Below, piece by piece: positions 1 through 64,000 of a DNA stretch of 64,000 nt. Within the stretch, counting starts at the first letter, position 1. Each line of letters opens with the position of its first letter. The DNA is from Echinarachnius parma (lineage: Eukaryota > Echinodermata > Echinoidea > Clypeasteroida > Echinarachniidae), in assembly GCA_037951105.1 (NCBI GenBank), contig JBAMJV010003941.1, positions 62,001 to 126,000 on the forward strand, written 5' to 3'. The notes under the pieces were generated by a model that saw only the letters and a program-made list of their open reading frames with translations, was not told the origin of the DNA and did no database searches. A program made the translations under genes and the position numbers.

Positions 1-645
1 GGCATAACATGTTGATTAAAATCCTAAATATTTTCTATTATCAAGGAAATTTCATGTTCTTGATGTAAAATGTATAACAATTCTAAAATATTTGTATTTT
101 TGCTTTTGAATATATTTTATTCCAAGGCTACAAATGGCTTTCCATAATTTTTAAAGTCCAACTTAGAGTTAAAGGAACTACATCGTCTAGATGGCCTAAT
201 TTTCACAATCAGGCTCTCTATAAGTAATATTTCCTCAAGAAAAAGAATTTGGCAGTCATTTCCCATGAAATCAATACATTTTGGGGTAATTAGTAAATTT
301 CTAATTGTCCTGGGAACGCCCCTTTTAAATCGCCAAAATGTGACGTCATCTAAAGAACGGGACAAAGAATCAAATTCTGTAGATGACGTAAGCAAATTAA
401 TTGTCAATCACATGTCAATCACGCTGCCGATTCTGGACCCTAAATGTGGGCGGGCGTAAACTGGCTGCTAAGTGAGATTTGTCATCAGAAAAATAGCATA
501 AAATCACTACTGTGTTTATTTTCATGGAATTTTGTTATGGCAGACCTATTTTACAAGTCATCAACTATGGAATAAGTGCCAAAGTACGTTGTATTCTTCA
601 GTTCCTTTAAGTTCAACTTAGGATCTTTGTGAAACAAGCCCCCAG
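1..645. mobile_element. Family D inverted-repeat element, split by family C
   Basis: The left part (to 168) contains GGCTACAAATGGCTTTCCAT, and the right part (611-645) ends GATCTTTGTGAAACAAGCCC. Both match the uninterrupted copy at 2324-2641. The outer left end may be cut by the window edge. Confidence 0.6.
169..610. mobile_element. Family C MITE inserted in family D
   Basis: The element has TTAA at both ends, with inverted termini AGGAACT and AGTTCCT. A second copy lies in opposite orientation at 12943-13403. TTAA duplications point to a piggyBac- or Kolobok-type transposase. No coding capacity. Confidence 0.75.
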
Positions 646-1203
646 ACCAAACAATTAGTATCTGCTCGGACAGTCGTCTGTTGACCAGGAGAAGCTAGTG
701 GTGCGCCATGACACTTTTTGTACTTGAGAGATAATCATTAGCATTTGGGTAGCCTTGTACATGTACAAACCTGAATCAGCTCTCTTTCATTGTTGGATAA
801 ATATTCCCCAAGGTATCAATAATTATGACATAAAAACGTGGCATCATCAAGTTGTTCCAAGACTTGCGTCTGGCTCTTCTGACCAAAGGAAAAAAGTTTA
901 AATTTGTTTTTATTTTTGTATTTTATAGAAAACCCCATTTAGAGCTGGTTATTTCATACTACCGACCATCTTGTACTAGGTATTCAATAATCTGTCTAAT
1001 AATCCATGTAATAATTATAAACAATACAATAATAAACACATTAAAGCAGGTACGTACTGGAAGTCTAGATTTATTGAAAATAAACATTGTATTTAAACAA
1101 TTAATCTTTGCATAGAGTTGATGTATATACGTATAAATTGTTTACTATTGTCATATAAAGTACTGAAAAGAGCATAGCAATATAGTTCAAACTATTTAGA
1201 TCA

Positions 1204-1398
1204 AGGACTATGTTTACATCTTCTTCTTCTTCTGGTGATTCTGCTCAGGAGCAGGTCCTTATCACCATCACACCTCTCTTCTCATGGCTCTTCTTTTAAA
1301 GTCTCCATATGGGCCATTCGTAACAGAATCCAACATCATGATGCGTTTCCTTCCTCTTGATCTCTTTCCTGGTATTCTTCCTTCCAGTACCAGTCTGA
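1204..1398 (-). mobile_element. LINE 3' end fragment
   Basis: Read on the minus strand, bases from about 1398 to 1270 encode LRLVLEGRIPGKRSRGRKR, then MMLDSVTNGPYGDFKRRA and a stop. This is the familiar C-terminal tail of non-LTR retrotransposon reverse transcriptases (LEGKxxGKRGRGRxR). The fragment ends in a GAAGAAGAAG tail near 1204, as expected for a 5'-truncated LINE. The clade is not resolved. Confidence 0.65.
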
Positions 1399-1960
1399 GC
1401 AAATTATGTATCATTGATTAAATATCACAAATCAGGAGTATTTAGCACATCTAATTTAAATCAAATCAATAAAGTAATAGCTGTTTAACTCGTTGCATAT
1501 AGTACTATAGTTCATATTGTATTAAACTATTTAGTTCAAGCTTTCACATTTTTACTGAAATGCATGTTTTGATACGTATGTATCTTTGATTAATTATCAC
1601 AAATCAGGAAGACGTTAATGAAACATTTAGCACATAATTCAATCATTACTGTAATATTGTTTTCGTCAATTGAGTTTAACTGTATGCATTATGCATGTCA
1701 AACTCATCAATCCTGTATGCAAATGTCATGTATTTGTTAGTGCTACAATATATACCAAAGGATTATGGCGATCATGTATATTCCTTTAAGTTTACCTCCA
1801 TTTACATATACTTCACAGACTTACAACTTACTTACAACTGCAGTATAGTTTTCTTCTATATATTTCAAAATACATATTCAATCTGAAACTTAGAAAAGTA
1901 CTCGCTCTGGATGGGTTACGTTTCATAGTACCAAAGTTCAGTTTGTATTGCAAAAGACAT

Positions 1961-2173
1961 TGGCCCGTAATCACACAGGAGGTTTGTACAAACCATGGTT
2001 TAAACCATGGTTTACATCTATGGAATGCCAATTGTAAACTGATGGAGAGAGAATGTAAATTCCTTACTTGTTAACAATGTTGATGGTACCCATTCTCTCT
2101 CTATCAGTTTACAATTGGCATTCCATAGATGTAAACCATGGTTTGTACAAACCTCCTTTGCGAATACGGGCCA
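1961..2173. mobile_element. Palindromic MITE
   Basis: Near-perfect arms begin TGGCCCGTAATCACACAGG and end with the reverse complement TTGCGAATACGGGCCA. They include GTTTGTACAAACCATGG and CATTCCATAGATGTAAACC in opposite orientation. The unpaired centre is only a few tens of bases. Confidence 0.8.
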
Positions 2174-2323
2174 TTATTCAAGTGAAAATAACAAAACTAA
2201 GTGACAATTAACAATATTCAATGAGGATTTTCTGACTGAATCCTCATTCGTAAGTAAAAACATACTGAAAGAACTGAAAATATCTAAGATCGAACTACAT
2301 AGTAGTATAGTACTGTCGTGGAG

Positions 2324-2641
2324 CAGGGAGTGTTTCACAAAGAGCCCAAGTCAAACTTAACACTAAGTTGACTTAAAAATAATGGAAAGCCATTAGTTTC
2401 TTTGTAAAATTGTTAAACGAGTTCTTTAAACAGGCCTACAATTTTGATAAAAATCATTAACATTTTCTTTTAACAAAGAGACTTCCTAGCTATTGATGCG
2501 AAATTTTGAGGAAATTTTCAAATAACTGCACTTGGGCTCTTGAATATGTTTTTATTCTGAAGCTACAATTGGCTTTCCATAATTTTCAAGTCCAACAATA
2601 GCGTTATGTTTGACTTGGGATCTTTGTGAAACATCCCCCAG
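2324..2641. mobile_element. Family D MITE, complete copy
   Basis: Starts TGTTTCACAAAGAGCCCAAG and ends with the complement TTGGGATCTTTGTGAAACAT, so the terminal inverted repeats are about 25 bases. Internal sequence is AT-rich and non-coding. Confidence 0.75.
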
Positions 2642-2644
2642 GAA

Positions 2645-4539
2645 TTGTACAGACTGGCACTGTCTCGTACTTCATTTGGAATTTAAGTTGATCTCTATTC
2701 AAATGCTTCTAATTTAATTTAAACTGATCTAAATTCAATATGAAACAATTAATTGATACATAAATTCATACCAGTAATAGTGAAATGGAACTTAGTACTA
2801 CGCAGGCGGGAATCATGAAAATATTTTACAATTAGTTATATATACCTCATAATATAATATAATATACTGTACATGTGACTCATTTTCATCTAAATTCATA
2901 AAAGAAACATTATTTTACAATAATCATAACAGGATAGTGTAAAATTATATAAATAATGTACATGTACAGATAACCAACGCAGAAAAGTACTTTGTTTTAT
3001 CAGTACAGCACAATATACTCCTTAAAGACAAATTGTGCTTAGATTTGGTAGATGCCCCTTTACAAATATATCTCCTGAGATAGAGGGGAAAATGGAAATA
3101 GAGATACTGTGATCAACTGTGATCATTATTTTCAAGTAATAATGAAAATAATTTAAGGGAAATCTCTCCCCCAAAATGTTTGAAATTGCACAGAAATATA
3201 CAGATTTGACAGCCAGGCGATTGATAGTATAGTAAAAACGTTTGCAGAATAGTCCAGTTGGCATCAGGTTTTCACATGATAATAAAAATGAAGGCATAAA
3301 CACAATTACAAATTTACGTACATAAAAAAAAACAATAATGCTAAAAGAAAGACATGTGCTATATAAATCTGCCTGGGAAGATGAGTATTTGTACATGTTT
3401 CTAACTTTATATACAAATAATATCATTTTTGTTTTCTTCTTGAGTTGAGTTGCTGATTAAAAGTACATTTAGGTTATCTTAATTCATGAAAAGATAATGT
3501 AAATTCTTGGTATGAAGAAAGTTAAAACCTTTTGTACCTTTTCGTACGATGATGATTAGATAATCTTTCTAATGTACAAATAAAAAATGTATATCTATAA
3601 TCTATATTTTGTGCATATATGCTTGGTCTATTACATAACCAATAAAATATTTCATAGAAAATATCTACAATGACATGTAGTTGCACACAAACTATAAGAA
3701 AGAACTAGCTAAATATTTCCGCATTAATTGCATGACCACAAATTGTATCACTTTCCATGACTACTGAATTACCCATCAAATTTTTGTCACTCTTAGTATC
3801 ATAAGTGAATCATTTGGACTCATTTGTTCCTTCTTTACTGTACACTTATTTGTCAATTGGTCAATTTATATATTACCCACAACATCTAAGGTTATATGAT
3901 CTATGTACATGCCTTCAAATTACAGAATTGTTTTTAATATGTTTTTTAAAATTAATATTGTACATTTTAAAATTTCCACTTTCACTTTCCTCTTTATTAT
4001 TGTATTTTCTTTACATGTTTATGTGTACTCTGGTAATTTTGCTATGGAAATGTTATATCATTTTAATGTGTCAGCCAGTGGAGGCTTATTTCTATGTTTG
4101 TTAAATATGGACAGTAAAATGTATCTATATATCGATCTATCTATTTGCCCCAGCGGTGTCACTTCAAATTCAAAGGTGTAACACATGATCATTATTGAGG
4201 TTTTTAGTACATTTCCAGCAAATTATACACAAAAACTGGTATAAATTGATATTCAAAAATACCCCTAATTTTTGCCCATTTATAAAGACTTGTACACAGA
4301 TCAGATGAAATATAATTTGTTGACCTACACTAAAAAAATAACCTATTTTTACTTCATGCAAACGTTTTTAGGAAATTTGCACCCTTTTTTATAATCTTTT
4401 AACAGTGATTTTTTTTTCTGCGAGCACATGCTATTCGCAAAATTGTGATCGATCATGAATATACATGGCCATTGTGCTGTGACATCCCCTGGGCATTTGT
4501 CCGGTGTCATTTATCTCATTTTATCTATTTTGATTGTTT
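2645..4539. other. AT-rich DNA without recognised gene
   Basis: The stretch is strongly AT-rich with short microsatellite-like runs (ATAATATAATATAATATAC near 2848). The longest open frame, 3022-3426 on the minus strand, looks like chance AT-rich coding. Part may belong to the 3' UTR of the phosphatase gene. Confidence 0.5.
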
Positions 4540-4879
4540 ACATTGCTTTCTTTTATTTACGCATGTATTTGATTGTTTATCCCTTTTTTTGTTTATTCAC
4601 TTGTCTCTATGCTGCCCTTCATAGAATATCCATGGTTGTAATTTTATTTTAAAACACTTTATTGGATATTCAACAAAGGAGACAAATAGTAAAAGTGAAC
4701 ATAACATGTACATGGTAGCTTGTTACATTACAATAATAAAAGTAGCCCAGGACATGACGCATAACTGTCAATGCAGGGCATAAACATGATACAGTACACT
4801 ACATAACGTAAGATTTAACAAGTACAATATTCAATAATCATGTTCAATATTTATAATTCAATTTGATTTAAAAGAAAGA

Positions 4880-4970
4880 ATATACAAAAATAATAATGTT
4901 CCATTTATATAGCACCTAATATAAAATTATCTTGAGGCACTTTACAAAGATATATACAAAATAAACTTCA
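4880..4970. repeat. Short interspersed element fragment (ATATAGCACCT type)
   Basis: TAATAATGTTCCATTTATAT followed by AGCACCT and GGCACTTTACAAAG resembles a widespread animal repeat with an ATATAGCGC core and a GCGCTTTACA end. The family is recalled, not searched. Confidence 0.35.
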
Positions 4971-5369
4971 ATGCATCTTAAATCATTTACATTTACACGT
5001 TAACATAATCATCTTATCCTACAATTAAATAACAATTTACAAAAAGCTGGAAACTTTAACTGCATAAGGGTAATTAATTCAAAACAACAAACAGAATGAT
5101 AAAACAATTCAAACTATTCATCAAAACTACATTTGGTGCTCTCTGATGACAATGCTGATTCACAGCAATTGCATAATTAATGCACTTTACCATATTGTAC
5201 ACATTACCTATTTGCTTGTTTTACTTTTTTTACACCCGATTGTTTGTTTGTTTCTTTCTTATTTACCCTCTTTTATGTTTTACTTGTCTCCCTTTTGCCC
5301 ATCATAGAACAGCCCAAGATACAAAACAAAAATTTAAAAATTAGCAAATAAACAAAGAAAACAACACGC

Positions 5370-5484
5370 AAACAAAGAGATAAGATAAATGTATTAATTG
5401 TCAATATGCTGAAATCCCATATTTATTTTTTTTTTGCATATTGACAATTAATACATACACATGTATTTTATCTCTTTGATTGTG
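5370..5484. repeat. Hairpin in the presumed 3' UTR
   Basis: Arms of about 38 bases (CAAAGAGATAAGATAAATGT at the left, its near reverse complement at about 5438-5482) surround a short T-rich loop. If transcribed it would form a stable stem in the 3' UTR. Confidence 0.75.
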
Positions 5485-5765
5485 TGTATGTTTCTCTGTT
5501 AGATTGCTAATTTATCAGTTTGTTTGTTTCCTTGTGTGTTGTTTGTTAGTTTGTTAGTATATCCTCTCGTTTGTTTGCCTGTTTCTATTTTGCCCTTCAT
5601 AGAACATAAAGGATATACATGTACATGTACATCAAAGGTACATGTGTTCATGCTTGCATATTTAAGACATTTGGTCATTTGTGTTGTAGTTTTTATCTAT
5701 GAGTTTGTTTTCGTTTGTTTGTTTATCCTCTCCTCTATTTGTTTACTGTTTGTACTTGTTGCCCT

Positions 5766-5846
5766 TCATAGCGATTCCACGTTGGCATACTCCTCAAATC
5801 TCTGCAGATGCTGACCAATGATGTCGTAGCACAGTCGATACAGATC
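5766..5846 (-). CDS. Exon 28: C terminus and stop
   Basis: The exon encodes residues 1352-1377, [20 protein letters not shown] then ANVESL and TGA. The [12 protein letters not shown] helix matches the YQFCYRVALEYL end of receptor PTPs. Acceptor 5847-5848. The region past the stop is repeated at lower coordinates. Confidence 0.95.
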   Translation of the reverse strand, partial: DLYRLCYDIIGQHLQRFEEYANVESL

Positions 5847-8800
5847 CTACAAAAATAAGAGAAAATAGGGATGTAAAGATGATCTTATTTTGAAGATAAA
5901 TGTACAATCATCTAACTGGAAAAAAGGTGTCTTTGAATTAATACTTGATTCGTTACTAAAATTTGCATAATAAGGTGTAATTTTCAAGATATGATTAAAA
6001 GTTTCCCTCGTTTCCTAATGATTTTTCATTGAATTCGGAAAAAAATAGAAAAGTTTGATCAGTTTCTGTAGATAAACCTGTCAGATAATCATGAATTGTG
6101 GCAGAAGGATATATCCTTTCCCCCAAGACTAAACCGAGCATGGTGGCTTAGTAGTTAGAGTGTCCGCCTCATGCACCGGAGGTCCCGGGATCAAACCCAG
6201 ACCGGGTCAAACAAACGACTTTAAAAATGGTACCTTCTGCCTTCTAGCCAGGCGCTCAGCATTTATAGAATGGAGAAGGGAAAGTTAACCAAACGAGTTA
6301 CAAGAGGACTGGTCCCCTTCTGTAGCTTTCACTACATTTAGTAGACATGTGGCCTAGGGCTAATGAATCAGAGATAGGCGCCTCCTTAAGTGCCAAAATT
6401 GTCACGGGGAGGACTTCAACTTTCCCAAGACTATGGATTAACTTACCAGGGACTGGACCATGTTTGGTCTGCAGGCTCTAAGCCTCTTGACCGCCTGGAA
6501 GATGTTGACCTTCTGGTCATGGCGTATCCTCTCCATCACTGACCACAGGGCACAGAACACTCCGCTACGACCAATGCCATTTCTAAACAAATAGATACAG
6601 ATGAATAACGATATTACTTTTTATTTCATCTAAAGGTGTTTGTAAGGGCATTTCCACAGTAACTCGCGTTACACTTAATGGTACGCTGACTACTTCACTG
6701 AGCTGTAAATCCATAATTTTATGGAACTGTAGGCTGATTTTAACAGATTTACAATGTCAACATTGTAAACTAAAAAGTAAATTTTAATTATGCACAAAAA
6801 CAAGGTAAGAGAAATGATTGACTCACATGCAGTGCACAATGATTGGCCCCTTCCTATGAGCATTCTTCATCCAGAAACAAATCAATAAGATTTGATATAG
6901 AGCCAATGATTTTTGTTCAATTTCCCCCCCCCCCTTTCCATTGAAATGCCCAAATATATAAAAACAAATAGCATTTAATCACTCAATATTCCCAACTGTC
7001 AACATTGTAAACTAAAAGTAAAATTTAATCATGTACAAAGACAAGGTTAGAGAAATAATTGACTCACATGCAGTGCACAATGATGGGGCCCTTGCTTTGG
7101 GCAGTCTTCAGTCTGTTCTCCACCACTTCCACCAGGTTCAACAAGGCCAGAAGGGAATCGGGTGTGACTTGCGATGCGCCCCATCCAAGCATCTCGTACT
7201 GATCCACGCACACCTTCTGTAAATGCCACAAGAAACAAGTAACAATGACTCACTGCAAACAAGTACATAGTCTTTGAGATGGTTAATCTGTTCTCTACTA
7301 GATATTGCTCTCCCCATAGAGTTGATTAAGTCTGTTCTCAACCACTTCAACCAGGTGCAACAAGGCCAGAATGGAATCGGGTGTGACTTGCGATGCGCCC
7401 CATCCAAGCATCTCGTACTGATCCACGCACACCTTCTGTAAATGCCACAAGAAACAAGTAACAATGACTCACTGCAAACAAGTACATAGTCTTTGAGATG
7501 GTTAATCTGTTCTCTACTAGATATTGCTCTCCCCATAGAGTTGATTAAGTCTGTTCTCAACCACTTCTACCAGGTGCAACAAGGCCAGAAGGGAATCAGG
7601 TCTGACCTGCGATGCGCCCCATCCAAGCATCTCGAACTGATCCATGCACACTTTCTGTAAATGCCACAAAAAACAAGTTACAATGACTCACTGCAAACAA
7701 GTACATAGTCTTTGAGACTTTGAGTTAATGTTGTCCCTACTAGATATTGCTCTCCCCATAGAGTTGATTAAGTCTGTTCTCAACCACTTCAACCAGGTGC
7801 AACAAGGCCAGAATGGAATCGGGTCTGACTTGCGATGCGCCCCATCCAAGCATCTCGTACTGATCCACGCACACCTAATCTGTTAATGCCACAAAAAACA
7901 AGTTACAATGACTCACAGCAAACAAGTACAAATGAATTAATTGCAAGTCTAAAAATGCGCCCTAATGCACAACTCTAATTGGCTATAATGTGCATATTTT
8001 CTGACTTGCGTTTAATAGCAACTTTGAGATTGGTCGCAACTCTTTATGCAACACCCCCCAGAGCAATTAGTAAAGTCTTTAGGAAAGTTAATCTGTTCCC
8101 TACTAGATATTGCACTCTTCATAAAGTTAATACAGTCTGTTCTCAACCACTTCCACCTTGTTAAAGCCCAAGTCCAGTTTCAGGAAAGTAGCCGAATACA
8201 TCTATATTGATCAATATTGTTGAATATGTATTGAAATAGGGCTTGTGTGGTAAAATCCAAACCTAAGCATCGTTAAATACAGAAATATCGGAAGAAATCC
8301 AATATCCGCCTGTAAAATTCATAAATCCACCGCCCGTTCAGACCTGTCCGCGCCGCTAGCGCTGGGGGAGATATCGACAAGCTAGGGACAAGCCCGTATA
8401 GCGAACAACTAGTGTAATTGCACGTGGTCGTAATACACGTAGCGTATGAGCGATTCCTCGTTGGCGATATCTATCCGGTCTAGATCAATTTATAATTTTG
8501 CAAATATATCAATTAGTAGGCGTTTTCCAGGCAAAATTTGTATCATCCCGTATTAGTAAAAACATATTCTTTCACATGATTGGTAATAAGAGCTTCCATT
8601 CATTTTTTTGAGAGGGGGGCGTTTCCAAAACTGGCCTATACCTTTAAGAAGGCCCACTGATCTCTAGATTTGCTTTTCAAACCGTTTACCACTGACTGAG
8701 TAAGGAAGGTACATGTATGTGTGCTCTTCTTCGAGTTTTATGTTATTCTAGCATTTCATATCGATGAGTTTGGGCCAATGATTCTAATTACGTCGCTGGT

Positions 8801-11800
8801 CCGTAATCAGGCCCCTGTAACCCAAACCCAAACTTAAACAACTTGGACCCCTGACACAATATACTAGCTGTAAAATTATTGTGATGTTGCCTAGATGCTA
8901 TGCTGCCTCAAACAAAAGAAGAAGAAGGCCCCCTGTGCCCAGGTTCTCAAAGGCAAGAGATTAACAGGCATCATCAATTGACCAGTTATATAGACTAGTA
9001 TGAACGTTCATCTGTATCTGTATTTTATAAGAAGGAACATTTTAAACTTTGAATCTCAATACAAATAATTACCTCCAAAGGCTGTAGATGACTGACAGAA
9101 ATGTTGAAGGTAATTATTAATTTTGTGTTGTGATCAAAAGTTTGAAATGTTACTTCTTCAGTTAAAAGACTATTTCATTGTAGTATTACATGCACTCTCT
9201 ATAGACCCCAGCCCAATAGGATGCAGTCCCAAGTGGATTAAAGGAGTAGTTCAGTTTTGGTATAGAGGTGTAAAATTTGAAAAGGCATACAATTTTAATG
9301 GCAGAATAAACTTTATTTGATCAAAATCGGTTCAGAAACGGCTAAAATATCAATAAATATATCCGATCGGAATAAAGCTGGGGCCCAGATTTATTTGATG
9401 AGTTTTACAAAAAAAAATTAAATGCCTAATTTATTTTAATAGTTGTTGATGATATCTCTATCTAATTATTATTTTAACAAAACATCACATGCATAATTTT
9501 GTATGGAAAATGGTTGAAACCAATGCTTTTTAGAGAGCGCCCTCTTGTGTTTGAATGGCCCTTTTTATATAGATTACAGGCTTTTTACTAAGTCGTTTGT
9601 AATTTTCTATACCTTTCGAGCATGGTGGAGTTATAACTATTTGTTTGTAATGTTATTGTACAGGTGTTGGTTACTAAAACCTTACCAAAACTGTACAACC
9701 CCTTTAACCTAAGAACAATATTTGACACTCACATCTCCTCCTGATGACACGTCAAACTGCCTGGTGATGTAGTGAGCCGTTTCACTCGTCGCCTTGTGAG
9801 TCACATTCAACAAACCGAGCTGACTGCTGCCCTCTCTAGGCCAGTACTCTACAAGTGTCTGAAAGTGACCAACCAAAACACAAGTTTCCAAGTTAATGTT
9901 GTAATTTCCAACAAGTCAGAATTTGAAAAAAACAAGACAAAAAACAGCAGAAATAAATTTTTAAATCCACAAAACATTCACATCTTGTCAAATTCGAATA
10001 CTAAAGAATGATATATCTGGGGCAACTATTCACAATTGGTTGGCTTAAAATAACAATGCTCTGAATTTCCTTCATATAAAGGATTTACATTAGGTAATTC
10101 TATAGCTAGCTGAATACCGCTCCTGGAGGGCTGAGGAGCGGTAGTGATTTTTGAGCACTCAAGCTTGCATCCTACATTTTATCAGGGTTGGCACTTCTTA
10201 TCTCTAGTCCCTGGGCGCTAATGTCTCAGCAGAGGATTAGAGGATTAGGATTGTTGACAGCAGTAATAAAACTGATAAGAATGTGGTCGATACGGAAACA
10301 AAAATGATAAAATTGATCACCACGATGGTGGAAGACAAGCTAATGGGACAATCACGTGAAATGCAAAAACTGATAAACCATTTGTACCAATTTCAAAATA
10401 ACCACAATTAAACCTGCTTATTTTTTGTTTGGTTAATTATTTGAAAATGTGTGATTGAAAAATCATATCTTCAAAAGTATACCTGGATATGCAAAGGGTA
10501 AGGCATCATTTAAAAACAAATCTTTGGAGGTTTCATGTTGGTACATGTCCCTTTATCTTAACAATAACAAAAAAAAGGAATTTAACCGTTTTTTTGCATA
10601 TATACACTTCGTTATAGCACTCAAGAAGAAATAACAAGTCCCTTTTTGGTACTTCTGGGGTCAAACCAAGCTTACTCAACTGTACATTGCCATATGGATG
10701 CGTGTCATAGGCAATGCATAGACATTCCATAGCTGGGAGGTATTTGTCGACGCACGAACACATGCGTTGTTTATGTTCTCTCTGTACACCGTTTGTCATA
10801 CCCTATTTTGACTATTTCAAATGTAGATGTTCCCAAGCCCCCTTCTATATTTTCCAATAGACCGCTTCTGTAATGTATGCAAATAATATGCGTATGACAT
10901 CAGACTCCCCGTTGGCAAGCTTAACAATAGTAACTAGGTCCGGCAAGCTCCTGCAAACTTAGCTTGCCGGACCTAGTTACTATTGTCATACGCATATTAT
11001 TTGCATACATTACAGAAGCGGTCTATTTGTAGACTTACTTCATCTTGAGGGTTAATGGGGTTGAGCATGACGATGATGGGGCACTTCCAGTCGTAGACCA
11101 GTCTCCATATATCAGCCACGGTGCTCGGTAGGGGGGACTGAGTAGCCACAAACACGTCTTTCTTCAGGTACGTCTAAAAAAAAATAGGGCAGGAGACAAA
11201 ATATGGCACAGAATGATGAAGAAGTGCTAAAACAGAAAATAGTCATTAGGTGATTCTATCGTTAGTTTGATTTCCACCATCGTGATAACCAACTCAGTCA
11301 CATTCTTATCAGTTTCTGACAGTGTTATCAACTACTGTCAACAATCCCAGCTGTGTTAACTGCCCCCCCCCCCCCCCCCGAGGCCCAGTGCAATCACAGA
11401 GAGAGGGGCTAGTGATAAGAAAGTGTCAACAGTGATACAAATCTACTCGATGCAGGCTTGAGACCTGAAATATCATACCGTTTGTCAGGCCCTGAGAAGC
11501 GGTTTTCTCTAAGTGATGGAGTCACGTCATGTCATCCATGCATACAGTCAGCTTGCGGTTGCAACATGTAAGAAGGGAGGGATTGGAGAGTCCCGCGAGA
11601 AGGACTGTTGTTATTCTTTCTTGGGTAGTCCTGGAAAGGACTTTTTTAATTCTGGCTCGAGCTTGTAGTTCTTAAAAAGAACTACTGTACAGCGCAGGTA
11701 TGAGTCAGAGCAAGGAGGGGCATGTGTGGTAGGAGTGGCTCGACATCTCCATGTATAAGAACTACAGCGCAGGTATGAGTTACTGTATAGCGAGGAGGGG

Positions 11801-14800
11801 AATGTGTGGTAGGAGTGGCTCGTCGTCTCCATGTATATCAACCACAGTTCTCAGTAAGGGAGACCGAGTGAGCAACAAACGAGTCTTCTTCAGGTACACC
11901 TTAAAAACAGGTGCAAAACAACATATAGTAACAAATGGAATCAGGGGCTAACTATTATGGAAAGCCATTAGTTTCTTTGTGAAATTGTTGAAATAATTAT
12001 TTTGAAAAGTCATAAGTTTGATAAAATCATTTAATTTTGTAAGTATCAAGGAGCCTTGAAATAATTGATATAACTGTTTGTTGAAAGTTTCAAATACTTT
12101 TGAATATCTTTTATTTTAGGGCTACAAATGGCTTTCCATAATTGTTTAGTCCAACTTAAGAGTTCAGATCAACTTTGAGTCTTTGTGTGAAACACTTACA
12201 TTCATGAAGGATGCGTTGATGTAGTCTGTACTGTCCTCTCCTCCTCCCACAGCAAGATACGGTCTGTTCTTCTCCTCTGCACACGAACAAAAAAAACATT
12301 TAAGAAATTTATAAATATCAAAGGACTATGAAACCCAAGCAAACGTTGCTTTGATATGCTCTAAGAGATTAAGAGGAATAGTCTCTGTAAGTTAGAGCAT
12401 GATCGGGCAAGAAACAAGAAAACTATAGTTCTTTGAAGATCCCAATTTATTTATATGGGGAACTCAAGTTGGCAACGCACTCTGATAAGTTTGTGGACTA
12501 CTCCGCACAGGTTTTGGACACACATTTTCCATTTTGTCAGTTTTCTTCATAGTTTACACCTTGTCCATTCCCTAAACTCATGATTTATTGTATATAAATA
12601 TAGTCTACAAAACATACGTTGAACACAAATGAAGGGTAACCATATATTTGTAGAAACTTGAAATTTTATGTACAAAACATACGGGAAGTTGTCCACAACT
12701 TTGCCAGAGTGTATTGCCAATTTGAGTCACTCGTAGAAATAATGGCTATATCGAAAGAGCCATAGTTTTCTTATTTCTTGACCGATCGTGCTCAAACTTT
12801 CAGAGACTATTCATCCTATTTAGTGTCTTATAGTGCAAAAAATGAATTGTCAGATTTGCATTGTCCTTTAAACTACACATTATTTTACATTATGTTCTAG
12901 TTATTATCTATCTATTTTGTCTATGCAATTAAATAAGACTACTTAAAGGACCTAAAGAATACAACATACTTTGACACTTATTCCATAGTTGATGACTTGT
13001 AAAATAGGTCTGCCGAAAAAAAAATCCATGAAAATAAACACAGTAGTGATTTAAGAGTAGTGATTTAATTTTCTGATGCCAAATCTCATTTAGCAGCCAA
13101 TTTACGCCCCACCCACATTTAGGGTCCAGAATCGGCAGCGTGATTGACATGTGATTGACAATTCATTGGCTTACGTCATGACGCGTCATCTACAGAATTA
13201 AGTTCATTAGTCCGTTCTTTAGATGACGTCACATTTTTGCGATTTCAAAGGGGCGTTCCCAGGACAATTAGATATTTACTAATTACCCCAAAATTGATTG
13301 ATTTCATGAGAAATGACTGCCAATTTCTTTTTCTTCAGGAAAAATTACGTATAGAGAGCCGAATTGTGAAAATTAGGCCATCTAGACGCTGTAGTCCCTT
13401 TAAAGTAGTTACACAAAGAAATTTACATAATATGAAATTATATATTAGAGGCTAACAAATTAACAATATTCATGTACAAGTTTTAAGTCATTATGCACAT
13501 CAGAGGTCAAGGTAACAAAGCAATTTAAAAACCCATCTCAGGATCGATCATAAATGCTCTTCGGATAAAAAAAATACAGCTCTGCTTTTAATAGTTTCAG
13601 ACAGAACTAGTCTCATTGAATATGAACATTGCATAAAGGCAATCATATTTTGCATTGGAATATTTTGTAATTTGATGTTGTTGTTTTTTATATATTGGAA
13701 ATAAAAAATTGAATTGAATTTTGTCTTTTGTATGAGTATCCTAACCATGAGTACACATTTATTTGCATGACATTTTTGTAAAATATGCAAGGCACAAGAT
13801 ACCATATACTTACTGGGCAAGATGCGTTGGAACCGGTTCTTGTTCCTGTTCCGTGGATCCTGTCCGCCCCGGAAGCTCTTTGCGGTTGGCAGAGGGGTCA
13901 ACTTGTGGAGGGTCTAAAATACAAAATGTTTCTAAACTTAATTTTCCTGGGTCTATGTTCATAAAACCACACTAGCCTAGTTCTGGTCTTAGTTGTTTTA
14001 GATGATAGGGCTATGTATGGCATTCATTACCTACTAAGCAGTGGCATAGCGTCATCGAACTGATTAGGGGGGGGGGGGCATGCAAATTATTTGGTGGGCA
14101 ATCCTTATGTATTTCTTTGTTTTGTCCAAAACTATCCCCTTATGATTTCTATGGGTTTTGTCTTCAAATCATTGGAGGGCACGTGCCCCCCCCCCCTCCC
14201 CCTCCCCCCTCCCTCTTTAAAATCTATTTTATGAATACAGCATCCGATTTAATTAAAATCAGAAGTATTATGAAGTTTTATGTTTTGGGGATTTTCATAT
14301 GATTTATTCCAAGGCTACGAATAGCCTAGCATAATTTAAAGGGATCTAGTAACATTGTCAAAAACCACAAAACTTACTTAGGACTCTTACTAGAAGTTTT
14401 CACATACATGTACTTTGGTATATTACAAATAGAAGCATGAAACAAGTTTCTGTTTTCTGAATTGTCTTTCATTATAAAGATATTTATGATTTTGAGATGA
14501 TTGGAGATTTTAAACTGTGTACAAAGTGTTATCAGTTGGCAAACATCACTTTTACATCAGCCTTTTCGCTCATTACTCGGTCATGGCATCCATTTAACAT
14601 GGAATTTTCACAAATACCTCAGTGGACATATCAGATCACCAAAATATATATTTTTATCAACCCTTTATTTGTTAGTTTTAGCACATGTTGTCAACAAATT
14701 TACTACATCCCTATAAGAGCGAGATGGACCTTACCTCAAACTCAGCCTGTAAGTTTGTCTTGTTAGTGCCAGGGACGACGTCACTCAGACTGCGCAACTT

Positions 14801-17800
14801 CTCCCCGTACTTGGTGGTAGGGCACTCTGCCCCTCGGCTCAGGTACACCTCCAGCAGTGCATTAAAGAGGAACACATACTGCTCCTAAATCATACAAACG
14901 TAAGAAAGATTTCTTAGAGACAACTGACATACATGTATGGGTGAGTGAATGGAAGATTTGTATAATTATGATTATTTCAGCTGAAAAGCAGGAAGAGGGG
15001 TGCTATTTTTGGTTGCGATCTGAGGGGGCAGAATCAGTCACTCCCCCCTCCCCCATCCCCCACCCCCCCCCCCCCCCCACCTCCCCTTCTAAGATCTCAT
15101 CAATCAACATGGAATGGCAAACAAACATGTACATTATGCATAATTTCTTAATCATAACTTAATAATTTTTCACATTTATGGACAAAATGAAAAGAAAAAG
15201 AGATCAGATACATGTGTGCAGAAGGATGATAGAAAGAAGAACAGGAATACAAAACACAAATAACAGAAAAAGAAAAAAAACATTAGAGAACATACAAAAT
15301 GAAGAACGTTTGCGATATCATTGTGTGAGTTTAAACTGTACATGAACCTGTCGACCATGGTTACTAGCGTCTTTTCGCACGCCGACGCAAGTGCTGACTA
15401 CGGGGGATTTAAATCAGCTGTGACCGTCTCCGTACTCTGGCTACTGTTGTGATCTGTTTGCAGTTTCGCAGTGAAGAATACGCGGAACGTCTCCTTGCTC
15501 GAGTGACCAAGCGCGCTGATTGGCTGACCCCACTGACCTCTGGCTGACCCATTGAAGTAAGGGCCTACCACACCGCTCCGTAGTCGCTGTACACACGACG
15601 CTATTTCGGCCAACTACCGTCGTAGGTTTGGACGATACGCAGAAATTTTCGCTCTGAGTGCGACCCCCCGCTAAGATTAGCGTTGTATATGGCCGCGTCG
15701 CCGGTTGCGAAAACAGTCTAATAATAGGGCCAGGAGTGTCACATTGTGACATACATGACTGTGCTCTACATGTATAAGGGGCCATTATTATTATTCATTA
15801 TTATTAAAATTAAAGGAAGATATAAGGAAATCGGAGAAAGGGAAAGGCAAGAAGGCAAGAGCAAAGGAGAGAGGAATATTTTGCAGAATGTAAAAGTTGA
15901 ACTTCTTACTTGTGTCTGAACCATCTTGATTCTGTTCTCTCGCATCTTGTTGATGAAGGTGAAGACATCCACCCTACCCGTCTCTCGCATCATGTCCAGC
16001 ATGTTGTACAGGGTGATGAATGTCCCCGTTCTGCCAACGCCGGCACTGTGGAATACAAATATTTGGTTGATATTGAAAGGTAGTTCGGATACGTAAATCA
16101 GATGCCGGTGCCATCTTGTGAACGCATTGCGAACGGTGCGTAATACACACTGGCTCAGTGGGAGCAAGAATAGCCACACCCCCATCTCTTTGAAGAATGG
16201 GATGCAGACCGGCGTGAGCAGGGCTCAACGTTAGCACTTGCACAATCGCCTGGGGCAAGTAACACATTATGCTGGGCAAGTATGATTTCATAAATGGTCT
16301 TGTTGGGTTGCCCGATCGAGCAACTAACATTTCTGTTCAACTGCGAGAGAAAATGGAATTTCTTATGCGTAAATCTTGTCTAGAAGTAAAAAAAGTGGGC
16401 AAGTAAATGTTTTGTTTGTATGATTTTACTTGCCCAAATGTGCCAGGAGAGAACAAAATTAAATTTTCTGTTTGGGCAATATTAGAAAAAATGTATCAAT
16501 TTACTTTTCCAAACAGGCAAGTATAGAGAAAAAGGTTAGTGCGGAGGCCTGCAAGAGGAAGAATTTATTCACCTGCAATGAACCAACATGGGTCCAGTGT
16601 GTCCAGCTCGCAGTATTGTATTGTGGTGTTCCTTGACGTTCTCTGTGAAGTCAATGAGAGTGGTGTAGTGCTCGGGCACGCCCATATCGGGCCAGGATAG
16701 GTAGTGGAACTGTGTAATGGTCCTCTTCTCTCCTTCTTCTTCAAAATCTTTGCCATCCTGCATGTAAATTATGTTAACAACGTCAAATCAAACTGTATAT
16801 TACGTATTTATAGAATTAATGGCTATTCTGGACAGCTTTAAAACACCAATGATTGCCATTTTCAATTTGCACAAATATAACTCATTTTTACAATGTACAT
16901 GTATGTCTTCAGAATTGCAGAACCAATGTACCATACAAATTAATTTTTGGGGAAAAATCCCAATTAATCACATTCAATTTGTTGTATTATACATTCAAAC
17001 AAAATGTACAAAATGACTGAAGCATGTACAATGATATGAAGTCATTACTGTAAGAACATTGCTGTTGATTTACCTTTCGCACGATCATTTGCCTGACCAC
17101 GTGGTCTGAAAATGTCTCTGTTTCCAAGAGGTAGAGAGAGAAATCCCCAATCACCTTCAACGATTTCATTTCCTCGGGCCAGTATTGTCTGCACCGGTCC
17201 TGTGTAAAAATGGAAGATAAATGAAAAATGAGCAACAAAAATTGGTCCTCGCCAGTAATTAAATATCTGGATTGCTTGAGTATAGCTCAACCATTGATCC
17301 GCAAACGGAGTACTTCCCATGAAACCCTTTTGAATGTCCGTCATAGTAGTCAGAAGCTATATATATGTACATGTAAACCCGACACTATTGCTAGACTTGT
17401 GCTCAACCATCGAGCCACAAAGACCCTTTCATGAGGCTCCTTCCCATAAAACCCTTTTCAAATTTGTAAGCATAGTCATGCTGCATACACAAAACATCTT
17501 TACTAAAAGAATATTACATTCTACCTACAATAATAGGAAGAAAAAATGTAACCCCTTGCCTACGGCTATAGGTACCAGAGCCCATATTCATAAAACCCTG
17601 CTAGCCTAATAGTTCAATGCTAAATCCATTTCTGTTCATAAATGTAGTGATTAACAAAATATTAGTTCCCAATTTGGGTTAAGCTAGGTTTAGCCTTAGG
17701 TACCTAGTACTTAGTTAACCCTAGTTTACAGCGAAAAAATTAATATTTTTATTTCGGGGGCTTCATTTTCGGGGGCTACTTTTCCAACTTTCGGGGGCTA

Positions 17801-20800
17801 CAAATTTCCGGGCTCTTTTTTTAATTTCAGGGGCTACTAATAAGCTATAATGCTGTAAGTGATCATTTTATTTAAGCATTTGATCACAATCCAAACAGAA
17901 AAATCCCCCCCCCCAAAAAAGATTTTTTTTTTTTTTTTTTTTTTTTCGGGGGCAAATTTTTTTTTTCGGGGGCGAATTCGCCCGCCGCCCCCGTGTATTT
18001 TTTTCGCTGCTAGTTTAGTAACTACAAAATCATGTGTTTTATACTTTAATAGCCACATCATCCAAAACAGACTTTGCATGAAACTAAGCTACATGTAGCA
18101 GGCTTTTATGCATATGGGCTCTGGTTGGCCAAAGTACGGGGGTGGGGGGCGGACATCAGATGAATTCGGAAAAATATGCTGTATAAGGATTTTATATTTT
18201 TTGGAATGGAATGGGTCGAGTTTACCTTTCCTGCTTCAATCAGGTTGGTAACCATGACGACAGTTGATACATTCTCTTGCCACAGCATCCTCCAGAATGA
18301 GGTCAGAGAAGCAGCGTTGGGAGCTGGAACAAAAACACAATTTATAGCGGATTATACATTGTTATTGTTGTAATACTCAAGAGCAGTTTAAATATAACAC
18401 ATTCTTTTATGGAATGCCCCACCATTAGCTCATTAGTAGCAGTGCACACTTGTATCTAAGTGCATGCTCAGCCTACATGTACATTATAAATAAAAACCTA
18501 TGCGAAAGCAAACACCTGTGATGCTTATTATCTTATGCTAGAGATCTTATCAGCAGGAAGAAAGTAGTCAAAGTGTGGCAAAAACAGGCAATTATCGCCG
18601 ATTTGGAGTGTTTATTTGCCTTTGAATAGATGAGTATATTATGTTTTAACCCATTCAGGACTGGTCCCGAAAATACTTGGGCTTGGGTCTATGGCGATAG
18701 CAAAATCACTCAGTCCTGAATAGGTTAAGGAAGGTACTTAAATAAACAGGGAAGTTGAGGACTGTTGAGACATTAAACTGTTATTTTTCAGCCATTTATG
18801 CTCTTGAACTCAAGGATGTTTAAATAAGGGTGTCAAAAATAAACATGAATTCGGTAAAAACTCAATATGTTTAAAGAAAAAACAACAAACTGTCTTACCC
18901 TGTGATGCAATGAATACAGTCTCCCCTTTGTAGTTCTAAAATCAGAAAGAAAATCGGAATGTTATTACCCACAAGTTGTATAGATCAAAAGTGACATACA
19001 CTGTAGTACTGTATGTCCAGTAGGGTACTATTTTGTATTACATTTGTACAAATGTCTCTTTGACATGAGATATACACGTAATTGTAGATTAAAAATGTTA
19101 ATACACTAGTGCTGTCGATTTCGGGAGTATTTCCCTCCCGGGACTCGTGATAATTTTGGGGGCGAGTCACGGGTACCCGAAATTTACCCATTTGTTGATT
19201 TCGTTATCGGCATGTCACGCCGCTGGGAAAACATGTTCATTCAAGTGACAAAAATTGAGCGCATTTATGACAATAAATCATCTTCTAAAATACAGCAAAA
19301 TTGTAAATGAATTATATTTTTAGCATTTCTGACATGATTTTAACGGAATTATGTTAACATGATGTTCAAATTTACCTTGATTACGACATTTCTGACGAGA
19401 ATAGGACATTAATGATCTCGGTGACCGATCGTATCTTCAACACACTTCACTGAATATGATTGTCATCGCGCCACTATTTTGGGCTATTTTCTACCAACAA
19501 GCGATTATCATTTAGTAGATCTAATAAATCGATGATTCCCAATACAATTTCATGTTCCATTCGTATTACGTAGTTCAGGCGAAGCAGCGAAAACCTGTCG
19601 CGGTTTCGCAAACCAAAACCCGCAACACGTGTGTTTGGTTTTCGTGTGTTGAAGATATGATCGGTCACCGAGATCATTAATGTCCTATTTCCATCAGAAA
19701 TGTTGTAATCAAGGTAAATTTGAACAGTATGTTGCCTTAATTCCGTTAAAATTATGTCAGAAATGCTAAAACTATAATTTATTTACGAATTTGCTGTATT
19801 TTAGAAGATGATTTATTGTCATAAATGCGCTCAATTTTTGTAACTTGAATGAACATGATAACTCTTGCGTTAAATGAGGGGACTTCCCCTTTTTTTTCGG
19901 GATATCGAGTATCGACTTTTGCGCCCGGGACTCGACATTTTTCGGCGGGACCCGGGTACCCGTGACTCGTCAACAGCCTTATAATACACTAAACGTAATT
20001 GTAGATTCACTAAATGTTGATCTGGGCTCGTAACATTTAAAGATGTACAATTAATTGTGCAACCAATCAACTGATGGTACAGTTATTCTACATAGACTTT
20101 TTCTTTGCATACTTCAAAATAACTTCTACAAATTATCTACTACATGTATATAAAATGTATGTATTGGTTAAATTTTAAGGAGACATTCCCCGACCTTCAA
20201 TTTACTGTTCTCTACATAAAAAAACAAAATTTCATACAAATATTTCCAACTCACTTTTCATATTTTGTTTGTGCACAAGCCCTACGAGCTGCTAGAGCTA
20301 ACAAAAAGACGCGGAGCTTGTTTTATGGGTATTGAGGTCACATTTCAGCGTTAAAATTACAAATCTGGGTTTTGAAAATATACATGTAATGGCAGTCTTC
20401 ATGTCGTCTTATCCCGTACTGCCAGTCACTTTGAATGTTCACAGGTCAAATGTTGGAAATATTTGCATGCAATTATGTTTTAATGTGTAGAGAAGTACGT
20501 AATACGCATGAATAGAATTGGTGCACTCCCAGTCATTTGGCGCATATGGAACAATGATGCCATAATGGTTCCGTAAGTGGTGGTAATTAATTGCATTGTT
20601 CATGAATTACAAAACTCTTTGCAAAGTGTTGGGCATCACAACGAACCAAAACATATTTATGGAATTATGTGTTGTACTTTGCCTGGTGGTGCCCTTTAAG
20701 CATACTAACCTGCATGTAGCTGGCATTGAAGTAATCTGAATTGGGATCACCGTTAACCTTCTCTAATACGACTCTTGAACGATCATCTGAAATGAAACGT

Positions 20801-23800
20801 GAAATAAATCATCAAATGAATAAAAATTAAAGTAGTAGTTGAATTGTTAACCCCTTTTTTTTATCCCGTTGCCTATGCAAACTTGATGGGCTATAACCGG
20901 GAATCACCAAATAAAAAATGTTCCAACCTTAAGATTTCAGCTTAAAGTCTCATATCTAAGAAAAATTTAAAACTGTGATGGAAATTACAGCCAACCCTTA
21001 CGCTCTGTTCGTCCCTGAAACCCCTTAGTATTCAATACTTGTGTTGGTCAGAAGCTATTATAAACCAGTCACAAACCCAAAGGACTAAAGAAATTCAACT
21101 TACGGATAAGGGAGAGGGATTACCGAAGTGATGCAGCTTTTTTGATAATGTGGCGGTTAGCCCACAGAGCAATGAAACATTCCCACTTTAAAGGGAAGAG
21201 GGTGAAACAATTAGTGTTCTTTAGTGTCTAGAACACTTCTATTCAATTTGAACAAATAGCCTGTTCTTTAGAGTTCTCGTCCAGAAGGTGTGGAAGACTC
21301 CCTATTGTACAAAGAACTGCAGAGAACTGGGGGATTAAAAGCTCACTGTTCCACTGTAGCTGGCAAGGCCCATTTCATGTAGATTTTTATAACTAAGGAG
21401 AACCCCCCAGAACCTTTAGCACACTAGTATTTTGTTCTGTATTGATTGGGGAGTTCTAGAGCATTCCACCTAACAATGGCAGTCCTGAATGGGGTAGAAC
21501 TCTAAAGAACGTGACAGCAGAGTAATGCAGGTGTCATTTGTATGACGCACCTCTTGACCCCCGGGAAAGGTGCGTCATTGTACCGATGTGCGTCACCCTT
21601 TTATGAACCATGACGCACCCTCCGTCAGAAAAAGTGACTCACCATTAGGAAACATTGACGCATATTGAGTCAAAATTGTGACGCACCATTTCATGAAAAT
21701 GACGGTCGTATTGGTCCTATTGACGAACCTTGTGACGCACACATGGGTCAGTGTTGTGACTGACCTTTTGCTTCCATGACGGTACTGTGCGTCATCAATA
21801 TGGGAGTACGTGATGCATGCATGATATGACGCACCTTTCCCGGAGGTCAAGAGGTGCATCATATACAAATGACACCTGCATTAATCCCTCCTCTCTTTAA
21901 TACTTACATGCCACTATGTTCTTGAATCGGTTCTTAATCTTGTTCTTCTCCCTTGTTGCAACGTCCCACGAATGAAGCTGACCGTTCTTCAGCAGCTGTG
22001 GAAAGAAAAGATAGACACATTAAAGGGATAGTTGAGTTTCGGTATAGAGGGCCCCACAATAATTCAATAACTTATGCATTCCGATTGACCTAAACCAGAG
22101 TTTTATTTGGACCAGTCCTGAATATGGTAATCTGATCATTGACAATAAATAGGTCAATCATACATCTAAAATGTCTACTTACAAATTGTGATTTCATTCT
22201 ATATAATATATGGCGTCAGCGGTTATGCAAAGTCGACATGCCCATTAAATTCAAGGGGTAGCGATAAATGTCTCTGCTTCACACTTACGCTGAAATCCTG
22301 GACAAGTCCATTCGAATCGCCACTCTTCTTGTTCTGAACATACTCCTCTAGCTCCGTGGCAAGCACCGGACCGGGGAAGGACGAAACATTCTCATAGATG
22401 TCTCCAGCCTCAGTTGCCATGCCGATGGTATCCAGGTTATCATGACTGGCGCTCAACCCCCTGCCATCGGTGTCATCAAGTTCGCTGAGTTTCCCGCTAC
22501 TCCGCGTCTTTTCCTTCATGTAGTCCTCGTAAGGTTTCGGGACGGGTGGCGGCCCGTTCCTGCTGCTCTTGTCCGGTTTGACGATGGCGACTGGTTTGCT
22601 GTTGGACCCCTTAGAGGGGCTGTTGGACCCCTTAGAGGGGCTCTTTGAGGGATCATGGGATGTGCTTCGTTCCGTTACGGGTGGGACTTTCTGGATGTCC
22701 ACTCCCTCGTATGTGTTCTCATCCTCGATGCTCACTCCAGCATTTGCATAGATGACGGTCGATAGGTTGTCCTTGGAATGGGATGTCACTGGGATCGAAA
22801 TACAGAATTTAAAGTAAGTTATATCAAATAACGATCAAAATAACAAAAATAACAATACATGTACCTACATAATAATGTTTATTCTATACAAATTATTAAA
22901 ATCCATTTTTTGGGGGGGATAATGATTGCAACTTTATTAATATGCATATTTTAATTGTGTACGTTGGGTATTATGTTAACTGTGAATTTTTGTTCATTTT
23001 TTGAAATACCTGAATAAATTAATAATTTAATACATTTAATACCTAAATTAAATAGTAATATCAAAAGAAGAAATAACAATTAAACTTACTAATAATTGTA
23101 CATTAATGAGTACTCACGACAGTAATTTATTGTAATATTTTTCCTTAAACCGATTTTAGTTTCTATGCATAACACAAGTACCGTAAACCAGGGTGACTTA
23201 ATATTTGGCCAGTATTTGAGAAAGATGTACTTTCTCAAGTAAGTTCCCATTGCGCCTCATTTACTTAGCCAAATTTCTTATTTTTTTAATATATATTCTT
23301 AAAGGGTAATGTCAACTTGTTCAAGTACAGTAAGTGAGCCTCAATGAAAATACATATTTCTCAAAAACTGGCCAAAGTCACCCCAGTTTACAGTATTACG
23401 ATTATCTCACAGGAGGAGCACCTAATAAGCAGTTTTTATTATAATTGTTACAATACAATATAATGTTGTTTTTGTACTCATTCTCCCATTTGTTATATAC
23501 ATATACTTACCGCTATCATGCACTAATGCTGGTTTCTTGGGATCTCTTTGTCTCCTTAGATAATACAATGAATACAAGGGAAACAAAAAATCTGTAATTT
23601 CAGTGGCTTGATTATTTTGGGTCATCATTATGATGATAAGATAACATGAACAAGGATGTAACGACCATGGCCTATCAGATATGAGGGTACTTGGTAATAT
23701 CATGTTCACCTGAGACCGCAAAACCCTAATAAATCCACACGCTTTTTAATGAGGAAGTATAACCATAAAGATAAGGGTGGATCAAACATAAACAGAAAGT

Positions 23801-26800
23801 GAAATCTCCTAAAGTTTTATACCATGATTTTATGTAGCCATCATAAAGATATATCAATTGTACGTACAGTCAAACCCGTCTCAGTGGCCACCTGTCTATA
23901 GCAGCAAACCTGCCTATAGTGGCCATAACAATTTTCCCACTGCACAGAAAAACAGTGTTATGGAACCTGCCTACAGTGGCCACTTTTCGTGTTTCCCTTG
24001 CGTGGTCACTATACACAGGTTTGACTGTACAGTGTTATGGAACCTGTCCAGTGGCCACTTTTCTTGATTCCCTTGGGTGGTCACTATACACAGGTTTGAC
24101 TGTACAGTGTTATGGAACCTGTCTACAGTGGCCACTTTTCTTGTTTCCCTTGGGTGGTCACTTATACACAGATTTGACTGTTTATAGCTGCTGTTTTTCT
24201 GTTACTACAGTGGTTTGACTAGTTTTGTCATTTTTATGATAACGAAATCATATCAAGAAGGATGTTATGAAGGCACATGTATGCACTTGGCAATTATATA
24301 CAGTATGCAGTCAAACCTGTGTATAGTGACCACCCAAGGGAAACAAGAAAGTGACCACTGTAGGCAGGTGACATTGTAGACAGGTTCCATAACACTCTTT
24401 TTTCTGTGTAGGGGGATAATCATTGTGGCCACTATAGGCAGGTTGGCTGCTACATGTATAGACAGGTGGCCACTGAGACGGGTGTGACTGTAGGCTATCT
24501 AAATGGCTTCTCACTTTTCAATTCATCTATTGCCAAGGAATGCTTTTCAATGAGGAAATATAAAGGTAAAGATAAGTGTTCATCAAACATAAACAGAAAG
24601 TGATATCTCCTCAAGTCATATACCATATGTGACCTCACACCACAAAACGACCAATAAGTCGGGAAAAATGATTGTGCTAATTTTTAAATGACAGTAAAGT
24701 AGAAGTTAATACCTTTAAAATGGTATATAATTTGTCATATTTGGAATAAGCGAACCCTCTCAAAATGAGCAGCCAAGATTTGGAACATGGCTGAATCAGT
24801 TTTAAAGTTAGGGAGAAAATGGGCCGTTTCAAAGATCGGCGTCCATTCAAGCACTGTAATCTGATCATATCTATTTGATGAAAAATCATATTTAAACATG
24901 ATTTCTGACGCTCAAAATTGTACAAAAGGTAGATTATGATACCCTCATTCAGGAAATACCAAAATCCTGAATTTCATTTTTTAAACAAAATTTGGCTATA
25001 TCAGCTAATAACAGACAAACTACCACGGCGACATAACGGTCGTTTTGTGGTGTAAGGTCACATATAATTGTATGTAACCACCATATCCTGTTATTCATTA
25101 ATATCATGTAGAGGAATCATAATACAGCATAATGATCGTGTTGCAGGGAAGCTCTTAAAGGGATCTAGTAACTCTGTTGACATGTGCAAAAATTGATGAG
25201 TGGTTGATACAATGTATATTGTTGTTATCTGATAATGTCATCTGGGTAATGAGCAATGAGCAAAAATGCAAAGTGATATTCACTAACTCATTGCACTCAC
25301 TTTGTACACGGTTTTCGCGGTCCAGTGGATAATTTAACATCTGAACACTTCAATCGTAAATATCTTTTTAACGAAAGGGAAATTTGAGTACCGAAACCTG
25401 TCCCTTGCTTTTATTGTTAATACGAAAACAACAAGGTATGAGGGAACCGCTAGATTTACAATTGGATTTTGAGGATTTGGACAATGTTACTAAGTCCCTT
25501 TAAAGGGACCTAGTAACTTTCAATCAACCCAAATATTTTGCATATCCAGTGGTTGTTTCATAGAGACATATGTGATATGCGAGTTATAAATACATCATTA
25601 TTATTATTAGTTGAATTACTCTTGCTATAAACAGAAGTACATATGAATCCAGCTTTGTTTTTTTTTCAAATTTTCTCTTTGTTATTACGATATGTATATG
25701 ATTTAATTTGAAAAAAAGGTCCTAAGGATCATTTCACCCGAGTGGAACATCATGGCAATAAGCAAGCAATTAGCTCTTTGTTTGTTCACTCATTACTCTG
25801 CCATATTACATTCATTTGACACATTTGACACATTCACTTAGTGGACAGATCACATTACAAAAGTGCACATTCTATCAACCTTATGCAAGGTTTTGCATAC
25901 ATGTACTTCAACGAGTTACTACTGTAGATCCATTTAAATAGCAATCAATCATGCCAGGAAAACACTTAACTGCAGTCTCACTTGAAATCACTTGAAATCA
26001 CTTGAATTCGAAACTTGAGTTCTAATTGATTACTTTCAATTGCTTATTAGATCGTTAAAGTCATCATATCAAACTTCTTGTCACCACTCACAGTTATTAG
26101 CTGACAAATATTAAAGGGACTTAGTAACATTGTCCAAATCCTCAAAATAAAAGTTTCATTCTAGCGAATTCCCTCATACCGTGTTGTATTCGTATTAACA
26201 ATAAAATGATGGGACAGGTTTCGGTTTTTCAAATTTCCCTTTCGTTACAAAGATATGTACGATCGAAGTATTCAGATAAGAAAAACTCGGGGCGAGTTTT
26301 TCTTCTGTGTACAAAGTGAGTGCAGTGAGTTATTGAATATCACTTTGCATTTTTGCTCATTACTTGGCCATGCAATGACTATTTGACTTGAAATTTTCAC
26401 ACAATACCCTGTGGACATATGAGATAACAATAATATACATTGCATGAACCATTCATCACCTTTTGCACATGTCAACAAAGTTACTAGATCCCTTTAAAGG
26501 GGAGCCAATCATTTGCAATTGTGCTTGCTGCTACTGATAAGTTCATAATTCCTGAGTGTAATTTCTAGTTGTACATTTCTTCTTGCGTATCACTAATAAT
26601 GGATATAGTCAATGCTTTTGGGACCATCATCATCTGTTTCGACTGACCAGGGGGGCTGCCATGTTTTTCAACGTTTTTTTTTTCCTTGAGGGTACCAAAA
26701 GAAATTGATTCCAAATGGTTAGTGGCGTAGCATGGTCTGACTGACTTGTGGGGGACACAAATTAATGGGGGGAGGGGAACATCTTAGGTATTTCTTTATT

Positions 26801-29800
26801 CTTTTTAATTTCACCGTTGTTTTTTTATTGTTGTTTTATTTTTTTATTTTTTTTTGGGGGGGGGGGCTGTTACATTCCCTCACACTTTATATTTTTGATA
26901 ATAACAACAATCTAGCTTGAATAATGGAAATATATCCCTGTTGATATTTCAGCAGTATTCGTGCAGGCTTTTATAGCATGCTTTTTTTAACTTTACAAGG
27001 CCCAAGCAAATGGAGCAATATTCATTATTATATTCAAGTGAACATAAAAAACATACAAATTAAATTTGACTGTGCATCAAGCCTACCTTCTTAACAGAAA
27101 AGAGAGGGACACAAGTACAATAACGTTCTCTTTATCATCTTGGGGTGAAAATAAAAACACAGGAATTTTTATTTGACTGAGCATAAAGCCTACCTTCTGA
27201 ACAGAAAGACAGCAACGAGAACAACGATGATAATGATGATGAAAATGCCGGCCACAGCACCTCCAACTACGGGTGCTATACTGCTGTTTGGGGTACCTGT
27301 TAAGCACAATATAGGGTTCAATAAACCACATAATTAAAAAGTTCAATTCATTCATTTATTTTAGATAAAATACAGGGTAATATTGCACAGTAATGATAGA
27401 GTGGAATAAATCACATAATCTATTAAAGGTTCAATTCATTCATTTAATTTTTTTAGATAAAATACAGGTTCACATTTGACAGTGAAAATAGGCTGCAATT
27501 TACCACACAATTTAAAAGCTCAACTCATTCATTTAATTTATTTTAGATAAAATACAGGGTAACATTTTACAGTTACAGTAGGATGGAATAAACCAGTGGC
27601 ACATAATTTCAAAGATAACTTACAAGATTTTATTTTCACTTAAAGGCATCTAGTAACTTTGTTGACATGTGCAAAAAGTGATGAAGGGTTGATGCAATGT
27701 ATATTGTTGTTATCTCATATGTCCACAGGGTATTGTGTGAAATTTTCAAGTCAAATGGACATTGCATGGCCAAGTAATGAGCAAAAATGCAAAGTGATAT
27801 TCACTAACTCACTGCACTCACTTTGTACACAGTTTCAAAACTCCACTGAGTTTTTCTTATCTGAATACTTCGATCGTACATATCTTTGACAGTTGATTTC
27901 AAAGTTCAATGAATAAATTTAATTTTCATTTATTCATTTATTAAAGATACAGTATTCTGTTTTCATTGATTGATTTATTTATTCTCCACTCATTGTCAGC
28001 TACAAGCTGTTTTTCAAAGGGGTCTAAGCCAACATAAAAATATTAGAATAATTAGAATTAAGGAATACATATACGCGCATACTAATAAGAATAGACAAGC
28101 AAATACACACATCAAATCATATGTACAATATAAAATATGATAACGTACAATCCAACCCGTCTTAGTGGCCACCTGTCTATAGCACCAACCTGCCTAATAT
28201 AGTGGCCATTAAAAGAGATTCCCTGCAGTGAGTTACAAAGTAATAGACCCATCTATAGAGGTCACCTGTCTATTGTGGCCACTTTTCATGTTTCTCTTAA
28301 AATGGGTTGTCACTATACAGAGGTTTGACAGTACAATCTAACATGATGTAAAAAGAAATACAGAAATCCAAACCTATTCCTTGCTTCTACTTGTCAGACA
28401 AATCCAACACGGTATCAAAGAACTGCTAGAGTTCTACCATTTTTGTTTATTTGACAATGTTACTAGATCCCTGTAAAGGGGAAGGAAACGGTGGAATTTT
28501 CGCTTGTTGTTACTGATAAGTGCAGAATTCCTGTCACTTCAAGTCGTATATTTCCTCTTGGGTATCACTAATAATGGAAATAATCTATGTTTTTGAAACC
28601 ACTATCAACTGTTTTGACTGAGCTTGCCATGTTTTCTAACAGTTCCGTACGAAACATCGTAGTGCATCTGAGCGTGCACTATTACAAAAGCAGGTTATGT
28701 AACCGCTGTTGTTGAATCTGCTGCTATGTCAGTGGTTACATGTTTTGACTGAGCAATGGAGGCTGCCATGTTTTCCCGCGGTTCAGTACGAAACACCATC
28801 TGAGCGTGCACTAACAAAAGCGGGTTACGTAACCACTGACATAGCAGCAGAAACAACAACAGTAGTTACATAACCTGCTTTTGTTAGTGCATGCTCATAT
28901 GCGCTCAGATGACGTTTTGTACGTAACCGCTGGAAAACATGGCAGCCTCCATTGCTCAAGTCAAAACAGTTGATAGTGGTTTGAAAAACATTGATCATGT
29001 CCATTATTAGTGATACCCAAGAGGAAGTATACGACTAGAAGTAACAGAATTTCTGGAATGAAAACTACGCTCTGCCACGTATTTTCACATATCACCACGA
29101 AATAGCCACAAAACTGCCTCCCTATAAATAGCTCCGTTTCATTGTATTCCACAGAAATGGCAATACGTGGGTGGGTCTTACAGGGAGGCTTTACAGGAAC
29201 GGGATATAACACCCCATTCATACTTACGTCTAGCACTGGCCTGGCACTGGCCTAGCACTGGACTGGGATAAGATGTCTACCCATTCATACTAGGCATCCA
29301 CACTGGGACAAATGGTAAAGTGAACCCTATTGTATTATGATGTCACAATGGCTATGCAAAACCTGCACACAGAGCGCGCCTGTTGATAGAACAAGATCGT
29401 AATGCGAATGCACAATCCAGGCCACTGTTAAGCCACTGTTCATTCATACTTGCGTCAAGCACTGGCTCTGCACTGGCTTAAGCCACTGTTCATTCATACT
29501 TGCGTCAAGCACTGGCTCGGCACTGGCTTAAGCCACTGTTCATTCATACTTGTGTCAAGCACTGGCTCGGCACTGGCTTAAGCCACTGTTCATTCATACT
29601 TGTGTCAAGCACTGGCTCGGCACTGGCTTAAGCCACTGTTCATTCATACTTGTGTCAAGCACTGGCTCGGCAATGGCTTAAGCCAGTGCCGAGCCAGTGC
29701 TTGACGCAAGTATGAATGTGATGTACGAGTCTCACCTGTGATGACAGTCCTGGCTATGACCGGGACTGACCAGTCACTGTCTCCTTGACCATTCACAGTC

Positions 29801-32800
29801 CTCACCTGCAAATGGATGAGAAGCATCATTAATATATCTCCGAGTTGGTAAAAATATGATGTCTCTAATTGTCACTCTTACAATGTATGTTCACTCTCGC
29901 ACAGTGATGACAGTGTATGAAGTGAGTCGGTCATTTCGGCATGTTTCAGCAGGTTTATTTGTATCCCGTCACAGAAGTAAGTTTAATAGATTAATCATAT
30001 CTTATTTTAGATAATGTGTGAATGATGTGTTTTCGCAAAGGAAGATTATGGTAAATAATATAGGCAAAAAGATGAGTTAGAATGTACACGTGAAAACAGG
30101 CTGAGGTTAGCTAAGATATTTCAATTAATTTTACGTGTGTTGCCAATACACATATTGTGTTGCCAATTCATGTTTAGATGATAAAGAATTTTGAAGGAAC
30201 ATTTTTATAAATACTCATTTAATGTCAGATTACAGAATATGGCTCATTTGAGAAGTTGACAATGGTGAATTTACAAGTTAGAAATTCTCTTCACAAAATT
30301 AGATGATTTTGTATTCAGAGTGATCGATTATGAACAGTTTCTGAAAGTTGCTCTAAACTAAAGTGGAATTTTGATGTTTATATTTAGCACTGTCATATGT
30401 GATTAATTTGAATAGTGCATTTGGCTAATTGTGATTCATGTAAAGATTTAAAGATGAAAATATGACATTTAGCCCAGAATTTGCAGTTGTCTAAAAGGTA
30501 CTCCTATTATTGGAATTATTTGGTTATGATTATAGGATAAAAATAATCTCTAAGAAGAATGTTGTATTTCAGTAGAATTTGCATTTGAAATAAGTGCCTT
30601 GAGTCAAAGAAAACACAAAGTCTTAAATTCAGCTTCATATTTGATTAACCTTTGACATTTATGCATTACTGCTTTGCGTAAGGCGAATTATTGTCGCTCG
30701 ATTTTAGCTAGGGGTTTTTCTATCAGTAACTGTAAAAGAACATGTCAGAGAATTTAAGTTGAATTCGATGGTACATTGAATATTGTACAGGGATATTTGT
30801 GTGTAGTATTTAATATGCAATTTTGTCTGCTACACTTGGACAATATTTCCAGGATTGATTTAACTATTTCAGTTTGTCCACTTATCAAGTATATTACTTT
30901 ATGGAGTTCATTAGGCTGGAATATGTCTGTAATATTTAGATTTTTTAGTAAAAATTGATAAATATCAAGTTGAATATTAGTAGAGATTGAACAATCGATT
31001 CTGAAGATAAAACTTGTTGAGTGATCGATTGATCATTTATTGATAGTATTCTTAGATGTAAAGTTTGTATCGATCAGATGAGTTAATCGATCAATTATCG
31101 ATACAGTATACATTATATATTGATCGATGTCAACTTTGAATCGATCACAGGAATGAATTGTTTATAGATTGTTTTTAAGATCTACTTGCAAAAGAAAATA
31201 AATGCTAAATTTATTTGTCTTACTTCTGAATCGATTGTGTTTACAATAAATAACAAGACAGGTCAGACGGAGAAGTGTACTTTTATAATCATTTATTAAG
31301 AATGAAAAAAACTTACATTTGTATACCGATGAACGAAATAACTCAAAGTGTGTTATTTTCTGTGCATTACGTTTGTATTTACAGATCGAATAAATCCTAC
31401 ACTATTGGGGAATTTCCACAAAGTTTACCAACATGTGTTAACCTATCTCAATTCTAAACGGGACTCATCTCGGCTTGTTCCTTTTCCAATCCATAAAGAT
31501 ATATAGATATCGCCAATGTAATCAAACAAGAGTTGTTGGTAGCCTTTTAACTTTTCAGGGCAGAAATCAATTTGACCTGGGGGTGTTGCATAGAGAGTTG
31601 TGATTAATCGCAGAGTTGCGTTTAATCGCAAGTCAGAAAATGTGCGCACTTGAGCCAATCAGAATTGCGCATATAGGCCCATTTTCTGACTTGCGATTAA
31701 ATGCAACTTAGCGATTATAAGCAACTTTGTGAGTAATCACAACTCTTTTTTGCAACTCCCCTGTTTTGCTTGCAAGCCTCAAGATTAGTACAGTCGTCTT
31801 TGCTTAAGATGGTTTGGCATTTGCAAGGTATATTGTCCCCCTTTTTACCCCTTGTTAAAATTAAAAGTACTAAAATCTGCCTTGAGATTTACTTTTTAAG
31901 GATAAAATGTTTAAAATAATAAGTCTTTAAGTGACCCCCCGGTTCAATTCTTCCTGCAAATGGACAATGCATCCAAATCAGCCGTACACACAAACTATTT
32001 GAGTGTGTCAACAGCACTTTCACCAGATGAACCCGGGCAAAAAGGCTGTAAAATTTTGGCCCAATCTCAGCAACAAATATGGAACCTTCAGTATTTCTGC
32101 ATTAAATGATATCAGGTTTGGATTTTACAGTTTAAATGCTTATTTATATTATTCCTGACCAGCAATATTGATCGATTAGTTTGACCAAATTTATAGATGC
32201 TTTCCGCATCTTTCCCAATGCTGATATTTACTTAGCTTTGAACAATTGTTCAGCTTTCATCAACATGTAAATATAAGTTTGCAAGGCTCACCATAACAGT
32301 GAAGTTTGTCTCTGGTATCAGGTCTTCGACGGTGTACTCTGTCTCAGGACTTGGACCTGGAACCTCCTTTAGAGCCAATTGCGCACCAACACCACCACTA
32401 ACAGCAACGGGTTGATACTGGATCTCATACCTCTGAATGTTACCGTTAAGGTTCTCAGGCATCGCAGCTGACCATGAGACAGTAAAGGAACTTGTGGTGC
32501 TCTTAGGGATGTCCAGGTTGCTAGGGGGAGGGGCAACTGCAATTAAAATCACAAAAACAACAGAAATTTACCAGTGAGCGGTTAAACCATTTCACACCTG
32601 TAGGATTGCACTAGCCCATCGATGGTAGTCACACCAGAGTTATTCATATTGTTTCCTTTCATTATCCAATACAGTGAAACCTCGTTATAACGAGGTCCTT
32701 GGGACCATGAAAATTACCTTGTTATATCAGGTTTCTCATTATATCAGGGTAAAAGAACAAAGAAATACAAAGAGCTGGGACCAGCAATCTTGCCTTGTTA

Positions 32801-35800
32801 TAAAGAGGGTTTTGTTATATCCGACCTCTCTATAACGAGATTCCACTGTATATCCCTCTAGTTCTACTCGGGCAATAGGACAAAGGGGTTGTTTGATGTT
32901 GGTATCAGTAACCACTTATGTTAATCAATTGAATTTCAACCCTATTATTTGAATTACTGTTTCGAAAAGATGTTTATTATGTATCTCCATTAATATAATT
33001 GCAAACTTTACTATATAATTATGTTAACAAATGTATTAGTTAAACATGTATGTCTAATTTTTGCATTCAATGAATGTATTTCTTTATTTATTATTTGTAT
33101 AATTATCAGTATCATGTGATTATGTGGAAAATAAAATAAATCAGAATCAGCATCAGAATCGTAACGTTCATACTGCCTACTTCTGTTTAGCCAATTAGGA
33201 AATTATTTCGGGAATTTTCCTCATCCTTATTTCCAACTACACATGTGCCAGGTACATGTAACGTGTATTCTCTGAATGTAGAATAAATTTCAGTTTGTTA
33301 TTATGGCTAGTTCACTCGTAAACTACTTTAAAGGGATCTAGTAACTTTGTTGACAAGTGCAAAAAGTGATGTTTGGTTAATAAAATGTGTATTGGTGTTA
33401 TCTGCTATGTCCAGAAAGTAATGTGTGAAAATTTAAAGTTAATTGGATGTTATTTCGAGAAATGAGCGAAAATGCAAAGTGATATTTTCTTTAAATATTC
33501 CTTGCAATTACATTGTAAACGGCTGGAAAGGTCTAGTAGATAATTTCATATCCGAGCACTTCAATCGTAAATTTCTTTTGAACAAAATGGAAATTTGACA
33601 AACCAAAACCTGCCCCATGCTTTTTTTTGTTAATACAAATAAAACAAGGTATGAGGGAACCGCTAGAATTCCAATTGGACTTTGAGGATTTGGACAATGT
33701 ATTTAATTAAGAGTTAATGTCTAAAATAAGGTTCAAGAGTCTGTCCATTGATCTGGCCTTTATCCCTTCATGATCAGTTTAGTTTGAAAAGCAGTCTTAC
33801 TTTCTTCCGCTGTCCTGACAACGACTGGGTTATTTCTCTCACTTTCTGCATCTTTGTTCCCTGCTGTTACATAAACAGTGTAGTCCAGATATGTTTGTAG
33901 GCCAGTCAGGAGCAACGATGTGTTTGCTATATCAGTAACTATCATCGATGCAGCATTTCCATCCAAGGATGAATAGCTAATCCTGTAGAAATAGTTGCCA
34001 CTCCTACACAAATATGCTGCCTCTGGCAGCACCTAGAAGGAAGAACCACAACAAAAAGAAATTTGCAAGATTCAATATTTTTAGGAATCATATTTAAAAA
34101 ATCAAATCCCATTTCATTCCTTTGTTACCATAAGCCAAACAATAACATACAGGAGAAATGAGAAATCTCAAAGAAATTTGAGTTGATTTTTACAGAGTTA
34201 AAGGGGACCACCAGGCAAAGAACAACACATTATTATATGTTTTGGTACCGTGTTGTGATATCAAATAGATACCCAACATTTTGCAAAGGGTTGTGTAATT
34301 CATAAACAAAGCAATTAATTTCCACCACTTACCACGAACCACTGCTATTTCCTGGTTCCATATGGGCCAACCATTTGCGAGTGCGCCAATGCTATTCACG
34401 CGCACGTTTGTAAACAATAGATTCCCGGGCGATTCGTTCGCTCTGCACACGTTGCAATTCACCGCACACATAGCAGTCTGCGTAATTCAGACCGCATGAA
34501 CGCATGCTTTAGAATGGTGATGCGTTTCCAATTATATTTCTTTTTTCTGGAAACATATTTTTGTGAACTTGTTGATGGAATGGAATTCTAAAGATGTTAC
34601 CTTTCTTTAATAAGAATATTATTTTTTGGGTGGTGGTACCCTTTAATAAATCACTTGATTCTAGTTATACAATCCCTCATATTGCACATGGTCCACAGGT
34701 TTCCATAGGCAAGGAGTTAATCCGTTTCCTTTGAGATTCTGAAATCCCCATAGACTTTGTACAGTATTACTGTATAGCCCACCGGGTATCTGCAGACAAG
34801 GGGTTAAACAGTGAAGATAGTGACCTACCTGCCAAGAGACTTGCAGCTGCATTGGGTTCACTGCTTCCACTGTGACACCAGATGGAGAGGCACTGGGTAC
34901 TGCAGCAAAAAAGAACAATAATCACACAAAATATTATACAATTCACATAATTATCTACATTATTCATCAAGTTATTTGAATGAATATTAATCAAGAATTG
35001 GTTTTCCTATGGATTAATACTGAAAATATCTTTGAAATGAATTGATACAAATTATGATTATGGTGCCTGCTTAGCTGACTCTCTATCTTTCGACCCTCGC
35101 GACACATTGTTGTGTTATCCCCGGTCAATGGATACACACTGCAAACAATCTTGCACAAAACGTGTACATTTATCATCTTTCTGTAGAGCATTCCTGCCAA
35201 GCCCCACACAGGCATAGATAGTACATGGAATCAAAAGTGGATTAATTGGCTTGCTGACGTAATAATAAAACAGTGGACACAAACTGTTTTCAATATCAGG
35301 ATTCTACGACTGGTAGGTGTGCTGCCAAATTTTGGCCAGACCTTTGTGGCTTCTAATGCTTACAAATACTCCACACAATTCAGTAGCAGTTGTTATAGAT
35401 CATAGTAATATTTGTCAGGACTATGAGGTGACATTTCAAGATGAATTGTTTTTGCCAAAATTCAATTTCCCTATTTCCATGGACCCCAGCCCTATATGTC
35501 TTGGGTTCAGTCCTTTACAAGTCCCACACTCTGGGCATGATTTAAATTAAGCGACATTCAATTATTATGATCGTTATCAATTGCACTTTTTTACAATCAA
35601 ATGATTGCAATCTTTCTCAATCAGGTTGGGTGCATAGTTTAGCAGGTTCATAAGTGTGTCTAAATAGATAATATCAACTTACTTCCACACAGCGTTGTAG
35701 CATTCGTTGCTGGGGATCTCAGACCCATGCCATTTGGTCCTTCCCTTGCGGCCGCCACACTGAACTCGTAGGCAGTGTCAAAGTCCAGACCAATTACGGA

Positions 35801-38800
35801 TGCAGATGTCATACTTGCTCCAACTGTCACTGCCTCTGTCCAGTTTTCAGCTCCTAACCTGGAGAAGTATGGTGTGTATTCTATGATGGGGGGATCCCCC
35901 ACGTCATCTGCCGTCCAGCCTGACCACTGGAGGGTGGCTGAAGAGGATGTCACGCTGAACACACTTGGTGGCTCATCAAGTACAGGCAGCACTGGACAAT
36001 TTAGATATTTGGATGAATTATTCAAATTACCATTATGTTTAAAGAAGTAAAATGTCATGATTGATTGCAGTATAATTATGTGTACTCTGGTGAATTTTGG
36101 TACGGATCAAAAGTAGTACAACTAAAGATGCTATACAAACTTGGTGGCTCACTAAGTACAGGCAGCACTGGAAAAGGCTGAATTGAACAAAACTAAATTA
36201 CTATCATTTTTTTTTACAGAGTGATTGATAGCGGTACCTTCTCCACCAACTTTGCTTATAAAATGGATTGCCATGTTTGCCATGCTCAAAGGATGTAATT
36301 TGTAAATTATGATGAGCTGTGTAAAAACTTGAAGGCTTGGAACATAAGGTAGAAGCTAGGTCACATATGCACAAAAAAGTTATACCGTGTCATCACTCAT
36401 CCTCTCACTGTCACTTAAATAAAAGTTAAACTGTTATTCACAAGTATTAACAATAATGGAAGCAAGTTGTTACTGAGGATGGTTATACAGCTCTGCAAAA
36501 GTTTAGCCCTGGATTGCCATGTTTGCCAGAAAATGCCACAGAATTATGCGCTCTGTAAATTATGATGTAAAAACTGAGAACACGAGGTGGAGGATCACAC
36601 ATGAACAAAAAAGTAATACTTTGTCGTTGGCTCACTGGTACTAAAATAAAACTAACTTAAACTGTTATTCACAAGCATCAACAATAATGAAAGCAAATCA
36701 CATATAAAGCCATTTAGAAAACCTGTACAAACCAAATGTAGCTCTATTTGTGTTCTCTAAATATTTCAAAACCTAAAAAATAACTATCATCTATAAATTT
36801 GGCTACAAATAGAGGAAGCTCTGATCTAGAAATATGGCATGCACAACTCAATTTAGCCCAAACTGACTTAATGCCATTATCACCCCCCCCCCCTCAATCA
36901 ATATATCTTTGCAAATATTTAGCCCTTGTTATTTGGGGCATGCATACTTTTTACAAAGATATCTTACCATAGGTCAAAGCAGTTGTTGAAAGAGATGCAC
37001 TATTTTGACCAGATGTGTAAGTGCACAGATAATCCTCAGGATATACATTGTTGACAACGAACATTACAGCAAGCCCTACACCCTCTTCCGTACTATAATC
37101 CCTCACGATCCCATCATTCTGGCTTTCGTCTTGACGATATAAGTTCACAGCCGCCCCATTTGGAAGCGGGTTGCCAGTGATGTGACAGGTGAAGGAGGAC
37201 ATTGACAGGGGGTTTACCCTCTCGTTGGGAGTAAGCCTTGTTATTCCTTCAAGAATGAAATGGGAAAAGGGAAAATAATAAACCAATGTATGGACATGTA
37301 TTCTAATAATAAAAACATATAACCACACTGACCCATTCTTTTATCCCCACCAGCCCACATCATCACACTTATTTTGTTCCTGTCTACTCTAGCCTGCCTC
37401 TGCATTAACCTCTCCCCTTTTGAATTCCCCACATCCTTCTGTTCTTGTTCACCCTAGCTTGTTGCTGTTCCCACCTTCCATCCACCTGTTTATGTATAAT
37501 ATTACATGTTGAAGTACAATAGTTGTCATTTATCTATATACGAAGGATCTGCCTGATTTGAAAGCTCGCGGCTACATTGACTTACAAAAAAACATTTATC
37601 ACCCGACTTAGTAAATACAGTACATGAGCTACCATGAAAGCTCGCGGCTACATTGACTTACAAAAAAACATTTATCACCCGACTTAGTAAATACAGTACA
37701 TGAGCTACCATGAAAGCTCGCGGCTACATTGACTTACAATAAAAAAATGTATCACCTGACTTAGTAAATACAGTACATGAGCTGCCATGAAAGCTCGCGG
37801 CTACATTGACTTACAATAAAAACATTTATCACGTGACTTAGTAAATACAGTACATGAGCTGCCATGTAATATTTTTGGATATTACATGGCACTGTTACAT
37901 GGCAATTCAGATGATAAAACAGTTGTTAACTTTGCTGTCGGGAAAATCATGGAATGTTCCCCTCAGGATTTTAAATGCTATTGAGGGAAGAGTAAATAGT
38001 CCCGAGACGCAGTCGAGGGACTTATTCTCTTCACAAGCTTTCATGGTAGCTCATGTACTGTATTTACTAAGTCGGGTGATAAATGTTTTTTTGAGGGAAG
38101 AGTAAATAGTCCCGAGACGTAGTCGAGGGACTTATTCTCTTCACGAAATAGCATTTAAGATCCCTTGGGAGTGGAAAATTCTGTGCTTTTCCCTCCACCA
38201 CCAGTTAACAACTGTATAATATTATATGACTTAGTATAATATGAGTCACTGATTAGCTCAACACAGTCAATATATTTTGTTATAGTTGATGGGAGAGCAG
38301 TGACTATCACCCACCCCTACATTCAATTAACATAATAACAAAACAAAACAACCGCTACTTTTTACAAAAAATTAACCATACCATACCAGAATGGTATGGT
38401 ACATTCATTGATATAATAATTCATCTTGCGGTACGGAAAATGGCGTTTAATTCAACAAAAATGTGTGATTTCCAGCTGGATCAGAAGGTGTGCTGATAAA
38501 CATAATGTAAGAAAACAATTAACAAATACTGAGGATATATTTAGAAATGCAGTGAACCAAATGTGATGTAATACTTGTGTGGAGAGAGACAAACTATAAT
38601 AACTCAAACTGGTCGTACAAATTCGCTGTTGCAATGTGTCAGGTATAATAAACAGCTCACTGGCTGACAAATACATTACTTCTGGCAAGTGAATCTAGAG
38701 ATGTAGATGCAATCAAAATAGATACAAAATGTATGTTAAAGTTTGTAGCATCTTACCATACTGGCAATCTGGCTCAAGCCATTGACCAAAGCACTGTCCA

Positions 38801-41800
38801 TTGCAAATCCCAGTCACTTTGTTACATGCTTGATCCATACAGTGGCACTGCTCAGCACAATCCAGTCCATAGGTAGCTCCACGACATTCTGAAATAAAAA
38901 CACAACATAAAACGGTGACCACAGTTCATTTAAGCAGGAAAATCATGATACAGATGTGGCCACTTAACTTATCGTTTGGGTGAAGGGCATAAATCATGTT
39001 GAGTATTGCTTGCGAAATATTTTAAGTTTCAGATTCGGGTAGCTTTATAATCATTCCATGTCATTTTATTCATTTAAACAACCTTTCATTAAACAAAACA
39101 TATGGAAAAGTATTCTAACTTCGCGCGTATTGAAACTTCGCGCATCATATCGGCGGTACGCAAAAACGGCGACGGAAATTTCTGACGCCAAATGAAAGAG
39201 CACACATTACTTACTAATCAACCAAAAAATTAGCAAACAAAGATCAATATTTCTTGAGAAAAAACTTACTTTTTGTGTGTTTTTTCGTGTATAAATTATG
39301 GACAAGGGAAAATCATCAAATTAAATCGAAATCCTTCCAGTAGAACAGACTTGTTGTTATCGAAATGCTGCGCAAAATGCTCCTTTATTCGACCTTCCTT
39401 TCAAATTTACTTTCGGATCACGCAATCTCCGTAGAAAGCTTGACAACGCGCGCGTGCCAAGATGCTTATATATACGCGCAAAAGTTTGCATCTTCACACA
39501 CCCATTGACATGCGTGTTAAAGTTTGCTACACGGGAATGCATGGTAAGTCAATGGCAGGGTATGGTTCGTTTCAAGACTACTGTACTCGGTGAAGAATTT
39601 CTTGTTGATATGACATGGTTACGAAATCGGGCCAATATCACATGAATTGTAAGTTTAAATCGAAAATGTTATTTTAATGCTTGTTTCATTGAGATTACAG
39701 TAATTTTGTTGATCCTACGACACTTTGAAAAAGTTCCAAATTTTTGTGCGCGAAGTTACAATACACCTTCATACATGCAATTTTGAGTGTAAAAGATATC
39801 AAATTTATACAAAACGTACAAATAAATAAACAAAACATCTAGACCTCAAATTTAGCACCCCTATTGATGTCATGGTCAACTTAACCAATTATTTCTACCC
39901 TTACCTTCACAGAAGACCTGTCCATCATACACTTTATACCCAGCAGCACAATCCTGTTGAGGACATTCCCTGGTAGTCTGGTTACATGCAACATTGCCCA
40001 GACAACGACACTTGTCAATGCATTCACTCCCGTAGTATCCAGCATCACAGGTATCAGGGACTAAAAGAAAAGGAATTAGGACAAATCGATTATGTTGTCA
40101 GTTATCTACCACCATAACAAATATGTATGAGTACAATTACTAATACATTTTTTACAAATCCAGAACCCTATCTGGTTGAGGGCATTCCCTGGTAGTCGTG
40201 TCACATGCAATGTTGCCCAGACAAAGACACTTGTCAATGCACAGACATCATGGACTAAACAAAAGGAAGTACGTTTGAACTGAATCAATTTACAAGTAGA
40301 AGTATGCACACATGTGAAAATAGTGGGAAAGTACTTAAAGGGATCTAGTAACTTCGTTAACGGTTAACATGTGCAGAAAGTGATGAATGGTTGCTATAAT
40401 GTACATTTTTGTTATCCGATATGACCACTCGGTATTGTGTGAAAATTTCAAGTTAAATGGACATTTTATGGCGCAGTAATGAGCAAAAATGCAAAGTGAT
40501 ATTGACTACCTCATTGCACTGACTAGTTTGTACACGGTTACGACTATCCAGTGGATAGTTTAATATCTGAACACTTCAATCGTAAATATCTTTTTAACGA
40601 AAGGGAAATTTGAAAAACCGAAACCTGTCCCATGCTTCTAATGTTAATACAAATATAACAAGGCATGAGGGGACCGCTAGAATGCCAATTGGATTTTGAG
40701 GATTTTGACAATGTTACTATCCCTTTAACATGCCAAGGGCACTATCCTGTTGTGGACATTCATCAAAAGTCTTGTCATACACCATTGCCAAGACGATGAC
40801 ACTTGTATTCAATGTATTTCATTTCAGTTTATTTGCATTCTTCATAAAATAAAATATACAATACATAAACTATTATAATAAGTTATACAAAATAAATGTC
40901 AAACAGAATCAAATAGCAAATTAAATCAATTGAGAATGTGGGGCCAACTTAGAAGTGCAGAAGCCTTATTTGGTGTTGACCCCGATTAAGAATTCAAAGT
41001 AAATACAGTAAAGCAAGAGGAAATGTTTTAAATTTTAAACCAATACTCCCATAGGCATAGTGTCCAACATCATATATATCGGGGGACTAATATGTAAATA
41101 CAGAAATCAGAGCAAACTTATGATTCATATTAAGATCTTGTAGAAACCATTGTATGAACTAATCTCTGCAAAGGGGAAAATTGTCAACCTACAAATATAC
41201 TCAGAGCAAATTTCTGGTGCATCTGTTAGGTACTAATTGTATGAAATAACCTCTACAAAACTGGGAATTTGTCAACAACTACAAATATATTCATAGCATA
41301 TTAAACAGACTTTATAAATATCATAACTGTTTTCATAATGTACATGTATGTGCAGTAACTGAAGGGAATTATCCATTTATATTTGAAGGCAAAATTTTTT
41401 ATGTAAATTATCCATAGAAGGGAAAACATAATTACGTTTAGTTAGCTGTAAATGTATTTATAGTCAAACCTGCTTTGACGGGTGCGGTTCGTTATTCCGA
41501 AGGTTCGTTATTCCGAACACGCAAATTTCCTATACCTGAGTGTTCATTAATCCGAAAATGAAATAGGGTTCGTTAATCTGAACATTTGTTGCATTTTTCC
41601 GAAGGTTCGTTATTCCGAAGGTTCGCTATTCCTCAAATGAAATCGGGTTCATTATTCCGAAGGTTCGCTATTCCGAAGGTTCTTTATTCCGAAGTTTCGT
41701 TATTCCGAAGGTTCGCTATTCCTAAAATGAAATCGGGTTCGTTATTCCGAAGGTTCGTTATTCTGAAGGTTCGCTATTCCTAAAATGAAATCGGGTTCGT

Positions 41801-44800
41801 TAATCCGAAAATGAATTTTGGTTTGTTATAATGCTATAATTTCATATAAAGAGATAAAATAAACTTAAATGTTTGATTGGTGTGGCCAAGGGAGGGAAAG
41901 GGGGAGGGGTATGCTCAATGCAGGCTGTAAATTAAATAAACAAAACACAAACTATAGTATTATAACAAACCCGATTTAATTTTCGGATTAACGAACCCTA
42001 TTTTATTTTCAGACTAATGAACCTTCGGAATAACGAACCTTCGGAATAACGAACCTTCGGAATAACGAACCTTCGGAATAACGAACCCGATTTTATTTTC
42101 GAATCAACGAACCTTCGGAATAACGAACCTTCGGAATAACGAACCTTCGGAATAACGAACCTTCGGAATAACGAACCTTCGGAATAACGAACCTTCGGAA
42201 TAACAAACCTTCGGAATAACTGAACCTTCGGAATAACGAACCTTCGGAATAACGGACTGTAACCGCTTTGACAACACCTCCCTCTTTATTCCAAATGTAC
42301 TTATCCATTGTCATGTCTTATAACTGCCTAAATAATATATTTTTGGTATCCTTGGCTTATTTATACAATGCAACTCTTCCAAATGTATCAACGCTGTTAT
42401 CCGATCCAAGAACGGGAACGAATCCCGACGGTAATGGCCACCGAGACGGATCCGAGAATTGAGAATTTCTCGGAAAATTCTCAGAAGATTTTGGCGACCC
42501 ATTTTCTCCAGTAATAATTGAAAATGTGTATGTTTGACAGTCCATTAAGTAGCGGAATTCACATCAAAAATGGGGGAATTGATATTATTTGCTTTATGAG
42601 TGTTTATTTTCAAGAAATTGAACAGGACGCGCAAAATTGCTAGTCATTTGAACAATTATTGCGGAGGGATGTTCACACAAACTCCGGCCGATACCCTTGT
42701 CGAGACATTGGATGGATATCTGTATGATCGCGTTTGTGAGCCAGCTAGTGCATTAACAAAGTGGCTCTAAATTTGTATTTTGGTGATCTACACCATTTCT
42801 AAACAATTTGCTAGTCTACTTACATGATTGCAAGGCATTTGAAAGCTGAACAGAAAAAATAGCCCAAAACAGAAAAAACTGCGCTGAATATCGGTAAATT
42901 TCCATCGCGAGAGAGGCGCCAATTTACTGACTGCGAGCTAGACTTACGTGCATACCACGCGTACGGTACCAAGTGCTACGCGAATACGGTGCAGGTATGT
43001 GTAATGAACATGATACGTATGACGTATGCTATGTAACTTCAATCTTCCCGTTTCCGCGGCGCGAGTGTTCTTTGGAAATTTCCGATATTCAGCGCAGTTT
43101 TTTCATTGTTTTGGGGCTAAATTTTGTTTCTAAATTTACAGCTCTCAAATGCCATGCAATCATGTAAGTAGACTAGCAAATTGTTTAGAAATGGTGTAGA
43201 TTACCAAAATACGAATTTAAAGCTGCTTTTTTAATGCGCTGTCTCACCAGCATATCAATCCGATGTCCCCCCTGGACTGTCGGCCGGAGTTTGTGTGAAT
43301 GTGTGGCGCGATGCTGAACAAATTTACCTTGAATTTACTTCGAAAAAATACTTTTCTTGCGAAACTTGAGTTAATTCTGGATAGTCAGTAACTATTTTTC
43401 CGTAAAGATTGGTATATTCATCCTCTAAAGCAGCAACATGTGTTATATTATTGGCATATAAAAGAATAAGATCAGCCTACAACACTTTTTTTTCTGAGCA
43501 AATTCCAATTTAAAAAAAATTCCTGGGATCCGAGACGATCCGAGATCCCGTTATAACTTTTGAATTCTAACGAGACGGTTCCGAGACAGGATTTTTTCTT
43601 TACCCAACATCATTAAAATGCATCCATGCCATGTTCTTTATACATGACTTGTATGCACCTTCTGTATACTTTGGCTGCTCTTTAAATATGCAGGTTTTAT
43701 AAATCTTAAACAGTTAAAATCCAAGTTCTGTAAGACTTACTCTGGCAGTTGTCTCCTGACCATCCTGTCTCGCAGGCTCCTCCTGTACATACCCCTGAGT
43801 ATATGTGACACGCAACTCCGGACGCACAGTGGCAAGTCTGAGTACATCCAGCCCCGAAAGTTCCATCAGAACAGGCTATCAATTAAACAAAAATCAGGTG
43901 TTAGTTCAACTTAATGGTTATCTTTTGTTATTAAAACCAAGTCGTACAATTTCAAGTCTGATTGCATACGTGCCCCGAACTCACCAGAAGAACAGGCTAT
44001 CAATTCAAACAAAAACAAAATACTTTGTGAACTTTATAGTTATGTGTACAGTTCAATTGATGTATTGATTTTAATTCATAATATGAGTGCATATCGCAGT
44101 CATACGGAAGTCATACGGAACAACCAAATAGTTCTACAATTTTCAAACTAATTGTAAAAAACCTTCACAATAAATACATGTAGCTTTAATAGCTCCACAG
44201 TCAATTTTCATGGAATAGTTAATTTGCTTTTAATACACCCCTTCCTTAAATTTTGAACAGTATTTAATTTTGTTATACAATGTACATGTATAACTTACAC
44301 CCCATTCATACTTGCGTCTAGCACTGGCCTGGAACTGGCCTGGGATAAGATGTCTACCCATTCATACTAGGCATCAACAGTGGACAACCTAACGCGCAAG
44401 TATGAATACAACAGTGTCCTGGACATGTCTTAGACATTGTCGAGGATACATGTAGCTCTGCAGGGCATGCGCACTGTGTTCATATGACGTAATTGGTAAA
44501 TGACGTAGTACATCCCTATTGTGACATAACAATGACTAAGCAAATTCTGTACGAGCAAGACGGTAATGCACATGCGCAACGTTGTGCCAGCCAGTGTTCC
44601 ATTCACACTTGAGATAACAGTGGCTTAGCCTTGTCTAGCATCTGCGTAATGCCAGGCTAGGCCGAGCCAAGTCCGAGGCTAGACAATTCCTTTCATATTT
44701 GCGCAAACAGTGGCTCAGCACTGGCTTAAGCCAGTGCTGAGCCCCGGGGTGGTCACTCTCATACAAAAGTGCTACCCACCCGTGTCACACAACCTCTGAA

Positions 44801-47430
44801 ATGGACCCTAATGGGCAAAAATGGCGTATCGCACCTTTTAAAAAATGGACCCTAATGGGCAAAAATGGCGTATCGCACCTTTTAAAAAATGGACCCTAAT
44901 GGGCAAAAATGGCGTATCGCGCCTTTTTAAAAATTTACCCTTATGGCGTATTCACTTTTTTTAAATTGACCATAATGGCGTATCGCACAATTTCTGAAAT
45001 TTACCCTAAATGGCGTATGTATCGCACTTTTCTGAATGCAGCCTAAAAGGAGTAATGCACTTAAGTTAACACCCCTTAATTGTTAAAATGGCATAATGGT
45101 TTTAAAACCTCGACTCGAGTGACGCAAAATGCTTTAAGAAAAAAAGTGTTTGAATCTAAATGACTCAACACATTACAATCATCAGGTCGTGCCATCCACC
45201 GTCCGGTCACCGGTCATGGGGCCTGGACGATGATTGTCGACAACGTCAAGGATCCATCTGGCTCAAGTGGCAGCTCGATAAAGGCATCGGGATCGGCTCA
45301 TCCTCCTCATGGACATGGTTACTTAGAAGTGCACTCATACATCGGCTCATGACCATGGCCATAGCATGACCCATGTCACTCAGAGGGTTCAACAGAGTAG
45401 ACCCACACTCGGTGATGTCAGTGTCAGTGACTCAGCTCAGTGACACAAAGAATCAATTTGAATAATCTAGGATTCTAGCTTTTCAGCCTAGAATTGCAAT
45501 ACAAGAAACAACTATAATTTATAATTATATTGTAGCTAGGAAAAGTTATCTCTCAGTCTCAGTAAATGGAAGTTTGTATCCTTCAATAATGTGTTTTATA
45601 TAGTAGTTTATATAACTGATATAATGGGTGCTCCAGAATAATTATCAGCCCTCAGGCTCAGCGGAAATTCCTGTAATCGACCGCCCAGATCGCCGGGCTA
45701 GAGTCAGTGGCACTAGGCCCCTACCACCAGTACTTACAGCTGTAATTATGAATTATGCAAACACATTCGTTGCCACCGTTTATTACTATTTTACTTACGG
45801 GCCCGTCTCCATTGTATTATATGTATTATATACAAAATGTATCAATAAATGCAGATTTTCGGTTGGTAAATGACTCCTTGTCCTTCGAAGGCTTCATCCT
45901 AGGTCGTATTTAAAGCTCTTTCATGGCTCTGACGCGTCGCAGCTTCGAATAATTATATTCAGATCATTGGAAGTTTATGCTAAAAATACCGTTTGAACTA
46001 GCGACCACTGTGATGCATGTGAATAGCGCACTGCATGTAGCGCACTTGTTACGCATATACACGCACACAACATTCATGCACACATATATTACAGCCACTC
46101 CGCAGAAATAAAAATATTCAAAAACCAGGTACTGAGCTACGGTAGCTAAAAAGGGACCCATTTTGTAGAAAAACGTTGAAACCTGTGAACCTGAAAAGGT
46201 ACCCTTTTTTAGGTTTTTGTGCAATCAGTGCTTGAAAAACACCCCTTTTTAAGGAAAACGTCGACGACGCCGTATAGCTTAAAATGATACCCTTTCGACG
46301 CTTTTTTCTGACGCGGGTGCGTAGCCAGTCATGTTGGGAGTGACCCCCCCCCCCCCCCCCCCCCCCCGGGTGCTGAGCCAGTGCTAGACTCAAGTATGAA
46401 TGGGATATTATTTAGTCAAATACAAGTTATTGATTGACTAAATACAGTCATATGATTTCAACCATTCCCTTCAAGTTTCTGAAATCCCCATAGACTTTGT
46501 ACACAACCCACCTGGTTCCCGTAGTCAAGGGGATAAGTAAGTTTCACTGAAGAGCACTTTTACATCCCATTCATACTTGTGTCTAGCACTGGCTTGGCAC
46601 TGGCTTAAGCCAGTGCTAGACACAAGTATGAATGGAATGTCTAGCCTCATCCTTGGCTCAGCCTAGCCTGGCATTATCATGAAGCTAGACAAGGCTAAGC
46701 CACGCCGCTAGCGAGCCGAGCTGCCCAGCACGGCTGCCGAAAATTTTGGTGGCCCTTTTTTGTTTTTTGGTGGCCCGACGTCCACTTTTGGTGGCCCTGG
46801 GCCACCGCTAATGAGCTAGTTGACATCTAGTTGACAGCTAGTTGACATCTATATAATATTATCATTAATCACATTTAATAGAATTTGTTAACTTTTAGGA
46901 AAGTGATTGTACAAAATATTTCAAAAAAGTTAATTAAATATCATACAATTAACAAACAGAAATGGTGCAAAGAAATGTGTCCAATTCAATACTGAAATTA
47001 GTTCAATTTGTAAAATAAAATTTAAAAAAACATTTATTGAAACTGAAAATGAAAATGAAACCAAATATTACAGGTAGTTAACGAAACAATATGTAAATAA
47101 ATGTATCTCAACTCAAGTGAAATCAGGACAAGTTGTAATACAAATTAATAATAACAAATGAAAAAGAAACGGAAGCCGAGTAATACAGGTAGTTAAATAC
47201 AGACATTTCAATTGTATTAAAAGGAAGTGTGTTAAAAGGAAGTTTGTATTAAAAAAGAAAGATTTCTTTACCTTGGGAGCAATCCAAGCCCTCAGATCCT
47301 GTATCGCAAGTGCAGCCGTATGGGTCAGGAAGGCAGAACAATAATCCTCTACATTTATCAGCATCATCATTTTTACTGCATTTATATTCACAGTTCAGGC
47401 CAAAGCGATTCCCTTTATCATCCCTGCAAA
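5766..47430 (-). CDS. Receptor-type protein tyrosine phosphatase with Tie-like ectodomain (28 exons, 5'-partial)
   Basis: This is a single-pass membrane receptor predicted to remove phosphate from tyrosine in target proteins. The 28 exons join in frame with GT-AG introns to give 1377 residues and a TGA stop (residues are numbered from the first full codon visible). The order is EGF-like modules (1-194), an Ig-like domain (195-287), three FN3 domains (288-596), a transmembrane helix (about 605-628), a juxtamembrane region (630-811), PTP D1 (about 812-1060) and PTP D2 (about 1061-1377). D1 has WPD 975-977, Cys1014 and Arg1020. D2 has Cys1305 and Arg1311 but WGA at 1268-1270 in place of WPD. The EGF motif CLPDPYGC and the order EGF-Ig-FN3x3 are those of Tie1/Tie2, whose cytoplasmic domain is a kinase; here it is a phosphatase. 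Vertebrate receptor PTP classes do not have this ectodomain. The upstream end is missing. Phosphatase identity is very secure; Tie kinship is an inference from motifs and order. Confidence 0.95.
6125..6440 (+). mobile_element. tRNA-derived SINE
   Basis: TGGTGGCTTAGTAGTTAGAG fits an A box and GGTCCCGGGATCAAACCC fits a B box, spaced as in a tRNA gene. About 240 bases of unrelated body follow, without a clear A tail. It lies in the last intron, between exons 27 and 28. Confidence 0.75.
6447..6582 (-). CDS. Exon 27: PTP D2, P-loop arginine
   Basis: The exon encodes residues 1307-1351. NGIGRSGVF completes HCINGIGRSG, keeping Arg1311 and the CX5R spacing. The C-terminal PNMVQSL continues DLY: the first Q-loop Gln is kept and the second is Leu. 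D2 is therefore predicted weak or inactive but able to bind phosphotyrosine. Confidence 0.94.
6750..6875. repeat. Partial duplicate of the exon 26 donor region
   Basis: Bases 6750-6855 match 6995-7095, including the end of exon 26 and its donor (GACTCACATGCAGTGCACAA in both). The copy diverges soon after the GGCCCC stretch and has lost the rest of the exon. Confidence 0.8.
7068..7216 (-). CDS. Exon 26: PTP D2, altered WPD loop and cysteine
   Basis: The exon encodes residues 1257-1305. The WPD position reads LGWGASQ (Trp1268, Gly1269, Ala1270), so the general-acid Asp is missing. The exon ends IIVHC with Cys1305. It is the only complete member of a tandem array of exon copies reaching 8160. 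Confidence 0.93.
7217..8160 (-). repeat. Tandem array of partial exon 26 copies
   Basis: A unit of about 219-225 bp contains the first 105 or so bases of exon 26 plus intron. Exon parts lie at 7331-7435, 7550-7654, 7773-7879 and, cut short, 8136-8160. Each of the first three keeps the [16 protein letters not shown]-type coding start or a close variant. All lack the HC motif and the donor; copy 2 reads into a stop after [12 protein letters not shown]. They are probably unused. Confidence 0.85.
7945..8062. mobile_element. Family K MITE fragment
   Basis: Contains TTCTGACTTGCGTTTAATAG and GCAACTCTTTATGCAACACC, matching one arm of the fold-back at 31563-31763. It interrupts the exon 26 array. Confidence 0.65.
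8161..8647. mobile_element. Family R MITE, TTAA-flanked
   Basis: TTAA at both ends with termini AAGCCCAAGTCCAGTTTC and AAAACTGGCCTATACCTT, a loose inverted pair. It truncates the last partial copy of exon 26, so it inserted after that duplication. Confidence 0.65.
8648..9237. other. Intron sequence, nothing recognised
   Basis: No exon with matching phase or conserved motif was seen. A short tract ending CCTCAAACAAAAGAAGAAG (8878-8930) resembles 49921-49970 and may be a retroelement tail. Confidence 0.4.
9238..9707. mobile_element. Family Q MITE, TTAA-flanked
   Basis: TTAA at both ends. Termini AAGGAGTAGTTCAGTTTTGG and CCAAAACTGTACAACCCCTT are inverted copies. A related end is seen at 22020. 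Confidence 0.75.
9733..9858 (-). CDS. Exon 25: PTP D2, central sheet
   Basis: The exon encodes residues 1215-1256, beginning [15 protein letters not shown] and ending [13 protein letters not shown]. Forty-two codons, phase 0. Acceptor 9859-9860, donor 9731-9732. Confidence 0.94.
10085..10400. repeat. Intronic repeat with an inverted partner at 11230-11480
   Basis: The segment around ACTGATAAGAATGTGGTCGA and CCACGATGGTGG is found in reverse complement near 11267-11345 (CCACCATCGTGATAACC, CACATTCTTATCAGTTTC). The two flank exon 24 as large inverted repeats. Class unknown. Confidence 0.55.
10853..11029. mobile_element. Compound hairpin element
   Basis: AATAGACCGCTTCTGTAATG at 10857 pairs with its complement ending at 11027. 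ACAATAGTAACTAGGTCCGG at 10925 pairs with 10961-10986. The right side carries both arm halves fused, and the left side has an insert between them. It ends about 8 bases from the exon 24 donor. Confidence 0.75.
11039..11173 (-). CDS. Exon 24: PTP D2, central part
   Basis: The exon encodes residues 1170-1214: [19 protein letters not shown], then [17 protein letters not shown]. Gly of TQGP is replaced by Ser and FWRM reads IWRL, as is common in D2 domains. A decayed copy of this exon lies upstream at 11843-11902. Confidence 0.94.
11690..11902 (-). repeat. Decayed and tandemly repeated copy of exon 24
   Basis: Bases 11843-11902 (CTCAGTAAGGGAGACCGAGT then CTTCTTCAGGTACACC) align to the first half of exon 24 with several changes. 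Two units of about 75 bp at 11690-11842 extend it (GTGTGGTAGGAGTGGCTCG repeated). No usable donor or full reading frame remains. Confidence 0.7.
11944..12196. mobile_element. Family D MITE, third copy
   Basis: ATGGAAAGCCATTAGTTTCT and GGCTTTCCATAATTGTTTAG match the copy at 2324-2641. The right end, TTTGTGTGAAACAC, overlaps the intron start next to exon 23. Confidence 0.65.
12200..12276 (-). CDS. Exon 23: PTP D2, recognition loop
   Basis: The exon encodes residues 1145-1169 and has [11 protein letters not shown], so the D2 recognition loop keeps its Tyr. It is 77 nt with the same phases as D1 exon 15. A family D element ends about three bases from its donor. Confidence 0.93.
12943..13403. mobile_element. 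Family C MITE, second copy
   Basis: TTAA at both ends, inverted relative to 169-610. Shared blocks include CATAGTTGATGACTTGTAAA and GGGTCCAGAATCGGCAGCG. Confidence 0.8.
13814..13913 (-). CDS. Exon 22: PTP D2, N-terminal part
   Basis: The exon encodes residues 1111-1143: TLHKLTPLP, then [12 protein letters not shown], with a split Lys. It is the D2 equivalent of the KNRF region in exon 14. Confidence 0.93.
14336..14716. mobile_element. Family A MITE
   Basis: Starts TTAAAGGGATCTAGTAACAT and ends TTTACTACATCCCTATAA, a worn inverted end. Internal CATTACTCGGTCATGGCATC recurs in other copies. Confidence 0.75.
14735..14884 (-). CDS. Exon 21: end of D1 and linker to D2
   Basis: The exon encodes residues 1061-1110: [18 protein letters not shown] is the last D1 helix, followed by a short linker and LQAEFE, the first helix of D2. 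This tight D1-D2 spacing is typical of tandem receptor PTPs. A family A element ends about 17 bases beyond its donor. Confidence 0.94.
15360..15780. other. GC-rich intronic island of unknown nature
   Basis: Within the AT-rich intron between exons 20 and 21, about 400 bases are GC- and CpG-rich (ACACGACGCTATTTCGGCCA, CCGCGTCGCCGGTTGCG). No domain, splice-bounded exon or terminal repeat was recognised. It could be an inserted element or an internal promoter. Confidence 0.45.
15910..16045 (-). CDS. Exon 20: PTP D1, P-loop arginine and Q-loop
   Basis: The exon encodes residues 1016-1060. AGVGRTGTF completes [10 protein letters not shown] with Arg1020. The exon ends IKMVQTQ and continues EQY, so both Q-loop glutamines (1058 and 1062) are present. 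Confidence 0.96.
16573..16757 (-). CDS. Exon 19: PTP D1, WPD loop and catalytic cysteine
   Basis: The exon encodes residues 954-1014. It has [18 protein letters not shown] with general acid Asp977, and ends LVHC with the catalytic Cys1014 followed by a split Ser. Both catalytic elements are intact, so D1 is predicted active. Acceptor 16758-16759, donor 16571-16572. Confidence 0.96.
17074..17199 (-). CDS. Exon 18: PTP D1, central sheet
   Basis: The exon encodes residues 912-953, starting [10 protein letters not shown], the counterpart of KCxxYWP, and ending RQMIVRK. It is 42 codons long in phase 0, the same length and phase as the matching D2 exon 25. Confidence 0.94.
17575..18124. mobile_element. 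Family S inverted-repeat element, split by a hAT MITE
   Basis: Begins CCAGAGCCCATATTCATAAA and ends GCATATGGGCTCTGG, with GCTAGCCTAA near the left and TACATGTAGCAGGC near the right. A fragment of the left end appears at about 13955-14000. Confidence 0.7.
17729..18009. mobile_element. hAT-type MITE with 8-bp duplication
   Basis: Termini CAGCGAAAAAA and TTTTTTTCGCTG are inverted repeats, and CTAGTTTA occurs directly on both sides (17721-17728 and 18010-18017). The 8-base duplication with CAG-type ends is characteristic of hAT elements. The interior repeats TTCGGGGGC and holds a long poly-T run. Confidence 0.9.
18226..18323 (-). CDS. Exon 17: PTP D1, FWRM motif
   Basis: The exon encodes residues 880-911, including [19 protein letters not shown] and NLIEAGK. 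This matches the conserved DFWRMVWEQ block of classical PTPs. Acceptor 18324-18325, donor 18224-18225. Confidence 0.94.
18899..18935 (-). CDS. Exon 16: PTP D1 microexon
   Basis: The 37-nt exon encodes residues 867-878 ([12 protein letters not shown]), with one base carried into the next exon to make Ala. The joined motif SQAP replaces the usual TQGP. Receptor PTP genes often have a microexon here. Confidence 0.92.
19109..19982. mobile_element. Fold-back element with long arms, hAT-like
   Basis: Arms of about 190 bases pair between 19258-19447 and 19636-19850 (AATCATCTTCTAAAATACAG at left, its complement at right). The outer ends carry GGTACCCG motifs. ATACACTA follows both edges (preceding AATACACTA on the left), compatible with an 8- to 9-base target duplication. 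No transposase. Confidence 0.8.
20530..20699. mobile_element. Family B MITE fragment
   Basis: GGTTCCGTAAGTGGTGGTAA through GCCTGGTGGTGCCCTTTAA matches the right part of the copies at 34198 and 57090. One end, with TTAA, is intact. Confidence 0.75.
20710..20786 (-). CDS. Exon 15: PTP D1, substrate-recognition (pTyr) loop
   Basis: The exon encodes residues 842-866: DRSRVVLEK, then [10 protein letters not shown]. Tyr859 is the pTyr-loop residue; Phe860 replaces the usual Ile of DYINA. A family B fragment ends 8 bases beyond its donor. Confidence 0.93.
21523..21883. mobile_element. Fold-back MITE with GTGACGCAC repeats
   Basis: TAATGCAGGTGTCATTTGTA at the left pairs with TACAAATGACACCTGCATTA at the right. 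The interior repeats the subterminal word TGACGCACC in both orientations. It lies between exons 14 and 15. Confidence 0.85.
21908..21995 (-). CDS. Exon 14: PTP D1, N-terminal helix
   Basis: The exon encodes residues 812-840, with [20 protein letters not shown] and then a split Tyr. This is the KNRY-loop region that starts the PTP fold. Acceptor 21996-21997, donor 21906-21907. Confidence 0.93.
22020..22160. mobile_element. Family Q MITE fragment
   Basis: TTAAAGGGATAGTTGAGTTT then CGGTATAGAGGG matches the left end of 9238-9707. The right end was not found. Confidence 0.5.
22289..22788 (-). CDS. Exon 13: juxtamembrane region with tyrosine and proline motifs
   Basis: The 500-nt exon encodes residues 646-811 and is probably disordered. 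YANA and YENV fit the pYxN pattern bound by the Grb2 SH2 domain; other tyrosines are in YEGV, YEDY and [17 protein letters not shown] could bind SH3 domains. SPSKGSN occurs twice in tandem from a 21-base duplication at about 22599-22640. The end, LEEYVQNKK, resembles the helix that precedes the PTP fold in receptor phosphatases. Binding partners are inferred from motifs only. Confidence 0.92.
23511..23554 (-). CDS. Exon 12: cytoplasmic basic stop-transfer microexon
   Basis: This 44-nt exon encodes residues 631-644 ([14 protein letters not shown]), with split codons at both ends. Acceptor 23555-23556 and donor 23509-23510 are good. Without it the transmembrane exon does not join the juxtamembrane exon in frame. 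Confidence 0.88.
23745..24630. repeat. Direct repeats flanking the family V element
   Basis: Bases 23750-23835 and 24548-24632 are similar (ATCAAACATAAACAGAAAGTG in both). A local duplication of intron sequence surrounds the element. Confidence 0.65.
23867..24490. mobile_element. Family V pogo/Tigger-like element with internal tandem repeats
   Basis: TA flanks, start CAGTCAAACCCGTCTCAGTG, end with the complement CACTGAGACGGGTGTGACTG. About three copies of a unit around CAGTGTTATGGAACCTGTC and TGGCCACTTTTC fill the left half, with one inverted copy at the right. CAGT termini with TA duplications suggest a pogo-type transposase. Confidence 0.75.
24625..25065. mobile_element. Inverted-repeat DNA element
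   Basis: Start ATATGTGACCTCACACCACA then AAACGACC; end GGTCGTTTTGTGGTGTAAGG then TCACATAT. Inverted repeats are about 28 bases, with probable TA flanks. No coding capacity. Confidence 0.8.
25155..25503. mobile_element. Family A MITE
   Basis: TTAAAGGGATCTAGTAAC at the left, GTTACTAAGTCCCTTTAA at the right. The right TTAA is shared with the next element. Confidence 0.85.
25500..25937. mobile_element. Family A MITE, abutting copy
   Basis: Starts in the TTAA shared with 25155-25503 (AAAGGGACCTAGTAACTTTC) and ends ACTGTAGATCCATTTAA. It is more diverged than its neighbours. Confidence 0.75.
26111..26497. mobile_element. Family A MITE, well preserved
   Basis: TTAAAGGGACTTAGTAACAT to AGTTACTAGATCCCTTTAA. 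Serves as the reference copy: CATTCATCACCTTTTGCACA near its right end shows the empty site of the insertion at 54610. Confidence 0.88.
26512..26680. mobile_element. Family O fold-back, partial copy
   Basis: TATCACTAATAATGGATATA and CTGCCATGTTTTTCAACG match 28495-28640. Only one arm is present. Confidence 0.6.
27080..27190 (-). repeat. Altered copy of the transmembrane exon's 3' half
   Basis: AAGCCTACCTTCTTAACAGA matches AAGCCTACCTTCTGAACAGA at the exon 11 donor, about 110 bases away. On the minus strand it reads [14 protein letters not shown] before a GT donor. It could be a decayed duplicate or, less likely, an alternative exon; the acceptor is unclear. Confidence 0.55.
27194..27296 (-). 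CDS. Exon 11: transmembrane segment
   Basis: The exon encodes residues 597-629. After a short polar stretch there is an uninterrupted hydrophobic run, about 605-628, rich in Ile and Val, followed by Arg. With the next exon it gives [10 protein letters not shown], a basic stop-transfer signal placing the C terminus in the cytoplasm. A related, altered copy of the exon's 3' half lies downstream at 27080-27150. Confidence 0.93.
27345..27600. repeat. Short intronic tandem repeat
   Basis: Three copies of a unit of about 95 bases containing TTCATTTATTTTAGATAAAA and TACAGGGTAA or a variant follow each other upstream of exon 11. Confidence 0.65.
27640..27888. mobile_element. Family A MITE, truncated
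   Basis: TTAAAGGCATCTAGTAACTT at the left; sequence matches the family up to CGATCGTACATATCTTTG and then stops. Confidence 0.75.
28148..28331. mobile_element. Family V element, short copy
   Basis: TA-flanked, CAATCCAACCCGTCTTAGTG to CAGAGGTTTGACAG. Contains TGGCCACCTGTCTATAGC as in 23867-24490 but no tandem array. Confidence 0.75.
28361..28477. mobile_element. Family A MITE, right-end fragment
   Basis: Ends GACAATGTTACTAGATCCCT. Only the last 110 bases of the family remain. Confidence 0.6.
28495..29065. mobile_element. Family O fold-back element
   Basis: TTGGGTATCACTAATAATGG at 28559 recurs inverted near 29000-29026. CACTATCAACTGTTTTGACT, GAGCGTGCACTA and AGCAGGTTATGTAACC occur in both orientations. 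Several nested palindromes give at least four alternating arm copies. Confidence 0.75.
29212..29720. mobile_element. Family E fold-back element with 50-bp array
   Basis: Outer ends CCCATTCATACTTACGTC and GACGCAAGTATGAATG are inverted. At 29432-29681 a 50-base unit (GCCACTGTTCATTCATACTT then GCGTCAAGCACTGGCTC) repeats five times. The unit contains the element's own terminal sequence. Confidence 0.85.
29736..29805 (-). CDS. Exon 10: FN3 domain 3, last strand
   Basis: The exon encodes residues 573-595: [16 protein letters not shown], the typical G-strand end of an FN3 domain, then IARTVIT. One base is left for the Gly codon completed in the transmembrane exon. A family E element ends 13-14 bases beyond its donor. 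Confidence 0.92.
29821..31562. other. AT-rich intron, nothing recognised
   Basis: No exon, terminal repeat or RNA gene was seen. Runs of ATCGAT words (30980-31150) and short open frames look like low-complexity chance. Confidence 0.5.
31563..31763. mobile_element. Family K fold-back MITE
   Basis: Left GGGGGTGTTGCATAGAGAGT pairs loosely with right AACTCTTTTTTGCAACTCCC. TTTAATCGCAAGTCAGAAAA at 31620 pairs with TTTTCTGACTTGCGATTAAA at 31681. The centre contains GAGCCAATCAGAATTGCGC. Confidence 0.8.
32292..32536 (-). CDS. Exon 9: FN3 domain 3, first part
   Basis: The exon encodes residues 492-572. It begins [10 protein letters not shown] and has [20 protein letters not shown] and [11 protein letters not shown], the complete front of an FN3 domain. 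Phase 1 in, phase 0 out. Acceptor 32537-32538, donor 32290-32291. Confidence 0.93.
32672..32848. mobile_element. Family U pogo/Tigger-like MITE
   Basis: TA on both sides, CAGTGAAACCTCGTTATAAC at the left and CTATAACGAGATTCCACTG at the right. TTATAACGAG-like words recur internally in both orientations. CAGTG ends with TA duplication are typical of pogo/Tigger elements. Confidence 0.85.
33328..33700. mobile_element. Family A MITE
   Basis: TTAAAGGGATCTAGTAACTT at the left; right end worn after GAGGATTTGGACAATGTA. Confidence 0.8.
33801..34032 (-). CDS. Exon 8: FN3 domain 2, second part
   Basis: The exon encodes residues 414-490. [12 protein letters not shown] forms the C strand and [20 protein letters not shown] is the F-strand tyrosine-corner region. 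It ends VVVRTAEE with one base left over, which gives Ile at the junction. Acceptor 34033-34034, donor 33799-33800. Confidence 0.92.
34198..34646. mobile_element. Family B MITE, complete
   Basis: TTAAAGGGGACCACCAGGCA at the left and GGTGGTGGTACCCTTTAA at the right give inverted termini with TTAA flanks, 449 bases. The interior is moderately GC-rich (GCGATTCGTTCGCTCTGCAC). Confidence 0.88.
34829..34899 (-). CDS. Exon 7: FN3 domain 2, first part
   Basis: The exon encodes residues 391-413 and ends with MQLQVSWQ, the B-strand Trp of the second FN3 domain. It starts in phase 1 and ends in phase 0, splitting the domain. Acceptor 34900-34901, donor 34827-34828. Confidence 0.9.
35683..35991 (-). CDS. 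Exon 6: fibronectin type III domain 1
   Basis: This exon encodes a whole FN3 domain, residues 288-389, in phase 1-1. It has the core pattern [11 protein letters not shown], a central [12 protein letters not shown] and the terminal [16 protein letters not shown] with its tyrosine-corner Tyr. Acceptor 35992-35993, donor 35681-35682. About 30 bp around the acceptor recur upstream at 36139-36172. Confidence 0.92.
36139..36172 (-). repeat. Duplicate of the exon 6 acceptor edge
   Basis: CTTGGTGGCTCACTAAGTAC then AGGCAGCACTGG repeats the first bases of exon 6 and its acceptor, 176 bases upstream, with two changes. It is too short to code. Confidence 0.75.
36255..36710. repeat. Tandem duplication of about 250 bp in an intron
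   Basis: GGATTGCCATGTTTGCCA at 36263 and 36513 starts two diverged copies; TTAAACTGTTATTCACAAG also occurs in both. Confidence 0.75.
36968..37246 (-). CDS. Exon 5: Ig-like domain
   Basis: One exon encodes residues 195-286. The two Ig cysteines fit [15 protein letters not shown] and [10 protein letters not shown]; the first resembles the CKASGWPLP region of the Tie membrane-proximal Ig. The Y-x-C motif of strand F is present (DYLC). The exon ends LTY plus a split Val, followed by [10 protein letters not shown], close to the VLPKPLNAPNV linker of Tie2. Confidence 0.88.
37560..37866. repeat. 76-bp tandem repeat, four copies
   Basis: Starts at 37560, 37636, 37712 and 37789, each GAAAGCTCGCGGCTACATTG and ending ACAGTACATGAGCTACCAT or GCCAT. 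Copies differ by few changes, so the expansion is recent. Confidence 0.92.
37984..38141. repeat. Duplicated block plus inverted copy of the 76-bp unit
   Basis: GAGGGAAGAGTAAATAGTCC then CGAGACG occurs at about 37984 and 38093. Between them, 38035-38092 is the reverse complement of most of one 76-bp unit. Together with 37560-37866 this can form a large hairpin. Confidence 0.85.
38757..38888 (-). CDS. Exon 4: EGF-like module leading into the Ig domain
   Basis: The exon encodes residues 151-193. It contains [18 protein letters not shown] and ends EPDCQYG. The junction to the next exon reads YGITRLTPN, resembling EGIPRMTPK at the same EGF-to-Ig border of Tie2. Phase 1-1, acceptor 38889-38890, donor 38755-38756. 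Confidence 0.9.
39110..39766. mobile_element. Inverted-repeat DNA element
   Basis: GTATTCTAACTTCGCGCG at the left and GTGCGCGAAGTTACAATAC at the right are inverted. The 657-base interior has CpG-rich patches and no convincing coding frame. Confidence 0.7.
39905..40060 (-). CDS. Exon 3: EGF-like module
   Basis: The exon encodes residues 99-149 and is in phase 1-1. Motifs include [19 protein letters not shown] and a C-terminal VFCE. Acceptor 40061-40062, donor 39903-39904. Two degenerate copies of this exon lie upstream at 40156-40258 and 40735-40815. Confidence 0.9.
40156..40258 (-). repeat. Decayed copy of exon 3 (EGF)
   Basis: GGCATTCCCTGGTAGTCGTG, TTGCCCAGACAAAGACACTT and CATGGACTAAAC align to exon 3, including its acceptor side. 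The middle is deleted and the frame is disturbed. Confidence 0.8.
40335..40728. mobile_element. Family A MITE
   Basis: TTAAAGGGATCTAGTAACTT to ACAATGTTACTATCCCTTTAA. Sits between two decayed copies of exon 3. Confidence 0.85.
40735..40815 (-). repeat. Second decayed copy of exon 3
   Basis: TCCTGTTGTGGACATTCATC and TTGCCAAGACGATGACACTT match exon 3 with many changes. Older than the copy at 40156. Confidence 0.65.
41462..42258. mobile_element. Family T fold-back with reiterated 15-bp terminal motif
   Basis: Begins TAGTCAAACCTGC and ends ACGGACTG. The left half repeats GGTTCGTTATTCCGAA and the right half repeats its complement more than ten times, separated by ATGAAATCGGGTTCG-type spacers. The arms can fold on each other over about 250 bases. 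No coding capacity. Confidence 0.85.
42393..43611. mobile_element. Family H non-autonomous element, copy 1
   Basis: Starts GCTGTTATCCGATCC and ends near TTCTTTACCCAACATC. It has an internal inverted repeat (42790-42905 with 43073-43198, CTACTTACATGATTGCAAGG at left). Copy 2 lies at 48057-49322. Confidence 0.78.
43741..43875 (-). CDS. Exon 2: EGF-like module
   Basis: The exon encodes residues 54-97 (codon 53 is split, giving Ala). It carries eight cysteines in laminin/Tie-type EGF spacing, including [16 protein letters not shown] and [10 protein letters not shown]. The junction reads CSQAC, like the CNEAC that follows the first motif in Tie2. It is a 1-1 phase exon, the usual form for a movable EGF module. 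A decayed copy of its 5' part lies just upstream at 43950-44010. Confidence 0.9.
43950..44010 (-). repeat. Decayed copy of the exon 2 start
   Basis: GAACAGGCTATCAATTCAAAC and GTGCCCCGAACTCACC match the acceptor and first codons of exon 2, about 115 bases upstream. Confidence 0.75.
44301..46403. mobile_element. Family E element, split by a hAT-like insertion
   Basis: Left CCCATTCATACTTGCGTCTA, right TAGACTCAAGTATGAATGGG. Without the insert it would be about 470 bases. Confidence 0.8.
44743..46370. mobile_element. hAT-like element with 8-bp duplication TGCTGAGC
   Basis: TGCTGAGC occurs directly before (44735-44742) and after (46371-46378). Ends CCCGGGGTGGTCACTC and GAGTGACC-C(n)-GGG are inverted. 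Near the left a 44-base unit (GGACCCTAATGGGCAAAAAT then GGCGTATCGCACC) repeats three times and then decays. A GC-rich block at 45170-45420 has no recognisable domain, so the element seems non-autonomous. Confidence 0.88.
46565..46641. mobile_element. Minimal family E palindrome
   Basis: CCCATTCATACTTGTGTCTA followed by the almost exact complement gives a 77-base hairpin with hardly any loop. It looks like the two ends of family E joined. Confidence 0.85.
46800..47271. other. AT-rich intron with short repeats
   Basis: AGCTAGTTGACATCTAGTTG microsatellite at 46812-46850, then AT-rich DNA up to the exon 1 donor. No gene seen. Confidence 0.5.
47272..47430 (-). CDS. Exon 1 (visible): Tie-like EGF module
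   Basis: The exon encodes residues 1-52 and starts and ends in phase 1. It contains GLNCEYKC, then [16 protein letters not shown] and GLDC. In Tie2 the equivalent stretch reads GRTCKERC, then [16 protein letters not shown] and GLQC (recalled, not searched). This is the strongest link to the Tie family. The acceptor AG lies at 47431-47432 and the donor GT at 47270-47271. The exon before it must end with one base of a codon; it was not found. Confidence 0.9.
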
Positions 47431-47432
47431 CT

Positions 47433-48056
47433 GAACATAGATGTGGGGTAAAAAAAAAAGATTTTCAATAATCAGTAATTAATCTACCAGAGCAGGCCTA
47501 CTGAGTATTTTTATTATTCCATTTCTTTTACTGGTCATTTACATGTAATCAAAATTGATGTACAGAAAATTATATTTAAAAAAAGGAACATTCAATGTTA
47601 TTACAATGGAGAGTAATCGCCTTCTGAAAATGCAATTTACCCAGACAGGTGGTGGAATGGGTATTATCAGTACATGTTATCCTTTTCCCCTTCATTTAAT
47701 TCTTCACTATCTAAACCCCTCAAAAAAAGTTAGGAAACTGAAGTTGTATCGATTATATCTCGTTTTAATGAAATCGTGTTGGTTATATCTGGTATGCATT
47801 TTCACGGGAAAGGTTGCACTTTTGGAATGTGCTAAACTTGACCCCCAATAGGCCCCAAAAGATATGAAGACCTTCTTTGCATCTAATGATTTTTTGCACA
47901 CAAGTATACTCCTATAATGGCGACCTGCATACCAAATTCAATTGGAAAATATCCAGTAATTTTTATTTTATGGCCATTTATGTGGGAAAATTTCACTTTT
48001 TTGGAGTCCCACTCAAATTTAAAAAAAAATCAATAGTAAGGAAAGTCAAGAAACTA
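47433..48056. other. Upstream flank of visible exon 1, nothing recognised
   Basis: No exon ending in the required phase and carrying EGF or Ig motifs was found on the minus strand. The previous exon must be farther upstream. Confidence 0.5.
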
Positions 48057-49322
48057 GCTGTTATCCGATCCGGGAACGATCCGATTTCCCGGCGATAATC
48101 GCTTCTGAGCCGGATCCGAGACGGATCCGAGAAATAAATTTTCTCGGTAGAAAATATCGGAAGATTTTGCCGACCCATTTTCTCCAGTAATAATTGAAAA
48201 TGTGTATGTTTGACAGTCCATTAAGTAGTGTAATTTAAATAAAGAATGGGGGAATCAATATTGTTTACTTTATGAGTGGTTATTTTGGAGAAATTATTGG
48301 TTCGTTAATTCATTTCGCAGTCGAAAATTGAACAGGATGCGCAAAATTGCTAGTCATTTGAACGATATTGCCGACGGAAATGCACACAAAGTTAGGCCGA
48401 CACTCTCGGGGAGACTTCAGATGAATATCTGTATGATCGAGCTGATCAGCCAGAGCATTCTAAAAGTGGCTCAAAATACGTATTTTGGTTATTTGCACCA
48501 TGTTTAAATGTTTTGATATTCTACTTACATGATTGCATGGCGTTTAAAAGCTGAACAGAAAAAAACTGAGCCCCAAAGCAATGCAAACAACTACTAAAAA
48601 AAATTGGTAAATAACAACTACATGTATAACACATAACAGATCGCGGATGAATCCGGCGTATGAAACAAAGACCCGTACACGAGCGAGATATGCGTGAAAC
48701 ATGCCAGCAGTGCAGCGGCCCGAAAACTTGCTGCTACCGGTACCGTAACTACTTCAACCTTCCCTCACGAACGTGCTTTGGAAATTTATCGATATATTCA
48801 GCGCAGTTTTTCATTGTTTTGGAGGTATTTTTTTTAATCTGTTCAGCTTTCAAATGCCATGTTATCATGTAAGTAGACTACCAAAATTGTGTTGATCACA
48901 AAAAGGCTAATTTATAGCCACTTTTTGAAGGCTCTCACCAAGAAGATCGGCATATTTTCATGTGATGTTTCCCCGTGACTGGCCGGCTGAGTTCTGTGAA
49001 TGTGTGGCGCGATGCTGAACAAACGATCGATTTCTAGGCCCAATTCACTTCGGAAAAAATACTTTTCTTGCGAAACTTAGTTAATTCTGAATAGTCTGTA
49101 ACTGTTTTTCTGTAAAGATTGATATGTGCATGCCTCAAAGCGTCAACATTGTAATATTATTGGCATATAAAACAAGAAAGATAGTCTGCAACGCTGCATT
49201 TTGTTCAGAGCAAATTGCAATATTATTTTTTTCCGAGATCCGATCCGATCCGAGAATCTCGTTAGCGATTTTGAATTCTACCGATCCGAGATCGATCCGG
49301 GATTTTTTCTTTACCTAACAGC
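48057..49322. mobile_element. Family H non-autonomous element, copy 2
   Basis: GCTGTTATCCGATCCGGGAA to TTCTTTACCTAACAGC. Termini GCTGTTA and TAACAGC are inverted. Internal GTGTATGTTTGACAGTCCAT matches copy 1 exactly. Confidence 0.82.
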
Positions 49323-49719
49323 ATTACAAGAAACTTCCACAAATAGCCACTGTACTTTAACAGCAAATTAATATCATGTCCCAAGAATGTGCGTTCCATA
49401 TTTGAGTTTAATTGGTCCAATAGTTTTGATTTTACACTGTGTTAAACAAAATAAGTGCTTTTCCGTTAAAAAAAAATCTGTTATGTCCTTTCCTGAACAT
49501 GCTTTATCTGTAAAAAATTTAAGTGGTCTAATTTAATCAATTATGCGCTTTTATTATGTGTTACTCATGTAGTTTGCAGCATATGCTTATTGGTGTCAGA
49601 TGTGTAGAAATGATGGCAAGTATATCACATCCACATCCATATCAGATCCACATTTTCCGTTAAAAAGTGTCCTTTCCTGAACATGCTATATTATTTATTA
49701 AAGGCAAATAGATAAACTG

Positions 49720-51234
49720 CCATATCGTCGCTGGGCTGTTAAAACCTTGTATCTCAAAAAAGAAAAATGTTCATGAGAGCGAAAAAACATTCTTATTTTA
49801 ACAAATTATGTGCGTAGGCTCATAAAATGAGATACAAGGTTTTCAAAAGAATGAATTTTGACATTATTTGTTAAGATATGCAACTGTGGTTATTAGTTAG
49901 ATGAATTACACCTTAAACTTGCGTGATGTTGCGTAGAAGTTGTGCTGCCTCAAACGCAAGAAGAAAAACCTTAAACTTCACATTTATAAAAAAAAGTAAT
50001 TTTCACCAAAATTTGGGATACAAGGTTTTAACAGCCCAGCGACGATCTCAAAAAAAAAATGTTCAGGAGAGCAAAAAAACATTCTTATTTTAACAAATTA
50101 TGTGCGTAGGCTATGTTATTTGAACTTTAGACTATGTTTGATAATCAATTCGATATGAAATGGTTTAAATGCACAAAAAATAATTTGGAAGGCGTTACGA
50201 GGTTTTCGCATTAAATCCTGAAATGAGATACAAGGTTTTTGAAAAGATGAATTTTGACATTATTTTTTTAAGATATGCAACTCATGTACCGTATTTGTCG
50301 ATGTATTAACCGCTCCGGTGTATTAACCGCATCCCTAACTTTGGCCATTTTTCCATGAAAAAAAATAAATTTGAAAGTATAATTCTTGATTTTTAGTCTT
50401 TAGATGGTCAGCATTTTCTTAGGAAAAGTACCAAAAATAGCTTCTCTATCAGAGTTTTTGCCTATGAATTTTGTTTTATTTACTGAAGTCTCCAAAGTAT
50501 AAAGAAAATTATCAGGCCTTCTTCACAGCAGAAGAATCTGTAACTTTTGTTGAATTTGCTACACGGATCAGCACTACATACATGTATGGGACTACATAAA
50601 ACGAGCCAAGAAAATTTTCTCACCATCAAAGCATGCACAGCTAACAATAACTAACAATAATTAGAGAGAGGTGGGTAGAGGCCATAGAGTTATCTACACA
50701 GTTGTGTGGATAGAGACACACTGACATGGCATATTATGCATGTCTATCTTTGGCCGGCCTGGCCACGAGCCAAGAAAATTTTCTCACCATCAAAGCATGC
50801 ACCGCGCTCAATAACTAACAATAATTAGAGAGAGGTGGGTAGAGGCCATAGAATGTGGATAGAGACACACTGACATGGCATATTATGCATGTCTATCTTT
50901 GGCCGGCCTGGCCAAGAGCCAAGAAAATTTTCGTGCATCGTATGAGTATGAGGGGGAATTTGGTCACTTGTGAATCTTATCTTTGTGTATTAGCCGCATC
51001 GTATTACAGCCTGGCGCTGGCTAGGCAATTTGCGTGTACAATTTTCCTATCTCCGTGTATTAACCGCTCCCCCTTTTTGGCGGTTTTCCTGCCAGAAAAA
51101 AGGTGCGGTTTATACACCGGCAAATACGGTAGTTATTAGAAGATGAATTACACCTTAAACTTCACATTTATCAAAAAAAGTCATTTTCACCAAAATTTGA
51201 GATACAAGGTTTTAACAGCCCAGCGACGATATGG
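49720..51234. mobile_element. Family I inverted-repeat element
   Basis: CCATATCGTCGCTGGGCTGT at the left, ACAGCCCAGCGACGATATGG at the right. An internal end sequence at 50020-50052 followed by repeated interior (ACATTCTTATTTTAACAAAT twice) indicates a partial duplication. Family J is inserted within. Confidence 0.85.
50289..51129. mobile_element. Family J element nested in family I, TA-flanked
   Basis: CCGTATTTGTCGATGTATTA to TTTATACACCGGCAAATACGG with TA on both sides. Inside, GAGCCAAGAAAATTTTCTCA and GGCATATTATGCATGTCTAT occur two or three times as tandem duplications. TA target sites fit a Tc1/mariner-type mechanism. Confidence 0.85.
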
Positions 51235-52462
51235 TTATTAGTTGGATGTATACTGATGATGATGATAATATAAAAGCACACAAATTTTTGCTCAGTCACT
51301 TTTTTTTTTCACAAATGTTTTTGTTAAATCATCAATGTCCTTTCCTGAACAAAATTTCTAACTGCATACAACAACAAAATTATGATATGTAGAACCAATA
51401 TAAAGTGTGTCTGTTTATTCACAAATGGGATGTCTTGAAATATCAGAAGGCCATTTAACATGAAACATTCATAGACATTAACAAAATACAGAAATATAGG
51501 CCAATGTTACAATATTTTCAATATTTCAGCTCCAGTCTTATTTCTCTCTAGAAATTGGTCATATTGCAGATTTATCCTCCAGAAATCATATTGCTTTATA
51601 CCAGTTATGAATAAAGAAGGTTTGTGATGCATGTTCCTTCCATAATTACACACATATATGCCTGAAAAATAGTTTTCTCTAATTCACGCATGTTCAGGAA
51701 TGGACATTTTAGAAAGAAAAAAAAATTGTTAATGGTATCTTTATCAAGAAGAAATGTGTACATTATCAGTCATAAGGCATACAATTTAGGCTTGCAATTA
51801 ACTATTTGGGTTATCTAATAACAAACAGGTCTCCTCGTGTGATTAGCAACCTTAAGCCAATATGATTGCAGTATCCTTCCCATTTGGATATCAAGTATAG
51901 AATATGATGTCAAAATCATTGCACAATCAGCAACTTTCAGCCGATCAGATGTCAGCAATCATTGGTGCATACAGTTTGAGAAGTAGTGCCAAGACAAGTG
52001 GTGAAATGTAAAACAGGCCTACCTGTTATTAACACAGATTTTTGAAAGCATTAATTAGTTGAAGATATTTGTTAACAAAATGTCCTTTCCTGAACAAAAT
52101 GAAAAGTAAATTTAAATCCCTGTCAATGTGTTTGGCAGTTAAAAAACTATTTTAATTTTAATCTCTTTCTGTTAAGCTTAAATAAGAAATATTTTTCTCA
52201 TCATAGGGATATGAAATAAGTTGTTAAACTCATGCTATATAAAAATTACATACATGAAAATGTTAAAATTAGGGCTTCCTATGTACACATGCCTCTCCTA
52301 GCACCATATAAATTCATGTAAAATAGTGATTTGTTAACCAATATATAGGTGAAATACATGTATCCATGCATATTGAATTTATTCCTCTGGCAATATTTGT
52401 GTTTTAGAAAGATTACGGGGAATTATATCATTTTGTTAAAATATTGTCCTTTCCTGAACAGA

Positions 52463-53375
52463 TCTAATGCTTTGCAGAGACATTTGAATATGTCTGTCAT
52501 TGTTTTAAAAGAAATGTTTGCGTCATCCAGATGGTACAACTATTTTGTGCACTGCCTGTAGGATAAATAAAAGTAAGAAATGGACAAGGAAATGTTGTAT
52601 TTTTTAATTGATCAAGAACTTTAATCCGTCACTTGTTGTTTTCTAGAGTAAAAATTGATATTTTTGGATTTTGTTGTCTTAATAACAGAAATTTCAGGAG
52701 TTTATGTGTGATTTTATTGAGGACACATCAGATACTTTCAAAAATAATCATTTTTTATAAGATATTCAACAACAAAAATTTTTAAATAAAGCAAATAAAA
52801 AATCAAGAATATTTCCTAGATTTATGCCATTCCAGCAATTACTCTGAATGGAAATATGTTACTGCCTCCATTTTTTCGTTTTCTGATGCTTCAAAGTGTG
52901 TAGTTTGGAGAAAAATATATTTTGACTAGGTGAAACTACTTTGAAATGATACAAAATTCGTAAGCATCATGAGTACGGGGTATGCGCAGTATATTTGAGA
53001 ATGGGGGAAGGTCAGAAGTGAAATGTCACAAAATGCGCCAACAAACTTGAATATGGTATCAGAAGAAAGCATGTTCAATTATCTTCCCAATGACACATTA
53101 CTTGTAATGATTATGAAAGTTGGGTATGTACAGTAAAGGTGAATATGGGAAAGGATCGACAGCGAAATGTTACAAAAAATGCATTTGATTGTGTGAAATT
53201 GAAGGCGTTGCATCCAAAAAAGGCTTTTTGTGGAGATATCTTAGTACTTTACTTCATTTAATCATTATGAAATTCAACATCATGTAGAAGCTTGTTATTC
53301 TTTCAATAAAATGATGTCCCATTCATAATGGGTATGCGATTGAGGTGTGTGCAGTATCTCTGAATGTACCATATG
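52463..53375. other. AT-rich DNA with a short degenerate repeat
   Basis: GTCAGAAGTGAAATGTCACA near 53006 and GACAGCGAAATGTTACAAAA near 53158 are related to inverted forms at 62630 and 62865. No gene seen. Confidence 0.45.
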
Positions 53376-53716
53376 CCCGGGGGGTCACTCCCAATAGACT
53401 GGCTACGCACCCGTGTCCAAAAAAAGCGTCGAAAGGGTATCATTTGACGTTTTCCTTAAAAAAGGGGTGTTTTTCATGGACTGATTGCACTAAAACAGGG
53501 TACCTTTTCAGGTTTACAGGTTTCAACGTTTTTCTACAAAAAGGGTGCCTTTTCAGCTACCTTAGCTCGGTACCCATTAGGGTCCATTTTTAAAAAGGTG
53601 CGATACAACATTTTTGCACATTAGGGTCCATTTTTAAAAGGTGCGATACGCCATTTTTGCCCATTAGGGTCCATTTTTTAAAAGGTGCGATACGCCATTT
53701 TTTTACCTCCTTTATG
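53376..53716. mobile_element. Short derivative of the hAT-like element
   Basis: CCCGGGGGGTCACTCCCAAT then GCTACGCACCCG equals the inverted right end of 44743-46370. After about 200 bases it jumps to the other end's unit (CATTAGGGTCCATTTTTAAA), so the middle has been lost. The far terminus is not clear. Confidence 0.75.
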
Positions 53717-53867
53717 GCTTTTCTTATCTTTTTTTTCTGAGAGATCAATACATCTTTCAACAACAAAACCTCACACGAGTACACACCGTTGATATAAAGG
53801 TATGCACAGAATGTGAATTAATTTGTTAGTTGCCCTGACAGTTGTGAGCGAAATATTTCCATTCATA

Positions 53868-54182
53868 TGGGTGCCAAGAGCATCCAAGTGTCAAACTTAG
53901 AAGAAACAGACCCATGACATGATTTACAAAGATCCCCATTCTCCATGACCACTGAAGCAAATCGGATAGGGTTTTCTGCAAGATGTAGGTAATAATTGTT
54001 ATAGTTTCATACCCTGAAATAGCATTATGATTGATCTTCTACCTTTAAAGTTATCGTTGCAGAAAGTCTGATTGTAATTATGGGTTCCAAGAGCATCCAA
54101 GTGCTTTCATACCCTGAAATAGCATTATGATTGATCTACAATCTTTAAAGTTAATCGTTGCAGAAAGTCCGATTGTAATTTT
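53868..54182. repeat. Local tandem duplication of about 105 bp
   Basis: CATACCCTGAAATAGCATTA starts at 54009 and at 54109 and continues to GAAAGTCTGATTG. CCAAGAGCATCCAAGTG also occurs at 53873 and 54088. Confidence 0.8.
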
Positions 54183-54253
54183 GTTTGGGACATATGGTAT
54201 GGGTCTCAAAATGACATGTTGCAAAGTGCACCGTTTTGCCGTCTGATATGTGC

Positions 54254-56220
54254 TTAAAGGGACTTAGTAACATTGTCCAAATCCTCAAAATACATTTTTC
54301 ACTCTTGCGGTTCCCTCATACCTTGTTGTATTCGTATTAACAATAAAATCATGGGACAGGTTTTGGTTTTTCAAATTTTCCTTTCGTTACAAAGATATGT
54401 ACGATCAAAGTATTCAGATAAGAAAAACTCAGGGCGAGTTTTTCTTTTGTGTACAAAATGAGTGCAGTGAGTTATTGAATATCACTTTGCATTTTCGCTC
54501 ATTGCTTGGCCATGCAATGTCCATTTGACTTGAAATTTTCACACAATACCCTGTGGACATACATGTATGAGATAACAATAATTTACATTGTATCAATCAT
54601 TCATCACTAGCGGAACCCGCGGAAATCTGCGGGGGTTTTAGTCAGAAAGAGCCATCACGATTTTAAGAACACACCGACCTCTAAAAATTATTTCAAACTT
54701 CCCTATCCACATAGTTAAAATACGAAAGAGACACGGGTGTTCTATCCCTCCTCTACCCCGCTCTTTTGCACATGTTATTGCGATACATCCTTTCAGTGAA
54801 CACTATAAACCCGACCTATTGGATATCCCCGGTACACTCTTTTTTAATGTTAACTATAATAATAATACGAAGTTAGTAGGGGTACAGTGATCACCTTTCC
54901 CCCTTTTACAAATCTGCAGGATGTTGTCCTATAGGTTTGATTTCCGATTTTAACAGTATTATCCCCTGTCATGCGTTTATCATATTCTTGTGAAACCCGG
55001 GGATATACTTGCGCTGGAGGGAATGAGTATAGCTGGCTTTTCATGCATTTAATAAAATGACACTTTTTATACTCGTATGTCGTATTATCAATCCTGTGCG
55101 GATTGCGAGATATTTAACTCTTACCTTGTACGTGTTGTAAAAAGGCAAGTAAAGAATTTTCTCCCAATTCGAACGATTGTCGGTAAACATGTAACCCCAT
55201 CCTCCGTACATTCTGTTTACAACTATCATGACGCAATTCGATAATAGTGGGTGTATTAAAAGACTAATGACGAAATACATCATTTAATATGCACTTCATG
55301 AAATTGTTTTCGTTTTTCATATTATTTTAAAACCCGGGGATATATTCCCTTGGACGGAGTTTGCTTCAGCGATCAGGAGCGGATACTTTCCCCGACCCTC
55401 CCCTCCGCCCCCCCCCCCCCCCCCACCCCCACCCCTGGTATTTTCATTGAACTATACAATGGGTAGTTCGCATCGATATTTTTATATCACGGTAGTTGGC
55501 CACTGCAAATTAACGCATTGCCGCGGGATGGCGATATTTCACTTATACCGCGGTCGGGGGTAGGAATTAATTTGATTCTCTGGTCAACAGACTATGCAAA
55601 TAAACACGGGCCTGAATAGCCGAAGGCGGTTTAGACCGTTTAGACGCGATACGGTGGGGGTGATTAAGATGATTCCGTAACATATACACAGTTGTACGGG
55701 CACGGAGTATACTGCATGCGTGGTATGAGTGCAGCCAAATTGAAGTTGTCGTCATTTTGTCGTTAATGCCCGTGCTAGCACGATGCCAATCGGCAATAGC
55801 GATCATTACCATACCATCCGCGCAATATAAATATTGATATTTATCAAAAACTATTTTTGCAACGTGTTATATCTAAGGCGGCTTCACAATATAATACTCG
55901 ATTTATCGACTCCGTTTTATGTTCGTCGAACAAAGTTGCGGCGGTAAATCGTTAGTCAATGCTCGGCGTCTTAAACAGGCAATTTACATTGCTGACTTTC
56001 CCTTTTCTTCGATCAGGACAACGACCACGGGGCGGGGGCGACTCGGGAATACCTTATTGTCCTCCACAAAACGTATATCCTTCGATCGCGACGGTCGGGG
56101 AGTCGCCGAATCCTCGAGGTGAGGATATCTCGAGTGGGACACGATTCGAGGGGTTGAAGCTTACTGTATTAATATAATAGACTATTTGCACATGTCAATA
56201 AAGTTACTAGATCCCTTTAA
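54254..56220. mobile_element. Family A MITE split by a 1.57 kb insertion
   Basis: Left TTAAAGGGACTTAGTAACAT, right AGTTACTAGATCCCTTTAA. Its sequence runs to CATTCATCACTA, is broken, and resumes at TTTGCACATGTCAATAAAG. Confidence 0.88.
54610..56180. mobile_element. Unclassified insertion, 1571 bp, ACTA on both sides
   Basis: ACTA occurs at 54606-54609 and 56181-56184; an uninterrupted family A copy shows the site is otherwise continuous. Ends GCGGAACCCG and AATATAATAG are not inverted repeats. It is GC-richer than its surroundings and has internal repeats of AAACCCGGGGATATA (about 54994 and 55332). Short open frames show no domain I recognise. A solitary long terminal repeat or a non-autonomous DNA element are both possible. 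Confidence 0.7.
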
Positions 56221-57089
56221 CAGGGCATACCTACTCAGTCAAAGAGGGCGCTAATATGCCAGTTCTGGCCATTTTGCGTAGGTTTAGGGAAATTTGATGC
56301 ATTTTCAATACATCATGTTTGAGAGTTTTCCTATACTGCACACACACATGTAGCATATAATCATTACAAATGAGATATCATATTAAAGATAAATTAACGA
56401 GCTTTCCGATAGTGGAAAATGTAATGATAGAGTTTTGGGTTGGTATTCTAATATTTGTCCTAAATATCTTCCTACATGTAAGTTCTTACCTAAGTCAGGA
56501 AGTTAGGAAGTGCAAAATTGGTATTCCAATATGTTGACTTAGGAAGATCTTAATGCAAATAAGTAAGCTTTTGGCCACGCCCACAGGGCAGCTGTGAGCC
56601 AATGACTGTTGTTGTTTCATTTACAAGCATCCAATCAGAAAGAAGGAGGAAGCCATATAAACTATCATTAAAGACATTTTGCGTAAAAACCGGGGAAATG
56701 CGCTTGCTCTATTGTATTTGATCTGCGCCATGAAAGTGCAGTGCACATAGAAGTATGAATAAACAAACCAACCCGTTTATAACTAGAAGGCTCACTTAAC
56801 GCGCGCAAGTCACGTGTCCCATAGACTTTGTACATGGGCAAGATGGCGGAGTGACACGATTTTTGAAGCTCCCGTGGACTACTTCTCTACGTCATCGCGT
56901 AGTGACCTGGAAATACTTGACCAATCATCATGCTATGCAGTGCGTAGACTATCGCGCCTATTTTCCTGCGCACTGTCCTAGATTTGATCAAGCTTATGAG
57001 AACAATGGTATCCATTGTGACGTATGCATATGAACTTGTTTTATTGACCTCGATCCGGTGACGACGCGTATGAACTACTCTGTGATTGG

Positions 57090-60000
57090 TTAAAGGGTAC
57101 CACCACCCAAAAATAATAATCTTTTTATAGAAAGGTAACATCTTTAGTATTCCATTCCTTCAATAAGTTCACAAAAATATGTTTTCAGAAAAAATATATA
57201 ATTGGAAAACGCATCACCATTCTCAGCCATGCGGTCATGCGGTCTGAATGCGCAGACTATTATGCGAGCAGAGCCAGCGGCGCTCTATGCAGAGCGAACG
57301 AATCATCCGGGATTCTATTGACGTACGCGTGAATTGCATTGGCGCACTCGCAAATGCCTGGCCCATGTGGAACCACGAGATAGCCGTGGTTCCGTAAGTG
57401 GTGGAAATTAATTGCTTTGATTATGAATTACACAACCCTTTGCAAAATGTTGGGTATCTATTTGATATCACAAAACGGTACCGAAACATATAATAATGTG
57501 TTGTCCTTTGCCTGGTGGTCCCCTTTTAGTGGGGGCTCTTAGGTCATGGGGTGTGCACTTCCGGAAGAAAGTGTGAATTTTGGCACACAGATAGTTTAGA
57601 CCTTCATCTTCAAGAAATTTGATGGAAGCAATTTTGCACGGTCCATTCTTGGCCGCCATCTTGAATTTCAAAATGGCCGCCATCTGCACCTGTTTTCATC
57701 AATATCTCAGCAACTAAAACAGCTAGAGAGTTATTTTCAGTGGCTGTACCCACATAATGGGGGCCAACGAATCACCTGAATCGAATATCAAGACTTCAAA
57801 TGGCAGCCATCTTGAATTTCAAAATGGCCGCCATCTGGCACCTGTTTTCATCAATATCTCAGCAACTAAAACAGCTAGAGAGATATTTTCAGTGGCTATA
57901 CCCATATAATGGGGGCCAACGAATCACCTGAATAGAATCTCAAGACTTCAAATGGCAGCCATCTTGAATTTCAAAATGGCCGCCATCTGGCACCTGTTTT
58001 CATCGATATCTTTGCAACTAAAACAGCTAGAGAGATATTTTCAGTGGCTTTACCCACATAATGGCGGCCAACGAATCACCTGAATCACATATCAAGACTT
58101 CAAATGGCAGCCATCTTGAATTTCAAGATGGCCACCATGGGAAGCCTACATTTAACTCCATCTCAGAAACTAAAGCAATTACGGAGTTCATTTCAACTGA
58201 TATGCCTATCTGTTTGTGGTCAACTTGTAACAATTTACCAATAGATGGAAGCAATTATGCACTTCCCATTTTAACCGCAGTGTGGGTTGAAATGCCAGGA
58301 TGTATACATGCAGATATCTTCCTTCACCCTTTTTGTATTGTGCCACATTTCCGAAATGTAGACATTTTGCCAGTCCGACCTGATGGTTGGGAGACTCAAT
58401 GTGGCCTGTTTTGAGTCTTGGGAGATTGCTACGTTTCTTTCACTTATGATTCACTGCATAGGACTGTTGTTTGATTCCTTGCAGCCAAATGGCTAGTAGT
58501 CCACCCTCCCTTTGCATGGAATTACAATGTATATACTACGCCCCACAATTATGTTTGATGTTGTCTTTAGGCGGTTCTAAGATTTGGTGTTTTATTCTTG
58601 TCGGCTTTAGATACACCATAATGCCCGATTAAATTGAAATTCAGTTGATTGCATCTGATACATTTTGAGCATTGCGTGTTCCTCTCAGTGGGGTGATCCT
58701 TATGTAGCCTTTTAAGCCCAATTATAGTTGCAACAAGAGAGACTAGTAATAGGTTATCATCTGGACAGCCAAGGGATTGGCGATTACAATAATGGAACAA
58801 AGTAACAGTCACTCCTAATGTTTGTTAAAATAGGTAATTAGAGGTGAATTGAGACATTGGACAGTGTGAGTTGATTTCCGATAAATCTTAACGTTCAGGC
58901 TACAATCAGGTTTGATCACTATCATGACTATATGAAAGTGTCAAGGAACACTAACGACTTATCCTTCCCTTCGCTAGGGAACTAAAAGTGTACTCCTGCA
59001 CAAATTGTTTCTTGAGTTTGGGATGAGTGTCATCCATGTTACAATACCACCAAATTTGTTGTTTCGGTGCATTGTCAATGTCTATTTTTTGAAGTGTTTT
59101 ATTTACAAATTTTATAGGATGGGGGTGAGAGGGAATATAATTGCTGCTTCATGGATTTGTTGGTAAAAGATCCATTGTAGTCAATGTATGTGGACCCTGT
59201 ATGTGTACATGTTCTTGCAGGGGTTGGAAACCTAGCTCACAGACAAACTGGTCCAGACCTATCCTATTATATCTCCTCTTGTGTCACCACGTCACCACGT
59301 AGCCAACTCTAGATTAAGCGTAGAAGCTATCGAGAGTGGAGACGAGAGCTTCGATCATTATGACGTGACTTTACGTACATTATCTACTTTAGTTCCCATA
59401 GACAAGTCAACACTTGAGGACACAATTATCTAGAGTATATATGTCTGATTTATATTGTGCAACTCCTGGCAGAATGTCTACGCTGCGCAAACCGATACTT
59501 TGACTATACAGTGACACTTTTAGCGAGCAGATTTATATAGCGGCATGACACTCAACACCAAATTCAAGAAATAATTCGCGCAGGAGTTAATTAATCACTT
59601 GAACTCCATTTATCCGGACTCCCCATCGAGGAGCTAGGAGGGCATGTGGGCACTTAATTATGATAGCTTGGAAGATTTATCGGGGAGAAATTCACACAGT
59701 TGGTTTATATAATATTTTCACATCCAGTCCCCCCTGTGGACATGAGTGATCCATACTTTGTTCATACCGAGCCATATCAATCCCTTGACACTCTCCACTT
59801 GTGGCTAATCTAATTGGGCTTTTAAAATGGGTCAAAGCCAACTAGATAAACCCACACTTAAAAGGACATATTGCTATACCCTACATCAAGCATGTCAAGT
59901 GTGCCTCAAAAGCTCTTTGAAGGATTTTGGCATCAATGTGTATTACAAGCCGTCAAGAACATATATACACCAAATCTTAGCAGCTCATAACGACATGACT

Positions 60001-61941
60001 GAGAAAAGGAGCATAGATGGGTGGTGTATATGATTCCTTAGCATGGACAAACTACAAACTGATGTTTGCAAGGAATCACATAAAGGAGATACAGAGCTGT
60101 CTCTCAAAACCATATTCGTGGAACACTGAAGCAAGAATTCAATCAATACAATGATTCACAAGATGGCTACTACCTGACATTTTAAAAGCAATCCAGGTAA
60201 TTCAGTGACATCAACATTAAGTATAACCACTCAAATTAACTGTGATGCAGTGTGATCTGTAATAAAGAGCTAGAGCTGCATACAGTTCCCAGGGTGGCCA
60301 TCTTGAAATGTATGATGACTGTCATTTTAAGACATCTATAAGGTTGATCAAGGTCATTAAATGACGCCAACAATGACGGCATAACCTCTGACATTATTAT
60401 CAAGATCGTATTGTTTCTGAAATATTAACCCCTTGCTTAAATAAAGGAACTGAGTGTGCTATATACGCTCAAAATATATGGGAATGTCAACATGTTGAAG
60501 CGAACAAATGGTCAAGTGGTAACCATTTTGAAATTGAAGATGGAGGCGAAAATGGCACTTGCTAAATTGATTCCAACCACTGTGGGTGCATCTGACTTAG
60601 GTCTTTCAAATGTACTCCATGTTATTTATTGCGAACGCCAGACTGCATACCCACAGTAATGTACTCTGTTGCTTTGGTCTCGTAGATTTGAATCAAATCT
60701 GTATAGACTTATAATGGCGGCCATATCGAACTTCAAGATGGCCCAACCATTTCAAGTCTTTTAAGTCAATCCAGGTGATCTGTTGACTCCAAAATGTGTT
60801 TAAATCCACTAAAAAGAACTCTCCAGCCATTTTAGTTTCTGAAATACACGCAAAATAAGTTCCAGATGTCAGCCATAATGAAATTCACGATAGCGGCCAA
60901 AATGGGTCTTGCTTATTTGCTTTCAACCTCATGTTTCTTTCAAAGACAGACAAGTCGTTGGCCCCCGCAAAAAGGCATAGCAACTAGAAAGAACTTTGTA
61001 CCGTTTTTAGTTTCTGATATAAAGAGTTAAATATACTAATCCCCATGGTGGCCATCTTGAAATTCAAGATGGCTGCCATTTGACGACTTTAAGGTGGATT
61101 CAGGTGATTCGTTGGAACCAAATAAGTGGGTATAGCCGCTAAAATAATGCTTTAGCTGTTTTAGTTTCTGAGATAAAGGAGATATATGGGAAGTGCATAA
61201 TTGCTTACAACTATCTATTTGTTACAAGTTGACCACAAACAAATAGGCATATCGGTTGAAATGAACTCCGTAATTGCATTAGTTTCTGAGATGGAGTTAA
61301 ATATAGGCTTCCCATGGCGGCCATCTTGAAATTCAAGATGGCTGCCATTTGAAGTCTTCATATTTGATTCAGGTGATTTGTTGGCCCCCATTATGTGGGT
61401 ATAGCCACTGAAAATAACTCACTAGCTGTTTTAGTTGCTGAGATATTGATGAAAACAGGTGCCAGATGGCGGCCATTTTGAAATTCAAGATGGCTGCCAT
61501 TTGAAGTCTTGATATTCGAGTCAGGTGATTCGTTGGCCCCCATTATGTGGGTATAGCCACTGAAAATAACTCTCTAGCTGTTTTAGTTGCTGAGATATTG
61601 ATGAAAACAGGTGCCAGATGGCGGCCATTTTGAAATTCAAGATGGCTGCCATTTGAAGTCTTGACATTCGATTCAGGTGATTCGTTGGCCCCCATTACGT
61701 GGGTATAGCCACTGAAAATAACTCTCTAACTGGTCCAGTTGCTGAGATATTGATGAAAACAGGCGCCAGGTGGCGGCCATTTTGAAATTCAAGATGGCGG
61801 CCAAGAATGGGACGTGCAAAATTGCTTCCATCAAATTTCTTGAAGAGGAAGGTGTAAGCTATCTGTGTGCCAAAATTCACGCTTTCTTCCGGAAGTGCAC
61901 ACTTCGTTCCATATATTGACTTAAGAGCCCCCACTATTTAA
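57090..61941. mobile_element. Family B MITE split by the large fold-back
   Basis: TTAAAGGGTACCACCACCCA to GCCTGGTGGTCCCCTTT, then, after the insertion, TTTAA at 61937-61941. The orientation is opposite to 34198-34646. Confidence 0.85.
57529..61934. mobile_element. 4.4 kb fold-back with arms of about 750 bp and GGCGGCCAT repeats
   Basis: TA on both sides, GTGGGGGCTCTTA at the left and TAAGAGCCCCCAC at the right. The left arm, 57529-58272, pairs with 61180-61934. Each arm contains about three units of 152 bases (GGCCGCCATCTGGCACCTGT, AACTAAAACAGCTAGAGAG, AACGAATCACCTGAAT). The right-hand interior, 60160-61180, holds older degenerate units of the same type. No transposase was recognised in 58440-60150. 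Confidence 0.88.
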
Positions 61942-62363
61942 CTGTAATTCCCAAGTAACCCATAATGCAACCAGTAGTAGTCCCTTCTGGTGACCAAAAA
62001 TCGCGGCACTCTGGCAGCAGTGACACCCCCCTGGCAGTGCACGCTGAATTTATATGCGCTTTATGTAACGGCCACTAGTTTTGTAGGTCACTGCTATGTT
62101 TTGTACACAACAAATGGGAGTTAGGGAAGGGGTAGGGCTTTCCTAGATACTTTCATAGAAATTCCTTCCTAAGTGCATTTTAGAATACCAATTCCTCCTA
62201 AGTCGCTAATTTGCATAAATTTGCATATTTTCCTAAGTTCTTGCCTAAAGTTAGGAAGTGACTTAGGAAGATATTTACGAAGGATATTGGAATACCACTT
62301 AGGACAAAATCATGACTTAGGAAGAAATTCTGACTTAGGACAAATTTTAGAATACCACCCTTG

Positions 62364-63085
62364 GTTTAATAAAACAATATCTTACCGGAATCTTGAAACA
62401 AGAAGCCACGTATTAAATTTATAGCATTAATGCACCCCCATATCAGGCTTTAGTGCACACACCCCGATATCACAATTATTACAGGTGAGACATAATTTTA
62501 AGGAAAAATAAACAATCATGCTTTCACATGATGCTGAATTAACTGATGATTATGCAAGGCAAAACCAAAAAACATCTCCTCCAATAGTTGATTTTCGATG
62601 CAACGCGTTCAATTTCACAAAATGAAATGCATTTTGCAACATTTCACTATCAACCCTTCCCCCATATTCAGCTGTACCATACTTAACCTGCTAATAAAAT
62701 CGTTATGGACATGATTGTTTTGAACAGATAGGCAATTGGGCTTTACAAGGATACCAAATTTTATTGGTTTTAATTATTTGAACACGCTACAATCTTTGAT
62801 ACAACTTAAACATTAACAAAATATGACACAAGAGTCAAATTTCCCAACTGAATACTTTCGGCCCATTTTGCGACATTTGACTTCTGACCGTCCTGCATTC
62901 TGAAACGCACTGTATATTTCCCGATTTGAAATACATAACAAATAATGTACCATTTTAAAGGGAAATAATCATGCAAAGCAATGACAATAAATGAAAAAAA
63001 GAAAAATTTGAAAATTAGAGTGATAGAATTGATCAAAGTTGAGTTTCCAAACTTTTTTTGAGGAGTTTATTTATATTGCCTTTAA
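62364..63085. other. AT-rich DNA, nothing recognised
   Basis: Contains inverted forms of the 53006-type repeat (CATTTTGCAACATTTCACTA near 62633). The open frame at 62806-63036 has no flanking splice sites in a useful phase. Confidence 0.45.
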
Positions 63086-63494
63086 TTAAAAGGGATCTAG
63101 TAACTTTGTTTAAATGTTCGAAAAGTGATGAATGGCTGATAACAAAAAAAGAGTCTTTCTCTGATTTTGCAAACATGTACACTACATGTACATGTACATG
63201 TAGGTAATGTGTAAAAAATCATGTTAAATGGATGATATATGGCCTAGAAATAAGCGAAAATGCAAAGTGATATTCACAGACTCTTTGCACTGACTTTGTA
63301 CACAGTTATACCTTTCAAGTGGATAATTGAAATATGAACACTTCAATCGTAAATATCTTTTTAAACGAAAGAGAAATACAAAATACACAAAAAACTGTTA
63401 TAACTATGCTTCTGTAGAGTATGTACTGTATGAGAGTACCACTAGAGATCTGAATAAGTTTTGTGGATTGGGACAACATTACTATATCCCTTTT
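63086..63494. mobile_element. Family A MITE, diverged
   Basis: TTAAAAGGGATCTAGTAACT at the left and ACATTACTATATCCCTTTT at the right. More changes than other copies. Confidence 0.75.
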
Positions 63495-64000
63495 GAAAGC
63501 AAACAGATCTGTGTTTACATTATAAGATGAGTAAATACATGTACTTTGGAGGATACAAGATTATTTAGTAGGTAAATAATAGGACCAATTAGTCAATACT
63601 TCTCAAGTGGCGTAGTTACATGTATACACAAACAGCATGAAATTAAAATGGAAATGGTTGGTAACATGAGCATGCCCGAAAGGATTCCAAGCATACCAGA
63701 ATATAACAAATAATAGTCTACCAAAGCACCCCCTATAGCAACATATGTACAGTAAAAAGAAAATATTGATAAAAGTGGAAAATTATATTTTAAAGGTATT
63801 TAAGGCTCCCTGAAATGCAAATGCATGTTGTCTTCAACTTATCAGTATTCGTGTATGCATCAAATATTTGTTTACTAAACCGAACACAAAAAGTAACTAC
63901 CCCCTAAACAACTGCTCATAATTTCATTAACTGATAATTGTTTCAAGATGTGATCTTACCACAATATTTCTACAGTTGTTATGGACATTTTGTGCGAAAA
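63495..64000. other. Window end, no gene assigned
   Basis: AT-rich. A minus-strand donor-like sequence (TTGTGGTAAGATCAC) lies at about 63950-63965, but the open frame reaching it does not end in the phase needed by visible exon 1. Confidence 0.4.

Follow-up and report, generated by a model that had tools for sequence, protein, structure and literature searches.

The window, by which the whole analyzed stretch of 64,000 nucleotides is meant, carries on its minus strand a gene that runs from 47430 to 5766. Analysis of splice sites and reading frames gave a model of 28 exons with 27 GT-AG junctions, all of them in phase, in which 1377 codons are open before a stop at 5766. The exons are as follows:

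Exon 1, 47272..47430, minus strand: EGF-a, eight cysteines, phase 1-1; first exon of the model, not the true 5' end
Exon 2, 43741..43875, minus strand: EGF-b, eight cysteines, phase 1-1
Exon 3, 39905..40060, minus strand: EGF-c, eight cysteines, phase 1-1
Exon 4, 38757..38888, minus strand: EGF-d, eight cysteines, phase 1-1
Exon 5, 36968..37246, minus strand: Ig domain with GITRLTPN, phase 1-1
Exon 6, 35683..35991, minus strand: FN3-1, phase 1-1, with the motif GDxPI...RxGxxGxG
Exon 7, 34829..34899, minus strand: FN3-2, first part
Exon 8, 33801..34032, minus strand: FN3-2, second part
Exon 9, 32292..32536, minus strand: FN3-3, first part
Exon 10, 29736..29805, minus strand: FN3-3, second part
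Exon 11, 27194..27296, minus strand: membrane helix, read by eye from the sequence
Exon 12, 23511..23554, minus strand: basic juxtamembrane segment, weakest exon
Exon 13, 22289..22788, minus strand: juxtamembrane region with PPVPKP and YENV
Exon 14, 21908..21995, minus strand: start of the D1 block (exons 14-21, PTP D1 and the D1-D2 linker)
Exon 15, 20710..20786, minus strand: D1/linker block
Exon 16, 18899..18935, minus strand: D1/linker block
Exon 17, 18226..18323, minus strand: D1/linker block
Exon 18, 17074..17199, minus strand: D1/linker block
Exon 19, 16573..16757, minus strand: D1/linker block
Exon 20, 15910..16045, minus strand: D1/linker block
Exon 21, 14735..14884, minus strand: end of the D1/linker block
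Exon 22, 13814..13913, minus strand: start of the D2 block (exons 22-28, PTP D2, tail and stop)
Exon 23, 12200..12276, minus strand: D2 block
Exon 24, 11039..11173, minus strand: D2 block
Exon 25, 9733..9858, minus strand: D2 block
Exon 26, 7068..7216, minus strand: D2, up to the P-loop
Exon 27, 6447..6582, minus strand: D2 block
Exon 28, 5766..5846, minus strand: tail EEYANVESL and stop

The encoded protein starts with four EGF modules (aa 1-193), which are followed by an Ig domain (aa 194-286) and three FN3 domains (aa 287-595). This ectodomain of eight modules is followed by a single membrane helix, a juxtamembrane region (aa 630-811) and the phosphatase domains D1 and D2 (aa 812-1377). A Pfam scan of the protein (E up to 1) returned fn3 in three stretches (5.9e-33) and Y_phosphatase in two (5.4e-136); neither an EGF nor an Ig family was among the matches, and no kinase family. 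The GC content of the coding sequence is 50.3%, versus 31-41% in the 4-kb blocks of the window. The locus has the appearance of a genuine animal gene, whose product would be a phosphatase at the cell surface akin to the PTPRK/PTPRM group of humans. An earlier note on this DNA had described exons that join in the order EGF, Ig, three FN3, membrane helix and tandem PTP. Both ends, the 27 junctions and the length agree with the present model, and the domain order was borne out after splicing. The motifs that it had named were also located: CLPDPYGC at 47335 (minus strand), VLPVLDEPP at 35992 and YGITRLTPN. The last is whole in the spliced model; in the genomic sequence an intron (between 38757 and 37246) divides it, and the reading frame before splicing gives GITRLTPN.

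Exon 12 is the weakest part of the model. The flanking exons demand an exon leading from phase 2 to phase 1 at this point, and the best single candidate was picked on its phase, its good donor and its basic, juxtamembrane-like sequence. Chains of two exons across the same gap reached a score of 19.7 versus 9.1 for the single exon, yet consisted of intron-like sequence and were rejected. The 16.5 kb of the window that lie upstream of exon 1 yielded no 5' end with a signal peptide. Scans of the window for tRNAs and Rfam families gave nothing, and neither the AATAAA count (159 found versus 131 expected) nor a scan for bacterial promoters and terminators was informative.

In the phosphatase half, both the WPD motif (aa 975) and the loop of the HCSAGxGRTG type (aa 1013) of D1 are intact. 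D2 has a complete CX5R loop, HCINGIGRSG, at aa 1304, and LGW (within LGWGAS) at aa 1266, where WPD is expected. Because D1 has WPD and the catalytic loop and D2 has LGWGAS at the WPD position, D1 is predicted to be active and D2 to be a regulatory pseudo-domain. Compared with PDB chains that hold D1 only, D1 scored 245.0 bits with PTPRK, 244.9 with PTPRT, 240.9 with PTPRM, 225.4 with PTPRA and 212.2 with PTPRU. The best collinear D1-D2 chain was PTPRA (434 bits), and no R2B chain with D2 was found among the best 60 PDB matches. For several comparisons in this study the reference sequences were reconstructed and not drawn from database records, namely the cytoplasmic part of PTPRM, PTPRK D2, Tie1, LAR and MEGF10; a reconstructed PTPRK D1 matched PDB 2c7s. 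In scoring by domain, D1 gave 247.5 with PTPRK, 245.6 with PTPRM, 227.7 with PTPRA and 220.8 with LAR, and D2 gave 199.8 with PTPRK, 193.9 with PTPRA and 192.2 with PTPRM, a narrow lead of PTPRK over PTPRA.

The position of these domains was also assessed with AU tests on 7 sequences (6 of them from vertebrate classes) and three placements, which yield a class assignment and no full phylogeny. On D1+D2 the placement with PTPRK/PTPRM was kept (p 0.99), and those with PTPRA/E (0.010) and LAR/PTPRS (3e-11) were rejected. The values for D2 alone were 0.995, 0.006 and 0.015, respectively; on D1 alone the PTPRA/E placement was kept (p 0.354) and LAR/PTPRS fell to 0.009. The alignment of D2 showed HCxNGxGRSG, LGW and TLxxxTP to be common to the window gene and PTPRK/PTPRM and absent in PTPRA/E/LAR/PTPRS. 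As far as sequence comparison goes, the phosphatase half groups with PTPRK/PTPRM, D1 alone being undecided against the R4 class (PTPRA, PTPRE). A search of GTDB genomes for relatives of D1-D2 gave 38 pattern matches, none of which was confirmed.

The C-terminal tail, EEYANVESL, has a YAN as in the tail of PTPRA (YANF) that is absent in PTPRK/PTPRM, despite the grouping of D1+D2 with the latter. Partial copies of exon 26 were also observed. Three copies of its 5' part lie upstream on the minus strand (7923-7768, 7698-7545 and 7479-7326), with 92-97% identity in the aligned stretches and acceptor scores of 5.7, 8.3 and 8.3, versus 8.3 for exon 26 itself. One downstream copy of its 3' end, with a donor, was found at 6869-6820 (88%). 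Alternative or aberrant splicing of D2 could result from these copies.

The four EGF exons were recognized by their eight cysteines each, together with a match of Tie2 to aa 8-97 (53 bits, E 4e-13). Around FCLPDPYGC, EGF-a is identical to Tie2 at 18 of 29 positions and to the reconstructed Tie1 at 19 of 29, and the EGF2 with FCLPDPYGC that is a feature of Tie receptors is present in the window gene as EGF-a. With the cysteines held fixed, EGF-a and Tie2 EGF2 reached a Z of 11.2, and the next family 5.9, in a comparison of 18 EGFs. A Tie2 EGF2-3 query also put the EGF-a exon at the top of the 2199 six-frame ORF fragments of the window of at least 20 aa (E 2e-11). In the 18-EGF comparison EGF-b and EGF-d were nearest to reconstructed MEGF10 repeats and EGF-c to PDB chain 6u11, in each case above Tie. 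On these sequence comparisons, Tie specificity is clear only in the first EGF. Pfam is evidently blind to these modules, since a scan in two frames covering three of the four EGF exons recognized none. A profile made from the four window EGF exons and three Tie2 EGFs found all four exons again, which is a check of sensitivity only, and no EGF upstream of exon 1.

Next to EGF-c, at 40247-40155 on the minus strand, lies part of a further EGF exon copy that has probably decayed (E 1e-4 with the EGF profile). The intron between EGF-b and EGF-c holds a minisatellite at 41486-42254, with a 16-bp unit, TTCCGAAGGTTCGTTA, in both orientations.

The EGF, Ig and FN3-1 modules are encoded by one exon each with symmetric phases 1-1, and are therefore suited to exon shuffling. 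The Ig domain gave a Z of 6.8 with Tie2 versus 6.2 with the reconstructed LAR Ig1. Tie specificity of this domain is not supported, LAR Ig1 scoring about equal, and a Tie2 Ig3 query of the 2199 ORF fragments did not retrieve the Ig exon significantly (E 0.35). For FN3-1 the highest Z-scores were those of PTPRM (15.4) and PTPRK (12.5), followed by Tie2 FN3 (9.7), LAR FN7 (8.9), Tie1 FN1 (7.1), LAR FN1 (6.5) and Tie2 FN1 (5.1). A separate comparison that included DSCAM gave 14.7 for PTPRK, 12.8 for PTPRM and 12.7 for DSCAM FN3. When a PTPRM Ig-FN1 query was used, the FN3-1 exon came first among the 2199 ORF fragments (E 3e-7). An Ig-FN1 query against the PDB placed titin, pikachurin, DSCAM and NCAM2 all above PTPRM. 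The Tie2 matches 5mya, 5utk and 7e72 were discarded as matches to Ig3-FN1, being out of register, with FN3-2/3 as the aligned stretches. The nearest domain to FN3-2 was LAR FN4. FN3-3 scored about equally with LAR repeats and Tie2/Tie1 FN3, and lower with PTPRM FN3; each of FN3-2 and FN3-3 matched LAR or PTPRD as well or better. AlphaFold models of single sequences had a mean pLDDT of 41.7 for the Ig exon and 49.0 for the FN3-1 exon, too poor for a fold search.

When the ectodomain was compared with the PDB as a whole, an FN3 chain of LAR came first (58.4 bits), followed by PTPRM (54.6) and Tie2 (4k0v, 52.2). In the 4k0v match the EGFs contribute 48 bits and Ig3-FN1 only 7. The PTPRM match is one stretch from the Ig to FN3-3 (aa 204-580), and the Tie2 FN chain 5mya is collinear from the end of FN1 to FN3 (37.8 bits). 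The Ig and the three FN3 domains were also scored in native order versus five permutations of the FN3 domains. With Tie2 the native order scored 191 and no permutation exceeded 161; the corresponding values were 172.5 and 146 with PTPRM, and 141 and 88 with the reconstructed Tie1. With the reconstructed LAR the native order (139.5) was not the best, permutations reaching up to 153. The order Ig-FN3-FN3-FN3 matches Tie2 and PTPRM alike. Because native order beats the permutations for Tie2, Tie1 and PTPRM and not for LAR, the Ig-FN3 module can be assigned to Tie and R2B jointly, with no clear choice between them. The proposal of the earlier note, a Tie-type ectodomain on a phosphatase, was sustained in part: EGF-a is Tie-like (18/29, Z 11.2) and the order EGF-Ig-FN3x3 holds; a specific Tie character of the Ig-FN3 part is unsupported, with PTPRM matching in one stretch at about 54 bits and LAR leading the PDB list.

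The relation between Tie and R2B themselves was examined in the Ig-FN3 region. A Tie2 Ig3-FN3 query of the PDB returned, after Tie2, PTPRD with 76.5 bits in two stretches, and PTPRM (66.8) and PTPRK (57.5) each in one stretch covering Ig and FN3-1; with a PTPRM query, the first after R2B were contactin-5 (57.5 bits) and Tie2 (55.8). For FN3-1 the shuffle Z of Tie2 and PTPRM was 30.0, versus 31.6 for Tie2 and the reconstructed Tie1, and identities were 34% for Tie2-PTPRM, 41% for Tie2-Tie1 and 31-32% with LAR and DSCAM FN3. A tree built from 22 FN3 domains grouped the FN3-1 domains of Tie and R2B in a clade with support 93.2/91; FN3-1 of the window gene fell outside this clade, and placement tests rejected none of its positions. 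The motif GDxPI...RxGxxGxG, a pattern picked after the alignments had been seen, occurs in 5 of 33 domains, namely in Tie2, Tie1, PTPRM, PTPRK and FN3-1 of the window gene. Taken together, a common ectodomain source of the kinase and phosphatase families is possible. The more specific idea that the Ig-FN3 part of Tie and R2B descends from one ancestral receptor, with the window gene as a surviving link that has a Tie-type EGF front and an R2B-like phosphatase behind, is tentative and somewhat unlikely. If it were true, kinase and phosphatase would be two outputs once carried by one sensor module, and the EGF array would have given way to the MAM domain later on.

The ligand-binding part of Tie receptors consists of Ig1-Ig2, which lie ahead of the EGF array, and angiopoietins bind Tie2 via Ig2. 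A reconstructed Tie2 Ig1-Ig2 query of the 2199 ORF fragments gave a best E of 3.2, the Tie2 Ig3 control being also weak (E 0.35). A reconstructed PTPRM MAM query gave a best E of 0.1; the 5' end of the gene lies outside the window or was missed. Pfam scans in which stops were read as X were empty for the three frames of the minus strand at 47.4-64 kb (no MAM, no Ig1-Ig2), the three frames of the plus strand at 49-64 kb, and both strands of 1-5.7 kb. A receptor binding a similar ligand and signaling with opposite sign, as had been suggested, is therefore unsupported, no Ig1-Ig2 having been found upstream with the Pfam scans and ORF-fragment queries, whose sensitivity is limited.

The explanation that we favor, with a probability of about 0.57, is that the gene encodes a receptor tyrosine phosphatase related to R2B, in which the part found ahead of the Ig consists of four EGFs with eight cysteines, the first of Tie type, at the place where R2B has a MAM domain. 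It is preferred because the AU test on D1+D2 favors PTPRK/PTPRM, the D2 signatures are shared with them and PTPRM is collinear over aa 204-580. The points against it are the three FN3 domains, versus four in R2B, the position of PTPRU below PTPRA on D1 (212.2), PTPRA as the best D1-D2 chain, the YANV tail and the LAR FN3 chain at the top of the PDB list. Also counting against it are the failure to find a MAM domain in a model that lacks its 5' end, the PTPRA/E placement left standing by D1 alone, the collinear Tie2 FN repeats, the rank of PTPRM below titin, pikachurin, DSCAM and NCAM2 for Ig-FN1, the DSCAM FN3 level with PTPRM on FN3-1, the position of FN3-1 outside the Tie/R2B clade and the closeness of FN3-2 to LAR FN4. 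The likeliest origin is that exon shuffling attached the EGF array to a receptor of Ig-FN3-PTP type. Alternatively, the gene could be a lineage-specific receptor PTP whose EGFs are of MEGF type and whose Ig and FN3 domains are ordinary. In that case CLPDPYGC would have arrived on a single shuffled exon, and the other likeness would be general to the superfamilies. EGF-b and EGF-d (reconstructed MEGF10) and EGF-c (6u11), none of them nearest to Tie, would fit such an origin, as would the LAR or PTPRD matches of FN3-2 and FN3-3, the closeness of DSCAM FN3 to PTPRM on FN3-1 and the unresolved FN3 tree. We consider it unlikely in view of the order-specific match to Tie2 and PTPRM, not LAR, and of an FN3-1 motif limited to Tie, R2B and the window gene (5/33, with a post hoc pattern).

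More doubtful is the shuffling of a whole Tie ectodomain onto an unrelated tandem phosphatase that would bind a Tie ligand with opposite sign. For FN3-1, PTPRM/PTPRK outscore Tie FN1, the Ig shows no Tie specificity, FN3-3 is equally high with LAR repeats, and the nearest phosphatase class already carries Ig-FN3; moreover, the reconstructed Tie1 reached only 141, and searches whose sensitivity was limited brought up no Ig1-Ig2. In favor of this reading are the Tie-like EGF-a, the EGF-Ig-FN3x3 order as in Tie, a slightly higher score of Ig-FN1-3 with Tie2 (191) than with PTPRM (172.5), the Tie2 FN repeats collinear at 38 bits, an FN3-3 closer to Tie2/Tie1 FN3 than to PTPRM FN3, and Tie2-like linkers (GITRLTPN and the stretch after the Ig). 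Two neighboring genes, one for EGF-Ig-FN3 and one for the PTP, might have been wrongly joined, as the join passes through the small exon 12, chosen partly on phase, and the 5' end was not found. This is very improbable: the exons for the membrane helix, the juxtamembrane region and D1 keep the reading frame, have GT-AG junctions and contain no intervening stop, and EGF/Ig/FN3, membrane helix and PTP is the usual order of receptor PTPs. A decaying gene copy under loss of constraint, to which the partial exon 26 copies and the decayed EGF-like piece at 40247-40155 might be ascribed, is no more probable, given 1377 codons all open, intact catalytic motifs in D1 and 27 intact junctions.

On the preferred reading of an R2B-related phosphatase, the EGF-Ig-FN3 part would sense contact or a ligand, and the receptor would gather at cell contacts. 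D1 would then strip phosphate from nearby tyrosine substrates, with D2 docking or regulating. PPVPKP in the juxtamembrane region is a plausible SH3 docking site, and the YxN sites, YENV in the juxtamembrane region and YANV in the tail, plausible SH2 docking sites that may recruit SH2 adaptors. In PTPRA, the tail tyrosine matching YANV binds Grb2. According to PMC7959691, R2B receptors make homophilic cell-cell contacts, their D1 is active and their D2 is an inactive pseudophosphatase, and D1 of PTPRK and PTPRM dephosphorylates junction proteins such as p120-catenin. By analogy, the window protein would have the parts to act like R2B receptors.

With R2B (PTPRK, PTPRM, PTPRT, PTPRU) the window gene has in common an Ig with FN3 domains after it, in line with PTPRM, an FN3-1 scoring highest with PTPRM/PTPRK, a long juxtamembrane region, the D1 and D2 signatures and the AU-test placement. 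It differs in having an EGF array where R2B has MAM, which was not found within the window, in its three FN3 domains instead of four and in its YANV tail, of which PTPRK/PTPRM have none. The assertion that vertebrate receptor PTPs lack this ectodomain accordingly holds for the EGF array, missing in the MAM type, and fails for Ig-FN3, which that type has. Tie1 and Tie2/TEK are alike in the EGF2 resembling EGF-a, the EGF-Ig-FN3x3 order and the FN3-1 motif, and unlike in being kinases instead of a phosphatase; furthermore, the window gene has four EGFs with the Tie-like one first, and its Ig and FN3 domains do not stand out as specifically Tie. R4 provides the best D1-D2 PDB match and a YAN(V/F) C-terminal tail, but the placement with PTPRA/E is rejected on D1+D2, though not on D1 alone, and PTPRA/E have short ectodomains without EGF-Ig-FN3. 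The gene is therefore filed neither under R2B, having three FN3 domains, not four, and no MAM found, nor under Tie, since a kinase is absent.

Byrum et al. reportedly described sea urchin receptor PTPs without a vertebrate counterpart in 2006. PMC5336234 cites that study for two divergent ones, and PMC12113024 reports a Tie orthologue of the sea urchin, SpTie1/2, in the coelomocytes and the axial organ. Since SpTie1/2 is reported from the sea urchin, a Tie orthologue and the window receptor could meet in one animal, if the window is from an echinoderm. Among the matches listed from the open-licence literature, no title or abstract opening described a receptor PTP that combines EGF-Ig-FN3 with an EGF of Tie type, which is a weak absence.

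To our knowledge, it is not settled where the Tie ectodomain came from. With a phosphatase that has a Tie-type EGF on an Ig-FN3 scaffold, this origin becomes testable through invertebrate Tie and R2B-like genes. The gene would also be a natural example of a sensor common to a kinase and a phosphatase, relevant to the evolution of opposing tyrosine signals. If an ordinary receptor phosphatase has just acquired a single shuffled EGF exon, the gene adds modestly to the variety of receptor PTPs.

Additionally, the window contains a long inverted repeat (57551-58233 and 61219-61902) with arms 95% complementary, about 3 kb apart and with 152-bp tandem units inside, which looks like a mobile element of the fold-back type.
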